In this document: positions 1-64,000 of the stretch, piece after piece
How positions within the stretch are numbered: position 1 is the stretch's first letter
How the letters are laid out: every line of letters starts with the position of its first letter
Assembly (NCBI RefSeq): GCF_003382275.1
Contig: NZ_QTJX01000002.1
Location: forward strand, 62,001 to 126,000
Direction of reading: 5' to 3'
Source: Flagellimonas nanhaiensis
GTDB lineage: Bacteria; Bacteroidota; Bacteroidia; Flavobacteriales; Flavobacteriaceae
DNA: 64,000 nt
Position numbers and translations under genes: made by a program
Notes under the pieces: model-generated
The model's input: only the letters and a program-made list of their open reading frames with translations
The model's database searches: none
Told to the model about the DNA's origin: nothing

Positions 1-1
1 C

Positions 2-1630
2 CTTCCCCTTCCCAATATTGCCCCACATCTTACGGAGCGTATTAGAAATGAATACTCTGGGAAACGAATCACGACTTCAATCTATAGGTCCTTGCAGTTG
101 CAGTTGAATACCTTGGCCGAAAGACATTATCAGCAATTAAAGAGCAACGAAATCCATAATCTGGCCATCTTGGTACTGGATGTGGAAAACCGTAAGGTTT
201 TGGGATATGTGGGCAATTCTCCATCCGGAAAAACACATGGAAGCTATGTGGATATCATCTCCAAAAAAAGAAGTACTGGAAGTACGTTAAAGCCTTTGCT
301 TTTCGCTTCACTTTTGGACGAAGGGCACATACTCCCACATAGTCTGGTAAGGGATATTCCAACGGTAATCAATGGGTACAACCCCAAAAACTTTGATAGA
401 AAACATACTGGGGCCGTTCCTGCAAGCAAAGCACTTTCGCGTTCCCTGAATGTCCCTGCCGTTCGTTTGCTGCGACAGTACGGGCTTCAAAAGTTCTACA
501 ACAAACTTCATAAAATGAATTTGAAATCATTGGACAGACCGGCTTCGCATTACGGTCTTCCCTTGATCCTTGGAGGAGGCGAAAGCTCTTTGTGGGATGT
601 GACCAAGACCTACGCATCTATGGCTTCAACACTGAACCATTTTGTATCCAGCTCAAGCGCCTATTTTGAACATGAGTTTGTAGACCCATCCTACTTGATG
701 AATGAAGAAATCTCATTTGGAAAACAACAATTAGACCCCCAGATTGTTGGCGCAGGAGCCATTTATAGCACTTTTCAGGCCATGTATGAGGTCAATAGGC
801 CCGAAGGAGATGAAAACTGGCACTTTTTTGATGCTGCACAGCCATTAGCTTGGAAAACTGGAACCAGCTTCGGGTTTAAGGACGCTTGGGCGGTGGGAGT
901 GACCCCTAAATATGCCATTGGTGTATGGGTGGGCAATGCAGATGGCGAAGGCCGACCCGGTCTTACCGGAATAGCCACAGCAGCCCCATTACTCTTTGAT
1001 GTGTTGGATGCCCTTCCGCAGAGTGGTTGGTTTCAAGAACCTTTTGACGATTTAATTGAATTGGAGGTTTGCTCGCAAAGTGGATATCGAGCTTCGGTAT
1101 ATTGCGATGATGTTCAGAAAAAACTGGTCCCCACTTATGGAAAAAGAAGCAATCCATGCCCGTTTCATCAGCAAGTATTCTTAGATGCTTCGCAACGGTT
1201 TCGTGTGAATTCTGATTGTTATCCCCTGGAAGATATGGTAGCAAAAAATTGGTTTGCATTTCCTCCTGCCATCGAATATTACTATACTTCAACCAATCCC
1301 AATTACAAACCTCTTCCGCCCTTCTTGGAAAACTGTTCAGTGCTGGAGAGCCATCCTATGGAGTTTATCCATCCGAAAAAAAATGAAGAAATCTTGCTCC
1401 CGAAGGATTTGGGCGGGAACAATTCTACAGAGGTCATTTTCCAATTGGCCCATCAGCAAGCTAATAGCACGGTATATTGGTATTTGGATGAAACCTATAT
1501 TGGTTCCACAACCCAATTTCATGAATTGATCTATCAAATTGAGCCCGGTGAGTACATCCTTACCACGGTGGACGACCAAGGCAATCGTTTACAGCAAAAT
1601 ATTCAGGTTAGGCTCGCCTCTGAAAGCTAG
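2..1630 (+). CDS. pbpC: Penicillin-binding protein 1C, 3' part (partial)
   Basis: C-terminal part of a bifunctional class A peptidoglycan synthase. The frame is open from base 2, so the start and the glycosyltransferase domain lie outside the window; the TTG at 92 is only an internal codon. Counting from that TTG, the transpeptidase motifs are STLK at 64-67 (acyl-enzyme serine and lysine), an SLN motif after 'LSR', and KTGTS near 256. The C-terminal ~100 residues match the extra domain typical of PBP1C. The enzyme is expected to act at the outer face of the inner membrane, cross-linking peptidoglycan. It converges on der with a 2-bp gap and no clear terminator. Identity as PBP1C rather than PBP1A rests on the domain order and the C-terminal domain. 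Confidence 0.9.
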   Translation, partial: LPLPNIAPHLTERIRNEYSGKRITTSIYRSLQLQLNTLAERHYQQLKSNEIHNLAILVLDVENRKVLGYVGNSPSGKTHGSYVDIISKKRSTGSTLKPLLFASLLDEGHILPHSLVRDIPTVINGYNPKNFDRKHTGAVPASKALSRSLNVPAVRLLRQYGLQKFYNKLHKMNLKSLDRPASHYGLPLILGGGESSLWDVTKTYASMASTLNHFVSSSSAYFEHEFVDPSYLMNEEISFGKQQLDPQIVGAGAIYSTFQAMYEVNRPEGDENWHFFDAAQPLAWKTGTSFGFKDAWAVGVTPKYAIGVWVGNADGEGRPGLTGIATAAPLLFDVLDALPQSGWFQEPFDDLIELEVCSQSGYRASVYCDDVQKKLVPTYGKRSNPCPFHQQVFLDASQRFRVNSDCYPLEDMVAKNWFAFPPAIEYYYTSTNPNYKPLPPFLENCSVLESHPMEFIHPKKNEEILLPKDLGGNNSTEVIFQLAHQQANSTVYWYLDETYIGSTTQFHELIYQIEPGEYILTTVDDQGNRLQQNIQVRLASES

Positions 1631-1632
1631 CT

Positions 1633-2934
1633 TTATTTCTTCCGCATAAAAATGGTAATGGGAACTCCAGTAAAATCAAAGTTTTCCCTAAGCTTGTTCT
1701 CGAGAAAACGCTTGTACGGTTCCCTAATGTACTGTGGCAGATTACAGAAGAAAGCAAATTGCGGATAATTAGTGGGCAACTGTGTGCAGAACTTGATTTT
1801 TACGTATTTGCCTTTGTAAGCCGGGGGCGGTGTTTTTTCTATGATGGGCAACATCACATCGTTCAACTTTCTGGTCTGTATTTTCTTTGAGCGATTTTTG
1901 AACACGTCCACTGCCGTTTCAATAGCTTTGTAGATACGCTGTTTGGTCAATACCGATACGAACAGAATAGGTACATCCACAAAGGGCTCTATAACTTTTT
2001 TGATTTTGGCCGTATATTCTTTTACAGAGTTGGTCTCTTTTTCCACCAAATCCCATTTATTGACCAAAATGACAATTCCTTTATTGTTACGCTGTGCCAA
2101 CCAAAAAATATTCTGCACCTGTCCGTCAAAACCTCTAGAAGCATCCAACATTAGAATACAGACATCGCAATGTTCAATGGCCCTAACAGAACGCATTACG
2201 GAGTAAAACTCTAGATCTTCCTTTACTTTGGATTTTCTTCGGATGCCTGCCGTGTCCACCAAATTGAACTCAAAACCAAATCGGTTGTATTTGGTATCGA
2301 TACTATCTCGGGTGGTCCCAGCAATATCGGTAACGATATAACGATCTTCGCCAATCAAAGCATTAATAAAAGAAGACTTTCCAGCATTGGGCCTACCAAC
2401 AACTGCAAATCTTGGCAGCTCACTTTCTTCCTCCTCATATTCTGGCAAAACCTCGACAACGGCATCCAGCAGTTCCCCGGTGCCGCTTCCGTTGATACTG
2501 GACAAGGGATAAAATTCTCCCAATCCCAACGCATAAAACTCCATAGCATCGGCTTGTCTTTGGGAATTATCAACTTTGTTGACCGCCAAAAAAACGGGTT
2601 TGTTCACTTTTCGCAATAACTTGGCCACGTCCTCATCCATGCCCGTTACCCCAGATTCCACATCCACCATAAAAATGATGGCATCCGCTTCATCAATGGC
2701 GAGCTCCACTTGTTTATCAATCTCCTTTTCAAATATATCATCACTGCCCACCACATATCCACCGGTATCGATTAAAGAAAACTCCTTTCCGTTCCAATCA
2801 CTTTTTCCATAGTGGCGGTCACGGGTTACACCGCTAACAGCATCCACAATGGCCTCACGACGTTGAATCAACCGATTAAAAAAAGTAGATTTCCCCACAT
2901 TGGGTCTTCCCACAATGGCCACAATAGCACTCAT
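1633..2934 (-). CDS. der: Ribosome biogenesis GTPase Der (EngA)
   Basis: Double-GTPase that assists 50S subunit maturation. From the chosen start, G1 of the first domain is GRPNVGKS at 9-16, with DTGG and NKVD following. The second domain repeats [12 protein letters not shown] and NKWD. A KH-like C-terminal domain follows, ending in basic residues. Length (433 aa) is normal. The frame can open two codons earlier at 2940 (Met-Gln-Met), but the family starts directly before the beta strand leading into G1, so the ATG at 2934 is preferred. A TAnnTTTG box on this strand at 2951-2958 would give a very short leader. The gene is divergent from the membrane protein at 3011. Confidence 0.97.
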
Positions 2935-2950
2935 CTGCACGAAATTTTGG

Positions 2951-2958
2951 CAAAAATA
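2951..2958 (-). promoter_or_regulatory. Candidate -7 box for der
   Basis: Read on the minus strand this is TATTTTTG, an exact match to the Bacteroidota -7 consensus TAnnTTTG, 17 bp upstream of the preferred der start. No clear TTTG -33 box is visible at the right distance. Confidence 0.45.
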
Positions 2959-3010
2959 CCATTTATTGTGAAGAAAAAATGATACCTTTTTTAATCAATT
3001 TCAATCTGTT

Positions 3011-3514
3011 ATGAGCGATCTTACCAATGAAGTAGTCTTAAGACCCCGTTTTCAACTATCCTTGAAAACCGATATTGATCACTTAAAACAGATTTTTGAC
3101 AAAAGCCCGGAAAGTCAATTTTTGGTAAAGCGATTGGATGAACATGTCTATATCCGATTCAAAAAGTCTGAGACTACTTTTTGGTCTCCCCAACTTCATT
3201 TGGAGTTGATGTCCTTTGAGGAAGGAGTGAGCAAAATACATGGCGTTTTTGGCCCCAATCCCACACTTTGGACCTTTTTTATGTTCCTTCATTTTGGGGT
3301 AGGCACCTTATTCATCATTCTAGGAATCTTTGCTTATTCCAATCACTCCTTGGGTCATGACACCACTCTTTGGTTGGCTGGAATGATATTTTTGGTGTTA
3401 CTCTGGTTTGCCCTCTACGCATTCGGAAGAATGGGAAAATCCAAAGGCAAGGGGCAGATGGACCAATTAAAGGCTTATTTGAGGGAACAGATTTCTAAAT
3501 TTCCGCGAGTCTAG
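3011..3514 (+). CDS. Hypothetical two-TM membrane protein
   Basis: A 167-aa protein of unrecognised family. The N-terminal ~80 residues are soluble and contain several aromatic beta-strand-like stretches. Two hydrophobic segments follow at about 86-108 and 116-137, then a short basic tail (GRMGKSKGKG). There is no signal peptide and no catalytic motif I can name. It lies between the divergent der and the convergent era, so it is probably a single-gene unit. The reading frame is long and uninterrupted with normal codon use, so it is likely a real protein; the function is unknown. Confidence 0.75.
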   Translation: MSDLTNEVVLRPRFQLSLKTDIDHLKQIFDKSPESQFLVKRLDEHVYIRFKKSETTFWSPQLHLELMSFEEGVSKIHGVFGPNPTLWTFFMFLHFGVGTLFIILGIFAYSNHSLGHDTTLWLAGMIFLVLLWFALYAFGRMGKSKGKGQMDQLKAYLREQISKFPRV

Positions 3515-3570
3515 ATTACTGGCCTTAGGCAATTTATCTTTAAAAATATCGGTTGTAGAAAGGGAAAGCA

Positions 3571-4452
3571 TCAGTTATTGTAACCAAAGCGCTTGAGTTG
3601 CTGCGCATTGCTTCGCCAGTTTTTATTGACCTTAACATAGAGTTCGATATGAACTTGTTTCGCAAAAAACTTTTCTAAATCCTTACGAGCCTCTACCCCT
3701 ACTTTTTTTAATGCACTTCCCTTATGCCCAATGATGATTCCTTTTTGAGTATCTCGCTCCACCATGATCACGGAGCGAATTCTGATAATATTCTCGTCTT
3801 CCAAAAATTCTTCGGTCTCCACTTCAACTGAATAGGGTATTTCCTTTTTGTACTGAAGCAATATCTTCTCACGTATGGTCTCGTTGACAAAAAATCGCTC
3901 TGGCTTATCCGTCAATTGATCTTTAGGGTAATAGGGTGGACCCTCGGGCAATAGTTCCAGTATACGTTCAAAAACTTCCTTTACATTAAAGTTCTCCAAT
4001 GCAGAAATAGGATGGATTTCGGCTTTTGGCAGCTGTTTTTGCCAATGTTGAACTTGCTCTTCCAACATGTTCTGGTCCGAGGCATCAATCTTGTTGAGCA
4101 GCAAAAGGACAGGAATTTTGCTATTTTTTATTTTTTTGAAAAAGGATTCGTCCTTGAGTGCTTTTTCTCCAATCTCCACCATATAAATCAATACATCAGC
4201 ATCTTCAAGAGCGGACTTTACAAAATCCATCATTGAAGATTGAAGTTCGTAAGCTGGTTTAATGATTCCAGGAGTATCGGAAAAAATCACCTGAAAATCC
4301 TCTCCATTTACAATTCCCAATATCCGATGACGGGTAGTTTGGGCCTTTGAGGTAATAATGGACAGTTTTTCGCCCACAAAGGCATTCATCAATGTGGATT
4401 TCCCCACATTTGGATTCCCAATGATATTTACAAAACCTGCTTTATGTCCCAC
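3571..4452 (-). CDS. era: GTPase Era
   Basis: Single-domain GTPase that binds the 3' end of 16S rRNA during 30S assembly. G1 is GNPNVGKS near residues 12-19, then DTPG and NKID. The C-terminal third is a KH domain containing a GHKGSALKK loop. Length (293 aa) matches the family. The start overlaps the end of the upstream symporter gene by 11 bp, so the two are probably co-transcribed and era may be translationally coupled. It converges on the small membrane protein at 3011-3514. Confidence 0.97.
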   Translation of the reverse strand: MGHKAGFVNIIGNPNVGKSTLMNAFVGEKLSIITSKAQTTRHRILGIVNGEDFQVIFSDTPGIIKPAYELQSSMMDFVKSALEDADVLIYMVEIGEKALKDESFFKKIKNSKIPVLLLLNKIDASDQNMLEEQVQHWQKQLPKAEIHPISALENFNVKEVFERILELLPEGPPYYPKDQLTDKPERFFVNETIREKILLQYKKEIPYSVEVETEEFLEDENIIRIRSVIMVERDTQKGIIIGHKGSALKKVGVEARKDLEKFFAKQVHIELYVKVNKNWRSNAQQLKRFGYNN

Positions 4453-5809
4453 TTTGTTTCATCTTTTGAAAGTAACTTTTTGCCGCTGCATTCACCTTTG
4501 GTGAAAGATAGAGGACGGCAATCATATTGGGTATTACCATAAGGGCATAGGCCAAATCAATCAAATTGATGACCAAATCCACCGAGGCAACTGCTGCAAA
4601 AATGATAGTCAATACAAAATACCAATTGTAGTATTTACCAATATTCGCGTTGGTTAAAAAGGATAGGCATTTAACCCCATAATACGAGTAGGTAAACAAA
4701 GTAGATAGTGCAAAAGCAGAGACAATGACCATCAAAAGGACATCTCCATAGCCAAAAAGAGATTTCTTGAACGCAATCAGCGTCATTAAAATACCGTTGC
4801 TTTCCGCTTCAAGATAAGCTCCGCTCAATATAATGACCACTGCCGTAAGGGTACAAACCACAATGGTATCAATAAAAGGGCCCAACATGGCCACCAATCC
4901 TTCTTTAATAGGCTCATCTGTTTTGGATTGTCCGTGGTACATGGGTGCACTACCCAGACCTGCCTCATTGGAAAACATGGCCCTACGCACCCCAAGAATC
5001 ACCAGGCCCCAAAAACCGCCAGCGGCCATGGTCTTAAAATTAAACGCCTCAGTAACAATAAGTTTTAAAGAAGGCCAAATTTGTTCAGAATTGGTGAACA
5101 TAACCACCAGAACGGCCAAAAAATAGAGCAATACCATAAATGGTACTATGGCCGATGCAACCTTGGCTATTTTCTTTAATCCTCCAAAAATCACAAAAGA
5201 TGTAATTATAGCCAGGGATATTCCCACTATCAGCTGCCAATTGAAGTTACCTAAAAGTGCCAAATTTTTGTTTGGGTCAACCACATTCATAAAGGTTTGG
5301 GTGAACTGGTTTGCTGTAAAAACCCCTAAAAAACCAAATAATCCAGCTATGCTGAAGAAAACGGCCAGCGGTTTTGCTCCTTTTCCAATCCCTTGTGTAA
5401 TATAGAACATAGGCCCACCTTGAAGTCTCCCGTTGGAGTCTTCTCCCCTAAACATGATTGCGAGGCTACAGGAATAGAATTTAATACACATTCCAATGAG
5501 TGCGGTAATCCAAATCCAGAAAACCACTCCTGGACCTCCCATATAAATTGCAATGGCCACTCCAGATATGTTTCCGAGTCCGACCGTGGCTGCTACCGCT
5601 GCAGACAAGGCCTGCAAATGACTCACATCTCCTTTTGCTTCTTTTGAATCGTGCTTGCCAGCTGTTATGGCTATGGCATGGCCAAAATAACGATAGGGTA
5701 AAAATTTAGACTGAAAAACAAGAAACAGGCCTCCACCGATAAGGAGGATAAGCATGGCCCATTCTGTATAGGGCAGCATTGCTGACAAAAAATCGTTGAT
5801 TTTATCCAT
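4442..5809 (-). CDS. Sodium:alanine symporter (AGCS family)
   Basis: An inner-membrane amino acid:cation symporter of 455 aa with about ten to eleven hydrophobic segments. Family signatures include ATVGLGNISGVAIAIYMGGPG near residues 75-95, a GGPMFYI stretch near 130, and SNEAGLGSAP near 283. These are typical of the alanine/glycine:cation symporters. The substrate is probably alanine or glycine driven by sodium, inferred from the family. It overlaps era downstream by 11 bp on the same strand. Its 5' flank carries the tRNA-fMet gene in the opposite orientation. Confidence 0.93.
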   Translation of the reverse strand: MDKINDFLSAMLPYTEWAMLILLIGGGLFLVFQSKFLPYRYFGHAIAITAGKHDSKEAKGDVSHLQALSAAVAATVGLGNISGVAIAIYMGGPGVVFWIWITALIGMCIKFYSCSLAIMFRGEDSNGRLQGGPMFYITQGIGKGAKPLAVFFSIAGLFGFLGVFTANQFTQTFMNVVDPNKNLALLGNFNWQLIVGISLAIITSFVIFGGLKKIAKVASAIVPFMVLLYFLAVLVVMFTNSEQIWPSLKLIVTEAFNFKTMAAGGFWGLVILGVRRAMFSNEAGLGSAPMYHGQSKTDEPIKEGLVAMLGPFIDTIVVCTLTAVVIILSGAYLEAESNGILMTLIAFKKSLFGYGDVLLMVIVSAFALSTLFTYSYYGVKCLSFLTNANIGKYYNWYFVLTIIFAAVASVDLVINLIDLAYALMVIPNMIAVLYLSPKVNAAAKSYFQKMKQSGT

Positions 5810-5879
5810 AAAGTAGAAAATCCGAATTTATGGATTTTAAGCTGGATTGACCTACTTGATTTAGGAATATTGGCTTTGG

Positions 5880-5912
5880 TTTGGAAATAACCTAAAAACG
5901 GTTGTATATTTG
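5880..5912 (+). promoter_or_regulatory. Promoter of tRNA-fMet
   Basis: A -33 box TTTG at 5880-5883 and a -7 box TATATTTG at 5905-5912, separated by 21 bp, match the Bacteroidota housekeeping consensus (TTTG ... TAnnTTTG). The tRNA begins 11 bp after the -7 box. Confidence 0.75.
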
Positions 5913-5922
5913 CCGTCCACAT

Positions 5923-5995
<73 letters not shown>

Positions 5996-6002
5996 CTTAG
6001 AA

Positions 6003-6053
6003 AACCCGTTGATATGCAGTCATCAAAAACTGTTTTCAACGGGTTCTTTTTTT
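6003..6053 (+). terminator. Intrinsic terminator of tRNA-fMet
   Basis: Perfect 10-bp arms AACCCGTTGA (6003-6012) and TCAACGGGTT (6036-6045) are followed by C and seven T at 6047-6053. The loop is 23 nt. Confidence 0.75.
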
Positions 6054-6452
6054 GATGAACCCAAAATAGCCTCGATCTCATCAATGGTCAATGCTCTTAT
6101 AACAACGTGCATTATCTTGTAACGGTTTTGCCGCTAAGTTGGTTGAGGGTTGTTGCTAAATTTCTTACTCGAAGAATAATTTTGCGGTTTTCTTCCTGCC
6201 TAACCAAAAAAACTTGATTGCATAGACCACATTAAACAAAGTTTGGTTCATCCCATGCCTTACCTTCATTCATGCTCTTTGTTCCGTTTCTCTATGGACT
6301 TTGGCTATGTTTTGAGCTAATATCGCTTTCAGGATTCAACCAAAGCATAGGAATACACTCTTTTTTTATTTATAATGTGGATAAAAATCATGGTTTTTTT
6401 TAATCCGCACCTTTATTTTTAACGATATGAACTGAAAAAAACAAATCACATC
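6054..6452. other. Non-coding stretch between tRNA and EF-G paralogue
   Basis: About 400 bases without a convincing gene. On the minus strand, 6020-6109 reads as a 29-residue frame (ending near the terminator) that looks faintly protein-like, but it has no upstream continuation. Near 6414-6421 there is TATTTTTA, one base off the -7 consensus and a possible promoter for the next gene. Otherwise I see nothing. Confidence 0.4.
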
Positions 6453-8576
6453 ATGAAAGTTTACGATGACAAGCATATCAAAAATGTGGTATTCGTGGGT
6501 GCCCATGGAAGCGGTAAAACCACGCTCGCCGAAACAATGTTGTTCGAGGCGGGTCTGATCAACCGTCGCGGAACGGTAGAGAACAAGAATACTGTATCAG
6601 ATCACCATGATATAGAACACGAACGCGGGACATCGGTCCTTGCCACCCCACTGCATACCGAGTGGCGCAACTACAAGATCAACATTATCGACACCCCCGG
6701 ACTTGATGATTTTATCGGAGAGATTCTTTCTTCCATTCGCGTGGCCGATTCTATCGTAACCGTCATCAATGCCCGGTATGGTGTGGAGATAGGAACAGAG
6801 ATCATTTGGAACTATATTGCCCGCTACAACAAACCCACCATTTTTGTCATCAATCAAATCGATCAATCCAATGCGAATTTCGATGATAGTTTTAAAGGAA
6901 TCCGCTCCCTTGTGGGATCCAATGCTGTAAAAATTCAATATCCCTTGGTCATCGATGGGGCGCAGTGTATCGTAGATGTACTTAAAATGAAGCTTTACAA
7001 ATTTGGCCCTAATGGTGGGAAACCCGAAAAATTGCCCATCCCCGATAACCAAAAAGAACTGGCAAACCAATTGCACAACGAATTGGTCGAAAAGGCCGCC
7101 GAAAACGACATGGACCTATTGGAAATCTTTGTGGAGAAGGGAACGTTGAGCGAAGAAGAAATGCGACAAGGCATTAAACAAGGTATGCTCAATCATGAAC
7201 TCTTTCCTGTTTTCTGTATTTCCGCCCTTCAGGATATGGGCAGCGGCCGACTTATGGGCTTTATTGATAACGTAGCCCCAGCCGCAGCCGATCTGAAACC
7301 AGAGCAGAGTGTAGAGGGCAAAACCGTTAAGCCATTGCCTACAGAACCTACAGTGCTTTTCGTATTTAAGACGGAATTTCTGCCAAATGTGGGCCAGATT
7401 ACGTTTTTCAAAGTAAAATCAGGAGAACTCAAGGCAAACGACAAGCTGGTCAATGCACAGAACGGTGAAACGGAGACGTTGAATCAATTGTTTATCATGG
7501 ACGGCAAGGAGCGCCGCCCCATTTCAAAATTGAACGCAGGTGATATCGGCGCCTCGCTCAAACTAAAACATACTGAAACCAACCATACTTTGCACACCGA
7601 AGGGCATCCGGTAACCATCAAGCCCATTCAATATCCCGAGGCCCGAATTCAGAGGGCGGTGACCGCTGTTGAGAAGCATGATGAGGAAAAAATGATGGAA
7701 GCGCTTAAAAAAATCCACAGCGAAGATCCCACAGTCGTCGTTTCCTATTCTCATGAGTTAAAACAACTGATCTTGGCCTGTCAAGGCGAGTTACAACTAT
7801 CCGTTATCAAATGGTCCTTAGAAAACGGGTATGGAGTCAAGGCCGATTTTTCACGGCCCCGTATTGCGTACCGCGAAACCATAACCCGACCTGCTGCGGC
7901 CAGCTATCGTCATAAGAAACAATCGGGTGGGGCCGGGCAGTTTGCGCAGGTACATATGAAAATCGAACCCTGGTACCAGGATATGGCCGAGCCCGAGGGC
8001 TTTAACATACGGGGCAAAGAAGAAGTAGAACTGCCCTGGGGCGGTAAATTGGTCTTTTATAACTGTATCGTTGGCGGTGTTATCGATCTGCGGTTTTTGC
8101 CTTCGATAAAAAAGGGTATTTTGGAAGTGATGGAGTCCGGTCCGTTGACTGAATCCTATATCCGTGACGTTCGTGTCATGGTCTACGATGGCAAGATGCA
8201 CACGGTCGATTCCAATGACATTGCTTTCAAGATTGCGGGAGCCCACGCTTTCAAGGCCGCTTTTTTGAATGCAAGGCCCAAACTTCTGGAGCCCATCCGT
8301 AACCTTAACGTAAAAGTTCCGGAAGATGCTGTTGGGCAGGTAATGACCGATCTGCAATCGAGGCGAGCCGTTATTTTGGGGATTGAAAGTGCCGATCAGT
8401 ATCAGATTCTTCGGTGTTCCGTCCCTGAAGCAGAACTTTACGGGTATTCTACCGAGCTAAGGTCGCTCACCCAAGGCAAAGCCACATTCCATGCTACCTT
8501 TTCGGCATTTGAGCCCGTTCCAGGAAACATTCAGGAAAAAATCGTAAAAGAAAAAGGTCAACCTGTGGATGCATGA
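6453..8576 (+). CDS. EF-G paralogue (EF-G2-like translational GTPase)
   Basis: A 707-aa protein with the full five-domain layout of elongation factor G. G1 is GAHGSGKT at 16-23, switch I RGTSV near 59-63, G3 DTPG at 80-83 and G4 NQID at 134-137. Canonical EF-G has a catalytic His right after DTPG; here residue 84 is Leu (DTPGLDDF), so GTP hydrolysis may be weak or absent. From memory, a Bacteroides EF-G2 paralogue that translocates without GTPase activity has been described, and this protein resembles it. Domains II-V are intact, including the domain IV region near 490-600. Codon use is somewhat more GC-rich than in the neighbours. Monocistronic, with a hairpin and T-run downstream. Confidence 0.88.
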   Translation: MKVYDDKHIKNVVFVGAHGSGKTTLAETMLFEAGLINRRGTVENKNTVSDHHDIEHERGTSVLATPLHTEWRNYKINIIDTPGLDDFIGEILSSIRVADSIVTVINARYGVEIGTEIIWNYIARYNKPTIFVINQIDQSNANFDDSFKGIRSLVGSNAVKIQYPLVIDGAQCIVDVLKMKLYKFGPNGGKPEKLPIPDNQKELANQLHNELVEKAAENDMDLLEIFVEKGTLSEEEMRQGIKQGMLNHELFPVFCISALQDMGSGRLMGFIDNVAPAAADLKPEQSVEGKTVKPLPTEPTVLFVFKTEFLPNVGQITFFKVKSGELKANDKLVNAQNGETETLNQLFIMDGKERRPISKLNAGDIGASLKLKHTETNHTLHTEGHPVTIKPIQYPEARIQRAVTAVEKHDEEKMMEALKKIHSEDPTVVVSYSHELKQLILACQGELQLSVIKWSLENGYGVKADFSRPRIAYRETITRPAAASYRHKKQSGGAGQFAQVHMKIEPWYQDMAEPEGFNIRGKEEVELPWGGKLVFYNCIVGGVIDLRFLPSIKKGILEVMESGPLTESYIRDVRVMVYDGKMHTVDSNDIAFKIAGAHAFKAAFLNARPKLLEPIRNLNVKVPEDAVGQVMTDLQSRRAVILGIESADQYQILRCSVPEAELYGYSTELRSLTQGKATFHATFSAFEPVPGNIQEKIVKEKGQPVDA

Positions 8577-8596
8577 TTTGGATTTAGTCCCTAAAT

Positions 8597-8655
8597 AGGG
8601 TGTCGAACGCTACGGTCGACCCTACCCGGCAAGAAGCCGATGTCCTGTTTTTTTT
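8597..8655 (+). terminator. Probable terminator after EF-G paralogue
   Basis: A bulged stem pairs 8597-8606 with 8616-8623 (AGGGT-TCGA against TCGACCCT). A second small stem CGGC/GCCG (8627-8639) follows, then eight T at 8648-8655. The T-run is 8 nt past the second stem, so efficiency is uncertain. Confidence 0.4.
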
Positions 8656-8702
8656 AACTTCTTCGTCTTTTGTACTGACGGGCCGGAGCTTTTTGACTAT
8701 GC

Positions 8703-8918
8703 CGGATATTGACAAGCATTATGGAACGAACCCTTAGCTTGCAACTAAAACAATTGGAAAAAGATGGACTTATCACCCGGAAGGTACATTCTCATAAACA
8801 TCCATTAAAAGTCGAATATGCTCTTACCGATATTTGAAAGATCTTGATTCCAATTCTAGAATCCATTGCTAATTGGGGAATGATAGTAGCTCAAGAAAAA
8901 AGGGGAATAATTGAGTGA
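8703..8918 (+). pseudogene. Decayed HxlR-family transcriptional regulator
   Basis: From the ATG at 8721 the frame reads ERTLSLQLKQLEKDGLI, then KVEYALTDI. These are the recognition helix and wing of the HxlR/DUF24 winged-helix family. A TGA at 8835-8837 falls where the family normally has Gly after 'LT(D/E)x'. The same frame then continues with an IPILESIANWG stretch, as expected for the family C-terminus, to a stop at 8916-8918. The N-terminal half is missing; traces resembling 'MPDID' occur in another frame at 8699-8713, suggesting a frameshift too. It is too broken to make a working regulator unless the stop is read through. Confidence 0.65.
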
Positions 8919-9044
8919 TAAAATTTTAACCACAGATTAACGTATCAAGACACCTCTACATTAATAAAAATCAACATGTTAGATGATGAAAATCATTTGA
9001 CGGGCAAATCCACTAACATAATTTGCTTGCAAAAGGAAGAAATC

Positions 9045-9587
9045 ATGAAAGTACTATTCTTTTCTATCTCCCTTATCTTCTTTTTGGGATTGTCCTATGG
9101 ACAAACGGACCATAAAACCACAGTTGGTTTTGAATTAGATGCCGTCCCCTATATTTTCAAAGGATATTATGGTTCGGTCTGGGTTGGTCATGACCATTTT
9201 AGGTATAGAGCCGTAATTACAAAAATAGAAACGCCCGACTTTGTCTTAGAAGATGGTTTCACCAATAACGAAATGAGGGTTTATGCAGCTATTGTAGATT
9301 ACTTTTTTAAACCAAGCTTTGAAGGCTGGTGGATAGGACCTGGTCTAGAGTACTGGGATGCCAAGATACAAACCGACGCTGAGTTGCAAACCGCAGAATA
9401 CAACAATATCATATTTACTATTGGAGGAGGATATGTCTGGAAATTTTATAAAAACTTCTATTTAAACCCGTGGGTGGCCGGTCATCTTAGAGTGGCAGGT
9501 GATAAAGAGGTGATGGTTGATCAAAGTACATTTGAAACTCCAGTGTTTATCCCTGAAATATCCTTAAAATTAGGTTGGCATTTCTAA
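9045..9587 (+). CDS. Secreted outer-membrane barrel-like protein
   Basis: A 180-aa protein. The preferred start is the ATG at 9045, preceded by AAAAGGAAG and followed by a clear signal peptide (basic Met-Lys, hydrophobic run, cleavage after LSYG-Q). The longer frame from 8976 would place 23 unlikely residues before the signal. The mature part has alternating aromatic beta strands (GYYGSVWVG, FTIGGGYVWKF) and ends in WHF with a terminal Phe, typical of outer-membrane barrels. It is too short for a large porin and could be an 8-strand barrel. It follows the dead HxlR gene; whether that regulator once controlled it is only a guess. Function unknown. Confidence 0.75.
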   Translation: MKVLFFSISLIFFLGLSYGQTDHKTTVGFELDAVPYIFKGYYGSVWVGHDHFRYRAVITKIETPDFVLEDGFTNNEMRVYAAIVDYFFKPSFEGWWIGPGLEYWDAKIQTDAELQTAEYNNIIFTIGGGYVWKFYKNFYLNPWVAGHLRVAGDKEVMVDQSTFETPVFIPEISLKLGWHF

Positions 9588-9691
9588 TGTTGTACCTTAA
9601 ATGATAAATAGGCGAAAAATTATCCCGCTATCCACACCTGAAACTGTTGTTGAATTATCACGAGTTTTATTTGCTAAATTCGATACTGAAC

Positions 9692-9724
9692 TGCACAACC
9701 ATTTATACCCGATAACGTTGTGCA
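9692..9724 (+). repeat. Inverted repeat resembling a cassette recombination site
   Basis: TGCACAAC at 9692-9699 is the exact reverse complement of GTTGTGCA at 9717-9724, with a 17-nt spacer. A 10-bp palindrome TTGTGCACAA overlaps the right arm (9718-9727). It sits just upstream of the VOC gene, as attC-like sites flank mobile cassettes, but no integrase or second site is seen in the window. A 50-codon frame (9601-9753) crosses this site and is probably not a gene. Confidence 0.35.
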
Positions 9725-9742
9725 CAAGCTGTAAAAAACACT

Positions 9743-10120
9743 ATGGAATTTGATAGGACCGGAATAATATTATATACAAGTGAATATAAAAAATGTGTGG
9801 AATTCTACAGAAACATAATCGGACTTACAAAAATGTTTGAAACTGAAAATCTAACCTGTTTTAAGTTTGGAGGCTCTTATTTGATGGTGGAATTGGCGGA
9901 TGAGTATCGTGGAACTGAAACAGAATCGGACCGAATCAAAACTTGTTTGCGAATGAATGTCCCAAATGTGAAAGAACTTGCCGACAAACTGACCGAAAAA
10001 AATGTGGAAGTGGATTATCAAGAACATTCTTGGGGAACAATTGCGAAATTTTTTGACCCTGATGGCAATTTATGCGCGTTTAGGGATAGTGATACCTTTG
10101 AAAAACAAATAATCAAGTAA
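9743..10120 (+). CDS. VOC (glyoxalase/bleomycin-resistance fold) protein
   Basis: A 125-aa protein with two beta-alpha-beta-beta-beta modules of the vicinal-oxygen-chelate superfamily. The N-terminal module is VEFYRNIIGL ... FGGSYLMVEL and the C-terminal one ends DPDGNLCAFRD, the usual metal/substrate-side turn. It is soluble, with no signal. Members include glyoxalase I, dioxygenases and drug-binding proteins; nothing here selects one. The gene is more AT-rich than its neighbours and follows a cassette-like inverted repeat, so it may have been acquired. It converges on galT with a hairpin between them. Confidence 0.85.
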   Translation: MEFDRTGIILYTSEYKKCVEFYRNIIGLTKMFETENLTCFKFGGSYLMVELADEYRGTETESDRIKTCLRMNVPNVKELADKLTEKNVEVDYQEHSWGTIAKFFDPDGNLCAFRDSDTFEKQIIK

Positions 10121-10195
10121 AACAGATACTTTGCAATATCTTGGTTCTCCAATATCCAAAACCAATCCTTGCAATGCCAATATAAGTATTCCACC

Positions 10196-10223
10196 ATGCC
10201 ATAATTCTGTTATGGCATATTTT
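10196..10223 (+). terminator. Terminator after VOC gene
   Basis: Perfect 9-bp arms ATGCCATAA (10196-10204) and TTATGGCAT (10210-10218) with a 5-nt loop, followed by ATTTTTA. The minus-strand side has no T-run, so it serves the VOC gene rather than galT. Confidence 0.6.
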
Positions 10224-10228
10224 TATTG

Positions 10229-11269
10229 CTATTTATTTCTATAGTGGACATCAGACAATTGCCTTAAAGTTTCTGCTGCCTGCTCAGCTGTAATATCTCT
10301 TTGAGGGTCTGCAAACATTTCGTAGCCCACCATAAACTTCTTTACCGTCGCAGAACGCAACAAGGGAGGGTAAAATGACATATGAAAATGCCATTCTGGA
10401 TATTCCTTTCCATCGGTTGGTTTTTGATGTATCCCTGATGAATATGGAAAAGACGTACTGAAAAGGTTATCATATTTGGTGGTAACTTTTTTTATGATTT
10501 CAGCAAAACTTCTCCGCTCTTTTAAAGAGAGGCTTGTTATTTCCGGATGATGTTTTTTTGGTGCAATCAACACCTCGTATGGCCAAACAGCCCAATAAGG
10601 CACCAATGCTATAAAATCATTATTCTCGCAAACTATTCGTTCGTTTAGATCCATTTCCTGCTCCAAATAATCCTTCAACAAACTCCTGCCATGTTCTTTC
10701 CAATGGGCAAGTTGTTGTGTTGATTTTTTTTCCACTTCTTGAGGAATAGAACTCTGTGCCCATATCTGCCCATGCGGATGGGGGTTACTGCACCCCATGA
10801 GACTGCCCTTGTTCTCAAAAATCTGTACATTGGAGATATCATCCATTTGTCCCAAAACCTTATATTCATCTTGCCAGATGGCCACAACCTTTTCAATAGC
10901 ATCAATTTCCATTAAAGGAAGGGTCAGGGAATGATCTGGTGAAAAACAAACTACCTTACAAACACCCTTTTCTCCTTTTGCTTTCAACAAGCCTTCCTCA
11001 AACAAATTCCCAGGACCATCCACTTGCAATGCAGAAAAATCGTTCGTAAAGCTAAAAACAGTGTCATAGCTTGGATTTTTTTCGCCATTTGCCCTAACAT
11101 TTCCAGGGCACAAGTAGCAATTTGGGTCATAGGACACTTTTTGCCCTTCAACCACATCCTCTTGCCTTCCTCGCCACGGGCGTTTTGTTCTATGTGGAGA
11201 TACCAATATCCACTCACCAGTAAGGATATTATACCTTCTATGTGGATGTTTATTTATTTCCAACGTCAT
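10229..11269 (-). CDS. galT: Galactose-1-phosphate uridylyltransferase
   Basis: A Leloir-pathway enzyme that exchanges UDP between UDP-glucose and galactose-1-phosphate. The catalytic HPHGQ is at 164-168 (His166 carries the uridylyl group). CYLC at 51-54 and a downstream His-rich region correspond to the zinc site. 'WHFHMSFYPP' in the C-terminal half is the second HIT-like domain. 346 aa is the normal length. It is divergent from the mutarotase gene (237-bp gap). GalK and the sugar symporter lie on the same strand but upstream of the oppositely oriented mutarotase, so galT needs its own promoter. Confidence 0.97.
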   Translation of the reverse strand: MTLEINKHPHRRYNILTGEWILVSPHRTKRPWRGRQEDVVEGQKVSYDPNCYLCPGNVRANGEKNPSYDTVFSFTNDFSALQVDGPGNLFEEGLLKAKGEKGVCKVVCFSPDHSLTLPLMEIDAIEKVVAIWQDEYKVLGQMDDISNVQIFENKGSLMGCSNPHPHGQIWAQSSIPQEVEKKSTQQLAHWKEHGRSLLKDYLEQEMDLNERIVCENNDFIALVPYWAVWPYEVLIAPKKHHPEITSLSLKERRSFAEIIKKVTTKYDNLFSTSFPYSSGIHQKPTDGKEYPEWHFHMSFYPPLLRSATVKKFMVGYEMFADPQRDITAEQAAETLRQLSDVHYRNK

Positions 11270-11357
11270 TTCAGCTTATTTTTAGACTGTTTTTTCAAGA
11301 TTTACTATTTTACGGCTCCTATTGATCTAGTTGTTATCTTGAATATTGCACTATCTC

Positions 11358-11365
11358 CAAAGATA
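11358..11365 (-). promoter_or_regulatory. Candidate -7 box for galT
   Basis: Minus-strand TATCTTTG matches TAnnTTTG, 89 bp upstream of the galT start. No TTTG at correct spacing was found, so support is weak. Confidence 0.3.
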
Positions 11366-11506
11366 TGCATTGGATTGAGGTAGACACAACTATTACAAAC
11401 TCTTCAAACGAATTAATTTGGGTCAGGTGAATATTTGCAATAACCTTCCAAAATGGGAGTTCGGGATTACGGCCTTTGTTGATTTTATAGAAAAAAGAAG
11501 ACAGAA

Positions 11507-12442
11507 ATGAAATTTGAAGTACTCAAAAAATCCTGCGAAGGACTCGAGCTACTAGAGATAAAAAACACCATCAGTGGTGAATATATAAATATTGTACCTC
11601 ACTACGGCGGTGCAATTAACGAGGTTGTTTTAAAGAAAGGAGAAAAATTATACTCCGTACACAAATCGGCCAAAAATCTAAAGGAATTTGAGGAAGTATC
11701 CATTCCCCTGTACTCCGGTACTTTCCTTGCTCCTTTTCCCAACCGAATAAAAAATGGGCATTACCGGTTTGATGGGATCGATTATCAATTAGAGCTTTCT
11801 GATGTTGGTCTGCCCAATGCCATACATGGCTTCATGTACAAGCATCCGTTTACATTACAATCCTTTAACAAGAATACTGGAGAAGTGGTCATGGAGGCGG
11901 AATTTACGGGAGACAAAGGATATCCCTTTAAGCTAAATTTCACAAACACTTATAAACTTGAAGAAGGCAGGTTATCCGTAAAATCATCTGTAAAGAATGT
12001 AAATGGAAAAAATATACCTTTTGGAATGGGATGGCATCCGTACATTTCCACTGGAACCGATATAGATTTAATGAAACTTCGGATACCGGGCACTTCAATG
12101 TTTGAACAGGACAAGAATTCAATTCCTACAGGGAACATCTTGGAAAATTCCAAATTTCAGGATTTCAATGACATTTCTACTCAATCCATGGACGATTGCT
12201 ACAAATTGGAGGGCAACAGCACACATCTTTTGGATCCAGTTAAGGACCTGGAAATAATCATTGAACAGCAAATGGGAAACAAAGCCTTTAATTACGGCAT
12301 GTATTTTATCCCTTCGAGTAGAGATTGTATTGCCATAGAGCCCATGACCCTTCCTCCCAATGGATTCAATTCTGTTAATGGATTGGCAACCCTTAAAACA
12401 GACGAAACCATTGAAGCACAATTTTCAATAAAATTGGTATAG
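11507..12442 (+). CDS. Aldose 1-epimerase (galactose mutarotase family)
   Basis: Interconverts the alpha and beta anomers of galactose or another sugar before GalK. The 311-aa protein is an all-beta supersandwich. Visible markers are 'APFPNRIKNGHYRFDG' (conserved Asn-Arg), 'NAIHGF' (catalytic His region), 'GMGWHPY' (second His) and 'IAIEPMT', containing the conserved Glu expected as general base. There is no signal peptide, so it is cytoplasmic. It is divergent from galT and convergent with the SSS symporter, placing it inside the galactose cluster. The specific anomeric substrate is inferred from context. Confidence 0.92.
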   Translation: MKFEVLKKSCEGLELLEIKNTISGEYINIVPHYGGAINEVVLKKGEKLYSVHKSAKNLKEFEEVSIPLYSGTFLAPFPNRIKNGHYRFDGIDYQLELSDVGLPNAIHGFMYKHPFTLQSFNKNTGEVVMEAEFTGDKGYPFKLNFTNTYKLEEGRLSVKSSVKNVNGKNIPFGMGWHPYISTGTDIDLMKLRIPGTSMFEQDKNSIPTGNILENSKFQDFNDISTQSMDDCYKLEGNSTHLLDPVKDLEIIIEQQMGNKAFNYGMYFIPSSRDCIAIEPMTLPPNGFNSVNGLATLKTDETIEAQFSIKLV

Positions 12443-12467
12443 AACATCCCACTAAACATCAAAAAAA

Positions 12468-14129
12468 TTACCAAAAAACAGCATAGACTGCTGCCAAAAT
12501 TATCATGATGGCAAAAGCTCCACTATTGAAGGTGGTATCTGTTTTAAATGTCTTTTGAGTAAATACGATTCCTTTTTCATCATCAGCACCCTTGTTCTGA
12601 AGGTGACTGACCATCATAATAACACCCATAGTTATCAGGCATGTCAAACCCATTTGATTCATCCAGGGTAATGAAGGAAATAAGCCCTCCAACGCAGTAT
12701 TCTCAAACCAACCTTTAGGTCCAACCTTGAAGAACATTGCAACAGGTATGGAACTTAATACACCAATTATTGCTCCATTATTAGTTGCTCTTTTCCAGAA
12801 AAGCCCCAGTAAGAAAACGGCCAAAATACCTGGACTTACCACTCCTGTATATTCCTGTATGAACTGGAAAGCTTGGTCCAGACCTCCTAACAAAGGTGCT
12901 ATCAAGGCAGCTATGATAAGGGCTGAAGCGGCTGATAGCCTACCTACTTTTACTGTTGCTTTATTGCTTGCATTTTTATTAATATGCTGCCTATAGATAT
13001 CCATAGTGAAAATAGTAGCCGTTGAATTCAGCATTGAAGCCAACGACGATACTATTGCTGCAGCCAATGCCGCTATGGCAACTCCTTTTAAGCCTGTGGG
13101 CAGAAATTGCATCAACCATGGGTATGCCTTGTCCGAAGCGCCTGACGAAGGCATATTGACCATTCCCTGATTTCCAAGGTTAGAAAGTATCTCGGGGTCT
13201 TGAACAATAACATATGCTGCAATTCCTGGAATTACAACTACCAATGGAATTACCAGCTTTAAAAATGCTGCAAACAAAATGCCTTTCTGGGATTCTTTTA
13301 GGGATTTAGCGGCCAAAGTTCTCTGTATGATGTACTGATTAAAACCAAAATAGTATAGATTGGCCACCCACAAGCCCCCTACGAGTACGCCTATCCCTGG
13401 AAGATTCACATATTCCGGGTTGCTTTTATCCAAAATCATATCAAAATGTCCGGGAGCCGATTCATAAATGATCTGCAATCCAGCCATGAACCCTTGATCG
13501 TTGGAGACCGCATTCAACGCAAGATATGTGGTAACCAATCCACCCAAAACCAGAAAAACAACTTGAATGATATCGGTCCAAGCTACTGCCGATAAGCCTC
13601 CATATAGTGAATAAGCTGCTGCGAAAAGCGCCAAACCAATAATTGCATAGCCCAGGTCTATTCCCAAAATGGTCTTTAAGGCTATTCCCCCTAGGTACAA
13701 TACTGAGGTTAGGTTTACAAAAACATATAGTCCAATCCAGAAGATTGCCAAAATTGTTTTCAGATTGGTTGAATATCTTTTTTCAACAAACTCAGGAATA
13801 GTGTATAGTTTCTTTTCAATAAAAATGGGCAAAAAGTATTTTCCAACGATAATCAAGGTGAGGGCTCCCATCCATTCATAGGATGCTATCCCAAGTCCAA
13901 GGGCAAAACCGGACCCTGACATTCCAATAAACTGTTCTGCCGATATATTTGCCGCTATCAATGATGCTCCAATTGCCCACCAGGGAAGCGATTTACTCGC
14001 CAAAAAATAATCCTCTGCGGTTTTTTGTTTCCCGTCCTTGTTTCTAGATACCCATAATCCTATGACCAATATTAAAGCGGCATAGCATACAAAGACCAAA
14101 TAGTCCCAGAATTCAAAATTATTTTGCAT
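12468..14129 (-). CDS. Sodium/sugar symporter, SSS family (SGLT-like)
   Basis: Sodium-coupled importer of 553 aa with about 14 membrane segments. 'ISAEQFIGMSGSGFALG' near 63-79 is the conserved TM1/2 region of SGLT-type transporters. 'YNFGFNQYIIQRTLAAKS'-type sequence near 261-276 is the family signature after TM7. Close to the galactose transporter vSGLT in pattern, and flanked by galK and the mutarotase, so galactose is the likely substrate. It lies downstream of galK on the same strand with a 116-bp gap that holds a short coding-like frame. Confidence 0.92.
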   Translation of the reverse strand: MQNNFEFWDYLVFVCYAALILVIGLWVSRNKDGKQKTAEDYFLASKSLPWWAIGASLIAANISAEQFIGMSGSGFALGLGIASYEWMGALTLIIVGKYFLPIFIEKKLYTIPEFVEKRYSTNLKTILAIFWIGLYVFVNLTSVLYLGGIALKTILGIDLGYAIIGLALFAAAYSLYGGLSAVAWTDIIQVVFLVLGGLVTTYLALNAVSNDQGFMAGLQIIYESAPGHFDMILDKSNPEYVNLPGIGVLVGGLWVANLYYFGFNQYIIQRTLAAKSLKESQKGILFAAFLKLVIPLVVVIPGIAAYVIVQDPEILSNLGNQGMVNMPSSGASDKAYPWLMQFLPTGLKGVAIAALAAAIVSSLASMLNSTATIFTMDIYRQHINKNASNKATVKVGRLSAASALIIAALIAPLLGGLDQAFQFIQEYTGVVSPGILAVFLLGLFWKRATNNGAIIGVLSSIPVAMFFKVGPKGWFENTALEGLFPSLPWMNQMGLTCLITMGVIMMVSHLQNKGADDEKGIVFTQKTFKTDTTFNSGAFAIMIILAAVYAVFW

Positions 14130-14136
14130 AATCTAA

Positions 14137-14205
14137 TCAATAGTTGGTTGGTATATTCTCTTGCCCGGGCATAAAATGAAGTGGGTCAGTTCCTTCTGCA
14201 CTCAT
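14137..14205 (-). other. Short coding-like frame upstream of the sugar symporter
   Basis: A 22-codon frame on the minus strand runs from ATG at 14205 to TGA at 14137 and reads MSAEGTDPLHFMPGQENIPT plus two residues. The same frame stays open upstream to a stop inside the end of galK, with protein-like composition. It ends 8 bp before the symporter start. It could be a leader peptide, the remnant of a lost gene's C-terminus, or chance. No ribosome-binding site stands out. Confidence 0.25.
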
Positions 14206-14245
14206 TCCATTTCGCCCATTTTCAGACAAGCTTACATCATAGTAT

Positions 14246-15376
14246 TCAATTGGTTTGTCTTGTTATGGTAACACCATCACCAGTACTTACCATAATGGGT
14301 GTAAGCTCTATATTAAATTTCTTGTAATACGCTTTTGCAACTTTTTCAATGTAGGCCTTTAATCCAGATTTATGTACCAGGTTGATTGTACAACCGCCAA
14401 AACCACCGCCCATCATCCTCGAGCCGATTACATCAGTGTACTCCTTTGAAAATTCTACCAGAAAATCCAGCTCCGGACAACTTACTTCATATAAATGCTG
14501 CAACCCATGATGGGATTCATACAAGCATTTCCCCAAAAAACTCAGGTCTCCTTTAGCCAATTCTTTTACTCCCTTAACTACCCGCTCATTTTCCTGGGTA
14601 ACATAAAGGGCTCTATTATAGAGCTTAGCTGGCATAAATCCTTCCATCTTTTTCACTGACTCTGACGTAACATCACATAAATATTTATATGAAGTTTTTG
14701 ATTTTTGATTAATCATGTCGAGAGCCGCCTGACACTCTTCCCGTCTGGTATTGTACTCACTTGTGGACAGGTTATGTGACACATTGGTGTTTAAGAGTAC
14801 AATTTTATAAGGATTGAAATCAGCCTCAACATATTCATACTCGAGTGTCTTGCAGTTCAACTTAATGAGCTGATTTTTTTTGCCCATTACAACTGCAAAC
14901 TGATCCATGATTCCACACTTGGTCCCAACAAAATTATGTTCAGCATCCCTAGAAAGCTCTATGAGCTGCATTTCAGAAAGCTCTAGCCCAAACAACTCGT
15001 TGAGTCCTTTGGCCAAACCACATTCCAACGCTGCGGAAGAGCTTATGCCACTTCCCATGGGCAAGCTACTTGAGATGACGCAATCGAATCCGCCCAATTG
15101 CTCACCCTTGATCTTTTGAATTTCCGCAATTACTCCTAAAATGTAGTTGTGCCAGTGAAAATTGCTTTTCTCAATACTATCAAGATCAACACTGAACCCA
15201 CTTTTGTAATCCCCTGACTTTATTGTACACGTTCTGGTACCATTTTTACTAAGGGATAGTTCAATTGTCTTTTCAATAGCGGTAGGAAGTACGAATCCAC
15301 CATTATAATCCGTATGCCCCCCTATTAGGTTGATTCTTCCAGGGGACTTTACGATAATTTCAGCTTTAAAACTCAT
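14246..15376 (-). CDS. galK: Galactokinase
   Basis: Phosphorylates galactose at C1 with ATP. A GHMP kinase of 376 aa: the galactokinase signature around PGRINLIGGHTDYNGG is at 12-27, the phosphate loop is LPMGSGISSSAA near 105-116, and motif 3 is MMGGGFGGCTI near 330-340. Cytoplasmic. It follows the Gfo/Idh/MocA gene by 19 bp on the same strand, so it may be the downstream part of the long uronate operon and link the two pathways. Confidence 0.97.
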   Translation of the reverse strand: MSFKAEIIVKSPGRINLIGGHTDYNGGFVLPTAIEKTIELSLSKNGTRTCTIKSGDYKSGFSVDLDSIEKSNFHWHNYILGVIAEIQKIKGEQLGGFDCVISSSLPMGSGISSSAALECGLAKGLNELFGLELSEMQLIELSRDAEHNFVGTKCGIMDQFAVVMGKKNQLIKLNCKTLEYEYVEADFNPYKIVLLNTNVSHNLSTSEYNTRREECQAALDMINQKSKTSYKYLCDVTSESVKKMEGFMPAKLYNRALYVTQENERVVKGVKELAKGDLSFLGKCLYESHHGLQHLYEVSCPELDFLVEFSKEYTDVIGSRMMGGGFGGCTINLVHKSGLKAYIEKVAKAYYKKFNIELTPIMVSTGDGVTITRQTN

Positions 15377-15395
15377 TAAAATCTTTTTGAAAATA

Positions 15396-16583
15396 CTAAT
15401 GTATTGTCAATCCGTCTTTTCGTTTTATCATTTTTCCTTGATACATGGCATCAAGTCCCATTTGAACACAAACCGAGGTGTCCGCGCCACTTTTTATTCC
15501 AGAAAGTGGTTGTTCGTTATTTAGAATACCATCCCTGAAATCCATCAAGGCCTGCTTGCTCGGTTCTTCATGCTCTATGTTTATTGGGATGCCTTTATTA
15601 TCATTCCAATTTACAGTGGCACCCGAGACACCGTCCACATTCCCAAATTCTTTTTCAAATCCCTTTTCCGGATAAAACCATGCTTTTAATTGACCCATTA
15701 CAATGCTTCCTTTGTCGCCAAGAATCTTTACTTGGTAATCACCCATGGCATTGCTGGTGAGACATGTAAATTTGGCCTTGACCCCATTGGGATAGCTATA
15801 AATCAAATGAATGTTGTCAAAGGTCTCTCTACCGTCTTTCCAATAATCAATACCTCCTACTCCTACGACACTTTCCGGCACATCTTCCAAAACCCAGTTT
15901 GCAAAATCCAGTTGATGCGAACATAGTTCTGCCAGCAATCCTCCGGAGAATTCTCGGTACATTCTCCAGTTTATGGCCTTCTCCCACTTAGGGTCAGGAA
16001 CTGGACGTCTCCAATTTCCGTTTCTGTTCCATTGAAACTCAAAAGCGGTAATCTTACCTATTTTCCCCTGTTTTATGAGCCCCACTATATGCTGGTACAA
16101 TCGAGAGCTATGAAATTGATGGCCCACCTGGAAAATTGCATCGGTTTGTGAGACCTTGCTGACCATTTGTGAAATTCCATCGTATCCCTTGGCCATTGTT
16201 TTTTCACAAAACACATGTTTTCCTGCGTCCAATGCATCAATTGCAATTTGGGAATGTGTACTGAACGGAGTGGTCACTAGAACGGCATCAATATCTTTAT
16301 TGTCCAATAACTTACGATAGTCCGAGTAAGTCGTAACATTGCCCCCAGCCATTTGTTTGCCCTCTTCCAATCGAAAAGGAATTACATCGCAACAACCCAC
16401 GGTTCTTAGACCTTTTATTTGGTTTATGGCCGGCATCAAACCTGTTCCCCTATCACCAGTCCCTATTATTCCAAGATTGATCATATCTCCTGCATTGCTC
16501 TTGTTTGCAAAAGAAACTATAGGGTTGCAGGCAATAGCGGTTGTTGCAATTCCTCCCTTAACAATGAATTCTCTCCGTTTCAT
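15396..16583 (-). CDS. Gfo/Idh/MocA oxidoreductase, Tat-exported type
   Basis: A 395-aa NAD(P)-binding protein. The N-terminus MKRREFIVKGG plus a hydrophobic run looks like a Tat signal (RRE-F variant), so it is probably exported folded with its cofactor. The Rossmann motif follows as GIIGTGDRG near 39-47. The usual EKP catalytic motif is EKT here ('FCEKTMAKG', near 128), an unusual substitution. The C-terminal domain carries the alpha/beta substrate fold with an NWR-MYREFSGG stretch. The substrate is probably a sugar or keto-sugar. It lies 7 bp downstream of a second family member. Confidence 0.88.
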   Translation of the reverse strand: MKRREFIVKGGIATTAIACNPIVSFANKSNAGDMINLGIIGTGDRGTGLMPAINQIKGLRTVGCCDVIPFRLEEGKQMAGGNVTTYSDYRKLLDNKDIDAVLVTTPFSTHSQIAIDALDAGKHVFCEKTMAKGYDGISQMVSKVSQTDAIFQVGHQFHSSRLYQHIVGLIKQGKIGKITAFEFQWNRNGNWRRPVPDPKWEKAINWRMYREFSGGLLAELCSHQLDFANWVLEDVPESVVGVGGIDYWKDGRETFDNIHLIYSYPNGVKAKFTCLTSNAMGDYQVKILGDKGSIVMGQLKAWFYPEKGFEKEFGNVDGVSGATVNWNDNKGIPINIEHEEPSKQALMDFRDGILNNEQPLSGIKSGADTSVCVQMGLDAMYQGKMIKRKDGLTIH

Positions 16584-16590
16584 ATTTGTT

Positions 16591-17922
16591 TTAAAGTTTT
16601 GGCTCCCAGCCCTTTTCGTACTCTCGTTTCCAGCTTTTCATAACCTCATCATTATTTTTCACCTTTCCGGTCACAGTATCTATCTCTAAAGTGTGCCCTG
16701 CATCCTGTGCCATGTTGCCCAGATGGCAAAGCATAGTGGAGATGCTGGCATCATTGATATCTGAATTCAGTGATTCGTCTTTTCTAATTGCATTAAAAAA
16801 ATTGCCCACATGATCCACATCAAGACCACCTATGCCCGTAGTATTAGTGGAATTGCTTTGTTGTGATTGTTCAAACTCAAATTTCAAAGGATTTCCTCCT
16901 AAATCATACAATCTATAAGACTCCCTACTAAGTTCAATAGTTCCCTTGCTACCATATATGGTAGCTCCTCTACCAGGTCTTTCGGGTTTCATTATCCCTC
17001 TGCTGTGACCTGTCCAAGTTAGGAATTTATTACCGGGAAAGTGATAGGTCACCTGCTGATTATCAATAAACTGCCAATCGTCATCATAGGTATATTTTCC
17101 ACCAAAGGAAGTAACAGTTTCAGGCAAATCAACGCCCAAGGCCCAGCGACATATATCAATCTCATGTGTGCCGTTGTTATGTATCTCACCAGTGCCCCAG
17201 CTGCGAAACCAATGCCAATTATAAGGATGAATGTTATCGCGATAGTCCTCTCTAGGAGCAGGTCCCTGCCATAATTCCCAATCTAACGTGGAAGGCACAT
17301 CCACCTTTTGTCCAATCCCAATGGAACCACGGTTATTTGAATAATAGGCCTCTCCTTTATACACTTCTCCAATGAGACCTTTCCTTATATCTTCAACAGC
17401 CATCATCGAGGTACGGGCCGATCGTTGTTGGTTACCCATCTGCACCTTCTTTCCATATTTATTTTGAGCGGCCACCAAGAGATCATTTTCATGAGGGTTG
17501 TGACTACAAGGTTTTTCAACATAGACATGTTTGCCTGCTTGCATTGCCATTATGGCCATAGGAGCGTGCCAGTGCTCTGGGGTTGCGATAAAAACGGCAT
17601 CGACGTCCTTATCTTCGAGAATCTTTCGAAAATCCTTTTCAACTTTTGGCACATAACCAATGGTTTCTTGGCACCAAGCATTGTGCTGTTCGATGATGAC
17701 ATCATCAACATCACAATTGTAGAGAATCTTTGCGTTGGGGTCTTGGTGAATGGCCAGGACGTGGGCCTTAGCCCTACTTCGTACCCCAATTACCGCACAA
17801 TTTATTTTTTCGTTGGCCCCTAATATATTGGCATAGCTACTTTTTGGCACCATAAAACCTCCTAAGCCGATTGCTGCACTACCAGCTGCAGTCTTTTTAA
17901 TAAAACTTCTTCGCGTTCCCAT
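16591..17922 (-). CDS. Gfo/Idh/MocA oxidoreductase, Tat-exported type
   Basis: A 443-aa paralogue of the downstream gene. The N-terminus MGTRRSFIKKTAAGSAAIGLGG is a good Tat signal (RRSF-K). The cofactor domain follows, with 'INCAVIGVRSRAK', a variant of the GxGxxG loop, and the normal EKP motif ('HVYVEKPCSHN'). The C-terminal part contains 'HWFRSWGTGEIHNNGTHEID', typical of the large subgroup found in Bacteroidota beside DUF1080 proteins. It starts 4 bp after the stop of the DUF1080 gene, so all three are in one operon. The reaction is probably oxidation or reduction of a glycoside C3 or related position; unproven. Confidence 0.88.
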   Translation of the reverse strand: MGTRRSFIKKTAAGSAAIGLGGFMVPKSSYANILGANEKINCAVIGVRSRAKAHVLAIHQDPNAKILYNCDVDDVIIEQHNAWCQETIGYVPKVEKDFRKILEDKDVDAVFIATPEHWHAPMAIMAMQAGKHVYVEKPCSHNPHENDLLVAAQNKYGKKVQMGNQQRSARTSMMAVEDIRKGLIGEVYKGEAYYSNNRGSIGIGQKVDVPSTLDWELWQGPAPREDYRDNIHPYNWHWFRSWGTGEIHNNGTHEIDICRWALGVDLPETVTSFGGKYTYDDDWQFIDNQQVTYHFPGNKFLTWTGHSRGIMKPERPGRGATIYGSKGTIELSRESYRLYDLGGNPLKFEFEQSQQSNSTNTTGIGGLDVDHVGNFFNAIRKDESLNSDINDASISTMLCHLGNMAQDAGHTLEIDTVTGKVKNNDEVMKSWKREYEKGWEPKL

Positions 17923-17926
17923 TGTA

Positions 17927-19309
17927 TTATTCTTTGGTTATTGGTTTTATTTTGATGTTTTTAAAGCTTACCAAATCTCCATGGTCTTGTAACAAGATAT
18001 GTCCTTGGTCTGCTTCCCCAAAATTTGGCCACACCTTGTACTTGCTTTCGGCAACTAATTTTTTGTATTCGTCACTCCTTCGTTCATATTCCAGAACTTT
18101 GGCCCCGTTGAGCCAGTGCTCTACATGATTGTCCACGGATTTTATATGCGCTGTGTTCCATTCCCCAATCGGATTTACGGGTTTTTTTAAATCTGCCTGA
18201 ATCAAATCATACAACGATGCCAACGTACGGCTTCCCTCATGATTGCCCAATTTGGCATCAGGGTGTCTTTCATCATCCAAAATCTGGTATTCCAACCCTA
18301 TAGAGGAACCTGGGCCTTTGTTCAAATCAGTGTCCACGTAATATTTGATACCGCTGTTGGCCCCTTCAGAAATTTTGAAGTCAACTTTAAGCTCGAAATC
18401 CCCATATAAATCCGTGGTAACAATGTCTCCTCCAGCCCTAGATTCGTATCCGCCAGAAGACAACACTGTGAGAACTCCTTCGTTGATTTCCCAGCCAGCA
18501 CTTGGAAAACTGTCCAATCTTGCTCCTCTCCATCCATCGGTTGTTTTACCATCCCATAACATTTTCCAGCCTTGTTCCGATTCCTGAATGGTCAGTTTAT
18601 TTTTTGTATAAAGTGGTTTCAAGGTGGTCTGTTTTGAGTATTTTGAAAGACTGTCAGTAAGAATTTTTATGTTCTTCCATTGTATTTCCGTGCCTTCTTT
18701 CTGTTCTTCGTTTATACTATGAACCTGTAGCCCGATAAATCCTTTATCAGTTTTTTCATCTACCAAATGGGCTGCCGGGATATTGTTTATCCAAGTTTTA
18801 ATGGTATCTCCAATGGCTTCAATTCGATAATGGTTCCAATCATTTTGTTTGAAAGCTTTTTGGGCCTCTGGATTGTCCTGAAGATTATAGAGCCATCCGC
18901 GCCTGCCTTCATCATAAATGCCAGCACTCCAAGCCCGGTCTGAAGGGTCAATTTCAACTTGATAACCATGTACCCTGCCGTCTAGATAATGTGGAAAGCT
19001 ATTGCTTCGAATCTGAATTCCAGAATTCATGGAAGGATCTACCAAATACTCCAATTCCAGAATAAAATCTCCATATAGTCTATCCGAAGTCATAAATGAG
19101 TTAGGAGTATTACTTACTGTTGTACCTACAATAACACCATCCCTAACAGTGTAGCTGGCTTCTCCTCCCTTTTGCGTCCATCCATTCAATGTCTCACCAT
19201 CAAACAGACTTACCCAAGGAGTATCATCTTTAGGTGTCTCCTCGCATGCTATTGACAAAATAGCCAAAAAAAGTGCGAGTGATTTTACATAAATGTTCTG
19301 TTTTTTCAT
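17927..19309 (-). CDS. Lipoprotein with two DUF1080 (3-keto-glycoside hydrolase-like) domains
   Basis: A 460-aa protein from the preferred ATG at 19309; the frame can open 8 codons earlier at 19333, but the signal peptide MKKQN begins here. The lipobox LSIAC indicates a lipid-anchored periplasmic or surface protein. Two concanavalin-like DUF1080 units follow, at about 30-220 ('WVSLFDGETLNGW') and 250-455 ('WKMLWDGKTTDGWRG'), each with the W-x-L-F/W-D-G-x-x-x-x-G-W opening. The family includes 3-keto-disaccharide hydrolases that act together with Gfo/Idh/MocA dehydrogenases, and two of those are encoded next in the operon. The duplication within one chain is notable. Confidence 0.88.
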   Translation of the reverse strand: MKKQNIYVKSLALFLAILSIACEETPKDDTPWVSLFDGETLNGWTQKGGEASYTVRDGVIVGTTVSNTPNSFMTSDRLYGDFILELEYLVDPSMNSGIQIRSNSFPHYLDGRVHGYQVEIDPSDRAWSAGIYDEGRRGWLYNLQDNPEAQKAFKQNDWNHYRIEAIGDTIKTWINNIPAAHLVDEKTDKGFIGLQVHSINEEQKEGTEIQWKNIKILTDSLSKYSKQTTLKPLYTKNKLTIQESEQGWKMLWDGKTTDGWRGARLDSFPSAGWEINEGVLTVLSSGGYESRAGGDIVTTDLYGDFELKVDFKISEGANSGIKYYVDTDLNKGPGSSIGLEYQILDDERHPDAKLGNHEGSRTLASLYDLIQADLKKPVNPIGEWNTAHIKSVDNHVEHWLNGAKVLEYERRSDEYKKLVAESKYKVWPNFGEADQGHILLQDHGDLVSFKNIKIKPITKE

Positions 19310-19336
19310 TTTTTCAGATTTATTTCTATTCAAATT

Positions 19337-20632
19337 TTACAAATCAAACAATGAGGGTAACCACAAGCTAAGTTGTGGCAAATACGTAACTATGAACAAG
19401 GCTACGACCATCGCTACAAAAAGCGGCACCAGCGGTCTAACTACCTTTTCAATAGTTGTTTTGGCAATACCCACCCCTACAAACAGCACCGATCCCACCG
19501 GAGGGGTACACAACCCAATACATAAGTTCAAAATCATGATGATTCCGAAGTGTACGGGATCCAAGCCCAACTTGGTCACCACTGGCAAAAAAATCGGCGT
19601 AAAAATCAATACTGCCGGGGTCATGTCCATAAAAATACCCACCAGAAGCAGGATGACATTGATAATCAACAAAATCATGATTTTGTTATCCGTTATTCCC
19701 AAAAGGCCTGTACTGATATCTTGGGGAATATTTTCAAAAGAAAGCACCCATGACATGCTCATTGAAGCTCCAATCAATAGCATTACAATAGCAGTGGTCG
19801 CCGAGGAGCTCAATAAAATTTCCGGTAATTTTTTAAACGAGATTTCTTTGTAAATAAAGCCAAGAACAAGGCTGTACAACACCGCAATAGCGGATGCTTC
19901 GGTTGCAGTAAATATTCCTGCGACGATTCCCCCTATTACCAATACCAGCAGGAAAAGGCTAGGTACGGCATCAACAAATGTTTTTGCAATTGCCTTGAGC
20001 GAGCTCCGTTCACCCACATTATACCCTTTTTTTTTAGCCCAAAATGAGGCCACAATCATCAAAAAAAGCCCAGTAAGGATTCCCGGGATATAACCCGCAA
20101 GGAACAGCGCCGCAATGGACGCCCCTCCACTGGCCAAGGAATATACAATGAGGATATTACTTGGAGGTATAATCAACCCTGTGGTTGCCGATGTAATGTT
20201 CACCGCTGCGCCAAACTCCCGGTCATAACCTTCTTTCTCCATTTCGGGCCCAAGGATACTCCCCATGGCCGAAGCCGAAGCCATAGCCGAACCTGCAATG
20301 GCACCCATGAGCATGGCCGAAATAACATTGATCAGTGCCAATCCACCGGGAAAGGCGCCTACGAGGGTTTTTGCAAAAGCAATCAAACGATGGGCAATCC
20401 CTCCTTTGTTCATCAATTCTCCAGATAGAATAAAAAACGGAATCGCCAATAACGCGAAGCTATCAAGTCCTGTGGCCATTCGTTGAGAGACCGTTGTAAA
20501 AGCTGGAAATGCGGGAACACTGACCAACATGGTCAGTAAAGAGGAAATAGCAATACTCCATGCAACAGGAGTTCCAATTGCTAAAAGGCCTACAAAACTT
20601 AAAATAAGAACCAGTATGGGCACATATTCCAT
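19337..20632 (-). CDS. TRAP transporter large permease (DctM/SiaM type)
   Basis: Twelve-TM subunit of a tripartite ATP-independent periplasmic transporter, 431 aa from ATG 20632, which lies 1 bp after the stop of the small permease. The frame opens 18 codons earlier, but that part overlaps the small permease and is not membrane-like. Family features are 'GTPVAWSIA', the 'FFILSGELMNKGGIAHRLI' stretch near 60-80, and 'SGSAMASASAMGSIL' near 118-132. Gene order P-Q-M in a hexuronate operon suggests uptake of glucuronate or a related acid sugar, driven by a sodium gradient. Confidence 0.95.
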   Translation of the reverse strand: MEYVPILVLILSFVGLLAIGTPVAWSIAISSLLTMLVSVPAFPAFTTVSQRMATGLDSFALLAIPFFILSGELMNKGGIAHRLIAFAKTLVGAFPGGLALINVISAMLMGAIAGSAMASASAMGSILGPEMEKEGYDREFGAAVNITSATTGLIIPPSNILIVYSLASGGASIAALFLAGYIPGILTGLFLMIVASFWAKKKGYNVGERSSLKAIAKTFVDAVPSLFLLVLVIGGIVAGIFTATEASAIAVLYSLVLGFIYKEISFKKLPEILLSSSATTAIVMLLIGASMSMSWVLSFENIPQDISTGLLGITDNKIMILLIINVILLLVGIFMDMTPAVLIFTPIFLPVVTKLGLDPVHFGIIMILNLCIGLCTPPVGSVLFVGVGIAKTTIEKVVRPLVPLFVAMVVALFIVTYLPQLSLWLPSLFDL

Positions 20633-20633
20633 G

Positions 20634-21095
20634 TTACAGTTTTTTGCGTATATCAGATATTTTATAATACATAATGACAAGTCCACTAGCAGGGATCACC
20701 ATATAAACAAAAGCCAAAGGCAATTGAAGAGCCGGTGAATATTGCCCAAGTAAATAGGTTATGTATACCAATCGGCTTCCTCCCAAGACCATCCCAAAAA
20801 AGCAGAACAAAACAATGGCCACTCTTACAACTTGTTCTAGCTGTTTTTGGGTTTTTCCACCTATTCTTTTAGGAAGGACATCAATGGCTACATGCATATT
20901 TCGCCCAGAAACATAAGCGGCCCCCAGAACCCCTACCCAAATCATTAAATAACGTGCAAGTTCATCCGTAAAGGAACTAGGGCTATTCAATACATATCTG
21001 CTGAAAACCTGCCAGAGTACATTGAGTACCATCACGCTCATAATCACAATTAAAGTAATCTCGAGTGTTTTATCTATTTTTTTTCTGGTTTTCAT
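20634..21095 (-). CDS. TRAP transporter small permease (DctQ type)
   Basis: Four-TM partner subunit of about 153 aa. The preferred start is the ATG at 21095; a GTG two codons earlier (21101) is also possible. The family pattern is present: 'ARYLMIWVGVLGAAYVSGRNMHVAIDVLP', with TM2 followed by a conserved charged patch, and four hydrophobic segments. It sits between the solute-binding protein and large permease with 1-6 bp gaps, so the transporter is complete and co-translated. Confidence 0.92.
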   Translation of the reverse strand: MKTRKKIDKTLEITLIVIMSVMVLNVLWQVFSRYVLNSPSSFTDELARYLMIWVGVLGAAYVSGRNMHVAIDVLPKRIGGKTQKQLEQVVRVAIVLFCFFGMVLGGSRLVYITYLLGQYSPALQLPLAFVYMVIPASGLVIMYYKISDIRKKL

Positions 21096-21101
21096 GACCA
21101 C

Positions 21102-22070
21102 TTATTCCGCTTTTATTCTTTGTATCAATGCGTACAGTTCTTCATTGTCCCTTAGTTCTTCCAGCATGTTCACGGTTGTTTTTGAAAATGCTTCTTTGGA
21201 AGGTCTTGTTACCGTAACACCTGCTTTTTCAACTGCGGCAAGTGCTTCAGCCTCTGCCTCGGCCCATAGCTTTCGTTGATAAGAAACAGAATTTTCAATC
21301 GCCATTTTCATCCAGCCCTGCTCTTCTTCGGAAAGAGTGTTCCAAAAATGCGTACTTGCAATCAATATATCCGGTGTAAATGTGTGCTCATTGAGGGAAT
21401 AATATTTACATACCTCATAATGGCGCGACAAATAAAAACTTGGCGGGTTATTCTCAGCACCATCCACAACTCCTTGTTGAAGCGCAGTATATAGCTCTCC
21501 CCATGAAATTGGCGTTGGGGCTCCTCCCATACTACTTACCATATTCATTGCGGTCACACTTTCCATGACACGAATCTTCTTTCCCTTTAAATCATTAGGA
21601 TGTTCAACCGATTTGTCCTTGGTATAGAAACTTCGACTTCCTGCATCATAGAAGCATAACCCTTTTAGCCAATATTGTTGGGCATCATCAAGAAGTTCTT
21701 GGCCAATAGGCCCATCAAACACAGAAAATGCATGGTCTCGATCCCTAAACAAATAGGGGAGTCCTAAAACCGCTATTTTGGGTGCAAAATTTTCCAGGGT
21801 AGCTCCTGAAACCTTGGTCATATCCAGACTTCCTATTTGTAAAAGCTCCACTACTTCCCGTTCCGTACCCAGTTGTTGATTAGGATATATCTCCATTTTT
21901 AGTGTGCCATCGGAAAGAGTCTCAACATCCTCACCCATCTTGAACATGGCCTTGTGCACAGGGTGGCTTACATCTAAACCGTGAGCCAACCTAATTGTTT
22001 TAGTGTCCGAAGCGTTTTTACAGGCCGAAACTAAGATGATTGCCAAGAGTATGTAAATTATTCTACTCAT
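21102..22070 (-). CDS. TRAP transporter solute-binding protein (DctP type)
   Basis: Periplasmic sugar-acid binding protein, 322 aa from the ATG at 22070. The upstream TTG at 22094 would add 8 residues before the signal. The lipobox LVSAC predicts a lipid anchor. DctP landmarks: 'TIRLAHGLDVSHPVHKAMFKMGE', 'LGTEREVVELLQIGSLDMTKVSG', 'GKKIRVMES', and 'QQGVVDGAENNP' with the Asn used to position the ligand carboxylate; an Arg in 'KIRVM' normally makes the salt bridge. Its ATG overlaps the end of the kdgK remnant by 8 bp. The ligand is probably a hexuronate. Confidence 0.94.
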   Translation of the reverse strand: MSRIIYILLAIILVSACKNASDTKTIRLAHGLDVSHPVHKAMFKMGEDVETLSDGTLKMEIYPNQQLGTEREVVELLQIGSLDMTKVSGATLENFAPKIAVLGLPYLFRDRDHAFSVFDGPIGQELLDDAQQYWLKGLCFYDAGSRSFYTKDKSVEHPNDLKGKKIRVMESVTAMNMVSSMGGAPTPISWGELYTALQQGVVDGAENNPPSFYLSRHYEVCKYYSLNEHTFTPDILIASTHFWNTLSEEEQGWMKMAIENSVSYQRKLWAEAEAEALAAVEKAGVTVTRPSKEAFSKTTVNMLEELRDNEELYALIQRIKAE

Positions 22071-22302
22071 TCCAACTTCTTTTTGATTTTGCAAATGATA
22101 CCATGAGTTGTTCGGCCCCCTTCTTAAATAGATCGAGCTGTCTTTTAATCAAAATACCTTTCAAAGCGGGTTTTGAGACCATACCAAAACATATTGCACC
22201 CGTTTCAAAATTATTGACCAGAGAAAACCTTAAAAATCCAGGAGGCGATAACCGCAGCATAACTTCCCCTAAGATGATTACTTTCTTCATGGTTCTTTTC
22301 AT
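22063..22302 (-). pseudogene. Truncated 2-keto-3-deoxygluconate kinase remnant
   Basis: A 79-codon frame. Its first ~33 residues (MKKVIILGEVMLRLSPPGFL and on to NNFE) match the N-terminus of PfkB-type KDG kinase. The remainder does not, and the ATP/sugar site near the normal C-terminus (GxGD) is missing; full KdgK is about 340 aa. It starts in an ATGA overlap with uxaC and ends overlapping the dctP start. The deletion therefore kept the operon's translational coupling. The product cannot phosphorylate KDG; it may be just a spacer, or a new short protein. Confidence 0.7.
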
Positions 22303-23699
22303 TCAAAGTCAAAATAATCTTTAGCGTTATTATAGCTGATATCCTGCACAATTTTTCCCAGAAGGGGGATGTCATTTGGCAGCAAACCTTTTTTTATATC
22401 ATTCCCTAAAATGTTGCACAACAATCTTCTGAAGTATTCGTGCCTTGGAAAGGAAAGAAAGCTTCTTGAATCGGTCAGCATTCCCACAAAACAACTTAAC
22501 AAGCCCATGTTGGACAATGCATTTATCTGTTTTTCCATTCCATCCAATTGGTCATTATACCACCAGCCTGAACCGAATTGAACCTTCCCTTTAACATTTT
22601 CCCCGTTGAAATTGCCTGCCATAGTCGCAAAAACTTCATTATATGAAGGATTGAGGTTATACAAAACTGTCTTCGCAAGCTGATTGGTCAAATCAAGGGT
22701 GCTTAAAAACCCGCCTAGATTTTTGGCTTGATCAAAATCGCCTATGGAATCAAAACCTGTATCAGGACCCAAGGCCTTCAACATGCGCTTATTCACATTT
22801 CGAAGCGCTCCAAGGTGAAATTGTTGCACCCATCCCAATCCAACATATTCCCTACAAAGGTGCAGCAGGGTTTCAAACTTGAAATATTGTATTTCTGTAA
22901 TTGTCAAATCTTTCACTGACAATATTTTCTTAAAGATGTATTCTATATCATATTCGCCCTGATCAAAACAATAGAGCTGTGCCAATCCGTGATCAGACAA
23001 TCTGCATCCGTTTGCATGAAAAAAGTCGATTCGGTTCTTGAGTGCTTCAATGAAGTCGTGGTAGTTGGTAATTTCAATACCTGTTACATCAGTCAGTTTT
23101 TCTAGATAGGCCTTATATGCAGCATTGTCCTCAACGGCATAGGCCTTGTCAGGTCTAAACGAGGGCAACACTTTGAGGTTGTCTTTATCTTCCCTTATCT
23201 TTTTATGGTGTTCCAAGGAATCCGTTGGATCGTCCGTAGTGCAAACCACCTCAACCTTCATTTGGCTCAACAATCCTTGAACACTATGAGTGTTCTCGCT
23301 TAACTTCTGACCAGCGGCTTCAAAAACCCTTTTGGCATTGGCTCCAGAAAGAGGCTCATCGATACCAAAATATCGTTGAAGCTCTAGGTGCGTCCAATGA
23401 TACAGCGGGTTCCGCAGCGTATAGGGAACCGTCTCTGACCATTTAACAAACTTATCGATGTCCGATGCATCACCTGTAATATATTTTTCCTCGACTCCAA
23501 ACGCACGCATCGCCCTCCATTTGTAATGATCTCCATCCAGCCAAGCTTCGGTTAGATTTTTAAATTTATGATTGGATGCTATTTGTTCCGGAGATAAGTG
23601 ATTGTGGTAATCTATAATAGGCATCTTGCTGGCAAAATCGTGGTACAACTCTGTCGCATAGGATGTTTCCAGCAAGAAATCTTTATTTATAAAACTCAT
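22299..23699 (-). CDS. uxaC: Glucuronate isomerase
   Basis: Isomerises D-glucuronate to D-fructuronate (or galacturonate to tagaturonate). 466 aa, usual family length. The conserved '[16 protein letters not shown]' near 28-43 carries the metal-site HxH of this amidohydrolase-fold family. Also typical are '[14 protein letters not shown]', '[19 protein letters not shown]' and '[16 protein letters not shown]' near the C-terminus. It overlaps uxuA upstream by 4 bp (ATGA) and the kdgK remnant downstream by 4 bp. Cytoplasmic first step after TRAP uptake. Confidence 0.97.
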
Positions 23700-24898
23700 T
23701 GAGCCAAAGATTTTTCGATACCCATTTGCAATCCTCTTAGTTCAGCAAGGCCACGCAATCTTCCAATAGCGGAATATCCCGGATTTGTCTTTTTATCAAG
23801 ATCATCCAACATTTGATGTCCGTGATCTGGTCGCATGGGTATCTGTGCATCTTCCCTACCTTCACTGGCCCTGCGTCGTTGCTCCAAGCTAATTTTCTTC
23901 ACCATCGTGTACATATCCGTATCTCCTTCCAGGTGGTTTGCCTCGTAAAAATTACCTTCTGCATCTCTGGTGGTATTGCGTAAATGAAGAAAATGCACCC
24001 GATTGGCAAAACGTTCGAACATAGATGGCAAATTATTCTCTTCAATTACTCCCAAAGACCCTGTGCAAAATGTTATTCCGTTATTTATGGAGTCCACTTT
24101 ACTAAAAATATGGGCATAATCTTCCTCGTTACACATAATTCGCGGTAATCCAAGGATAGAAAAAGGTGGGTCATCAGGGTGGATGCACATGAGCACCCCA
24201 TGAGCTTCCGCAACGGGAATAATCTCTTGTAAAAAAAGAACCAAATGCTCTTGCATTTTTGCCCTATCAATAGCATCGTAAGCGCCAAGAATAGTCCTGA
24301 ACTTAGAAAGATCATATCCTTCTTTAGGTACGGGATAACTTTCTTCGGAGCCTGGAAGTCCTGCAATGATATTTTTTACCAATTGCCAAACTTCGGTACT
24401 AGACATATCCTTGTACCTTTTTTCCGCTTTTGCAATCTGGGTCTGAGTATAAGATTCTCGTGCTCCTGACCTCTTCAAAACAAAAACATCAAAAACTATT
24501 AAATCGTAAAGGCTAAAGTACAGAGCCTTGGACCCATCCTCCACTTCAAAATCCAGATTGGTACGAGTCCAGTCCAGAATGGGCATGAAGTTGTAGCATA
24601 CTACATTTACACCACATTTAGCCAAATTGGCCAGACTTTCTTTGTAGTTGGCAATATGCTTTTTAAAATCTCCAGATCTTGTTTTTATTTCTTCATGGAC
24701 CGGTAAAGATTCTACAACTGACCATACAAGACCTTGATCTTCTATTGTTTTTTTTCTTTTCTCAATTTCCTCAACTGGCCATATATCTCCATTGGGAATG
24801 TGGTGCAAAGCCGTAACTATACCCTTTGCGCCTGCCTGTTTGATATCTGAAAGAGTCACTGGATCTTCAGGACCGTACCATCTCCATGTTTCCAACAT
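23696..24898 (-). CDS. uxuA: Mannonate dehydratase
   Basis: Dehydrates D-mannonate to 2-keto-3-deoxygluconate. 400 aa from ATG 24898. The frame is open from GTG 24934, but that would overlap the SDR gene and the family begins with 'xLExTWRWYGP', exactly what follows the ATG. Signatures: '[23 protein letters not shown]', 'CIHPDDPP' and 'CTGSLG', and '[12 protein letters not shown]', which contribute metal and catalytic ligands in this TIM-barrel family. It begins 16 bp after the SDR stop and overlaps uxaC by 4 bp. Confidence 0.96.
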
Positions 24899-24914
24899 AT
24901 GCTTTAATTTTTTT

Positions 24915-25733
24915 TTAAACTCCACTAAAGGCACTGAATCCCCCGTCTATCGGGACAATTACTCCGGTAACAAAACTTGCCGCATCGCTGATCAGCCAAT
25001 GGATCGTCCCGTTAAGTTCATCTGCCTCCCCAAAACGTTTCATAGGTGTATTTGAAATTATTGTATTGCCACGTTGGGTATAGCTACCATCTTCGTTGGT
25101 CAGCAATCTTCTGTTTTGATTGCCAATGAAGAACCCTGGCGCAATGGCGTTTACCCGGAGTCCATCTCCAAATTTTAGGGCCAGTTCAGTGGCCATCCAA
25201 CGCGTAAAATTATCAATGGCCGCCTTAGAAACGGAATAACCGACCACACGGGTTACCGCCTGGGTAGCCGTCATTGAGGAAATGTTGATAATACACCCCT
25301 TGCCGTTCTGGGACATTAATTCACCAAAAACCAAGGATGGAATTACTGATCCATCTAGGTTTAGCTGAGACACTTTTCTAAAATCCTCCATTTTTAGGTC
25401 GAAAATGGTTTGATCTTCACCAATTGTGGCACCGGGCATATTTCCCCCGGCTGCATTAATCAATGCATCCACTTTGCCCCATTTGTCCATGATTTGAGAT
25501 TTGGCCTCCTGCATATCGGTCTCAGAAAGCACGCTACCAGCATATCCTATGACATCAGAGCCTACTTGTTTCAACTCTTCAATCTTGATATTGATTTGTT
25601 CTTGATTTAAATCCAAGAGAGCAATTTTGGCACCCACGGAAAGCAGATACTTGGCCATATTACTACCTAAAACCCCTGCTCCACCAGAAATTACGACCAC
25701 CTTTTGGGAAACATCAAACAAATTATCGCGCAT
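24915..25733 (-). CDS. SDR oxidoreductase, probable fructuronate reductase
   Basis: First gene of the uronate operon, 272 aa. Short-chain dehydrogenase: cofactor loop '[11 protein letters not shown]' near 16-26, NAG-type '[10 protein letters not shown]' near 88, catalytic Ser in 'INISSMTA', and YSVSK (Tyr-x-x-x-Lys) near 168-172. Placed directly before uxuA and uxaC, it most likely replaces classical UxuB and reduces fructuronate to mannonate with NAD(P)H. This is inferred from context, as SDR sequences alone do not fix the substrate. Its promoter region holds overlapping palindromes. Confidence 0.88.
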
Positions 25734-25761
25734 TTAAATCAGATTTTATACTTTAAGAAAA

Positions 25762-25833
25762 GTATTTTTGACTTTCAGAATGTTTGTTCTGTGTACTAAA
25801 AACACAGTATAGTCGAAAGTATGTATTTTTGAC
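25762..25833. promoter_or_regulatory. Divergent control region of uronate operon and Nudix regulator
   Basis: Contains two plus-strand boxes TATTTTTG (25763-25770 and 25824-25831), each inside an identical 11-bp block GTATTTTTGAC, 61 bp apart (about six helical turns). Between them are two overlapping palindromes: CAGAA-N6-TTCTG (25776-25791) and CTGTGT-N7-ACACAG (25789-25807). The boxes fit promoters for the Nudix gene. The palindromes are candidate operators 43-74 bp upstream of the SDR start. Confidence 0.5.
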
Positions 25834-25876
25834 ACAATAGAAAAATAAAATCTCATAAAATTCAGCTTTTAAGTTG

Positions 25877-26551
25877 ATGGAACAAGAAAAACTACAGCAC
25901 ATTCAAGTAAAGCCAAATTCATTTGAATGTTCCATAACCACGGACATAGCAGTTTTCGGATATGTAGAAGACAGATTTAAAATTTTGCTCACCAAAAGAA
26001 CTGTTGGTGATTTCAAAAACCATTGGTTCCTACCTGGCGGGGTTATGGAATCGAATGAGACTCTTGTGGATTGTGCGCAAAAGGTATTGTTTGCACTAAC
26101 AGGGTTCAAGGATATTCATTTTGAGCAAGTGCGGACCTATGGTGATTTGGAAAGACACCCATTGAAAAGAGTGATTACCGTATGTTTTTATGCTCTCATT
26201 AAGCCTGAGAACCACCCTATCGCCTTAAAGGAAAATGTGGAAAGCATTGAATGGTTCGACATGGAAAACATTCCTGAGAATTTAGGCTTCGATCATGCCC
26301 GTTTGATTAACGATGCGCACATGCACATGAAGGATAATTTGAAGGACAAGCTTATTGTGGGAGAGCTTCTACCGGAAAAATTCACCCTTGCCGAACTCCA
26401 GAATTTGTATGAAAACATTTTTAGCATCAAACTTGACCGAAGAAACTTCAGAAAACGGATATTTCAAATGGACATTCTGGAAAATACGAACGAAAAGAAA
26501 ACCGGTGTCAAAGGTGGTCCTTTTTTATATCGATATAAAGAGAACAGGTAG
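25877..26551 (+). CDS. Nudix-domain transcriptional regulator (NrtR/AraQ-like)
   Basis: A 224-aa protein (start ATG 25877; a TTG directly before is less likely). Residues ~15-150 form a Nudix fold and ~155-224 a winged helix ('LAELQNLYENIFSIKLDRRNFRKRI'). The Nudix box is degenerate: GG-x4-E is kept, but the REx2EE metal ligands are replaced (KVLFALTG). It is therefore likely a sensor without hydrolase activity, as in NrtR/AraQ-type sugar regulators. Divergent from the uronate operon with 140 bp of palindrome-rich DNA between; most likely a repressor or activator responding to a uronate intermediate. The effector is unknown. Confidence 0.85.
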   Translation: MEQEKLQHIQVKPNSFECSITTDIAVFGYVEDRFKILLTKRTVGDFKNHWFLPGGVMESNETLVDCAQKVLFALTGFKDIHFEQVRTYGDLERHPLKRVITVCFYALIKPENHPIALKENVESIEWFDMENIPENLGFDHARLINDAHMHMKDNLKDKLIVGELLPEKFTLAELQNLYENIFSIKLDRRNFRKRIFQMDILENTNEKKTGVKGGPFLYRYKENR

Positions 26552-26612
26552 CAAGGAACAATTCTGACCCCCATACATAGATCACGAGGCCCAAAAGCTA
26601 TTATTGCCCCAT

Positions 26613-26852
26613 CTAAAAAGCCACAATGAAAATTATTATGGTGAACAGTATGATATAGCTCAGAATCAAAAATTTCCAGAGGAAATGTGCCCTTTTTAAT
26701 TCCATAAACTGAAACGCCACAATCAAGAACTTAAACGTTGCAAGTACAAGAATCAATCCGCTTGTATAGGTAGTGTTCACCATTGAGATTAAAGCCGTGG
26801 TGATGGTCAAAATCATTAAAACTGTCCAAGTGTTAGCTATAGTTTTTCCCAT
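26613..26852 (-). CDS. Cytochrome c oxidase subunit IV-like small membrane protein
   Basis: A 79-aa protein with three hydrophobic segments and the pattern of the bacterial COX4/subunit-IV-like family: 'TWTVLMILTITTALIS', 'ATFKFLIVAFQFMELKRAHFLWK' and a third helix. The QFMELKxAH motif is the family hallmark. It lies 1 bp downstream of the norE-like gene, so it is the last gene of the nor operon. Role probably accessory to NO reductase assembly or stability. Confidence 0.85.
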   Translation of the reverse strand: MGKTIANTWTVLMILTITTALISMVNTTYTSGLILVLATFKFLIVAFQFMELKRAHFLWKFLILSYIILFTIIIFIVAF

Positions 26853-26853
26853 T

Positions 26854-27429
26854 TTAAAAGAATAAATAAAGTACTGGGAACAATAAAAGCCAGATTAAGT
26901 CGCACATATGCCAAAAAGCAGCGCTCGCCTCTATATCTTCTATTGTAGTGGATTGCTTATGTCTTCCAAAATACACTGAGGTTAAAATAACAAGACCAAC
27001 AATCACATGAACAACGTGAAAAAGCGTAAGCATCCAATAATAATTGAAAAATGTACTATGGCCCATACCAAAACCAGCTTCTATTTTTTCATAGTATTCC
27101 AAACACTTGAGCAGTAGAAAAAAGCTGCCGAAGAGTATGGTCGCAGGCAAGTATTTCTTCAATTTTTGCTTTCCTCCCAGTTTAACCTCCTTTACTGATA
27201 GTGCCATAAAAAAACCACTAGTAAGCAAAAAGACCGTGTTGATCGTTCCGTAAGTTACATTTAACGATAGTCTTGCATTATGAAACTGAACTGGATTGGC
27301 TTTACCTTCATATACCATGGCAATCAAGGCCACACCAAATGTTATCAATTCTAAAAAGATGATTATCCAAATTAGGATTCCTCCCGGTGGGTAATAAATG
27401 TTCTTGGGATCAACAGCTTCATTAGTCAT
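26854..27429 (-). CDS. norE: NorE-like heme-copper oxidase subunit III homologue
   Basis: 191 aa, about five TM helices of the cytochrome c oxidase subunit III fold. It carries 'FLELITFGVALIAMVYEGK', 'TVFLLTSGFFMALSVK', and 'LFHVVHVIVGL', with a His-rich helix in the middle. In nor operons this subunit is called NorE and is not needed for catalysis but aids activity. It is 19 bp downstream of norD and 1 bp upstream of the subunit-IV-like gene. Confidence 0.88.
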   Translation of the reverse strand: MTNEAVDPKNIYYPPGGILIWIIIFLELITFGVALIAMVYEGKANPVQFHNARLSLNVTYGTINTVFLLTSGFFMALSVKEVKLGGKQKLKKYLPATILFGSFFLLLKCLEYYEKIEAGFGMGHSTFFNYYWMLTLFHVVHVIVGLVILTSVYFGRHKQSTTIEDIEASAAFWHMCDLIWLLLFPVLYLFF

Positions 27430-27448
27430 AACTATTCACGAACGATTC

Positions 27449-29224
27449 CTACGATTGGTGTTTGATTTTTTCATAGAGCTTTACAAGCGATTGCAACAGC
27501 TCAACAGGAGTGGTCAATATCTGATAGTGGTTTTGGCCAAACATCTGTGGCAGATAATATTTTGCCTGTGCCTCAATGGCCAATGCATAGGAGTTAATCT
27601 GGCGTTCATTGAGTTCCCGTAGTGCCTGTTTAATGTCATTGATACCGTACTTTCCTTCATATCTGTCATAGTCATTGGGTTTTCCATCTGATATTAGGAT
27701 TACCCATTTGTTTTTGGTATCTCTCTGGTCCAACAGTGCCCCTGAGTGACGCAGTGCCGGCCCAATACGTGTATATCCTTGGGGTTCTATGGCTCCAATT
27801 TTGAATTTTGCAGTGTTCCAGTCATCATCAAAACCTTTCATCGTGACATAGGAAGAGTGATTCCTTGTTTTGGAGTAGAAACAATTGATCGAGAAATCAA
27901 TATCAAACTCATTCATTATCTCCCCAAAGAGAATGGATACCTGTTTCTCCACATCAATGACCCTATTCCCTGCAGCATATCCGTCACTAGACAAACTACT
28001 ATCCAGCAATAGTAGAATGGACAGGTCTTTTTCCTTTTTTCGTTTGGAGAGGTATATTTTTTCGGAAGGGGTATGCCCTGTATGTACGTCTACAAATAAA
28101 TCGGTAATGGCATCCAAGTCAAATTCTTCACCCTGCGTCTGTCTACGTTGTTGCTGATACTTGTTATTGACCGTTGTCAACATTTTTCGCAGTCCCAAGA
28201 GTGTAGAACGATTTTCCTTAATGGCCTTTTTATAGTATAAAACATCTGTTTTTAGGATGATCTTGGGATAGACCTTGCAAAAATTCTCTTTGTAATTCCT
28301 TTTTGCATAATCCCACTCATCATATTGGACAAAATATCCTTGATCATCACTATCTGCACTCTCAGCTATGGTGGTATTTTCTACAAAATCGGCTTGGTAT
28401 ACAGAATGGGCGGTATCATCCACACGCACGGTAAATTTCATGCTTAGATCTTCCAGGGCATTGGCATGGTCTTCCAACTCATCATCGCCATCCATATTTC
28501 TGAAATTCCCTCCAAACTCATCGGCGGTCTCCACTTTTTCAAATTGATGTTGCAGCACCGCATCTTCCACTTGTTTTTCATCAACCTGAACCGATATCAG
28601 CTCTTCCACCGCATTTGCTTTTAAAATGGTCTTGGGTTGCTCCTGATTGGCTGTCTTTACTTTTTCCGAATAGTTACTAAGCTTTGCTTCCGGTTGTTCT
28701 TCCTCAGTGTTTCGCATCCATTTTCCATAAATAAATGAAAAATCAGGTGTAGAATTTGGCTTTGCCTTGCCCGAATAATGCAAGTAAAATTTTTGATGAT
28801 ATTCCTTGGTTATAGGGAATTCCTTGAACAAGTGGTTCAACACTACTTTAGAAGTTTCCCTTGCCTTATCCTGAGATTCCTGTGATGAGTATTCTTCTAC
28901 TTCACTCCAATTCAGTCCAAGGTTCTTTTGCGTTGCCAGATAAAGAATTCTAAAAAGATAAAAGGACACATTCCCCTCTACCGTTGAAAACTCAGCGTAT
29001 TTTGATGGCAGGAAAAAATTATTGTTTTTATATCCTCCTTCCCTTTCCGCTTCATATAGCTCTATTGGACATCCTGTGACCGCTCTGGCAAAAATGGTGA
29101 GGCGTGGTTTTACTTCCTGCAGGGTAACGGCATGTGCCCAATTTGCTTCTTTCCTTTTTCTACGGCGCTTGAAATAGTGGGCAAACTTGGTGAAAATGTA
29201 CTCATCGGGCTCAAACTCGAACAT
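27449..29224 (-). CDS. norD: NO reductase activation protein NorD (VWA domain)
   Basis: A 591-aa cytoplasmic protein. The C-terminal ~200 residues are a von Willebrand A domain with MIDAS motif DSSLS near 401 and downstream 'TRIGPALRHSGALL' and 'ILISDGKPND' (the third metal loop). The middle region is acidic and low-complexity. Together with the AAA+ NorQ it inserts the nonheme iron or otherwise activates NorB; this role is known for the family. It lies 9 bp after norQ. Slightly shorter than proteobacterial NorD (about 600-640 aa). Confidence 0.93.
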   Translation of the reverse strand: MFEFEPDEYIFTKFAHYFKRRRKRKEANWAHAVTLQEVKPRLTIFARAVTGCPIELYEAEREGGYKNNNFFLPSKYAEFSTVEGNVSFYLFRILYLATQKNLGLNWSEVEEYSSQESQDKARETSKVVLNHLFKEFPITKEYHQKFYLHYSGKAKPNSTPDFSFIYGKWMRNTEEEQPEAKLSNYSEKVKTANQEQPKTILKANAVEELISVQVDEKQVEDAVLQHQFEKVETADEFGGNFRNMDGDDELEDHANALEDLSMKFTVRVDDTAHSVYQADFVENTTIAESADSDDQGYFVQYDEWDYAKRNYKENFCKVYPKIILKTDVLYYKKAIKENRSTLLGLRKMLTTVNNKYQQQRRQTQGEEFDLDAITDLFVDVHTGHTPSEKIYLSKRKKEKDLSILLLLDSSLSSDGYAAGNRVIDVEKQVSILFGEIMNEFDIDFSINCFYSKTRNHSSYVTMKGFDDDWNTAKFKIGAIEPQGYTRIGPALRHSGALLDQRDTKNKWVILISDGKPNDYDRYEGKYGINDIKQALRELNERQINSYALAIEAQAKYYLPQMFGQNHYQILTTPVELLQSLVKLYEKIKHQS

Positions 29225-29233
29225 AGTGTCGGT

Positions 29234-30055
29234 TTAAATCATTAGGTCACACAAATCGTTCAGAGCACTTACAATTTCAGTATCATCCGTCAGTGGTTCC
29301 ACAACCGCAACATGAACTGCCAATCTTTTTGGCAAACCAGAACGAATTAATTTTGCGGCATCCACCAAAAGTCGTGTTGAAACCGTTTCTGTAAGCCCCA
29401 ATTCGGTTAAATTCCTAATTTTATTGGCAATGTTCACCAGTTTTTTGGCATCTGCTTCCAGGATATTGGTTTCGTTCACCAGGATATCTGCTTCAAGTTT
29501 AGCTTCCGGATAATTGAATGATACGGCTACAAACCGTTGCCGGGTAGAAGGTTTCAATTCTTTAAATCCACGTTGATATCCGGGGTTGAAGGAGGCGACC
29601 AACATGAAATCTTGATGTGCTTTTATGGTTTCTCCCAATTTATCAATAAACAGTTCCCGCCTGTGGTCGGTCAGGGAATGTATAGCCACAATTACATCGG
29701 GTCTTGCTTCTGCTATTTCATCCAGATACAAAATAGCCCCTGTTTTTACCGCCGTGGTCAAAGGGCCATCTAGCCATATGGTTTCTGCTCCTTTGATGAT
29801 ATAGCGTCCTATTAAATCGGTAGACGAGGTTTCTTCATGACAACTTACCGTAGTTAATTTTTTACCCAACCGATGCGCCATAAACTCAATAAATCGTGAC
29901 TTGCCGGTGCCCGTAGGTCCTTTTAGAAGAAATGATAGTTTTTGTGCATAAGAATGTTCAAATACCTCTATTTCCTTGGCAATTGGCTTATAATAAGGCG
30001 CTGGGATTTCTATATCCAAAATTTTTACGGTGCGGTTTTCTAGATTGTCTAGCAT
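29234..30055 (-). CDS. norQ: NO reductase activation ATPase NorQ (MoxR/CbbQ AAA+)
   Basis: 273 aa AAA+ ATPase. Walker A GPTGTGKS is at 46-53, Walker B 'ILYLDEIAEARPD' near 108-120, and sensor 1 'VASFNPGY' near 153. The arginine-finger region 'KPSTRQRFVAV' follows. The family pairs with a VWA partner (norD, next gene). It lies 161 bp downstream of norB, the gap holding a structured element, so its expression relative to norB may be separately tuned. Confidence 0.95.
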   Translation of the reverse strand: MLDNLENRTVKILDIEIPAPYYKPIAKEIEVFEHSYAQKLSFLLKGPTGTGKSRFIEFMAHRLGKKLTTVSCHEETSSTDLIGRYIIKGAETIWLDGPLTTAVKTGAILYLDEIAEARPDVIVAIHSLTDHRRELFIDKLGETIKAHQDFMLVASFNPGYQRGFKELKPSTRQRFVAVSFNYPEAKLEADILVNETNILEADAKKLVNIANKIRNLTELGLTETVSTRLLVDAAKLIRSGLPKRLAVHVAVVEPLTDDTEIVSALNDLCDLMI

Positions 30056-30073
30056 AGGTCTAAGGTTTGTTTA

Positions 30074-30184
30074 GGTCCAAAAAGCAATCGCATAAGGTAC
30101 TTCAACTGTGGGTTAGGTATGAGTGGCGGACCTGATACTTTATGAACTAGCGGAGACTGCTAGCTTATGATTGCTTCTTGGACC
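30074..30184 (-). repeat. Structured intercistronic element between norB and norQ
   Basis: A long imperfect inverted repeat: 30074-30096 pairs with 30164-30184 (20 of 21 aligned bases complementary, with a 2-nt bulge). Directly inside the right arm is a perfect hairpin CTAGC-N7-GCTAG (30147-30163), which would stack on the outer stem. A third short pairing GTAT/ATAC (30117-30138) lies in between. As RNA from the nor operon this gives a closed multi-branch fold of about 111 nt. No T-run follows, so it is not a simple terminator. It could be a processing/stability element, a riboswitch-like leader for norQ, or a palindromic mobile repeat. Confidence 0.55.
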
Positions 30185-30216
30185 AATTGTTCTTGTTGAT
30201 TAAAGTGAAACCTGTT

Positions 30217-31560
30217 TTAATTTTGAATATTAAGCTCTATGGCCTCATCTGTTGGGCGGCCATGTTTTATAAAATCAATGATATATAGGGCAATACCAAA
30301 GGTCAATATGGAGGCACATATGATTAGTACCACAAAATGTATGTTGATCTCATTTTGGACTTCCATAAATTCCATTTTGAATTTGCGTTCCAAGTATACC
30401 TGTACAACTCCGGCAACCCCAAAAGCAACCGTCATGCCTATCATTCCTATATTGGAAAGCCAAAATGCCGCTCTTCCCCGTGCTGTCAGATACAGTTTTC
30501 GGCCAGTCATGTTTGGTAAGCTATAGCTTATGATCGCCAATACAATCATGGCATATGCTCCCCAGAAGGCCAAATGACCGTGCATTGCAGTTACCAATGT
30601 GCCGTGAGTGTACAAATTTGTTTGGGGTAAGGTGTGGGCAAATCCCAAAAGCCCCGCTCCTACAAAGGATACAATAGCTGCTCCAAGAGTCCAGAACAAG
30701 GCCAATTTATTTGGATGTTTTTTCTCTCCCTTACGATACATATTTACCGCAAACAAAGCCATCGCCAAGAATGCCAAGGGTTCCAATGCGGAGAATATTC
30801 CCCCTACAACGAGCCATATTTTATTAACTCCAATGTAGTAGTAATGGTGTCCGGTTCCCAACACTCCCGATAAGAAGGTCAATCCTACGATAACATACAG
30901 CCATTTTTCAATTACCTCTCTGTCTACTCCGGTAAGTTTAATCAATAAGAAAGATAGTATCCCTCCCATGATCAATTCCCAAACTCCTTCGACCCACAAG
31001 TGGACCACCCACCATCTAAAAAATGAATCCATTACTTGACTATCAAATGGCAACATTCCGGGTAGGTACAACAGAGCTGCAAACAGCAATCCCATAGAGA
31101 GCACCAACGCCGTTGTGGTTCTTCGTTTTCCTTTAAAGAGGGTGACCAGAATCAAACCTAGGAACAGTAGTACGTTCGCTACGACCAAAAAATCCAATTG
31201 TCTTGGAATTTCCAGGAACTTACGCCCTTCCCACCAGTTAAAGTGATAACCTACTATAGCGGCCACGCCAACTAAAGCCAACGAAATCAATTGTACATAG
31301 GCCAGTTTTACGTTGACCAATTCGCGCTGTGCTTCTTCAGGTATTATGTAGTACGCCGCTCCCATAAAACCAGAAAGCAGCCAAACAACTAGCAGGTTGG
31401 TATGTACGGCCCTAGCGGTGTTGAATGGAATAAATTCATGCAGCCCATCCATACCGATTCGGGCAAAACCCATGATGAAGCCATAGGTCAATTGCAAAAC
31501 AAGCAGCAACATGGATAAAGCAAAAAACCAATAGGCTACCTTTTGTGATTTGTATTTCAT
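30217..31560 (-). CDS. norB: Nitric oxide reductase large subunit NorB
   Basis: Membrane heme-copper-type enzyme reducing two NO to N2O. 447 aa with 12 predicted helices, the length of cytochrome-c-type NorB rather than quinol-type NOR (~760 aa). Visible ligands and motifs: 'RAVHTNLLVVWLLSGFMGAAYYIIPEE' near 49-75, 'WWVVHLWVEGVWELIMG' (His and Glu of the FeB site), 'GTGHHYYYIG' (two His), and 'HGHLAFWGAYAMIVL' (heme ligands). It is paired with norC 10 bp upstream. Confidence 0.96.
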   Translation of the reverse strand: MKYKSQKVAYWFFALSMLLLVLQLTYGFIMGFARIGMDGLHEFIPFNTARAVHTNLLVVWLLSGFMGAAYYIIPEEAQRELVNVKLAYVQLISLALVGVAAIVGYHFNWWEGRKFLEIPRQLDFLVVANVLLFLGLILVTLFKGKRRTTTALVLSMGLLFAALLYLPGMLPFDSQVMDSFFRWWVVHLWVEGVWELIMGGILSFLLIKLTGVDREVIEKWLYVIVGLTFLSGVLGTGHHYYYIGVNKIWLVVGGIFSALEPLAFLAMALFAVNMYRKGEKKHPNKLALFWTLGAAIVSFVGAGLLGFAHTLPQTNLYTHGTLVTAMHGHLAFWGAYAMIVLAIISYSLPNMTGRKLYLTARGRAAFWLSNIGMIGMTVAFGVAGVVQVYLERKFKMEFMEVQNEINIHFVVLIICASILTFGIALYIIDFIKHGRPTDEAIELNIQN

Positions 31561-31570
31561 AATGTTTGTA

Positions 31571-32011
31571 TTAGTTGTTCATTTTTTCTTTAGCGATAGG
31601 AGAAACTACCCTGTCAAAACCGTTTAGATCTATGTCATCTATCCAATCCAGAAAGGCGATAATGTCATTGGCTTCTTCCTCAGAAAAACCATAAGCCACC
31701 ATTTGTCTGCCATTTGGTGCCCAAGGATTAGGGCTGGTTAATACGGCCTTGATGTAACCTTTACCTCTACGGTCTATTACTTTAGTGAGTTCTGGGGCGT
31801 AGTAAGCGCCTTCTCCCAAAATGGTATGGCATCCCATACAATTATTGGTTTCCCAAAGTTTCTTTCCCCTAACTACTTCTGCCGTAATGTTCTCATAGTT
31901 GGACTGATCTTGTTCTTTGCTGAAGGAATAAATAGTGAGCCCAATAAAAATGAGAAATGTCACTACGGTTCCACCAAGAAAAAAAGTACGTGCTTGTTTT
32001 TTTGATAACAT
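31571..32011 (-). CDS. norC: Nitric oxide reductase cytochrome c subunit NorC
   Basis: 146-aa membrane-anchored monoheme cytochrome c that feeds electrons to NorB. One N-terminal TM helix spans about 10-30. The heme site is C58-M-G-C-H62 and the distal Met is probably in 'GRQMVAYGF'. First gene of the operon norC-norB-norQ-norD-norE. A TATTTTTG box lies 59 bp upstream on this strand. Divergent from an AraC-type regulator. Confidence 0.95.
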   Translation of the reverse strand: MLSKKQARTFFLGGTVVTFLIFIGLTIYSFSKEQDQSNYENITAEVVRGKKLWETNNCMGCHTILGEGAYYAPELTKVIDRRGKGYIKAVLTSPNPWAPNGRQMVAYGFSEEEANDIIAFLDWIDDIDLNGFDRVVSPIAKEKMNN

Positions 32012-32069
32012 AGGTTTATTGATTAGTCATTTAAAATTTAAAGATATTTTTATCTTTTTATCTCTTTTC

Positions 32070-32077
32070 CAAAAATA
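32070..32077 (-). promoter_or_regulatory. Candidate -7 box of the nor operon
   Basis: Minus-strand TATTTTTG, exact TAnnTTTG match, 59 bp before norC. No matching -33 TTTG, which would fit an activator-dependent promoter. Confidence 0.45.
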
Positions 32078-32150
32078 TTATAACACCCTACTGAAGAAAA
32101 TGATAAAAGTCATGTTTTTCAACTGACTTTCAACTAATTATACACACCCC

Positions 32151-32158
32151 TATTTTTG
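32151..32158 (+). promoter_or_regulatory. Candidate -7 box of the AraC regulator gene
   Basis: TATTTTTG, exact match to TAnnTTTG, with a near -33 box TTTC 19 bp upstream (32128-32131). It lies 80 bp before the start at 32238. Confidence 0.4.
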
Positions 32159-32237
32159 AGTTTTGTCACACCGAATTATCATAATCCCGATAAGAATTCT
32201 ATATTGTCAGACACACCCTTTATAATTTGTCGGGCAA

Positions 32238-33353
32238 ATGACTACTTGGGAAATCATTCTTCTGTTTTTGGGCTTTCAGGCACTATTGCTCTCGTTCTTG
32301 TTTTTCTTTAAAAGGTCAAACTCCTTTAACTATGCCAACAGGTTGTTTTCCCTCTTTTTGTTTCTATGCGGTTGGTCTATAATTTACAACACGCTCTATT
32401 GGTCCAAAAAACTGTATGAACCCAGCTTTATCCATCTTAATTTCACTTATGTGATTCCCATGTCCCTCATAGGACCAATATTCTTTTTTTACATCAGAAA
32501 TAGTACAAATGGAATCCGGATATCCCTTCAAAGGGATATTATCCATTTTGTTCCCTTTTTATTTATTGTTTTGAAGTATTCCCCATACTACTTTCTTTCC
32601 AGCTCCATGAAGTTGGCCGCTGTTGGTAACAAGTCACTATTGAATTTTATTCAACCCAGTGATTGGTATGAAATTGGCCTTGTACTCCTCATGGCCATTT
32701 ATGGGATTTACATTATGATCAAGTACACCAAGTATTTTGGAAACGATGCAGATCTAAAGTTATGGACAAGGGCAATAACCTTTGGTTATCTCGGCTGTGC
32801 GCTGAGCTTCATTGTATTTTATGCCCTTCTCTTAACTGGCATCTTGACCACTGAACAGGATTACCATATTACATTGTTCCTGTGTATTTCTGTGCTGATT
32901 TCGGCCTACTTTGCTTTCAATTTTCCTGCGATATTTTATGGCAAATCCCTTGGTGAAATTGTTCCGTTTATCAAGTATAAAAAGACAGGGTTGTCCGAAA
33001 GCTATTCAAACGAACTTAAAGAGAATCTACTTGACCATATGCTAAAGGAAAAGCCTTTTTTGAATAGAGAACTACGTCTTGATGATTTAGCCGATGCCCT
33101 GGGCATTGGTCGACATCATGCCTCGCAAATCATCAATGCACATTTCTGCACAAACTTTTTCGATTTTATAAATCTTTACCGGGTAGAAGAAGCCATCAGA
33201 CTACTTGAAGAAAAAGGAAGTGCACTGAACCTAGCAGAAATTGGGTTTCTGTCCGGCTTCAACAATACAGTGTCTTTCAACAAAGCCTTCAAAAAAAATA
33301 CCGGGGTCACACCTTCCAAATTCCGAAAGGAGATAATGTCCGACAACCTGTAG
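32238..33353 (+). CDS. Membrane-anchored AraC-family regulator
   Basis: 371 aa. The N-terminal ~230 residues contain seven to eight hydrophobic helices. The C-terminal ~110 are an AraC-type double helix-turn-helix ('LRLDDLADALGIGRHHASQIINAHF' and 'NLAEIGFLSGFNNTVSFNKAFKKNTGVTPSKFRK'). This 7TM-AraC layout is common in Bacteroidota. Divergent from the nor operon, so it is a reasonable candidate to control it, possibly sensing a membrane signal or NO stress; that is inference. It converges on the DUF1579-like gene. Confidence 0.9.
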   Translation: MTTWEIILLFLGFQALLLSFLFFFKRSNSFNYANRLFSLFLFLCGWSIIYNTLYWSKKLYEPSFIHLNFTYVIPMSLIGPIFFFYIRNSTNGIRISLQRDIIHFVPFLFIVLKYSPYYFLSSSMKLAAVGNKSLLNFIQPSDWYEIGLVLLMAIYGIYIMIKYTKYFGNDADLKLWTRAITFGYLGCALSFIVFYALLLTGILTTEQDYHITLFLCISVLISAYFAFNFPAIFYGKSLGEIVPFIKYKKTGLSESYSNELKENLLDHMLKEKPFLNRELRLDDLADALGIGRHHASQIINAHFCTNFFDFINLYRVEEAIRLLEEKGSALNLAEIGFLSGFNNTVSFNKAFKKNTGVTPSKFRKEIMSDNL

Positions 33354-33378
33354 CTTAGCAAGCATTGACGAATTGGAC

Positions 33379-33912
33379 CTATTCTTTACGTTTATAGTTT
33401 ATCCGCCAATTTAGCGTCCAACTTTCTCCTCCATCGTTGGACAATTCCCAATCCCACGTCATTGAATCTTGGGTAATCTGATAAAAAACCATCCTTTGGG
33501 TGATTTTCTTACCATCCTTTGTTTCAATGGTTGCAGTTTGAAATGTTTTTTTATCACCTTTTAAATCCCCTGTGAAGCAATAAAAACCTCCCTGATTGTC
33601 CGCCCAAGATTGTTTCCATTCTTTGGTTCCAGTTTGAAACACGGAGATGCTAGTGCCTTTGAAACCTTTGGACTGCCCCTTAAGGATTTCAAAATTTTCC
33701 TGAATGACCGTACCATCCAAAACCTTCTCAATATGGTTTACACCATATCCCTTCTTTCCTTCTCCCTCATCCCAGCTTGCCTCCCAGTTTCCGACCCAAA
33801 AATCGAGCAATGCCGAGGAATCCTGCTCTGTAGATTGTGAAAAGAGTGAACATGACGTGGAAATTGCCAAAGCCAATACCAGGCTTTTCGTTCTTGTAAA
33901 AATGTGCATCAT
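33379..33912 (-). CDS. Secreted DUF1579-like protein
   Basis: 177 aa with an N-terminal signal peptide (cleavage near 'SCSLFS-Q'). The mature part opens 'LLDFWVGNWEASWDEGEG', typical of the DUF1579/lipocalin-like family ('F-x-G-x-W'), and is all beta strands with regular Trp/Phe. Two ATG codons stand in tandem at the start. The family has no settled function; a small hydrophobic ligand-binding role is possible. A perfect 10-bp inverted repeat lies directly upstream. Confidence 0.75.
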   Translation of the reverse strand: MMHIFTRTKSLVLALAISTSCSLFSQSTEQDSSALLDFWVGNWEASWDEGEGKKGYGVNHIEKVLDGTVIQENFEILKGQSKGFKGTSISVFQTGTKEWKQSWADNQGGFYCFTGDLKGDKKTFQTATIETKDGKKITQRMVFYQITQDSMTWDWELSNDGGESWTLNWRINYKRKE

Positions 33913-33913
33913 A

Positions 33914-33948
33914 CTATATTTTGATTGAAATTATATTCCAAAATATAG
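33914..33948 (-). promoter_or_regulatory. Inverted repeat overlapping the promoter of the DUF1579-like gene
   Basis: CTATATTTTG (33914-33923) and CAAAATATAG (33939-33948) are perfect complements with a 15-nt spacer. Each arm contains TATATTTTG, one base longer than the TAnnTTTG -7 box, so a protein bound here would cover the promoter. Confidence 0.4.
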
Positions 33949-34019
33949 CTCGAACCCCTGTTCTTTGTAGAAGCCCTATAATAATTACTAAATCTTACCG
34001 GACTGTATCTCGAAGAATT

Positions 34020-35147
34020 TTACTGCAAATGGTTCTCTTTGTCTGTATCCGAAATGGACTTAACGGTCCTAAAGCCCAAATGTTCTTGTGAGGAATCCAG
34101 GGCGTTGGACATCCGCGCAGAAACCCTAAAACTGGCACAATAACTGGCATTGCATAAAAAGGATCCACCACGTATAACTCTTTCCTTGGTATACGGATTG
34201 TGAGGTTTCTTTGGCCCTGTTGGATTTAAGGTAGTGTCCTGCTTTTTAGCCAGATGTCGATAATATTCATAACTATACCAATCTTGTGTGAACTCCCAAA
34301 CATTACCCACCATATCATAAAGTCCGTAACTATTGGGAGGGAAAGAACCGACTGGAGCCTTATTTATAAAGCCATCATCCTGGGTGTTTTTTGTAGGAAA
34401 GGTACCTGTCCAGGTATTGGCCATTTGGTTTAGTTTTTGCCTATCCTTTCCCCAGGGGAAAATTCCGTTTTCCAACCCACCGCGAGCCGCATATTCCCAC
34501 TCGGCCTCTGTAGGAAGTCTGCTCCCCGCCCAGTTACAATACGCAAGGGCATCTTCATAAGCAATATGTACAACTGGATAATTATCCCTTCCCTTCAGAT
34601 TACTTTCCGGACCTTGGGGGTGCTTCCAGTTGGCACCCACCTTCCATTTCCACCATTGCGAATAATCATTTAGATTTTCAATGGGGTTCTCCGGGGTTTT
34701 AAAAATCAATGATCCTGGCTGCAAAATGGAATCATGGGGTTTTGGCGTATCTGGCGGAAGCTGCTGCTTCATTTCTTCCCAATCAATTTCCCGTTCGGCA
34801 AGCGTAACATATCCTGTTTCCTGCACGAAACGTGCAAATTGAGCATTGGTTACTTCGGTAGTGTCCATAAAGAACCCATCAACCGCAACCGCATGCTTTG
34901 GTCTTTCATGCCCCATAGCCATTTCATCTTGATCCATGGCTCCTTGCATAAAAACTCCTCCTGGAATCCATACCATACCCTTTGGGACCTCAATGCTATC
35001 AGGTTTTTTAACAAGTACCAAAGAACTGGGGGCGTCTTCATCCTGTGTGCTCAGCTTTGCTCCATTTTCCTTGCAAGCGTAAAAAACAAATGTGGACAAG
35101 ACAATCAATAAAAGAAGTGTCCTATGTTGTGATTCTGAATTCCCCAT
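34020..35147 (-). CDS. Formylglycine-generating enzyme, lipoprotein
   Basis: Oxidises the active-site Cys of type I sulfatases to formylglycine. 375 aa, SUMF1/FGE fold; the lipobox in 'FVFYAC' indicates a periplasmic lipid-anchored protein. Many SUMF1 relatives lack catalysis, but here the copper-binding pair Cys332 and Cys337 is present in 'SFLCNASYC', followed by 'DSSQEHLGFR', as in human FGE. Other landmarks: 'WIPGGVFMQGA', 'VTNAQFARFV', 'RLPTEAEWEYAARGG', 'MVGNVWEFTQDWY'. Divergent from the PUL regulator and co-located with a CxPSR sulfatase 15 kb away, its likely client. Confidence 0.92.
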   Translation of the reverse strand: MGNSESQHRTLLLLIVLSTFVFYACKENGAKLSTQDEDAPSSLVLVKKPDSIEVPKGMVWIPGGVFMQGAMDQDEMAMGHERPKHAVAVDGFFMDTTEVTNAQFARFVQETGYVTLAEREIDWEEMKQQLPPDTPKPHDSILQPGSLIFKTPENPIENLNDYSQWWKWKVGANWKHPQGPESNLKGRDNYPVVHIAYEDALAYCNWAGSRLPTEAEWEYAARGGLENGIFPWGKDRQKLNQMANTWTGTFPTKNTQDDGFINKAPVGSFPPNSYGLYDMVGNVWEFTQDWYSYEYYRHLAKKQDTTLNPTGPKKPHNPYTKERVIRGGSFLCNASYCASFRVSARMSNALDSSQEHLGFRTVKSISDTDKENHLQ

Positions 35148-35157
35148 AGATTAAAAT

Positions 35158-35191
35158 CAAATATACAGGCTTTAGTGTCAATCTAACCAAA
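35158..35191 (-). promoter_or_regulatory. Promoter of the FGE gene
   Basis: Minus strand: -33 TTTG (35188-35191), 22-bp spacer, -7 TATATTTG (35158-35165), both exact consensus. The candidate operator at 35201-35229 is 9 bp upstream of the -33 box. Confidence 0.6.
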
Positions 35192-35200
35192 ACTAAATCT

Positions 35201-35229
35201 ATGATGTATTTATGATGTACCTCCCAAAC
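35201..35229 (+). promoter_or_regulatory. Candidate PUL operator, copy 1 (regulator/FGE intergenic)
   Basis: 29-bp element starting ATGATGTATTT and containing two GATGTA half-sites 11 bp apart, then CTCC. It matches copy 2 upstream of susC at about 22-23 of 29 positions. It ends 24 bp before a TACTTTTG -7 box (35254-35261) for the regulator gene and sits just upstream of the FGE promoter. Likely bound by the sensor regulator. Confidence 0.6.
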
Positions 35230-35253
35230 ATCCATTCCTTTCAGTAATGGACA

Positions 35254-35261
35254 TACTTTTG
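35254..35261 (+). promoter_or_regulatory. Candidate -7 box of the PUL regulator gene
   Basis: TACTTTTG, exact TAnnTTTG match, 49 bp before the start codon. There is no good -33 box; the operator occupies that side. Confidence 0.5.
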
Positions 35262-35310
35262 TATATTCATTATGCCAACCTTTAATTGGTTATACGAGCC
35301 CAACTGAACA

Positions 35311-38073
35311 ATGCGAATCAATAAATCCATATACTTTTTTATCCCGCTCTTTTTGCTGTGCGCCTTAGCTCATAGTCAAAATCTGCTCCCGCCTGTATAC
35401 AACCATACCCTGTTGGAATATCAAGGGGGAAGTAAAAATTGGGATTTGGCCGTTAATCAAAAGGGGGAACTATTTGTAGCCAATAACAAGGGACTGTTGC
35501 ATTACAATGGTGAAAAGTGGAGCTTGAACAGATTGCCCAATAAGACCATAATTCGTTCCGTAGCGGTAAAAGGTGATAGTATTTTCACTGGGTCTTATGA
35601 GGAATTTGGATTATGGAAAAAGAATGAACTCGGAGAATTAAAATACACCTCCCTTACCCATTTGATCCAGGGCCATGAGTTTACAAGTGAAGAGTTTTGG
35701 GAAATATTACCCATTGGAGATGCTGTTTATTTTAGATCCTTCTCGGCCATATACATGTTCAAGAATGGAAAAGTTGAGATACTTGATCCCCCAGAGGTTA
35801 TTTCCGATTTCATTGACTATAACAATGAAATTATTGTAGCTGCCGGTAATATGGGATTATACCGAATGACAGAAACTGAAATTCTTCCTTTGGACAATCA
35901 AGACTTGTTGCATGGCAAAACCATTACTGATATCATTCAATTTAATGGAGGACTCCTTGTGGGAACGAAACTGAACGGATGCTATTTTTTTGATGGAAAA
36001 GACCTCAGCCCATGGAGCCCTCCCATAAACGAGGAGCTCAAAATGCATCAACTGAACAAGCTTTTGAACCTTAAGAATGGGAAGTTGGTTCTGGGCACCA
36101 TCAAAAATGGGGTTTACGTATATGATTCCCAAACAATGGATTCAAAGATAATCAACAGGGAATCGGGTCTTCAAAATAACACGGTCCTTTCCTTATTGAA
36201 TTTTAAGGACCAGTTATGGTTGGGGTTGGACAATGGGTTGGCCAGAATACGGCTGAACTATCCCATTACCTATTATACGGACTACTCTGGAGTGTTGGGA
36301 ATGGTATACGACATAGCCTGGCACGAAGGCAAATTGTACTTAGGAAGCAATACAGGAGTCTTCTATTTTGAAGAGGATACACTCAAATTTGTAAATGCCT
36401 CCCAAGGACATGTATGGGATCTGGAGGTCGTTGATGGTGATCTCCTCTGTGGGCATAATACCGGAACCTATAAAATACAGGGGGACTCTTTTGATCAAAT
36501 CACTGAAATTTCCGGAGGTTACGAAATTAGGAAGGTCCCTGAACAAAACAACCTCTATATCCAGGGCACCTACAACGGACTTGCCCGTTTTCTCCGAGAA
36601 GACAATGCTGAGTGGAGCATATCTAGGATAAGGGGGCTGGGCTTTCCCATAAAACAGCTCTGTTTTGAAAATCCGCAAACGCTGTGGGCCGTACACCCCT
36701 ATAAAGGATTGTACAGGGTTCAAATGAGCAAAAACTACGACTCCATTACCAATGCCCAGGCCTACGATCACACTGACAATGTACCGAGCGAGTATAACAT
36801 TAAGATATTCAACATAAAGAACCAGATTATTTTCAATAGCGAAGGTAAATGGCTGAAATATGACCCTATCCTAGATCAAATCATAACGTTTGACGAGTTC
36901 CAAAGATTCAATGGTAAGGAATTGTTCTTTTTTGACGGGAAACATTTTTGGTTTGTTGATAGCGACAGGAACAAAGAGATTGTGCATACCGATCTTAAAT
37001 CCGATAGCTTGCTGATCTCTGATATTCCCCTTAGGGAAAGATTGGCCCCAGATTCGCAAAAAATGATCAGAATCAACGACTCCACCCTTTTTGTCACACT
37101 TAATGATGGTTTCGCCCAGATAAATCAAATAGAACTAAAAAAGCAGTTGATGTCTCAAGCGCTGCCAGTTCCTGAAATTGTGGCATTACATGACGAGATC
37201 AGCTCAAACAACCAGTTTTCAGACAAACTGGAAATGCCCTATACACATTCAAGAATTCTTACTTGCGAGGTTGCCGCCCCGGAGCTCATGCAAGCCCGAT
37301 ACCAATATCAGTTAAGCGGTCCCAAGGAATATTCAGGTCGTGCGGAAAACGGTTTTATCGAATTTCAGAACCTTCCACATGGAAACTATACCTTCTCGGT
37401 TTCCACGGTAGGTATCGACAACAGTGTTTCCAAAGCCAATTCAATTGAATTTAGGATAGCCCCTCCTTGGTTTTTGTCCAATTTGATGTTGACCCTATAT
37501 GTTGCGTTGGGCATTGCTACAATTTTCCTGGTAAGATTCTACAACCGAAGAAAGCTGAAGAGAAAACAGAGGGAAATTGAACGAAGGATGCAAAAGGAAC
37601 AGGAAGAAAAGCTTGCGGACCTTGAAAAGGAAAAACTTGCCAAGGAGATACGGTTAAAACAGAACGAGTTGGCCAGTACAACCTTGAATATTGCCAAAAA
37701 GAATGAAGTGATTTTGGAGCTAAAGAATATGCTGGTTATGAACAAGGACAAGTTTTCCAATTCGCAACGCTATCGTTCATTTATCAAAAAACTGAACAAT
37801 TCTATTCAAGATACCGAGGATTGGAAACGTTTTGAGGTAAGTTTCAAGGAACTTCATGAAGATTTTTTTGAAAGACTGCTCAAAACCTACCCCAGTCTTA
37901 CCCCTAAAGATCTAAAACTATGTGCCTACCTTAAAATGAACCTTTCCACAAAGGAAATTGCTCCTTTGATGGCTATCTCAATTAGAGGTGTTGAAATACA
38001 TCGTTATCGACTCAGAAAAAAACTTGAAATTGACAATTCCAAGAACCTATCCAACTTTCTAATAACGTTTTAG
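35311..38073 (+). CDS. PUL sensor/regulator: propeller, Y_Y_Y, TM, LuxR-type HTH
   Basis: 920 aa, one chain from periplasm to cytoplasm. Signal peptide 1-22; about 600 residues of beta-propeller repeats (two-component-regulator type, e.g. 'GELFVANNKGLLHYNG'); a Y_Y_Y domain near 640-720; one TM helix near 730-752; a charged coiled coil near 755-810; and a LuxR-type helix-turn-helix at the C-terminus ('LTPKDLKLCAYLKMNLSTKEIAPLMAISIRGVEIHRYRLRKKL'). No histidine kinase or receiver domain is present, unlike hybrid two-component systems. It probably binds glycan fragments outside and activates susC transcription. Faces susC and shares a 29-bp upstream element with it. Confidence 0.9.
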   Translation: MRINKSIYFFIPLFLLCALAHSQNLLPPVYNHTLLEYQGGSKNWDLAVNQKGELFVANNKGLLHYNGEKWSLNRLPNKTIIRSVAVKGDSIFTGSYEEFGLWKKNELGELKYTSLTHLIQGHEFTSEEFWEILPIGDAVYFRSFSAIYMFKNGKVEILDPPEVISDFIDYNNEIIVAAGNMGLYRMTETEILPLDNQDLLHGKTITDIIQFNGGLLVGTKLNGCYFFDGKDLSPWSPPINEELKMHQLNKLLNLKNGKLVLGTIKNGVYVYDSQTMDSKIINRESGLQNNTVLSLLNFKDQLWLGLDNGLARIRLNYPITYYTDYSGVLGMVYDIAWHEGKLYLGSNTGVFYFEEDTLKFVNASQGHVWDLEVVDGDLLCGHNTGTYKIQGDSFDQITEISGGYEIRKVPEQNNLYIQGTYNGLARFLREDNAEWSISRIRGLGFPIKQLCFENPQTLWAVHPYKGLYRVQMSKNYDSITNAQAYDHTDNVPSEYNIKIFNIKNQIIFNSEGKWLKYDPILDQIITFDEFQRFNGKELFFFDGKHFWFVDSDRNKEIVHTDLKSDSLLISDIPLRERLAPDSQKMIRINDSTLFVTLNDGFAQINQIELKKQLMSQALPVPEIVALHDEISSNNQFSDKLEMPYTHSRILTCEVAAPELMQARYQYQLSGPKEYSGRAENGFIEFQNLPHGNYTFSVSTVGIDNSVSKANSIEFRIAPPWFLSNLMLTLYVALGIATIFLVRFYNRRKLKRKQREIERRMQKEQEEKLADLEKEKLAKEIRLKQNELASTTLNIAKKNEVILELKNMLVMNKDKFSNSQRYRSFIKKLNNSIQDTEDWKRFEVSFKELHEDFFERLLKTYPSLTPKDLKLCAYLKMNLSTKEIAPLMAISIRGVEIHRYRLRKKLEIDNSKNLSNFLITF

Positions 38074-38218
38074 AGGAATAATCTCACAAAAAAGCATCTG
38101 TTTCAGCCCATCTATCCAATACTTCATTACTACATCATTCTGTTAATTTTTTTTTCTCTTTACATCAAATAGACTACTGCAAGCCCCTTAATAACTCAAT
38201 TCTTTAACCCCAATACAG

Positions 38219-38247
38219 ATGATGTATTTTTTATGTATCTCCAACCC
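38219..38247 (+). promoter_or_regulatory. Candidate PUL operator, copy 2 (upstream of susC)
   Basis: Second copy of the 29-bp element (ATGATGTATTT ... ATGTATCTCC). Its end is 22 bp before TTAATTTG (38270-38277), one base off the -7 consensus; copy 1 has 24 bp to its -7 box. The equal spacing and absence of a -33 box suggest activation by the sensor regulator. Confidence 0.6.
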
Positions 38248-38307
38248 AGCTTTTTACCTCTTTGAATTATTAATTTGGTAAAAATCTAACTCAATTTTTA
38301 TGCAATT

Positions 38308-41300
38308 ATGAAATTCAAACACCTCTTGTTGTCAATACCAATAATGTTGCTTTCCATGGCCGTTTCGGCGCAGGACAACATTACGGTTTCAGGAACAGTT
38401 ACAGACGGTCAGGGGACTCCTTTGCCAGGGGCCAATGTCATCCTTAAAAATACTACTACGGGTGTGCAGACTGATTTTGATGGTAACTATGTATTGGATA
38501 ATGTGCCAAGCAATGGCACATTGGTCTTTAGTTATATAGGTTTTACATCGCAGGAAATTCCTGTGAACGGACAAAACACAATTAATATTTCACTCCAAGA
38601 AGATACACAAGCACTTGATGAAGTGGTGGTGGTAGGTTATGGTGAATTAAAGGTGAAAGATCTTACTTCGGCCATTGCCACGGTAGATTCTGAGGTATTG
38701 GATTTGGCCCCAGTGGGTCAGCCTATGCAAGCCTTGCAAGGTAGGGTAGCCGGTCTTCAAATTGTAAACAATGGAGGACCTGGACAATCACCTACCGTTA
38801 GGGTAAGGGGTATTGGGTCCTACAATACGGATGCTTCAAATCCCTTGTTTGTTGTTGATGGAGCCTTCTTTAACGACATTGATTTCCTAAACCCTTCGGA
38901 CATTGCTTCCGTATCAGTCCTAAAGGATGCCTCCGCGGCAGCGATTTATGGTGTACGGGCAGCCAATGGAGTTGTCATTATTGAGACAAAATCTGGAAAA
39001 TTCAATCAAAAGCCACAGATTACTTACGATGGATATACAGGTTATCAAGTAGCACAAAATATTTTGACCATGGCCAACTCAGAGCAGTTCACCACTTTGG
39101 CTCTGGAATCAGGCTCAGATCCAGATGTAGAATTTATTTTGAATGCCATGCAACGTTATGGACGAAGCCGGGTCAACCCCAATATCCCTGACGTGAACAC
39201 GGATTGGTATGATCAGATTATTCGTACAGCTTTGATTCAAAATCATAGTTTGAGCATGACCGGAGGTAGTGAACAAGCCACTTATGCCATCGGTGCTAAC
39301 TATTTTGAGCAGGAAGGTATCCTCAAAATGAAAAACGAATATGAAAGATTCAACCTTAGGAGCAAAATAGATTTTCAAGTCAACGATTGGTTAAAAGTTG
39401 GAGGAAGTATGGTACTCAGCAACTCGACCAGGTATGATGCAGAAGATTCAGCCTGGCGGCTTGCCTACTATGCAGTACCGGTACTTCCAGTTTTTGATCC
39501 ATTATTGTTGGATAATCCAGATGTCTTTCCAACCAACTACGCCAACGCACAAGACTTAGGGTATCGTGGAGGACAAAATCCTTTCCCAACTATGGATTTT
39601 AGCCAGAACCGAGAAAAAACAAGAAATGTTTTGGCCAACTTTTATGCAGAATTCGACCTGGTTCCAGAAAAACTAAAATTCAAAACTGCTTACAATCATA
39701 ATTTTGAGAACACCAATAGACGAGAAGTAAGACTACCATATTTTATTGGTAATAATTTTCAACGGGAAGATGCCTCCCTATTAAAAAGGGAAGTCACCAT
39801 ATCCAATCAGATTTGGGACAACACTCTTACTTATACCGATACCTTTGGAAAACATGACTTAACGGTTCTGGGAGGTGTTTCCTTTAGGGATGAAGCCCTA
39901 GACCTTTTGCAAGCAAGAGGTTTAAACTTCCCTCTCTCTGGAGAAGAAGCCTATTTCATAGATCAAGCACAGACCATTGTAGAGGCCGATACTTTTGATG
40001 GCGGCGCCAGGGAATATGGATTATCCTACTTTGGAAGGGTGTCCTATAATTTTGACAATCGTTACCTTTTATATGGAACCTTCAGGGCTGATGGAACCAA
40101 CAAATACCAAGAAAAATGGGGCTACTTCCCAACAGTTGGAGCTGGTTGGGTCGTTTCAGAGGAAGCCTTCTTCCCTGAGAGCAACGTAGTAAACTTTTTA
40201 AAACTTCGTGGTAGTTGGGGAGAATTGGGTAACGATAGGGTTCCTTCAAGTGAAGGATCCATCACATCTACTGTTGTGACCACCGCTCTGGGAGATATTC
40301 TGTTCAGTGGACTAAACACCAGTAGTGATTTTACTGCACTTAAATGGGAAGTAACAGAAGAAATCAACGCCGGTCTTTCCGCTCGAATGTTCAACAATAA
40401 CCTTTCGCTAGAGGCGGATTACTACGTTAGGGATACCAAAGATGCAGTAATCCCGGTAGAAAGACCTCTAATTCCTGGTGCCACAAGACAGAACATAGGA
40501 GAAATAAGAAATTCAGGTTTTGAGATCGCACTGAATTGGAACAAACAAGTTTCCGAAGACTTCAGTTACAGCATTGGCGGTAATTTGGGAACCCTCAAAA
40601 ATGAGGTTCTGGATTTAGGCGGTCAGCCCTTTTTGGATGCAGGTACCGCAGAGTTTAGACAACGTTCCATTGTTGGAGAATCCATCTTTGCATTCTACGG
40701 AAGAGAAGTTATAGGTGTATATCAAAACGACGCACAGATCCAAGCAGACCCAGTAGCGGTGGCCAATGAGCTGGAGCCAGGAGATTTTATCTATCGCGAC
40801 ATTAATGGAGATGGTGACATCAATGATGATGACCGGACTGTGTTGGGATCCTTCTTACCTGAATACACATATGGTTTCAATATCGGATTCAACTATAAAG
40901 CATGGGACTTTTCAGCCAGTGCAACGGGACAAGGAGGAAATTCCATTCTGAACCGTAAACGTGGTGAGGTAATCTTTACCAACGATACCAACTGGGACAG
41001 GGATTTTGCCATCAACCGTTGGCATGGCGAAGGAACTACCAATAGTTACCCATCTTCAGCCGGAATTCGCAAATCATGGAACCAACGTCTTAATACATGG
41101 TTTATAGAAGATGGAGACTTTTTCAGGATTCAGAACATCACTCTAGGTTATACAATCAATAAGGATGGTAGTTTAAAAGGCATGCCACAGATCAGGATAT
41201 ATGCCACAGCTGAAAAACCGTTGACAGTGTTTGATTATAACGGTTTTAACCCGGAAGTATCCAACGGCGTCGACAATCAGACCTATCCTATTCCTGCAGT

Positions 41301-41331
41301 ATATACTGTTGGTGTGAACGTTAAAATTTAA
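38308..41331 (+). CDS. SusC-type TonB-dependent outer-membrane transporter
   Basis: 1007 aa. Signal peptide to about residue 21, a carboxypeptidase-regulatory-like domain at 24-100 ('GTVTDGQGTPLPGANVIL'), TonB box 'EVVVVGYG' near 106-113, plug domain 115-230 ('MQALQGRVAGLQIVNNGGPGQ', 'VRVRGIGS'), then the 22-strand barrel ending in an aromatic/basic strand. It imports large oligosaccharides through the outer membrane with its SusD partner, which follows 10 bp downstream. Preceded by a candidate operator. Substrate probably beta-1,2-glucan fragments, by context only. Confidence 0.95.
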   Translation: MKFKHLLLSIPIMLLSMAVSAQDNITVSGTVTDGQGTPLPGANVILKNTTTGVQTDFDGNYVLDNVPSNGTLVFSYIGFTSQEIPVNGQNTINISLQEDTQALDEVVVVGYGELKVKDLTSAIATVDSEVLDLAPVGQPMQALQGRVAGLQIVNNGGPGQSPTVRVRGIGSYNTDASNPLFVVDGAFFNDIDFLNPSDIASVSVLKDASAAAIYGVRAANGVVIIETKSGKFNQKPQITYDGYTGYQVAQNILTMANSEQFTTLALESGSDPDVEFILNAMQRYGRSRVNPNIPDVNTDWYDQIIRTALIQNHSLSMTGGSEQATYAIGANYFEQEGILKMKNEYERFNLRSKIDFQVNDWLKVGGSMVLSNSTRYDAEDSAWRLAYYAVPVLPVFDPLLLDNPDVFPTNYANAQDLGYRGGQNPFPTMDFSQNREKTRNVLANFYAEFDLVPEKLKFKTAYNHNFENTNRREVRLPYFIGNNFQREDASLLKREVTISNQIWDNTLTYTDTFGKHDLTVLGGVSFRDEALDLLQARGLNFPLSGEEAYFIDQAQTIVEADTFDGGAREYGLSYFGRVSYNFDNRYLLYGTFRADGTNKYQEKWGYFPTVGAGWVVSEEAFFPESNVVNFLKLRGSWGELGNDRVPSSEGSITSTVVTTALGDILFSGLNTSSDFTALKWEVTEEINAGLSARMFNNNLSLEADYYVRDTKDAVIPVERPLIPGATRQNIGEIRNSGFEIALNWNKQVSEDFSYSIGGNLGTLKNEVLDLGGQPFLDAGTAEFRQRSIVGESIFAFYGREVIGVYQNDAQIQADPVAVANELEPGDFIYRDINGDGDINDDDRTVLGSFLPEYTYGFNIGFNYKAWDFSASATGQGGNSILNRKRGEVIFTNDTNWDRDFAINRWHGEGTTNSYPSSAGIRKSWNQRLNTWFIEDGDFFRIQNITLGYTINKDGSLKGMPQIRIYATAEKPLTVFDYNGFNPEVSNGVDNQTYPIPAVYTVGVNVKI

Positions 41332-41341
41332 AAAAATCACT

Positions 41342-42883
41342 ATGAGACTGTATATAACTAACTTCAAAATTAAAGCACTGTTGGCCATATTTGTTTTGGC
41401 CTTACTAGGGTGCACCGACAAACTCGATGAGCCGGAATTGAACAACAATTTTGCCGGAGGAACCGACTTTACCAAGACTGAGGATATGGTCCTCTCACTG
41501 ATTGGGGTGTATGAAGCGTTCCAATCCAGGGGATGGGAGCAACCTTTGCTCATAGCCGTACGTGGAGATGATGTTAACGCTGGTGGTCTTGGGGACCAAC
41601 CACAATTCTTCGACACCGATCTCTTCAAATACGACAAAGACTATTGGATGTACAACTCCCTTTGGGAGAATGTTTATGTAGATGTGATTTCTGCCCATAC
41701 TGCAATGGAGCAAATTGAAAGGTATCAAGAACTTGCCGATAACAATGGGGTTGCTTTGGGAAATCAGTACATCGCTGAGGCCAAAGTTATCCGGGCCATT
41801 ATGCTTTTCCATATTTCCCAAGTATGGGGAGACGTTTTCATTCCCACATCATCAGATACGGGAGAATTAAAACTGCTAGAAACAGTGCCCACTCAGGATG
41901 AGGTCATGCAACATATTTCTGACCAGATGGATGAGGCCATTCCTTTCCTTCTGGATACACATCCCAACAAAAGAACCGATTTACCCGGTGGTGCTACCGT
42001 TTATACTGCACTGGCCATTAAGGCATTGGCCAACCAGGAATTAGGCAACTATCAAGCTGTAGCGGATGCATGCGCAGAAATTATCAATTCGGGTGAGTTT
42101 AGTCTGTTTCCTGATTATTACGAACTCTTTAAAACCCCTGGAAAGCTAAGCGATGAGAGCATTTTGGATATGCAGTATTCGGATTTTGGTCAAGGTGAAG
42201 GAGATCGTGAAGGTCACCTATATGCCCCCTATGGCCCTCAAAATTGGACTCCCGCAGTAGATGGAGCATCCAGTGGATGGGGCTTTTTTGAACCCAGCAT
42301 GAAATTCATCAAATTCATGTTGGACCGAGGGGAAGCCGTTCGATTGGAAACCAGTGTACTTTTTACAGATCGCGGTATTGCAGAATTGCAAACTGACCCC
42401 GATTATGCAACACTGCCTGCTTTTGTTTCAAACACCACTCGGGATGGGGATCTTATCAATGATTATGCAAGGGCACTTTTTGCAAGTGGAAAACACTATT
42501 TGCCTTCTGCACAATTGATTCCAGGCCGAACAGCCTACGGAAGCAATAAAAACTTCAACATTATTCGATACGCTGAGATTTTGCTCACCTATGCAGAAGC
42601 CCTTACCCAAGGTGCTTCAAGTTCTGGAATGACAGCAGATCAAGCTGTGAATCTTGTACGCGAAAGAGCTGGAATGGACCCATTGTCCGGCGTGACACTA
42701 GATCAAGTGTTAGATGAGAAATATGCAGAGCTGAGCATGGAATGGGGCAAACGCTATTTTGACATGATTCGTTTGGGAAGAACAAGCGAATTAAGTTATG
42801 ACGGCAGGACATTTACCGAGGACAAGGCATTTTTACCCTATCCGCAGGCGCAAGTTGACCAATTTCCAATCCTTGGCAACTAG
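41342..42883 (+). CDS. SusD/RagB-type glycan-binding lipoprotein
   Basis: 513 aa, lipobox 'LALLGC' near residue 22. The N-terminal SusD-like and C-terminal RagB/SusD domains follow ('YIAEAKVIRAIMLFHISQVWGDVFIP', 'NFNIIRYAEILLTYAEAL', 'VNLVRERAGMDPL', 'MEWGKRYFDMIRLGR'), the standard TPR-rich lid over SusC. Length normal. It lies between susC and the LamG protein, co-oriented, 26 bp to the next gene. Confidence 0.95.
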   Translation: MRLYITNFKIKALLAIFVLALLGCTDKLDEPELNNNFAGGTDFTKTEDMVLSLIGVYEAFQSRGWEQPLLIAVRGDDVNAGGLGDQPQFFDTDLFKYDKDYWMYNSLWENVYVDVISAHTAMEQIERYQELADNNGVALGNQYIAEAKVIRAIMLFHISQVWGDVFIPTSSDTGELKLLETVPTQDEVMQHISDQMDEAIPFLLDTHPNKRTDLPGGATVYTALAIKALANQELGNYQAVADACAEIINSGEFSLFPDYYELFKTPGKLSDESILDMQYSDFGQGEGDREGHLYAPYGPQNWTPAVDGASSGWGFFEPSMKFIKFMLDRGEAVRLETSVLFTDRGIAELQTDPDYATLPAFVSNTTRDGDLINDYARALFASGKHYLPSAQLIPGRTAYGSNKNFNIIRYAEILLTYAEALTQGASSSGMTADQAVNLVRERAGMDPLSGVTLDQVLDEKYAELSMEWGKRYFDMIRLGRTSELSYDGRTFTEDKAFLPYPQAQVDQFPILGN

Positions 42884-42909
42884 GAAGGAACATAAACCAA
42901 AAAAACAGA

Positions 42910-45285
42910 ATGATGAAAAACATATATAAACTAGCATTAGGTACCATGGCAATTTTGCTGCTGGCCGCATGCGATCAAAGTATAGACTCGATTACCGAAG
43001 TAGCTGCCGGAGTGGACGAAACCGCTCCTCAGATTACCATCAACTCACCTGTTGAGGGGGCAGAGATCAAAGTATTTGAGGATGAAACATCGTTGGATAT
43101 TGATTTAAAGGTCACGGACGATATAGAAGTGAAAGAAGTTAAAGTTCTTTTGGACGGAACCCAAATAGCACTCTTCAATTCCTTTAAAGATTATAGGATT
43201 GTTCTGGAAGAATTCACCTATCAAGGACTAAGGGACGGGGACCATAAGTTAACAGTCACTGCTTCCGATTTGGAAGGAAAGACCTCAACCGAAGAGGTTA
43301 ACTTCATGAAATCCCCTCCCTATGAGGCTCTGTTTGATGGAGAATTGTTCTATATGCCTTTTGATAGCGATTACATGGACCTAATTGGATTTCAGCAAGC
43401 TGAAGAAATTGGCTCCCCAGGGTTTGCCGGTGGTGGTTTTGTTGGTGCCAATGCATACAAAGGCGCAACAGATTCATATTTAAACTTTCCTCTGGAAGGT
43501 TTGGACAATGCAGAATTTAGTGCAGCCTTTTGGTACAAAGTAAGCTCAGACCCCGATAGAGCAGGAATTTTGGTTGTAGGCGACAATGCAGACGACCGTT
43601 TCCAAGGTTTTAGGTTGTTCCGTGAAGGAAGTGCCGAGGAGCAACGTATCAAACTTAATGTAGGTACCGGAGCTGGAGAAAGTTGGAACGACGGTGGAGT
43701 AATTGATGTTACTGCCGGTGAATGGGTTCATATTACCATGTCCATTTCCCAAACAAAGAGTACCATATATTTCAATGGAGTTGAAATGCTTTCAGCCGAT
43801 TTGGCAGCTCCCATAGATTGGACAGACTGCGAAGTATTGACCATTGGCGCAGGTGGACCAACTTTTGACTACTGGAACCACAAATCCGATAGTAGTGAAA
43901 TGGATGAATTACGAATATTCAACAAAGCATTGGATCAAAACGACATCCAGATTATGTTGAATTCACTAAATCCATACACACCGCTATACCCAGGAGAATC
44001 GTTGTACATGCCTTTTGATGGTGATTATATAGATCTTATCGGCAGCAAAGCTGCTTCAACAGTTGGTTCCCCTGGATTTACGGATGACAGTCAGGAAGGG
44101 CAATCGTATTTGGGTGCAATGGACTCTTATATTAACTATCCGGCAGATGGGTTGCTTTCAAGCGAATTTAGTGGAGCTTTCTGGTACAAGGTAAATTCAG
44201 ACCCAGATAGAGCTGGAATCATTGTCATAGGAGATGATGCTGCAGACCGTTTCCAAGGTTTCAGACTGTTCAGGGAAGGTAGTGCAGATGAACAACGCAT
44301 CAAACTCAATGTGGGTACCGGTGCTGGAGAAAGCTGGAATGATGGGGACGTCATCGATGTAACAGCTGGAGAATGGGTACATATTGCATTCACCATTGCA
44401 AGCGACAAGAATACCATTTACTTGAATGGAACAGAGGTGCGTTCTTCGGATATGTCGGCCCCAATAGACTGGACAGGCTGCAACACATTCAACATAGGAT
44501 CAGGCGGTCCAACGTTCGATTATTGGAATCACCTATCAGATTATAGTGCTATAGATGAGCTTCGGTTCTTTAACAAAGCCCTCACCCCTGAAGAAGTTGC
44601 AGAAGTTGCTGGCGGCACCTTCACACCAAAAAATTTCGGGTCAACTCTTTATATGCCTTTTGATGGTTCCTATACCGAGGACAATTCGAGCAACGATCCA
44701 ACAGTAGAGGGAACTCCTGGATTTGCTGGTGAAAGTAGTGGAGGAACAGATGCCTATGCCGGCGCTGCGGATTCCTATTTGACCTTTCCTATCGACGGAC
44801 TATTCAGTACCCAGTTCAGCGGGGCATTTTGGTACAAGGTGAATTCTGATCCTGACAGAGCTGGAATCCTTACAGTGAGTCCTCCAATGAACGGAACCGA
44901 TAATGATCTTTCCGCTGGTTTCAGATTATTTAGGGAAGGAAACACAGATGAACAGAGGATTAAACTGCATGTAGGAGCAGATACTGGAAATGTTTGGAAT
45001 GATGGAGATGTAATTGATGTCACAGCAAACGAATGGGTTCATGTTGCCTTTGTGGTTGATGATACGGCCACTAGAATATACTTCAATGGAGAACCAGTGG
45101 TCAACACAGGAGACATGACGGGAGCAACCATAAGTTGGGAAAACTGCTCCATCTTGTCCATAGGCTCCGGAGCACCCAATTTCATTGGATGGAGTCACCT
45201 TTCTGACCTCAGCTATATAGATGAGCTATATCTTTTTGATAAAGCACTCACTCAGGAGGAGATTCAGGAAGTAATGAACAATTAG
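42910..45285 (+). CDS. Surface lipoprotein with three tandem LamG domains
   Basis: 791 aa, lipobox 'LLLAAC' near 20. An Ig-like domain at about 35-135 is followed by three concanavalin/LamG units starting near residues 144, 362 and 577, each opening 'LYMPFD' and containing a conserved 'FSGAFWYKVNSDPDRAG' core and 'DEL..FNKAL' end. Repeats 1 and 2 are the closest, repeat 3 carries an insertion before 'FRLFREG'. Its position right after susD is that of SusE/F-type surface glycan-binding proteins, so it probably holds the polysaccharide at the cell surface. I cannot exclude catalytic activity in one LamG unit. Confidence 0.87.
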   Translation: MMKNIYKLALGTMAILLLAACDQSIDSITEVAAGVDETAPQITINSPVEGAEIKVFEDETSLDIDLKVTDDIEVKEVKVLLDGTQIALFNSFKDYRIVLEEFTYQGLRDGDHKLTVTASDLEGKTSTEEVNFMKSPPYEALFDGELFYMPFDSDYMDLIGFQQAEEIGSPGFAGGGFVGANAYKGATDSYLNFPLEGLDNAEFSAAFWYKVSSDPDRAGILVVGDNADDRFQGFRLFREGSAEEQRIKLNVGTGAGESWNDGGVIDVTAGEWVHITMSISQTKSTIYFNGVEMLSADLAAPIDWTDCEVLTIGAGGPTFDYWNHKSDSSEMDELRIFNKALDQNDIQIMLNSLNPYTPLYPGESLYMPFDGDYIDLIGSKAASTVGSPGFTDDSQEGQSYLGAMDSYINYPADGLLSSEFSGAFWYKVNSDPDRAGIIVIGDDAADRFQGFRLFREGSADEQRIKLNVGTGAGESWNDGDVIDVTAGEWVHIAFTIASDKNTIYLNGTEVRSSDMSAPIDWTGCNTFNIGSGGPTFDYWNHLSDYSAIDELRFFNKALTPEEVAEVAGGTFTPKNFGSTLYMPFDGSYTEDNSSNDPTVEGTPGFAGESSGGTDAYAGAADSYLTFPIDGLFSTQFSGAFWYKVNSDPDRAGILTVSPPMNGTDNDLSAGFRLFREGNTDEQRIKLHVGADTGNVWNDGDVIDVTANEWVHVAFVVDDTATRIYFNGEPVVNTGDMTGATISWENCSILSIGSGAPNFIGWSHLSDLSYIDELYLFDKALTQEEIQEVMNN
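43339..45282 (+). repeat. Three tandem LamG-coding repeats (~650 bp each)
   Basis: Copies start at 43339, 43993 and 44638 (periods 654 and 645 bp) in the same frame. DNA conservation is clear, for example shared blocks around 'gaccgtttccaaggttt' in copies 1 and 2. Confidence 0.8.
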
Positions 45286-45336
45286 GAAAGAAAAGTAGAT
45301 CAATTTTAATTATTTGAGTTAGTTAGTTTAGTTTCA

Positions 45337-46710
45337 ATGAGGATAGTTCTAGTATTAATTTTATGTGCCATTGTCTCTTTAGTAGCGGGATGCAATGACC
45401 TCAGAACTTCCAAGAAAAAGTTGGTGGCCCAAAATGAATTGGGCCCCAACTATTCTGACGAAGAACTTATGGATCTTTTACAGCAACAGACCTTCAACTA
45501 TTTCTGGGAAGGTGCTGAACCCGTTTCGGGTCTTGCCCGTGAACGTATCCATTTAGATAACATTTACCCAACCCATGACAAGGATATTGTTACAACCGGA
45601 GGGTCCGGTTTTGGTTTGATGGCCATTTTGGTGGGAGTGGAACGTGGTTTTATAACTCGCGAACAAGCTCTTGAAAGATTTGAAAAAATCACTGATTTCC
45701 TTGAAAAGGCAGAGCGTTTTCACGGAGCCTGGCCGCATTGGCTCAATCCAGACGGAACGGTTTCCCCTTTTAGTGCCAAGGACAATGGTGGCGATTTGGT
45801 GGAAACAGCATTTTTAATCCAAGGATTACTGTCAGTAAAAGAATATTTTAAAAATGGTACTGACCGTGAACAAAAACTAACACAGAAAATCCAAAAGCTT
45901 TGGGAAGAAGTAGAATGGAATTGGTACACCAAGGAGGGTGAAGACGTTTTGTACTGGCATTGGAGTCCAAACTATGGGTGGGAAATGAATTTTCCTGTTG
46001 GCGGATATAATGAGGCCCTGATCATGTACATTTTAGCAGCTTCTTCCCCAACCTATCCAATCAACAAAAATGTCTATGAAAAAGGTTGGGCCAGAGATGG
46101 CCTCATCGCAAAAGACACCACATATTATGGTCTTGAAACGGAATTGAATCACTACGAGCACAGTAATTCACCTGTTGGACCTCTTTTTTGGGCACACTAC
46201 TCCTATTTGGGATTAAACCCCAACGACTTGGTCGATCAATATGGAAATTATTGGAACCTCAATAGAAATCATGCCCTTATCCATTACAAACATGCCATGA
46301 AAAACCCTGATGGCTTTGAGGGGTATGGAAAAGATTGCTGGGGACTGACTTCCAGTTATTCAACTAAGGGCTATGCTGCCCACAGACCGGACGAGGATAT
46401 CGGGGTTATTTCCCCAACAGCCGCACTATCTTCATTTCCGTATACCCCTAAAGAAAGTATGCAGTTTCTTCGGTTTTTATACAAAGACCACGATAGTCTC
46501 ATTGGCAAATATGGCCCTTTTGACGCTTTTAGTTTTGAAAAGGATTGGTATCTCCCAAGATATTTGGCCATTGACCAAGGTCCCATACCAGTAATGATCG
46601 AAAATCACAGGAGTGGCCTTTTCTGGAAGTTGTTTATGGAAAATAAGGATGTTCAAAGAGGCTTACATAAACTAGGCTTTCAAAGTCCACATTTAAAAAC
46701 CAATGGTTAA
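45337..46710 (+). CDS. GH144-type beta-1,2-glucanase lipoprotein, copy 1
   Basis: 457 aa, lipobox 'LVAGC' near 19. The catalytic part is an (alpha/alpha)6 barrel of the glycoamylase-like family (PF10091, GH144): 'LQQQTFNYFWEGAEP', 'TTGGSGFGLMAILVGVERGFI', 'FHGAWPHWLNPDG', 'DNGGDLVETAFLIQGLL', 'HWSPNYGWEMNFPVGGYNEALI', 'FWAHYSYLGLNP', 'ISPTAALSSFPYTP'. Family members hydrolyse beta-1,2-glucans endo- or exo-wise (sophorose-releasing). It acts outside the cytoplasm. It overlaps the next, paralogous gene by 8 bp. I recognised the family from these motifs; the reaction type is not decided. Confidence 0.88.
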   Translation: MRIVLVLILCAIVSLVAGCNDLRTSKKKLVAQNELGPNYSDEELMDLLQQQTFNYFWEGAEPVSGLARERIHLDNIYPTHDKDIVTTGGSGFGLMAILVGVERGFITREQALERFEKITDFLEKAERFHGAWPHWLNPDGTVSPFSAKDNGGDLVETAFLIQGLLSVKEYFKNGTDREQKLTQKIQKLWEEVEWNWYTKEGEDVLYWHWSPNYGWEMNFPVGGYNEALIMYILAASSPTYPINKNVYEKGWARDGLIAKDTTYYGLETELNHYEHSNSPVGPLFWAHYSYLGLNPNDLVDQYGNYWNLNRNHALIHYKHAMKNPDGFEGYGKDCWGLTSSYSTKGYAAHRPDEDIGVISPTAALSSFPYTPKESMQFLRFLYKDHDSLIGKYGPFDAFSFEKDWYLPRYLAIDQGPIPVMIENHRSGLFWKLFMENKDVQRGLHKLGFQSPHLKTNG

Positions 46711-48088
46711 AGTTGTACAAACCATATTGATAGCAGCCCTATTGTTATCATCGTGTGGCGGTGGTGATGACTATACCTATACCCCAATAGATTTTCCAGA
46801 TGATGATACCGGCACACCTGATGATGAGCCAACTATTAGTGATGAAGACCTTTTGGACTTGACCCAGCAAGAAACATTTAAATATTTCTGGGATTTCGCC
46901 GAAGTAAACTCTGGCGGCGCCAAAGAAAGATATCATCCTAGCGACCCTGGCAGAGATGCTCATGTAGTTACCTCAGGAGGAACAGGCTTCGGCCTAATGG
47001 CTATTTTGGTAGGTATTGAAAGAGGATTCATATCCCGTCAGCAAGGAGTGGAACGATTGGCCACGCTTCTTGATTTTTTGGAAAATGCCGATCGTTTTCA
47101 TGGGGCATGGGCCCATTGGATGAACGGCAACAACGGTTCGGTTATTCCATTTAGTCCCATGGACAACGGAGGCGACCTGGTTGAAACTGCTTTTTTGAGT
47201 CAAGGGCTGATCTGCATCAAAGAATATTTTAAAAATGGGAGTGACACAGAAAAAGGGTTGGCCCAAAAGGCTGATGATCTTTGGAAAGGCGTGGAATGGG
47301 ATTGGTATACCCAGAACAAGAATAGCCTGTACTGGCATTGGAGCCCTAATTTTGGATTTCAAATCAATCTTGAATTAAAAGGTTATAATGAAGTACTCAT
47401 TGCTTATGTCCTTGCAGCCGCTTCACCAGACCATAGTATAGCCAAAGAAGTGTATTCCAACGGATGGGCATCCAACGGTGGTATTACATACCCAAACAAT
47501 AAATACGGATATCCTCTTCTAGTACGTCATGCTGGAGCTTTGGAATATGGTGGACCACTTTTCTGGGCACATTACTCCTATCTCGGACTCAATCCAAATG
47601 GCCTTTCTGACGATTATGTGAGTTACTGGAATGTAAACGTAAACCATTCCAAGATCAACTATAGCTACTGCGTTGAAAATCCGAAGAACTTTGAAGGTTA
47701 TGGTTCAGATTGTTGGGGCCTAACGGCCAGTTATTCCAGAAATGCAGACGGTACCATGGGTTACAATGCCCATCATCCTGCCAATGACACTGGCGTAATA
47801 TCGCCCACAGCTGCAATCAGCTCCATACCCTATACTCCCAATGAATCCTTAAGTGCGATGCATTATTTCTATAAGAACAAGGATAAGCTTTTGGGGCCTG
47901 CAGGGTTTTATGATGCCTTTAGTCCTGAATATGATTTTTGGGTGGGTGAAGCCTATTTAGCTATTGACCAAGGACCCCAAATCATTATGATAGAAAACTA
48001 TAGGACTGGACTTCTTTGGAATTTGTTCATGCAAAATGAAGATGTACAAACCGGATTGGACAAGTTGGATTTTCAGTACAATAATTAA
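46703..48088 (+). CDS. GH144-type beta-1,2-glucanase lipoprotein, copy 2
   Basis: 461 aa paralogue of the preceding gene. The lipobox 'LLSSC' is followed by an acidic, Asp/Thr-rich linker (about 20-45), a surface-export-like feature. The same core motifs occur ('LTQQETFKYFWDFAEV', 'VTSGGTGFGLMAILVGIERGFI', 'FHGAWAHWMNGNNG', 'HWSPNFGFQINLELKGYNE', 'ISPTAAISSIPYTP'). One copy may be the surface endo-enzyme and the other a periplasmic exo-enzyme; the acidic linker points to copy 2 as the surface one. This assignment is inference. Confidence 0.88.
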   Translation: MVKVVQTILIAALLLSSCGGGDDYTYTPIDFPDDDTGTPDDEPTISDEDLLDLTQQETFKYFWDFAEVNSGGAKERYHPSDPGRDAHVVTSGGTGFGLMAILVGIERGFISRQQGVERLATLLDFLENADRFHGAWAHWMNGNNGSVIPFSPMDNGGDLVETAFLSQGLICIKEYFKNGSDTEKGLAQKADDLWKGVEWDWYTQNKNSLYWHWSPNFGFQINLELKGYNEVLIAYVLAAASPDHSIAKEVYSNGWASNGGITYPNNKYGYPLLVRHAGALEYGGPLFWAHYSYLGLNPNGLSDDYVSYWNVNVNHSKINYSYCVENPKNFEGYGSDCWGLTASYSRNADGTMGYNAHHPANDTGVISPTAAISSIPYTPNESLSAMHYFYKNKDKLLGPAGFYDAFSPEYDFWVGEAYLAIDQGPQIIMIENYRTGLLWNLFMQNEDVQTGLDKLDFQYNN

Positions 48089-48129
48089 GCGTTCCTATAA
48101 ATCAATATTTAACCCAGAATTTTCCAAAC

Positions 48130-50406
48130 ATGAACTCATATCGACTTTTGGCACTACTTGTCTTCCAACTATTCTTTTTCAATAATGCCTGGGGACAAAG
48201 TGAATCTACCATTCCAGACGTAGAAGCCTTGCTTCAGCAAATGAGTCTTGAAGAAAAAATTGGCCAACTGAACCTCCTCACCCCTGGAGGGGGTGTGGCC
48301 ACAGGTTCAGTGGTAAGTAAAAATGTGGAATCCAAAATCAAAGCTGGGCAAGTAGGTGGATTGTTTGGTGTGGCTGGTCCGGAACGGGTTAGAAAAGCTC
48401 AAGACATTGCCGTTAAAAACTCCCGTCTAAAAATTCCCTTGTTAATCGGTTCGGACGTAATTCATGGCTACAAAACTACCTACCCTATTCCTTTGGGACT
48501 TTCAAGTAGTTGGGACATGGATTTGATTCAAAAAGCGGCTAGAATGGCTGCACAAGAAGCCACCGCAGATGGGATCATGTGGAACTTTTCTCCCATGGTT
48601 GATATCGCCAGAGACCCCCGATGGGGCCGTATTGCCGAAGGGGCAGGTGAAGACCCTTATTTGGGTTCCAAAATCGCTGAAGCCATGGTCAAAGGTTACC
48701 AAGGCAATGATCTCACCGCTCCCAATACCATGTTGGCCTGCGTAAAACACTTTGCGCTCTATGGAGCAAGTGAGGCGGGCAGGGATTATCACAGCGTGGA
48801 CATGAGCAAAACAAAGATGTACAATCAATACCTGCCTCCCTATAAAGCAGCTGTTGACGCAGGTGTAGCAAGTGTTATGACATCTTTTAACGATGTTGAT
48901 GGAATTCCTGCGACCGGAAATCATTGGTTGCTGACCAATTTACTTCGTAAAGAATGGCAATTTGATGGATTTGTGGTTTCAGACTACACCTCTCTAAATG
49001 AAATGATTGCCCATGGTCTTGGGGACCTTCAGCAAGTATCCAAACTTGCCCTCAAAGCAGGTCTGGATATGGATATGGTGGGGGAAGGATTTTTGACCAC
49101 CTTGAAAAAATCGGTGGAAGAAGGCAAAATTTCCGAGGATGAGATTACCCAAGCTTGTCGTAGAGTATTACAAGCAAAATACCAAGCAGGCCTTTTTGAA
49201 GACCCCTATCGATATCTTGATACCAATAGGCCTGAAAAGGACATTCTAACCAAAGAAAATCGAGCTGTTGCACGAAAATTGGCGGCTCATTCCTTTGTAC
49301 TACTCAAAAATCACAATCAAATCCTTCCAGTCAACAAAAGACAGAAAATAGCCTTAATAGGACCTCTGGCGGACAGTCGCAACAATATGTTGGGCACATG
49401 GGCTCCAACCGGAGATTCCAAACTTGCTGTTACCATTCTTGAAGGTGTTAAAAATGTAGCTCCAGAGGCTGAAATAAATTTTGCCAAAGGCGCCAATATT
49501 TCAGATGACAAAGAATTTGCCAAAAAGATAAATGTCTTTGGGCCGAGAATAGTTATTGATACAAGGTCACCCGAAACCCTATTGCAAGAGGCCGTTGCAG
49601 CTGCCAAAAAATCTGATGTAGTGGTCGCTGTTGTGGGCGAGGCCACTGAAATGAGTGGCGAATCTGCAAGTAGAACAGATATTTCCATTCCAGATAGCCA
49701 AAAGAAACTCATTAGGGCCCTAGTTGCAACAGGTAAACCAGTAGCTCTGGTTTTAATGAGCGGAAGACCACTTACCATTCCAGAGGAATTTGAAATGCCC
49801 GTATCCATCCTTCAAGTATGGCATCCAGGTGTTGAAGCTGGTAATGCCATAGCAGATGTTCTTTTTGGGGATGAAGTTCCTTCTGGAAAATTGACAGCCT
49901 CCTGGCCTAGAAATGTTGGACAAATTCCTATCTATCACAGTGTAAAAAACACGGGTAGACCAGGTCCTAAAGACGAATTTGAAAAATTCAAAACCAATTA
50001 TCTGGATGCTCCCAATTCGCCCTTGATACCATTTGGTTATGGATTGAGTTATACAAACTTTGCATATTCCAATCTTAAAGTTGATAAACCCGAAATAAAT
50101 CAAGGTGAATCTCTAAAAGTCCAGGTTATCGTAACCAATACTGGAAGTTATGATGGAGCAGAAGTGGTGCAATTATATCTTCGGGATGTGGTACGAAGTA
50201 TAACTCCTCCTGTCAGACAGCTAAAGGGATTTCAAAAGGTTTTCCTGAAAAAAGGTGAAAGTCAGAATATTACACTTACCTTAAAGCCAGAAGATTTGAA
50301 ATTTTACAACAGCTCTTTGGAGTTTGTTGCTGAGCCGGGTGAATTTGAGGTTTATGTAGGAACCGACTCCGCATGTACCCTTAAAACATCCTTTATCTTA
50401 AAATAA
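48130..50406 (+). CDS. GH3 beta-glucosidase (BglX-like)
   Basis: 758 aa with signal peptide (cut after 'NAWG'). Family-3 glycosidase: N-terminal barrel with 'GRIAEGAGEDPYLGSKIAEAMVKGYQG', 'KHFALYG' and nucleophile Asp285 in 'GFVVSDYTSLNEM'; an alpha/beta sandwich with 'VAVVGEATEMSGE', whose Glu residues are acid/base candidates; and a C-terminal fibronectin-like domain ('VTNTGSYDGAEVVQLYLRD'). Periplasmic. Following two GH144 genes, the expected job is cutting sophorose and short beta-1,2-gluco-oligosaccharides to glucose. Some GH3 enzymes in such loci do this; other beta-linkages are possible. Confidence 0.93.
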   Translation: MNSYRLLALLVFQLFFFNNAWGQSESTIPDVEALLQQMSLEEKIGQLNLLTPGGGVATGSVVSKNVESKIKAGQVGGLFGVAGPERVRKAQDIAVKNSRLKIPLLIGSDVIHGYKTTYPIPLGLSSSWDMDLIQKAARMAAQEATADGIMWNFSPMVDIARDPRWGRIAEGAGEDPYLGSKIAEAMVKGYQGNDLTAPNTMLACVKHFALYGASEAGRDYHSVDMSKTKMYNQYLPPYKAAVDAGVASVMTSFNDVDGIPATGNHWLLTNLLRKEWQFDGFVVSDYTSLNEMIAHGLGDLQQVSKLALKAGLDMDMVGEGFLTTLKKSVEEGKISEDEITQACRRVLQAKYQAGLFEDPYRYLDTNRPEKDILTKENRAVARKLAAHSFVLLKNHNQILPVNKRQKIALIGPLADSRNNMLGTWAPTGDSKLAVTILEGVKNVAPEAEINFAKGANISDDKEFAKKINVFGPRIVIDTRSPETLLQEAVAAAKKSDVVVAVVGEATEMSGESASRTDISIPDSQKKLIRALVATGKPVALVLMSGRPLTIPEEFEMPVSILQVWHPGVEAGNAIADVLFGDEVPSGKLTASWPRNVGQIPIYHSVKNTGRPGPKDEFEKFKTNYLDAPNSPLIPFGYGLSYTNFAYSNLKVDKPEINQGESLKVQVIVTNTGSYDGAEVVQLYLRDVVRSITPPVRQLKGFQKVFLKKGESQNITLTLKPEDLKFYNSSLEFVAEPGEFEVYVGTDSACTLKTSFILK

Positions 50407-50519
50407 CTTTACTTTCTAATAAAGCTGAAATAGGGTTGGAATTCTGCTAATCCTTATTTTTAGAGAAGGTATTATCTGATATTGGGCAAATCAGAAAAAC
50501 AAAACAAAATCAACCACCA

Positions 50520-52145
50520 ATGGACAAAAAACTCTATCTCATCCTCTTGCTGGGTCTATTTGTTTCCTGCAAGCAGGAAAAAGCTGCATCCGAAGTTGAA
50601 AAAAAGCCGCTCAATATTGTTTTCATCATGTCAGATGACCATGCTTACCAAGCTATCAGTGCTTATGGTCACGAATTGAGCAAATTGGCCCCCACTCCCA
50701 ACATAGACCGTTTGGCCAAAAATGGGGCGCTCTTCAATAACAATTTCTGCACCAATTCCATTTGCGGACCTAGTCGAGCCGTTATTCTTACAGGAAAACA
50801 TAGCCATATCAATGGCTTTAGAATGAATGGGGAGCGTTTTGACGGCAATCAGGCTACCCTACCGAAGTACTTAAAAAAACTGGGGTATGAAACTGCCATC
50901 GTAGGCAAATGGCATTTGCACGGTGCGCCTACAGGTTTTGATTATTGGGAAATTCTGGATGGACAAGGAAAATATTATAATCCCGAATTCATAAAAGGAA
51001 ACGATACCGTTTGGACGGAGGGCTATGCCACCGACCTTATTACCGAAAAAGGACTGGATTGGCTCAAACAACGGGATAGTGTTGAGCGGCCTTTCTTTAT
51101 GATGGTGCACCACAAAGCCCCGCATAGAAATTGGATGCCTGCCCTACGACATGCAAACATGTACGATTCCATTACATTTCCCTTACCTGATACGTATTTT
51201 CCAGAGTTTGAAAATCAGCAAGCTTCGGTGGAGCAAGAACAAACCATTTATGTGGATATGTACGAAGGCCACGACCTGAAAATGACAAAAGCTTATGGAA
51301 GTCCGGAATTGGACCACAATCCATGGCCAAGCGACTTTGAGCGAATGACCCCAGCGCAGTGGGAGGCATGGAACAAGGCGTATTTACCTAAAAACAACGC
51401 TTTTCACGAAGCAAATCTGAGTGGAGAGGAACTGGCCATTTGGAAGGGGCAACGATACCTACAGGATTATCTGGCCACCGTTGCTTCTGTTGATGAAAGT
51501 GTAGGAAAGATTCTGGATTATTTGGAAGAGACCGGTCTTGATGAGAACACTTTGGTAGTTTATACCTCGGACCAAGGATTTTATTTGGGCGAAAAAGGAT
51601 GGTTTGACAAACGCTTTATGTACGAACAATCGCTAAGGATGCCATTGTTAATGCAATTACCAGGAGTTATTGAGCCAGGCACCGAAATTGATGCCTTGAC
51701 CCAGAACTTGGACTTTGCACCAACCTTTTTAGATTTGGCTGGTGGCTTGGACCATGCTTCACAAATGCAAGGCAAATCCTTTAAAGCTTTATTGGATGGC
51801 TCCTCAAATGATTTTAAGGATGCCATTTACTACCACTATTACGACTTTCCTGCTTTCCATATGGTTAAAAAGCAGTATGGGGTACGCACAAAGCGCTATA
51901 AGCTCATCCATTTTTATGATGATATTGATCAGTGGGAGTTTTATGATTTGGAAAAGGATCCTGCAGAAATGTACAATGCCATCAATGATGAAGTCTACGC
52001 GGATATCATTCCTGTTATGCACCAAAAGTTGGACAGTCTTCAAAAGCTCTACAAAGTAACCGATAAAGAGTTTGAAAATGCTCCAAAAGAGGACGTAGAA
52101 AAAGCTCATGAATTTTTTGATGGACTGCTCAAAAAGAATCAATGA
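50520..52145 (+). CDS. Type I sulfatase, lipoprotein
   Basis: 541 aa, lipobox 'LFVSC' near 17. The formylglycine motif C82-G-P-S-R86 is intact, so it needs FGE (encoded at 34020-35147). Calcium ligands 'MSDDHAYQA' (Asp-Asp) and 'YTSDQGFYLGEKGWFDKR' are present, as are 'TGKHSHINGF' and 'GKWHLHG'. The fold is that of choline/heparan-type sulfatases (alkaline phosphatase superfamily), some of which act on phosphodiesters too. It is 113 bp after the GH3 gene and overlaps the EEP gene by 4 bp. The substrate is probably a sulfated (or otherwise anionic) sugar in the PUL glycan. Confidence 0.93.
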   Translation: MDKKLYLILLLGLFVSCKQEKAASEVEKKPLNIVFIMSDDHAYQAISAYGHELSKLAPTPNIDRLAKNGALFNNNFCTNSICGPSRAVILTGKHSHINGFRMNGERFDGNQATLPKYLKKLGYETAIVGKWHLHGAPTGFDYWEILDGQGKYYNPEFIKGNDTVWTEGYATDLITEKGLDWLKQRDSVERPFFMMVHHKAPHRNWMPALRHANMYDSITFPLPDTYFPEFENQQASVEQEQTIYVDMYEGHDLKMTKAYGSPELDHNPWPSDFERMTPAQWEAWNKAYLPKNNAFHEANLSGEELAIWKGQRYLQDYLATVASVDESVGKILDYLEETGLDENTLVVYTSDQGFYLGEKGWFDKRFMYEQSLRMPLLMQLPGVIEPGTEIDALTQNLDFAPTFLDLAGGLDHASQMQGKSFKALLDGSSNDFKDAIYYHYYDFPAFHMVKKQYGVRTKRYKLIHFYDDIDQWEFYDLEKDPAEMYNAINDEVYADIIPVMHQKLDSLQKLYKVTDKEFENAPKEDVEKAHEFFDGLLKKNQ

Positions 52146-52984
52146 TGAAACGAACATTTTGGGTTATAGTATTGTTGCTTGCCGCCTATGGTCAGGCTCA
52201 ATCCATTAGTGTTTTGTCTTACAATATCCGTTATGACAATCCAGGTGATGGCTTAAACAGCTGGGAACACAGAAAGGAATTTCTCATTTCCCAACTCAAA
52301 TTTTATGGACCGGATGTCTTTGGAACCCAAGAAGGATTGATCCACCAGTTAAAGGATGTGGACGCAGGTCTTGAACAATACCGATATTTTGGCATTGGCA
52401 GAGACCATGGTGATGAACGAGGAGAATTTACAGCTATCTTTTATAACCAAAACAAGTTGGAACTTTTGGAGGAAAGCACATTTTGGCTGTCCAAAACTCC
52501 TGAAAAACCCTCCAAATATTGGGATGCTGCGCTTCCAAGAATTTGCACTTATGGCCATTTTAAGGCTAAAGATGGGCCAACTGAATTCCTGCTGTTCAAT
52601 ACCCATTTTGATCATGTAGGAGAGATTGCTCGTGAAGAAAGTGCCAAATTGATCCTAAAAAAAATAAAAGAACTTAATCCCAATAAATTGCCCGTGGTGT
52701 TAATGGGGGATTTCAATTTGGAAAGCAATAGCAAGGGCATTCAATTGATTATGGAGCAAATGGCGGATACTCAAATTGCGGCAGGCAGTAATGCCCATGG
52801 TCCTCAAGGGACTTTCAATGGATTTGATTTTACCAAACCGGTAACAAGAAGAATCGATTATATTTTTACCTCAACCGTCAACATTGAAATCATAAAAAGT
52901 GGTATCCTAAGTGATTCCTTTGATTGTAGGTATCCTTCGGACCATTTGCCGGTTTATGCCGAATTGAAGTTGAAGAATCAATGA
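52142..52984 (+). CDS. Secreted endonuclease/exonuclease/phosphatase-family enzyme
   Basis: 280 aa with a signal peptide (cut near 'GQAQ-S'). DNase I-like fold: 'VLSYNIRYDNPGDG' (Asn), 'DVFGTQEGL' (metal Glu), 'FNTHFDHVG' (His/Asp), 'VLMGDFNLES' (Asp-x-Asn), 'DYIFTS' and 'SDHLPVYAEL' (catalytic His). The family covers nucleases, sphingomyelinases, sugar and inositol phosphatases. Being exported and the last gene of the PUL, it is more likely a phosphodiesterase or phosphatase for a glycan substituent than a nuclease. ATG tandem in an ATGATG overlap with the sulfatase stop. Confidence 0.9.
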   Translation: MMKRTFWVIVLLLAAYGQAQSISVLSYNIRYDNPGDGLNSWEHRKEFLISQLKFYGPDVFGTQEGLIHQLKDVDAGLEQYRYFGIGRDHGDERGEFTAIFYNQNKLELLEESTFWLSKTPEKPSKYWDAALPRICTYGHFKAKDGPTEFLLFNTHFDHVGEIAREESAKLILKKIKELNPNKLPVVLMGDFNLESNSKGIQLIMEQMADTQIAAGSNAHGPQGTFNGFDFTKPVTRRIDYIFTSTVNIEIIKSGILSDSFDCRYPSDHLPVYAELKLKNQ

Positions 52985-52991
52985 GCTAAAC

Positions 52992-53174
52992 TCACTGCCC
53001 CAACACCTGTACCTCAAAGGAGGTCAACTCATGATTTTTGAATTTTGGTGATACTTCAATCGGGTTACAGCAAATTTCGCAATCCTCAACATAAGTTTGT
53101 TCGGTCACGGAGCTGTCCAAGAGAAAAGAGATTTCTTCCCAACAATATGGACATTGAAAGAAATGCTCGTACAT
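52992..53174 (-). CDS. Small CPxCG-type zinc-ribbon protein
   Basis: 60 aa: 'CPYCWEEISFLLD' and 'CEICCNPIEVSP' give two CxxC knuckles of a zinc ribbon, the pattern of the 'CPXCG motif-containing cysteine-rich protein' family. No signal. It is convergent with the PUL end (7 bp) and 11 bp upstream of tolC on the same... strand orientation minus. Function unknown; metal binding is likely. Confidence 0.8.
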   Translation of the reverse strand: MYEHFFQCPYCWEEISFLLDSSVTEQTYVEDCEICCNPIEVSPKFKNHELTSFEVQVLGQ

Positions 53175-53185
53175 GATTTATCAGT

Positions 53186-54505
53186 TTAGAAATCTACATT
53201 GAGTAATTGCCCACTTATTTGAAGCATTTGCAGCTCGGCCAATTTTGCATTGTATTTTGCTTGGCTTTTGGCCAGTTCGGCATTCAGCAGATTCAACTGT
53301 GCCTGTCTAAATTCAATGGAAGTCACCTGTCCCAACTTATAGCGCTCGTCCGTGCGGTTAAAGTTGTTCTGATTTGTCTGTAAATTTTTCTCTTGTACCT
53401 GCAATACATACAACGCATTGGTATAGCTGTCCCAGGCATTTCTTATATCACGCTCTACTTCTAGGGCAATTTGCTTTTGAAGAAGTTCCTGCGTTTCATA
53501 GTTGATTTTTGTGTTCTTGATGTTGGTAATGCTTCTCCCCCCATCAAAAAGATTCCAGGTAAGATTGATACCGCCTGTAACCCCAGTAGCTGAATTTTGT
53601 ACCACGAATGCCAACGGACTGTTGTTATTGGATTCGTTCCAACCATAAGTTCCGGTTAAACCGATTGTAGGCAGGTAGGCACTTTTTGCAGATTTGAAAT
53701 TGTAATTGTTGATGTTCAATTGTTTTTCTGCAATCTGTAATCGGATATTGTTGAGTTTGGCCTCGTTGTGCATATTTTCCATCTCAAGCCCGGGGATAAA
53801 ATTCACCGTGGTATCCGCTGTGAAATTCTCGGACAGTTCACGATTGAGTATCAAGTTCAAATCCCTCATTGTATTTCTCAGCTGCTGTCTGGAATTCAAT
53901 AAATTGATGCTATCCGTGTTGATATCCACTTCTGCGTTCAATACATCCAAACCTGTATTTTGCCCATAATCAAACTGATATTCGGCTCTTTTTAATCGCT
54001 CTTTGGAAATTTCAAGTGCCTGCGACAGGTTTTCAGTATTCTCCGTCAATCGAGCTACTTCATAATATACTGTAAACAATTGAAGTATGGTAGTCTCTAT
54101 GGTTTGTTGCACTTCCAGTTCTGACTGTTGGGAACGCTCCTTGAAACTTTTGTAGTCATAATGCCTCCCCAATCCATCAAACAGCGTATAGTTTAGATTG
54201 ACCGATGCATTGTAACGCCTGGTCTCCACCCCATCGGCAGTTCTGGTATCCCCATTGCCCAAAGTACCTTCCGTATTTTGTCTGTCGATAGTACCTCCGG
54301 CATTAGCAGTTAAACTGGGTAAATATCCTGAATTGAGGATATTAGCATTGTTATCATCAATTTGTTGCGTGTTTCTCGCCACTTGTATCCCCAGGTTATT
54401 GGCCAATGTCAGGTCTATTGCCTCTTCCTTTGTAAGCATTTGATCCTGTGCCGAAACGAATAAAATCGAGAAAAGGAGGGGTATTGTAGTTAAATAATGT
54501 TTCAT
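53186..54505 (-). CDS. TolC-family outer-membrane efflux protein
   Basis: 439 aa with signal peptide (cut near 'FVSA-Q'). Two OEP repeats of long amphipathic helices: 'LTLANNLGIQVARNTQQIDDNN', 'SLNLNYTLFDGLGR' and, in the second half, 'INLTWNLFDGGRSITNIKN'. The 'LFDG' turns are typical. Last gene of the RND operon; its start overlaps the RND pump gene by 4 bp. It forms the exit duct for the pump. Export substrate unknown. Confidence 0.94.
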   Translation of the reverse strand: MKHYLTTIPLLFSILFVSAQDQMLTKEEAIDLTLANNLGIQVARNTQQIDDNNANILNSGYLPSLTANAGGTIDRQNTEGTLGNGDTRTADGVETRRYNASVNLNYTLFDGLGRHYDYKSFKERSQQSELEVQQTIETTILQLFTVYYEVARLTENTENLSQALEISKERLKRAEYQFDYGQNTGLDVLNAEVDINTDSINLLNSRQQLRNTMRDLNLILNRELSENFTADTTVNFIPGLEMENMHNEAKLNNIRLQIAEKQLNINNYNFKSAKSAYLPTIGLTGTYGWNESNNNSPLAFVVQNSATGVTGGINLTWNLFDGGRSITNIKNTKINYETQELLQKQIALEVERDIRNAWDSYTNALYVLQVQEKNLQTNQNNFNRTDERYKLGQVTSIEFRQAQLNLLNAELAKSQAKYNAKLAELQMLQISGQLLNVDF

Positions 54506-57500
54506 TCCAATGTGCCTTCTAAAACTTTTGAAGCCTCTTTTTCCTGTGTATGATTAGTGCCTCCATTTTGACTATATAATCCATCTTCCATCATATGTTC
54601 CTCTTCATTGCGCTCCCTAATGGACCTTTCCACTTCTTCTCTAGTTGCCTTTTCTCCCGTCCATAGCTGTTTAAAGAACACCTTCACATTATTCCCAAAA
54701 GATAAAAAGATAGGCAACATTAAAAGTGTCAACACGGTGGCAAATGCAATCCCGTATGCAATGGAAAGCGCCATGGGTTTCAGGAATTGTGCTTGTCTAC
54801 TTTTTTCCAAAAGTAAGGGTGCCAAACCAGCAATTGTTGTGATCGAAGTCAAGAAAATAGCCCTAAAACGAGATCGTCCTGCTTCATAAATGGCTTCATC
54901 AAACTTAAGTCCTTCCTTGAGGTTGTTGTTGAATTTACCGATGAGGACCAGGCCATCGTTCACCATAATACCTATCAAGGCTATAATTCCCAACAACGAA
55001 AGAATATTGATAGGGAAATTATGAATCCAATGTCCCCATGCAACAGCGGTAAGACTAAAGGGCACCAAAAGCAATAACAACAGGGGTTGGCTAAAGCTCC
55101 TGAAGGTAAATGCAATGGTGATAAAAATCAATATCAAAACTGTAAGCCCCGCATAATTGAGCGAATTCTGGAACTTGTTCCGCTCCCGGTTCTGTCCTTC
55201 ATATGAAGGTGTGATAGATGGATTTTTGGACAAAATATCCGGCATGACTTCATTCCTTATCCACAACATGATATCAATGGCACTGGTAGTTTCCGGATTG
55301 GCCAAATCCGAAGTCAACTGAATTTCCCGTTGACCATCCAAGTGGTTAACGGCCACATCGCCGCGTTCAATGGTATACGTTGCAATTTCCTTTAAAGGAA
55401 CTCGCTCTCCCATGGGGGTTAAAATGCGCATTTCGTCCAAATCCGTAATAGACGAACGATTAGTACGATCGTAACGTACCCACACCTTAATCTCATCTTG
55501 CCCTCGTTGAAAACGTTGTGCCTGGTTTCCAAAAAATCCTGCTCTAACCTGATTCATGACGGTTCTCAAATCCAATCCAAGCAAATAGGCATTTTCTTTG
55601 AGTTCCAATCTAATTTCTTTGATTCCGGCTGGATCGTTGTCGGCTACATCCTTCAATAGGGCATTGTTCAGCATTGCCGCTTTCAATTCCTCTTTTGCCG
55701 CCTTTAATTCCGAAATATTATTTCCCAACAGAGATACTGAAACAGGGTCTCCTCCAAAATTACCTCCAGAACCATAAATCAGGCTTTCAACACCAATTAC
55801 CGGCCCCACCAATTCCCGCAACCTGCCGGTTACCATACTTGCCACAATATCATCTGGACGTTCTTCTCCCGGCAACAAGTTGATGATCAATGTAGCTGTT
55901 GAAGAACCAGGCCCCAAGGTCTTTAGCATGTTTTCATAAAGCACCTTGTCAGTTCCTTTCATGTATTCCTCTGTTAGTTGCTCATTTACAATTTGCGCTT
56001 TCTCCTGGATCATGGTGATAATGGAATCCGTAATCTTCTCATTGGTACCATTTGGCATTTGAAGTTCAACCGCAATACGATCACTGGCTATTCTAGGAAA
56101 AAAAGCTGTTCTAATAATACCGCCCCCTATGGAACCAAACGTCAGAGCCAAGGCCATAAAGAACAATGAGAACGTGAGGAATTTATAATTTAAGGCAAAC
56201 TTTAGTGTCGGACTATACCAATTGTCACGCATGTACGCCATGGCCTGATCACCCAGCTTGTTTATTACTCGGAGTTTTGCAAATATTCTGCCCAAGCTTG
56301 ATGTAGGGTCCTGACTTTTTGGCCTCAAGGCTTTGGAATGCGCCAAGTGGGCCGGAAGTATGATCAAAGCTTCCACCAAGGAAACCACCAAGGTCAATAT
56401 AACAATTACGGAAACTTCACTAAAGAAGTCTCCAATTCGACCATCCAGGAAGAGGAACAGGGAAAAGGCCAAAATGGTGGTAATAATTGCTGAAAGTATT
56501 GGCGGAATTACTTCCATGGTGCCATCTATGGCCGCCCTAATAGGGGTTTTTCCTTTTTCGTAATGCTGATAGATATTCTCTGCAATAACAATCCCATCAT
56601 CTACCAAAATACCGATTACAATAATCATCCCAAACAAGGAAAGCACATTGATCGTTACATTGAACATTGGGGCAAATACAAACATCCCTAAGAAGGCAAT
56701 GGGCAAACCAAATGCAACCCAAAAGGCTAAGCGTGTGTTCAAAAAGAGCGACAAAAACAGTAAAACCAAAATCATCCCGATAACTGCATTCTCGGTAAGC
56801 AAATCGGTACGTTGGGTCAAAGTCTTGGACTGATCGCTGATCACTTCCAATTTGGCATTGCTGTATTTTTTATTGAAATCGGCCACATATTCCTTGACAT
56901 TCTCGGCAGAGCCTATCAAATCTTCCGTATTGGTACTAGTGACGGTCACGTTTACAGACAACTCCCCATTAAGAAAGGATGCATTCGGAGTCTCCGAAAA
57001 GCGGTCGCGGATAACGGCTACATCTTTTAGTCGTACTGTTCTACCTGCTGCGTCGGCACGAACAACAACATTGGAAAGTTCATCACCATAGTATGAGCGG
57101 TTATTTGCACGAATCAGATAATCCTCGGAATTTGTTTTGATATTTCCACCGGTAACCAGAATGTTTGCATTGGTGACTGCCCTTGCCACTTCATCAAAAG
57201 TCAAATCATAGGCCAACAAACTGTTTTCGTTTACGGCGATTTCAATTTCTTCTTCTGGATAACCTGAAATTTCTATTTGCGAAATCCCTTCGATCGCACG
57301 CAAATCATTTTCAATTTGACGTCCAATTTGTTTCAGGGTGGAAAGTGATATGTCTTTCCCGCTTACGGCAAAACTTATTGTTGGTCTAACGGCTTCACGT
57401 TTGGATACGATCAAAGGTTCCATTCCGGTAGGAAATGTAGGCACCCGGTCTACAGCATTTTTGACTTCCAAGAGCATAAAATCTATATCTCTGCCCTTTT

Positions 57501-57789
57501 CTATTTCCACATTGATGGAACCACTATTTTCACGTGAGGTGGAAGTTACCCTCTCTACACCTTGTAGGCCTTTGAGGTTGTCCTCAATCTTTAGTACGAT
57601 ACCTTCTTCAACTTCCTGGGGCGAGGCTCCAGGATACGTTATATTGATCAGTATGTTCTGCGAATCCACCAATGGAAAAAAGGAGGATTTCAAAGAAAGT
57701 GCCCCAACAATTCCAAAGATGAAAAATGCCAGAATAATTACGTTGACCGCAACGTGGTATTTTATGAAATACGATATGACCTTTCTCAC
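54502..57789 (-). CDS. RND efflux transporter (AcrB/HAE1 type)
   Basis: 1095 aa inner-membrane proton-driven pump. It has 12 TM helices and two large periplasmic loops: 'FFPLVDSQNILINITYPGASPQEVEEGIV', 'IGMILVLLFLSLFLNTRLAFWVAFGLPIAFLGMF' and 'GILVDDGIVIAENI', whose Asp-Asp pair relays protons. The second half carries 'IIALIGIMVNDGLVLIGKFN'. A hydrophilic 45-residue C-terminal tail is longer than in classical AcrB. Overlaps adaptor and TolC genes by 4 bp each. Substrate unknown. Confidence 0.95.
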   Translation of the reverse strand: MRKVISYFIKYHVAVNVIILAFFIFGIVGALSLKSSFFPLVDSQNILINITYPGASPQEVEEGIVLKIEDNLKGLQGVERVTSTSRENSGSINVEIEKGRDIDFMLLEVKNAVDRVPTFPTGMEPLIVSKREAVRPTISFAVSGKDISLSTLKQIGRQIENDLRAIEGISQIEISGYPEEEIEIAVNENSLLAYDLTFDEVARAVTNANILVTGGNIKTNSEDYLIRANNRSYYGDELSNVVVRADAAGRTVRLKDVAVIRDRFSETPNASFLNGELSVNVTVTSTNTEDLIGSAENVKEYVADFNKKYSNAKLEVISDQSKTLTQRTDLLTENAVIGMILVLLFLSLFLNTRLAFWVAFGLPIAFLGMFVFAPMFNVTINVLSLFGMIIVIGILVDDGIVIAENIYQHYEKGKTPIRAAIDGTMEVIPPILSAIITTILAFSLFLFLDGRIGDFFSEVSVIVILTLVVSLVEALIILPAHLAHSKALRPKSQDPTSSLGRIFAKLRVINKLGDQAMAYMRDNWYSPTLKFALNYKFLTFSLFFMALALTFGSIGGGIIRTAFFPRIASDRIAVELQMPNGTNEKITDSIITMIQEKAQIVNEQLTEEYMKGTDKVLYENMLKTLGPGSSTATLIINLLPGEERPDDIVASMVTGRLRELVGPVIGVESLIYGSGGNFGGDPVSVSLLGNNISELKAAKEELKAAMLNNALLKDVADNDPAGIKEIRLELKENAYLLGLDLRTVMNQVRAGFFGNQAQRFQRGQDEIKVWVRYDRTNRSSITDLDEMRILTPMGERVPLKEIATYTIERGDVAVNHLDGQREIQLTSDLANPETTSAIDIMLWIRNEVMPDILSKNPSITPSYEGQNRERNKFQNSLNYAGLTVLILIFITIAFTFRSFSQPLLLLLLVPFSLTAVAWGHWIHNFPINILSLLGIIALIGIMVNDGLVLIGKFNNNLKEGLKFDEAIYEAGRSRFRAIFLTSITTIAGLAPLLLEKSRQAQFLKPMALSIAYGIAFATVLTLLMLPIFLSFGNNVKVFFKQLWTGEKATREEVERSIRERNEEEHMMEDGLYSQNGGTNHTQEKEASKVLEGTLE

Positions 57790-58916
57790 GACTTGGTTTT
57801 TTTGGCAGCATCGAACACCCTTACTTCCATTCCGGCATAACCGCCCGATAATGCTTTGGAGACAATAATAGCGTCATCTGGCACATCTTTGAGCACCACG
57901 GTCTTATCTGTATAGTATACTGGCTTGACATCAATTACATCCAAAATAGTGTCACGCACCACAAAGATTTGATTGTTCTCCAACAGCAGTGAGCGGTCCA
58001 CCTCTATAGCATTTGGTTCTTCCTTGGCCTCCAAATTGGCTTCCAGATATTGCCCTTCTTTTAGGTTTTCACCTTCCACTTCAATATAGACCGTAATGGT
58101 CTGGGAGTTTTGGTCTACACGCCCATTAACACGGATAACTTTGCCCGTGAAAGTTTGTGTTTTCTCCAAATTTGAAAGTTCCACTTGTTTTCCCACGGTT
58201 AAATAATCCCCATAGGTTTTACTTACGGAAACTTCCAATTCATAAACACCTGTGTTTATGAATTCCCCCAGCTTCTGACCAACCCGAATTAGGGTTCCCT
58301 CGGTAACCAAGGCCTCCGTTAACACCCCTCTGAAAGGAGCGGATATGTTATATTTTGAAAGTCTTTGTTCTAGATTCTTGACGTTATAGTAACTCGATAT
58401 CACCCCTCTTCCGGAAATGAAGAACTTTTCTTTTTCATTGCTCATTTCTGGCAACGTTGGGGTAGTCTTGTCCAAATCGAAACCATTCAGGTAGTTCTGC
58501 CACTTGGGATATATTTCTGGATAATCCAATCGCAAATCGGGCATTATGGAAGTAAGAAGGTTGTACAGATTACTTTTCGCAGATTGCACACTGGCGTAAT
58601 ATTCGTTGGCATCGATTCGAATCAATGTTTGACCAGAACTGTATTCTTGACCTGTTCGGAACAATTTACTACCTGTTCGAAACACACCTTGAACCTCAGA
58701 AAACAGCTCGACTCTTCTTTTAGCTCTAAGATTGCCATTGGCCGGTACCATAATCGGCACAGTGGAATTCTTAACTGTATCCACAAATACAGTCTTCACT
58801 ACTTTTTGAGAAGGAGGTCTTCTTGTCTTCTTGCTGCCAGAAATCATTTTGGCAAGAAAAATAGAAAGAAAAATAACCACGCTGCCGGCTACGACCGATA
58901 ATATAAGCTTACGCAT
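57786..58916 (-). CDS. RND efflux periplasmic adaptor (MFP)
   Basis: 376 aa, N-terminal TM anchor (residues 5-27), then lipoyl/hairpin ('VELFSEVQGVFRTG', 'ISAPFRGVLTEALVTEGTLIRVGQKLGEFI') and beta-barrel domains. A 'RPPSQK' linker follows the anchor. It bridges the pump and TolC. First gene of the operon, with the start 23 bp downstream of a TAGCTTTG -7 box. Confidence 0.94.
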   Translation of the reverse strand: MRKLILSVVAGSVVIFLSIFLAKMISGSKKTRRPPSQKVVKTVFVDTVKNSTVPIMVPANGNLRAKRRVELFSEVQGVFRTGSKLFRTGQEYSSGQTLIRIDANEYYASVQSAKSNLYNLLTSIMPDLRLDYPEIYPKWQNYLNGFDLDKTTPTLPEMSNEKEKFFISGRGVISSYYNVKNLEQRLSKYNISAPFRGVLTEALVTEGTLIRVGQKLGEFINTGVYELEVSVSKTYGDYLTVGKQVELSNLEKTQTFTGKVIRVNGRVDQNSQTITVYIEVEGENLKEGQYLEANLEAKEEPNAIEVDRSLLLENNQIFVVRDTILDVIDVKPVYYTDKTVVLKDVPDDAIIVSKALSGGYAGMEVRVFDAAKKTKS

Positions 58917-58938
58917 GCACTAGGAAAATTAGTATTTG

Positions 58939-58946
58939 CAAAGCTA
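58939..58946 (-). promoter_or_regulatory. Candidate -7 box of the RND operon
   Basis: Minus-strand TAGCTTTG matches TAnnTTTG, 23 bp before the adaptor start. A TTTC near 58963-58966 is a weak -33 box with a 16-bp spacer. Confidence 0.4.
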
Positions 58947-59010
58947 TTCCCTACATTTTTTGGAAAGGTTAAATATTTCATAAATGTGGAAGGCGTGGGT
59001 TTTTAAAAAC

Positions 59011-59039
59011 AAAAAAAGGGGATACACGCCTGCATCCCC
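59011..59039 (-). terminator. Terminator of the LRR gene
   Basis: On the minus strand GGGGAT (59039-59034) pairs with ATCCCC (59023-59018), loop of 10 nt, followed by seven T (59017-59011). Confidence 0.75.
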
Positions 59040-59066
59040 AAACCAAACAAACTAAAGTATAACTAA

Positions 59067-59960
59067 CTACTCATTTTCGTCAAAATCTTCCTCATCCTCA
59101 AATTTGGTATCCGCCATTCGTGTGCGTTTCAACTGAATAGCATTAAACTTGGGATGTTCTTTTCTTTCATCAGTGTCAAAAACCAAGAACTGATCTGTAT
59201 CCATGGCGTTAAGACCTGTATACGAGTTGAACTTGTTGTTCTGTAGCTGTAAAATCTTAAGGCTGGCCAATTGGCTAAATTCAACAGGAATTTCTCCTCC
59301 CAATTGATTGTTGGCCAAAACCAACTCCTTTAACTGGCCCAAATTCCCTATTTCTTCTGGGATTGAACCCTCCAGATTATTCTCAAATAACCCTAGAGCC
59401 TCTAAATTGGAAAGATTTCCGATGGATTCCGGAATAATTCCCTTTAAATTATTACTGGAAAGGTTGAGCTCCTTTAGGTTCTCCAATACTCCAAATGAAG
59501 GTGGTATTGGGCCGCTCAAAAAGTTATTGAACATTGAAAATATTTCAAGTTCCTTAAGTTGCCCTATTTCTGTTGGAAGCGCACCTTTTATCCGGTTCAT
59601 CTCCAAACGAAGTACCTTCAAATTTTTAAGATTTACGATATCCTTTGGTAAAACCCCAGTTATGCTGTTAAAAGCAAGATTAAGATGGGTCAGGTATTTT
59701 AATTTTCCCAAACTTTCGGGAAGCACACCGTTCAAATTGTTGTGGAACAGATTTATTTCAACCACATGTCCATCCTTCAATTCTATACCCTTCCAAGTGC
59801 CTACGGGAGCCTCAAGGTCCCATGTAGCAGTCCACTCTGGCCCCTTTGTACTATTGTATAGGTCCACCAGCACACTTTTTTCCTTTTGGGATATTTCATC
59901 TGCTGATACCCGCATGGAGGAAAGAGCCAACAATAAGAGTAAAACGACTAATCTATTCAT
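59067..59960 (-). CDS. Secreted leucine-rich-repeat protein
   Basis: 297 aa with a signal peptide (cut near 'RVSA-D'). An N-terminal cap ('VLVDLYNSTKGPEWTATWDLEAPVGTWKGIEL') is followed by about seven LRR units of the plant-type pattern (LxxLxxLxLxxNxLxGxIPxxIGNL), e.g. 'LNLSSNNLKGIIPESIGNL'. The C-terminus is acidic (DEEDFDENE). Such proteins usually bind proteins or glycans outside the cell. It stands alone on the minus strand with its own terminator; partner unknown. The '24-residue GxIP' repeats resemble eukaryotic receptor repeats, but they are widespread in Bacteroidota. Confidence 0.88.
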   Translation of the reverse strand: MNRLVVLLLLLALSSMRVSADEISQKEKSVLVDLYNSTKGPEWTATWDLEAPVGTWKGIELKDGHVVEINLFHNNLNGVLPESLGKLKYLTHLNLAFNSITGVLPKDIVNLKNLKVLRLEMNRIKGALPTEIGQLKELEIFSMFNNFLSGPIPPSFGVLENLKELNLSSNNLKGIIPESIGNLSNLEALGLFENNLEGSIPEEIGNLGQLKELVLANNQLGGEIPVEFSQLASLKILQLQNNKFNSYTGLNAMDTDQFLVFDTDERKEHPKFNAIQLKRTRMADTKFEDEEDFDENE

Positions 59961-60096
59961 TAATTACTTATTTAATTCTAAAGAATTTACTTACAAAGTA
60001 ACTAAAGAACAGGAACAACTACAAAATTGATCGGTGAAGTACCCTAGAAATGTTGTGAAACCAGAAATTATTGTGGTTTGGATTTCTGCTTTTTGG

Positions 60097-62007
60097 CTAA
60101 TTGTAGGATTCCAGCTCGCCTGACAGCTTTTCCCAATCCTCCATCAAGGATTCCAAAAGTTCCTTTTTACCATGGTAATCATCAAAAAAACCGGGTTTTG
60201 CAATTGTGCTGTCATAATCCATCAACAAATCATGATCCGCAATGGCTATGTCTTTTTCCAATTGCGAAATTTTCTTCTCAACGCTGCTCAATTTGTTCTT
60301 TATGGATTTCATCCGTTTTTGAGCGGCATAGTCATTTTCTTTTACCGGTTTTTTCTCCGTAGGTGCCTTGGTTTCTCCTTTTTCTATTTTTCTGAAGTCT
60401 TCCGCTTTGCGCTGATCCAGATAAAAATCGATATCCCCAAGGTATTCTTTAATGGCTCCATCCTTAAATTCATAGACCCTATCCGTAAGGCCTTGAAGAA
60501 AATCACGATCGTGAGACACCAATACCAATGTCCCTTCGAAATTCTGAAGCGCTTTTTTCAACACATTTTTGGACTTGATATCTAAATGGTTGGTAGGCTC
60601 ATCCATTATCAAAACATTGAAGGGCTGTAAAAGCATTTTAGCTAGGGCCAAACGATTTCTCTCTCCTCCTGAAAGTACCTTTACATGCTTCTCCACCTCA
60701 TCTCCACGAAAAAGAAAAGATCCCAAGATGTCTCTTACTTTGCTCCGATTGGTTTCATTGGCAGCATCAATCATGGTATCCAAAATGGTTTTTTCTCCAT
60801 CCAGGTACTCTGCCTGGTTCTGGGCAAAGTAACCAATCTGAACGTTGTGCCCTGTCTTTAAACTCCCGGTATGGTCCAATTCCCCAACCATGATCTTTGC
60901 CAAGGTGGTTTTTCCTTGACCGTTTTGGCCAACAAAAGCTGTTTTACTGCCTCTCTCTACTAAAAGGTTAATGTTTTCCAACACCTGTTTTGGTCCATAA
61001 CTTTTTGAAAGGTCTTCCAGCTCTGCGATCACCTTTCCCGGAGTTACGGACACTGGGAACCTTAGGTTCATAACGCTACCATCTTCTTCATCTACCTCGA
61101 TGCGTTCCATTTTGTCCAATTTTTTGATCAGGGACTGTGCCATGGACGCCTTTGAGGATTTAGCCCTAAATTTCTCAATCAACCTTTCGGTCTGTTGAAT
61201 CTGCTTTTCTTGGTTTTTTTGGGCATTGAGCTGTTGCTCTTTTATTTCCTTTCTAAACTCCAAGAACTTAGTATAGGGCTTGTTATAATCATATATTCTG
61301 CCCAAAGAAATCTCAATGGTTCGATTGGTGACATTATCAAGAAACATTTTATCGTGTGATACGATTACCACAGCCCCAGGATAGTTTTTTAGAAACTGTT
61401 CCAGCCAAATAATAGATTCTATATCCAAATGGTTGGTGGGCTCATCCAAAAGCAGCACATCGTTATTCTGGAGGAGTAACTTTGCCAGTTCAATTCGCAT
61501 CCTCCATCCTCCGGAAAAGGTGTCGGTCAACTTATTGAAGTCCTCGCGTTTAAAACCCAATCCCTGAAGCACCTTTTCAGTATCTCCTTGATAGTTGTAC
61601 CCTCCCAAAATTTCATATCTATGGGTAACATCGTTAAGGTCTACCATTAATTGGTGATAGGCTTCGCTTTCATAATCTGTACGTTCGGCCAAAGCCGTGT
61701 TGATCTCATCAAGTTTGAGTTCCAGCTGCTTGATTTCGGAAAAGGCTTGATAGGACTCTTCCAAAACAGTTCTTCCCTGTTCAAAATCAATATCCTGCTT
61801 CAGAAAACCAATATTGGTATCCTTTTCTGTTGCTATTGTTCCTTCATCCAGTGCCATTTCCTTGGAAAGCAACTTTAGCAGGGTAGATTTTCCAGCGCCA
61901 TTTTTACCAATAAGCCCTACTCGATCTCCCGCATTCAACCGAAAGGAAATCTCTTCGAACAAATATTCGCCTCCAAAGGCAACAGAAAGGTTATGGATAT
62001 TCAACAT
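60097..62007 (-). CDS. ABC-F family ribosome-associated ATPase
   Basis: 636 aa with two ABC ATPase domains in one chain and no TM helices. Walker A GKNGAGKS near 37-44 and GQNGQGKT near 353; signature 'TFSGGWRMRIELA' and 'LSGGERNRLALAKMLL'; Walker B 'LLLDEPTNHLD' and 'LIMDEPTNHLD'. The linker between domains ('FRKEIKEQQLNAQKNQEKQIQQTERLIEKFR') is the P-site-tRNA interaction motif. A coiled-coil C-terminal tail is present, as in Uup. The role is in translation rescue or ribosome assembly. It is divergent from the DUF983 gene. Confidence 0.93.
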   Translation of the reverse strand: MLNIHNLSVAFGGEYLFEEISFRLNAGDRVGLIGKNGAGKSTLLKLLSKEMALDEGTIATEKDTNIGFLKQDIDFEQGRTVLEESYQAFSEIKQLELKLDEINTALAERTDYESEAYHQLMVDLNDVTHRYEILGGYNYQGDTEKVLQGLGFKREDFNKLTDTFSGGWRMRIELAKLLLQNNDVLLLDEPTNHLDIESIIWLEQFLKNYPGAVVIVSHDKMFLDNVTNRTIEISLGRIYDYNKPYTKFLEFRKEIKEQQLNAQKNQEKQIQQTERLIEKFRAKSSKASMAQSLIKKLDKMERIEVDEEDGSVMNLRFPVSVTPGKVIAELEDLSKSYGPKQVLENINLLVERGSKTAFVGQNGQGKTTLAKIMVGELDHTGSLKTGHNVQIGYFAQNQAEYLDGEKTILDTMIDAANETNRSKVRDILGSFLFRGDEVEKHVKVLSGGERNRLALAKMLLQPFNVLIMDEPTNHLDIKSKNVLKKALQNFEGTLVLVSHDRDFLQGLTDRVYEFKDGAIKEYLGDIDFYLDQRKAEDFRKIEKGETKAPTEKKPVKENDYAAQKRMKSIKNKLSSVEKKISQLEKDIAIADHDLLMDYDSTIAKPGFFDDYHGKKELLESLMEDWEKLSGELESYN

Positions 62008-62025
62008 TTTATGTGACCTGAATTA

Positions 62026-62055
62026 CAAAACTAACCTGGCTGAATCGTATTTTTG
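62026..62055. promoter_or_regulatory. Divergent promoters of ABC-F and DUF983 genes
   Basis: Minus-strand TAGTTTTG (62026-62033) and plus-strand TATTTTTG (62048-62055) are exact -7 boxes in opposite orientations. The plus box ends at the G of a possible GTG start (62055), which supports the ATG at 62073 instead. Confidence 0.5.
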
Positions 62056-62072
62056 TGCCAAAATCGCTGCAA

Positions 62073-62465
62073 ATGTTAAAAAAAGGAACCAAACTCTACA
62101 GCATTTTAACAGGAAGTTGTCCTAAATGCCATGAGGAAAGCATGTATGTAAACACCAATCCCTATGCCCTTCCCCAATTGTTTAAAATGCATGAAAGATG
62201 TTCAAACTGTGGTACCAAATACAAGATTGAACCATCCTTTTTCTATGGTTCAATGTACGTGAGCTATGCCGTGGGGATTGCCTTTGCAGTTGCTGCGTTT
62301 GTTATTTCCTTCCTTTTTGTTGGAACATCCTTGGTAAATACCTTTATTGCCATTGTAGCCACCTTGATCGTTTTTATGCCGGTCATTATTAGGTTATCCC
62401 GAAATATTTGGATCAACTTTTTTATTAAATATGATCCTCCCGTAGTAAAAAGTCAGTTGGAGTAG
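62073..62465 (+). CDS. DUF983 membrane protein with zinc ribbon
   Basis: 130 aa from the ATG at 62073 (the GTG at 62055 lies in the -7 box). N-terminal zinc knuckles 'CPKCHEES' and 'CSNCGTKY' are followed by two TM helices (about 60-105), the layout of DUF983. Function unknown. Its end overlaps the end of the convergent FAD oxidoreductase gene by 13 bp. Confidence 0.85.
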   Translation: MLKKGTKLYSILTGSCPKCHEESMYVNTNPYALPQLFKMHERCSNCGTKYKIEPSFFYGSMYVSYAVGIAFAVAAFVISFLFVGTSLVNTFIAIVATLIVFMPVIIRLSRNIWINFFIKYDPPVVKSQLE

Positions 62466-63508
62466 TACTTTTTGGTAAATCTGGATATGTTGATTTCTGG
62501 ATTCAATTCCATGCCCTTCTCTATGGCATTGTATAATTGTGAGGAAACATACGGAGCCAAAAGCACTCCCCTGGAGCCCAATCCGTTTAGTACATAAAGG
62601 TTTTTGTGATCTGGATGTTGACCCACCAAGGGCCTGCGGTCGATTACGGTAGGTCGTATTCCAGCTACATGGTCCACTATTTCAAAATCACATTTAAGAA
62701 AAGTTCTGAGCTTCTCGAGCAATTCTGTTTTTGCTTCCTCGGTAGGAATATTGGTCTTGTCTTTCCATTTATATGTAGCTCCCACCAAATAGAGATCATC
62801 CTCCATCGGAATAGTAAACACTGAAGATTTGATCACGCTATTTTCCTTATAGCTGGGAGCTTTAATGGCAAGTAGCTCGCCCTTGGTTCCATTTAGTGGA
62901 AGGTAATCGAAATAGGGGTTCTTTTTAAGCCCGTAACCTTCGCAAAAAACGATTTGCTTGGCTTGTGTGGTTTTATACGAAATATGGTCTGACAAGGCCT
63001 TAAATTGATTAAAATCAAAGGTTTCTTGCTCCAACACTCCTTTTTTTCTTAAATAATCTTTATAAGCGACAAGAAGGGTTCCTGTGTCCACCCTTCCAGT
63101 GTATTTCACTTTTCCAAAACCAAAAGGTGCCTCAATACCAGGATTTTTGTTTTCCAGAATCTTTGTTGAAAGAAAATGATCAAGTCCAGGCTTATCAGCG
63201 GCCTCAAACCACATGTTCTGCTCCTCAATGGAAGCGAACTTGCGCAGTACGCGAAGCTTATGGTCCAGTTTTACTGCTAGCTTCTCCTCAAGATCGGAGT
63301 AGAATGGGGCTATTTTCTGCATTTGCTCCCCAGCTCTCCAGGCCATGGTGAACCTTTTGAGGATGACAGGATTGTAAAGACCGCCCGCCACTAGGGAAGA
63401 TTGTTGGGAATCATCCGAAACTACCATATAGGATTTACCCTCTTTTTCAAGGGTTTCGCAAAAAGAAATTCCGGCCAAGCCTAGGCCAACTACCAGATAA
63501 TCCAACAT
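62453..63508 (-). CDS. FAD-dependent oxidoreductase (DAO family)
   Basis: 351 aa. N-terminal FAD loop 'VVGLGLAGISFCETLEKEGKSYMVVSD' (GxGxxG), middle 'GALLVAYKDYLRKKG'-like substrate region, and a C-terminal 'GIRPTVIDRRPLVGQHP ... NGLGSRGVLLAPYVSS' that closes the flavin site. This is the D-amino acid oxidase/glycine oxidase (ThiO, MnmC) fold. No methyltransferase domain is fused. Substrate unassigned. Convergent overlap of 13 bp with the DUF983 gene. Confidence 0.88.
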   Translation of the reverse strand: MLDYLVVGLGLAGISFCETLEKEGKSYMVVSDDSQQSSLVAGGLYNPVILKRFTMAWRAGEQMQKIAPFYSDLEEKLAVKLDHKLRVLRKFASIEEQNMWFEAADKPGLDHFLSTKILENKNPGIEAPFGFGKVKYTGRVDTGTLLVAYKDYLRKKGVLEQETFDFNQFKALSDHISYKTTQAKQIVFCEGYGLKKNPYFDYLPLNGTKGELLAIKAPSYKENSVIKSSVFTIPMEDDLYLVGATYKWKDKTNIPTEEAKTELLEKLRTFLKCDFEIVDHVAGIRPTVIDRRPLVGQHPDHKNLYVLNGLGSRGVLLAPYVSSQLYNAIEKGMELNPEINISRFTKKYYSN

Positions 63509-63735
63509 GCAGCTAAGGTAGTGATCTTGGTCGGGATTTTGTCATGAAACCATAATGTTTAAAAGGGTGGTAAGGCAGAGGTTTGGACGCTTGTTCAATT
63601 AAAAACCACATAGTAACACTCCAACCTAGATCTATCCATAATGGCATCTATCAACTCAAATAGGGCATCCATCAACTTGCGCCCAATTATTATCCATTTG
63701 TCCCTTACTATTAGAGTCCACAAAACTTTTTTATC

Positions 63736-64000
63736 ATGAAAAAACATGCTTTGACTTATGCTTCGTGCATCCTCGTTACGCTACTTTTTGTGTTTTGCAG
63801 CAAGGATGACACCAAAAAACCGGATGTCCCGGAATCCAATCCACCCACAATTTCCAGTTTTACACCTTCAAATGGAACGGTAGGCACCGGTGTGACCATT
63901 AAGGGTTCCAATTTCAGCGCCACAGCAAGCGGGAACATTGTGAAGTTCAATGGGACCAAGGCCACTGTGAACACTGCTTCGGCCACGCAACTGGAAGTTA
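63736..64000 (+). CDS. IPT/TIG-domain lipoprotein, N-terminal part (partial)
   Basis: Runs off the window after 88 codons. Start ATG 63736; the lipobox 'LFVFC' near 22 indicates a lipoprotein. After a short linker (DDTKKPDVPESNPP), an IPT/TIG (Ig-like) repeat begins: 'TISSFTPSNGTVGTGVTIKG' and 'FNGTKATV'. Such repeats are common in surface adhesion or glycan-binding proteins of Bacteroidota. The rest of the protein is unseen. Confidence 0.8.
   Translation, partial: MKKHALTYASCILVTLLFVFCSKDDTKKPDVPESNPPTISSFTPSNGTVGTGVTIKGSNFSATASGNIVKFNGTKATVNTASATQLEV

Follow-up and report, generated by a model that had tools for sequence, protein, structure and literature searches.

Gene content of the locus

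The window, a 64-kb stretch of DNA from a flavobacterium that is probably marine, contains ten ORFs at the positions given by an earlier sequence-only reading, and the Pfam and NCBIfam matches agree with the families to which that reading had assigned them. The best family E-values ranged from 5.6e-19 for the EEP-fold enzyme to 1.9e-272 for the GH3 enzyme and were weak only for the regulator. A formylglycine-generating enzyme (FGE; 34020..35147; PF03781, 265 bits) is encoded on the minus strand, and the other genes are on the plus strand. The PUL regulator (35311..38073) has an exported sensor region, one transmembrane stretch (read by eye), and a LuxR-type HTH (GerE, E = 6.7e-6); its Y_Y_Y match was weak and below the cut-off (E = 0.0047), and no histidine kinase domain was found in it. 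It is followed by a SusC-type TonB-dependent glycan transporter (38308..41331; TIGR04056, 843 bits against a cut-off of 368), a SusD-type surface glycan-binding protein (41342..42883; PF07980, 79 bits), and a glycan-binding lipoprotein with Big_7 and three LamG domains (42910..45285; PF13385 (Laminin_G_3) in three stretches, 226 bits), which is probably located at the cell surface. The enzymes are two tandem GH144 proteins, GH144a (45337..46710; PF10091, 255 bits) and GH144b (46703..48088; PF10091, 268 bits), an exported GH3 β-glucosidase of the BglX type (48130..50406; NF011678 BglX equivalog, 906 bits against a cut-off of 666), an S1_11-like sulfatase with an S1 sulfatase domain (50520..52145), and the EEP-fold enzyme (Exo_endo_phos; 52142..52984; PF03372). 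The locus thus has the composition of a PUL, with a SusC/SusD pair, CAZymes, and a regulator on the same strand. Throughout the locus, signal peptides and lipoboxes were assigned by eye; on this reading the FGE, the LamG protein, both GH144 proteins, and the sulfatase are lipoproteins, and the EEP enzyme is secreted. No esterase for succinyl groups was found in the window locus; putative esterases were present in other GH144 loci of the family sample described below. In the gap between the GH3 and sulfatase genes, the RNA fold had a z value of -2.3, and 5 of 200 shuffles were equally low.

The FGE is a lipoprotein by its lipobox (FYAC). Its best PDB match was the FGE entry 1y1e (E = 4.6e-77), and the two C-terminal active-site cysteines of that structure, which we take to be copper-binding, have aligned counterparts in C332 and C337. 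When the genome was searched with this protein, the single full-length match was the protein itself. Partial matches were found in ORFs of 460, 557, and 387 amino acids, which were interpreted as GldK, GldJ, and an EgtB-like protein, respectively, from their lengths and family matches and from a reading of the 387-aa protein and its neighbor. The anaerobic sulfatase maturase model TIGR03942 gave no match in the genome at E ≤ 0.001. The Cys-type S1 sulfatases of the genome carry the sites CGPSR (this locus) and CSASR and CTPSR (both on contig 16), and a fourth PF00884 match (557 aa) reached 41 bits. The FGE is genuine, but the idea that it is dedicated to the locus had to be given up, because the genome searches turned up no other sulfatase maturase, whereas three Cys-type sulfatases would need one. 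Four same-genus genomes (G253, G255, G258, and G259) carry its orthologs at five places in all, two of them in G255, and there the orthologs adjoin a different sulfatase of ~50% identity. A candidate promoter upstream of the FGE gene (35158-35191, minus strand) was rejected, as the consensus TTTG/TAnnTTTG matched the window at chance level (5 matches against 3.07 expected).

Catalytic residues of the glucanases and the sulfatase

The assignment of the tandem enzymes to GH144 held in the structural comparison. The closest solved structure is CpSGL, whose entry 5gzh was the best PDB match of GH144a (571 bits) and whose entries 5gzk and 5gzh were the best matches of GH144b (549 bits). All four mutation-sensitive acids of CpSGL (D135, D139, E142, and E211) are kept, as D149, D153, E156, and E226 in GH144a and as D154, D158, E161, and E230 in GH144b. 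The acids lie in the motifs DNGGDLVE and YNE, with a Glu–Glu spacing of 70 and 69 residues, respectively, versus 69 in CpSGL. By family, similarity to CpSGL, and catalytic acids, both proteins are predicted β-1,2-glucanases. According to passages of structural work (PMC12102758), GH144 enzymes seem to require that subsites -3 and +2 be occupied by glucose, and the substrate should therefore contain runs of β-1,2-linked glucose. The GH3 enzyme, which matched the PDB entries 3u48, 5tf0, and 5xxl, is predicted to split sophoro-oligosaccharides into glucose.

The formylglycine site of the sulfatase reads C-G-P-S-R, in agreement with the pattern C-x-P-S-R, and its cysteine (C82) is present in 66 of the 67 rows of the GH144-linked sulfatase set defined below. 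The best PDB match was 9s03 (784 bits), followed by 7p24 and 5g2v. The S1_11 enzymes BT3177 and BT4656 scored 527 and 499 bits, the phosphonate monoester hydrolases (PMHs; 2vqr and 2w8s) 106 and 104 bits, and the phosphoric/sulfuric ester hydrolase family PehA 133 bits against a cut-off of 900. In the fold comparison, whose 50 rows do not include 9s03, the Z score was 50 to both BT3177 and BT4656, 47.5 to an A. muciniphila sulfatase, 42 to the 6-sulfatases Bacple_01701 and BuS1_11, 40.5 to the highest-scoring structure whose title gives a different S1 family (S1_25), and 34 to the PMHs. The sulfatase is nearer to structures of the SulfAtlas subfamily S1_11 than to those of other S1 families in both sequence and fold.

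The catalytic site of the sulfatase and its Asp/Arg and His positions align with those of BT4656 and BT3177. D363 and R365, present without exception in all 103 sequences, correspond to D361 and R363 of BT4656, which we take to be the O4-binding pair. H447 is invariant in all 102 sequences having the position, and it is the candidate O3-binding histidine, placed by alignment only. Residues particular to the GH144-linked set, compared with the other locus sulfatases, are R210, Y244, Y248, P268, W269, F273, and F446. These conservation counts cover 67 rows inside the set and 36 outside it, with the long-branch sequences L182 and L123 left out, and the structure alignment comprised 25 sequences, namely the window sulfatase and those of 24 of 80 loci (the best 80 of at least 589 relatives). 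In S1_11 enzymes, as passages of PMC10154612 describe, a histidine holds O3, an Asp/Arg pair holds O4, and the O6 sulfate is removed; some members, notably aquatic ones, act on L-galactose-6-sulfate, so the sugar is not fixed by the family alone. The substrates of BT4656, BT3177, and BuS1_11 are 6S-GlcNAc/GlcNS or L-Gal-6S, whereas the window enzyme is predicted to be a glucose-6-O-sulfatase.

The entry 9s03, named only "Putative sulfatase," is an ortholog of the window sulfatase, and no publication on it was found in the literature searched. A 204-residue stretch of its chain is 99.5% identical to the sulfatase of a Mariniflexile fucanivorans locus (L070), with the catalytic cysteine read as serine. 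That locus has the LamG, two GH144, GH3, and sulfatase genes in an order identical to that of the window but no EEP match in the retrieved stretch.

Linkage of the sulfatase to GH144 across genomes

Among the best 80 of at least 589 relatives of the sulfatase, a GH144 gene lay nearby, i.e., within the retrieved stretch, which reached up to 10 kb in either direction, in 32 of the 34 loci at ≥60% identity, in 5 of 7 at 55–60%, and in only 3 of 39 below 55% (Fisher p = 6e-15 for the highest versus the lowest band, with the kinship of the genomes ignored). The sulfatase tree, built from sequences with ≥36% identity and ≥78% coverage after removal of 7 identical rows (112 to 105), contained one supported set (SH-aLRT 96) of 67 rows, 62 of which have GH144 nearby. 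The other five have none in the retrieved stretch, and some of them are on short contigs. Three sequences labeled as lying beside GH144 (L096, L123, and L182) fell outside the set, two of them on long branches. The records of some members (Sphingobacterium arenae, Proteiniphilum, and a Margulisbacteria MAG) are not obviously marine.

The converse count was made in a sample of other genomes of the family, which comprised 66 GH144 loci. Each genome contributed a single stretch no longer than 20 kb (10.8 kb for L154 and 7.5 kb for L186), and the genomes G069 and G182 were left out for sub-threshold matches; the two samples overlap in 7 identical sulfatases. The counts are lower bounds, because the stretches are limited to 20 kb and some were ended by contig ends. 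A sulfatase ortholog (≥60% identity and ≥70% coverage, at which the weaker L123 and L182 were scored absent) was present in 30 of the 66 loci, and the description of this PUL type as uncommon therefore does not apply. Its absence from 36 loci at this cut means that sulfate is not obligatory. The gene order SusC, SusD, LamG, GH144, GH144, GH3, and sulfatase recurred in 18 loci, and an FGE was nearby in one. GH43, GH2, and GH97 clusters, for each of which one representative was scanned, were found in 22, 11, and 7 loci, respectively.

The EEP enzyme is secreted, as judged by eye, and is an optional accessory, present in 12 of the 66 loci. It was commoner beside the sulfatase (9 of 30 loci versus 3 of 36 without the sulfatase; Fisher p = 0.03), and 21 of the 30 sulfatase loci had no EEP in the retrieved stretch. 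Its PDB matches were 3mpr (E = 4.9e-62) and 4c1r (E = 1.8e-61), the latter being a mannosyl-6-phosphatase, presumably locus tag BT3783, with similarity over residues 21–260 of 280. Only one of the nearest relatives of known structure has a named function, that of a sugar-6-phosphatase. E64, H155, D190, N192, D267, and H268 are invariant in 27 sequences, and we take them to be the active-site residues, with roles assigned from the EEP family. BT3783 serves a mannan locus, whereas the partners of the window enzyme are β-1,2-glucanases.

The combination of genes, suspected to be undescribed in the sequence-only reading, has in fact been reported. Passages of Lapebie et al. 2019 (PMC6499787) describe marine PULs with GH144, SusCD, and an added sulfatase, from which an unknown but widespread sulfated marine polysaccharide, a counterpart of terrestrial β-1,2-glucan, was inferred; these passages specify neither the subfamily of the sulfatase nor the position of the sulfate, and no EEP or FGE is named in them. 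A cluster of Maribacter dokdonensis 62-1 with GH3, two GH144, susCD, and a sulfatase appears in Wolter et al. 2021 (PMC8072126), where the passage on the cluster does not mention an EEP or FGE. The relevant passages of PMC9122927, PMC10405439, and PMC11748540 make no mention of a sulfatase beside GH144. No report of the isolation or identification of the polymer of these GH144–sulfatase loci was found in the literature searched, nor was any report of a sulfated β-1,2-glucan. New here are the S1_11 assignment, the clade-specific residues, the ortholog crystal structure 9s03, and a possible link to glucose-6-sulfate, a compound putatively detected in ocean water.

Proposed substrate and degradation pathway

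Here, we propose that the locus is a PUL for 6-O-sulfated β-1,2-glucan. The β-1,2-glucan backbone, already suggested by the sequence-only reading, is very probable in view of the two GH144 proteins with the catalytic acids of CpSGL. The charged natural substrate suggested there also gains support from the tight linkage of an S1_11-type sulfatase to GH144 across genomes; given this backbone, sulfate is with good probability the natural substituent, and, given a sulfated β-1,2-glucan, O6 is its likely position. With the three conditions taken together, the proposal stands at somewhat better than even chances. At the cell surface, SusD, the triple-LamG protein, and probably one GH144 lipoprotein would bind and cut the glucan, and the oligosaccharides would be imported via SusC. 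In the periplasm, the sulfatase, matured by the lipoprotein FGE, would take the 6-O-sulfate off glucose, and the GH144 pair and GH3 would complete the breakdown into glucose. The EEP enzyme may take a second, phosphate-type group off part of the substrate.

The sulfated sugar and the β-1,2-glucosyl units might belong to different parts of a heteropolysaccharide, in which GH144 and GH3 would clear only short β-1,2-glucosyl stretches or side chains and the sulfatase would act on a neighboring sugar. The GH43, GH2, and GH97 genes added in other GH144 loci and the several 6-sulfated sugars that are substrates of S1_11 members are in line with such a polymer; we nevertheless consider it unlikely, because the glycosidases of the window locus are GH144 and GH3 only, which suffice for a glucan, and because glucose is apparently needed at subsites -3 and +2 (the same passages of PMC12102758). 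Activity of the two GH144 proteins on some different linkage, not that of β-1,2-glucan, is hardly credible with CpSGL entries as best matches at 549–571 bits and all four acids in place, even though related (α/α)6 families differ in reaction, e.g., the transglycosylating GH189 domain of cyclic glucan synthase (in part of PMC11842490).

Formylglycine-dependent phosphonate and phosphodiester hydrolases of the 2vqr and 2w8s type belong to the same superfamily as the sulfatase. On an ordinary osmoregulated periplasmic glucan (OPG) with phosphoglycerol, a formylglycine enzyme of this kind would cut the phosphodiester, and the EEP enzyme, which resembles mannosyl-6-phosphatase and is commoner with the sulfatase, would remove the remaining sugar-6-phosphate. 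The far greater closeness of the sulfatase to 6-O-sulfatases than to the PMHs, in both bit and Z scores, and the sulfatase loci without an EEP make this decidedly improbable. A sulfatase is also a described addition of marine GH144 PULs (passages of PMC6499787), an argument qualified by the fact that the phosphoglycerol-bearing OPG is made by E. coli (part of PMC3818809). It is very improbable that the sulfatase and the EEP enzyme are unrelated passengers of a locus for plain β-1,2-glucan: the sulfatase is missing from more than half of the GH144 loci at the cut used and the EEP enzyme from most, but the sulfatase–GH144 linkage over many genera, seen in the identity bands and in the tree, is too tight.

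For the proposed 6-O-sulfated β-1,2-glucan, the S1_11 placement and the GH144-linked set with its named residues turn "some sulfated polysaccharide" into a specific prediction, and the enzymes of the locus could serve to detect and quantify such a glucan in seawater. GH144 genes are enriched in deep waters of the Mariana Trench, according to a passage of PMC10405439. A further thought, which we regard as quite unlikely, is that marine bacteria make β-1,2-glucan in which 6-O-sulfate replaces the phosphoglycerol of OPGs, as sulfolipids replace phospholipids in phosphorus-poor water. The locus would fit such a mixed glucan, with a glucose-6-O-sulfatase for the sulfated and a sugar-6-phosphatase for the phosphorylated residues, and the same chemistry would supply glucose-6-sulfate of the kind putatively detected in ocean water.

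Organization of the locus and its place among described PULs

ORF calls and Pfam/NCBIfam matches delineated a single block of ten genes (34020-52984) in the 4.03-Mb, 19-contig assembly containing the window. The FGE gene (34020-35147, reverse strand) is divergent from the other nine, which encode, in order on the forward strand, a regulator, SusC, SusD, a triple-LamG lipoprotein, two GH144 proteins, a GH3, a sulfatase (50520-52145), and an EEP (endonuclease/exonuclease/phosphatase-fold) enzyme (52142-52984). The GH144 genes overlap by 8 bases, and the sulfatase and EEP genes by 4 bases. Pfam assigned the regulator a LuxR-type HTH and, weakly, a Y_Y_Y domain, and detected no kinase domain; from its sequence the protein does not resemble a hybrid two-component system. 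In the GH3–sulfatase gap (50400-50525), RNA folding was somewhat above that of shuffled sequences (z −2.3; 5 of 200 as low), which could reflect a leader or attenuator, or chance. The EEP gene is followed downstream by an RND efflux operon encoded on the opposite strand (53186-58916) and adjoined by a gene for a leucine-rich-repeat protein (59067-59960, reverse strand). On the upstream side, the FGE is followed by one ORF lacking any Pfam match and by a gene for an AraC-type regulator; beyond them, family matches identified cytochrome c, COX1-family, and NorQ/CbbQ-type AAA ATPase genes (29234-32011, reverse strand), probably a nitric oxide reductase cluster. The host of the locus is a member of the Flavobacteriaceae, probably a marine one.

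Both tandem proteins matched PF10091 (255 and 268 bits), and their best solved relatives in the PDB sequence search were 5gzh, an endo-β-1,2-glucanase, and 5gzk (549–571 bits), both of which we take to be CpSGL. The GH3 is BglX-type (906 bits against an NCBIfam cut-off of 666), and its solved relatives include 5xxl, presumably the sophorose-active enzyme BT_3567. Changes of D135, D139, E142, and E211 drastically lower the activity of CpSGL, according to PMC12102758. Counterparts of all four acids are present with matching spacing in both window glucanases and, together with the Pfam and PDB matches, bear out the GH144-type tandem pair proposed in the sequence-only reading.

That reading had also regarded the PUL type as possibly undescribed. 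The type is already known: Lapebie et al. (2019, PMC6499787) reported marine GH144 PULs with an added sulfatase, and Wolter et al. (2021, PMC8072126) described a Maribacter gene set made up of a single GH3, a pair of GH144, susCD, and sulfatase, all of which the window locus shares. They also report that GH144 occurs in every Maribacter and Zobellia and in many marine flavobacteria. Neither a subfamily assignment of this sulfatase nor isolation of the polymer was found in the literature searched, which covered few subscription papers and no bioRxiv preprints. The window locus is a good example of a described, biochemically unsolved PUL type.

Family and conserved residues of the sulfatase

The formylglycine motif of the sulfatase is CGPSR. 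Its closest named relatives among the best 80 of 589 matches are from Allomuricauda/Muricauda and Flagellimonas (72–78% identity). The top PDB sequence match was 9s03 (784 bits), titled only "Putative sulfatase," in whose crystal chain the catalytic Cys reads Ser. A 204-residue stretch of 9s03 matched the sulfatase of a Mariniflexile fucanivorans locus at 99.5%, and this locus, like that of the window, has the arrangement LamG/GH144/GH144/GH3/sulfatase. The next matches were 7p24 (BT3177) and 5g2v (BT4656), both of SulfAtlas subfamily S1_11. In the structure comparison, the predicted model (pLDDT 87, from an alignment of 25 sequences) gave a Z score of 50 with these two, 47.5 with an A. muciniphila sulfatase, 42 with Bacple_01701 and BuS1_11, 40.5 with the S1_25 sulfatase, and 34 with phosphonate monoester hydrolases.

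In S1_11 enzymes, O3 is bound by His and O4 by Asp/Arg, and the 6-O-sulfate is removed, as stated in the review PMC10154612. Asp363 and Arg365 are invariant in 103/103 sulfatase sequences and His447 in 102/102. Fifteen positions separate the GH144-linked set, a supported tree group including the window sulfatase, from other locus sulfatases (≥90% inside, ≤25% outside), and the window enzyme carries the set residue at 14 of them. Phe446, adjoining His447, is present in 100% of sequences inside the set and 0% outside; Trp269, Tyr248, and Arg210 are likewise characteristic of the set. Judged from the alignment, these set-specific residues may form part of a glucan subsite. The prediction of 6-O-sulfate on β-1,2-glucan is sharper than any found in the literature searched.

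Linkage between the sulfatase and GH144

Among 80 named-genome loci drawn by the sulfatase (the best 80 of 589), GH144 was present in the fetched stretch for 32/34 sulfatases with at least 60% identity, 5/7 with 55–60%, and 3/39 below 55%, the last band, taken from the same scan, serving as an internal control. A tree covering 105 sulfatases, built with a quick method, placed 67 rows in the supported set (SH-aLRT 96), and GH144 lies near 62 of these; the GH144 label required 7 changes on the tree versus a shuffled mean of 32. The set includes Sphingobacterium, Flammeovirga, a Margulisbacteria MAG, and two Alphaproteobacteria. The MAG (Candidatus Margulisbacteria GWF2_35_9), in a mostly Bacteroidota set, has GH144 with this sulfatase type, and its membership looks like horizontal transfer or mis-binning. 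The alphaproteobacterial sulfatases are from Qipengyuania and Stakelama (loci L086 and L084); the neighbors in L086 are a GH3, an EEP-like gene, and a distant GH144-like gene (29% identical), the sole GH144 signal there. The same-genus genome G254 has 50 sulfatase-matching stretches, many on one contig (C301), and is perhaps a sulfated-polysaccharide specialist.

From the GH144 side, a PF10091 match over the cut-off occurred in 67 of the 249 family genomes, and one stretch was taken from each of 66, the window's own genome being excluded; this sample and the sulfatase-drawn one share seven identical sulfatases. The sulfatase (≥60% identity) occurred in 30 of the 66 loci, SusC in 55, GH3 in 53, at least two GH144 genes in 46, LamG in 36, EEP in 12, and FGE in 1; the full window order from SusC to sulfatase was kept in 18. 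Tandem GH144 accompanied 28/30 sulfatase loci versus 18/36 without (Fisher p 1e-4), and EEP was more weakly associated (9/30 versus 3/36, p 0.03), both values being uncorrected for genome relatedness. Two clusters of putative α/β-hydrolase esterases (one representative each scanned; members include L171:9706-10524 and L148:14197-15117) recurred in 38 and 17 of the 66 loci, and would fit acyl-substituted β-1,2-glucans; neither is present in the window locus.

The FGE and the EEP enzyme

FGE chains were the best PDB matches of the window FGE, and both active-site Cys residues aligned, so by sequence it is a genuine FGE. A search of the genome with it found no second FGE, and no TIGR03942-type maturase was found there; we infer that the window sulfatase depends on this FGE. 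The genome encodes two further Cys-type sulfatases, both on contig 16, and the description of its sole detected FGE as dedicated to this PUL does not hold. In a sample of 20 relatives, 12 were same-genus genomes, 8 of which had a sulfatase 70–79% identical to the window's. Seven of these have a full-length FGE ortholog on another contig or >40 kb away, although contig ends leave some doubt in fragmented assemblies (e.g., G254 and G258). The eighth genome (G250) yielded only a fragment as a close FGE match, along with a shorter ORF of 283 aa bearing an FGE domain (42%) ~13 kb from the sulfatase. Another same-genus genome (G229) carries both the sulfatase and EEP in its GH144 locus; the 20 kb examined there contain no FGE. 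Because the same-genus orthologs lie elsewhere and the G229 locus lacks an FGE, the position of the FGE beside the window locus looks like a local accident. In four same-genus genomes, FGE orthologs adjoin a second, S1_11-like sulfatase with ~50% identity (G253:C1:423658-426456, G255:C34:71395-74193, G255:C43:223709-226486, G258:C53:32146-34924, and G259:C25:45124-47901); at G255:C43 and at G259:C25 the FGE frame is interrupted by one internal stop.

In 6 of the 9 loci having both genes, no more than 0.7 kb separates the start of EEP from the sulfatase; in the other 3 the distance is 1.8–1.9 kb. No close paralog was found in the genome, where the strongest match apart from the gene itself reached 31% (E 2e-4). 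Residues such as EEP enzymes use show no variation across 27 sequences, and the closest solved relatives, with near-equal scores, are 3mpr, whose function is unnamed, and 4c1r, a mannosyl-6-phosphatase. Its target can reasonably be guessed to be a phosphate at O6 of glucose, and a phosphodiester is possible.
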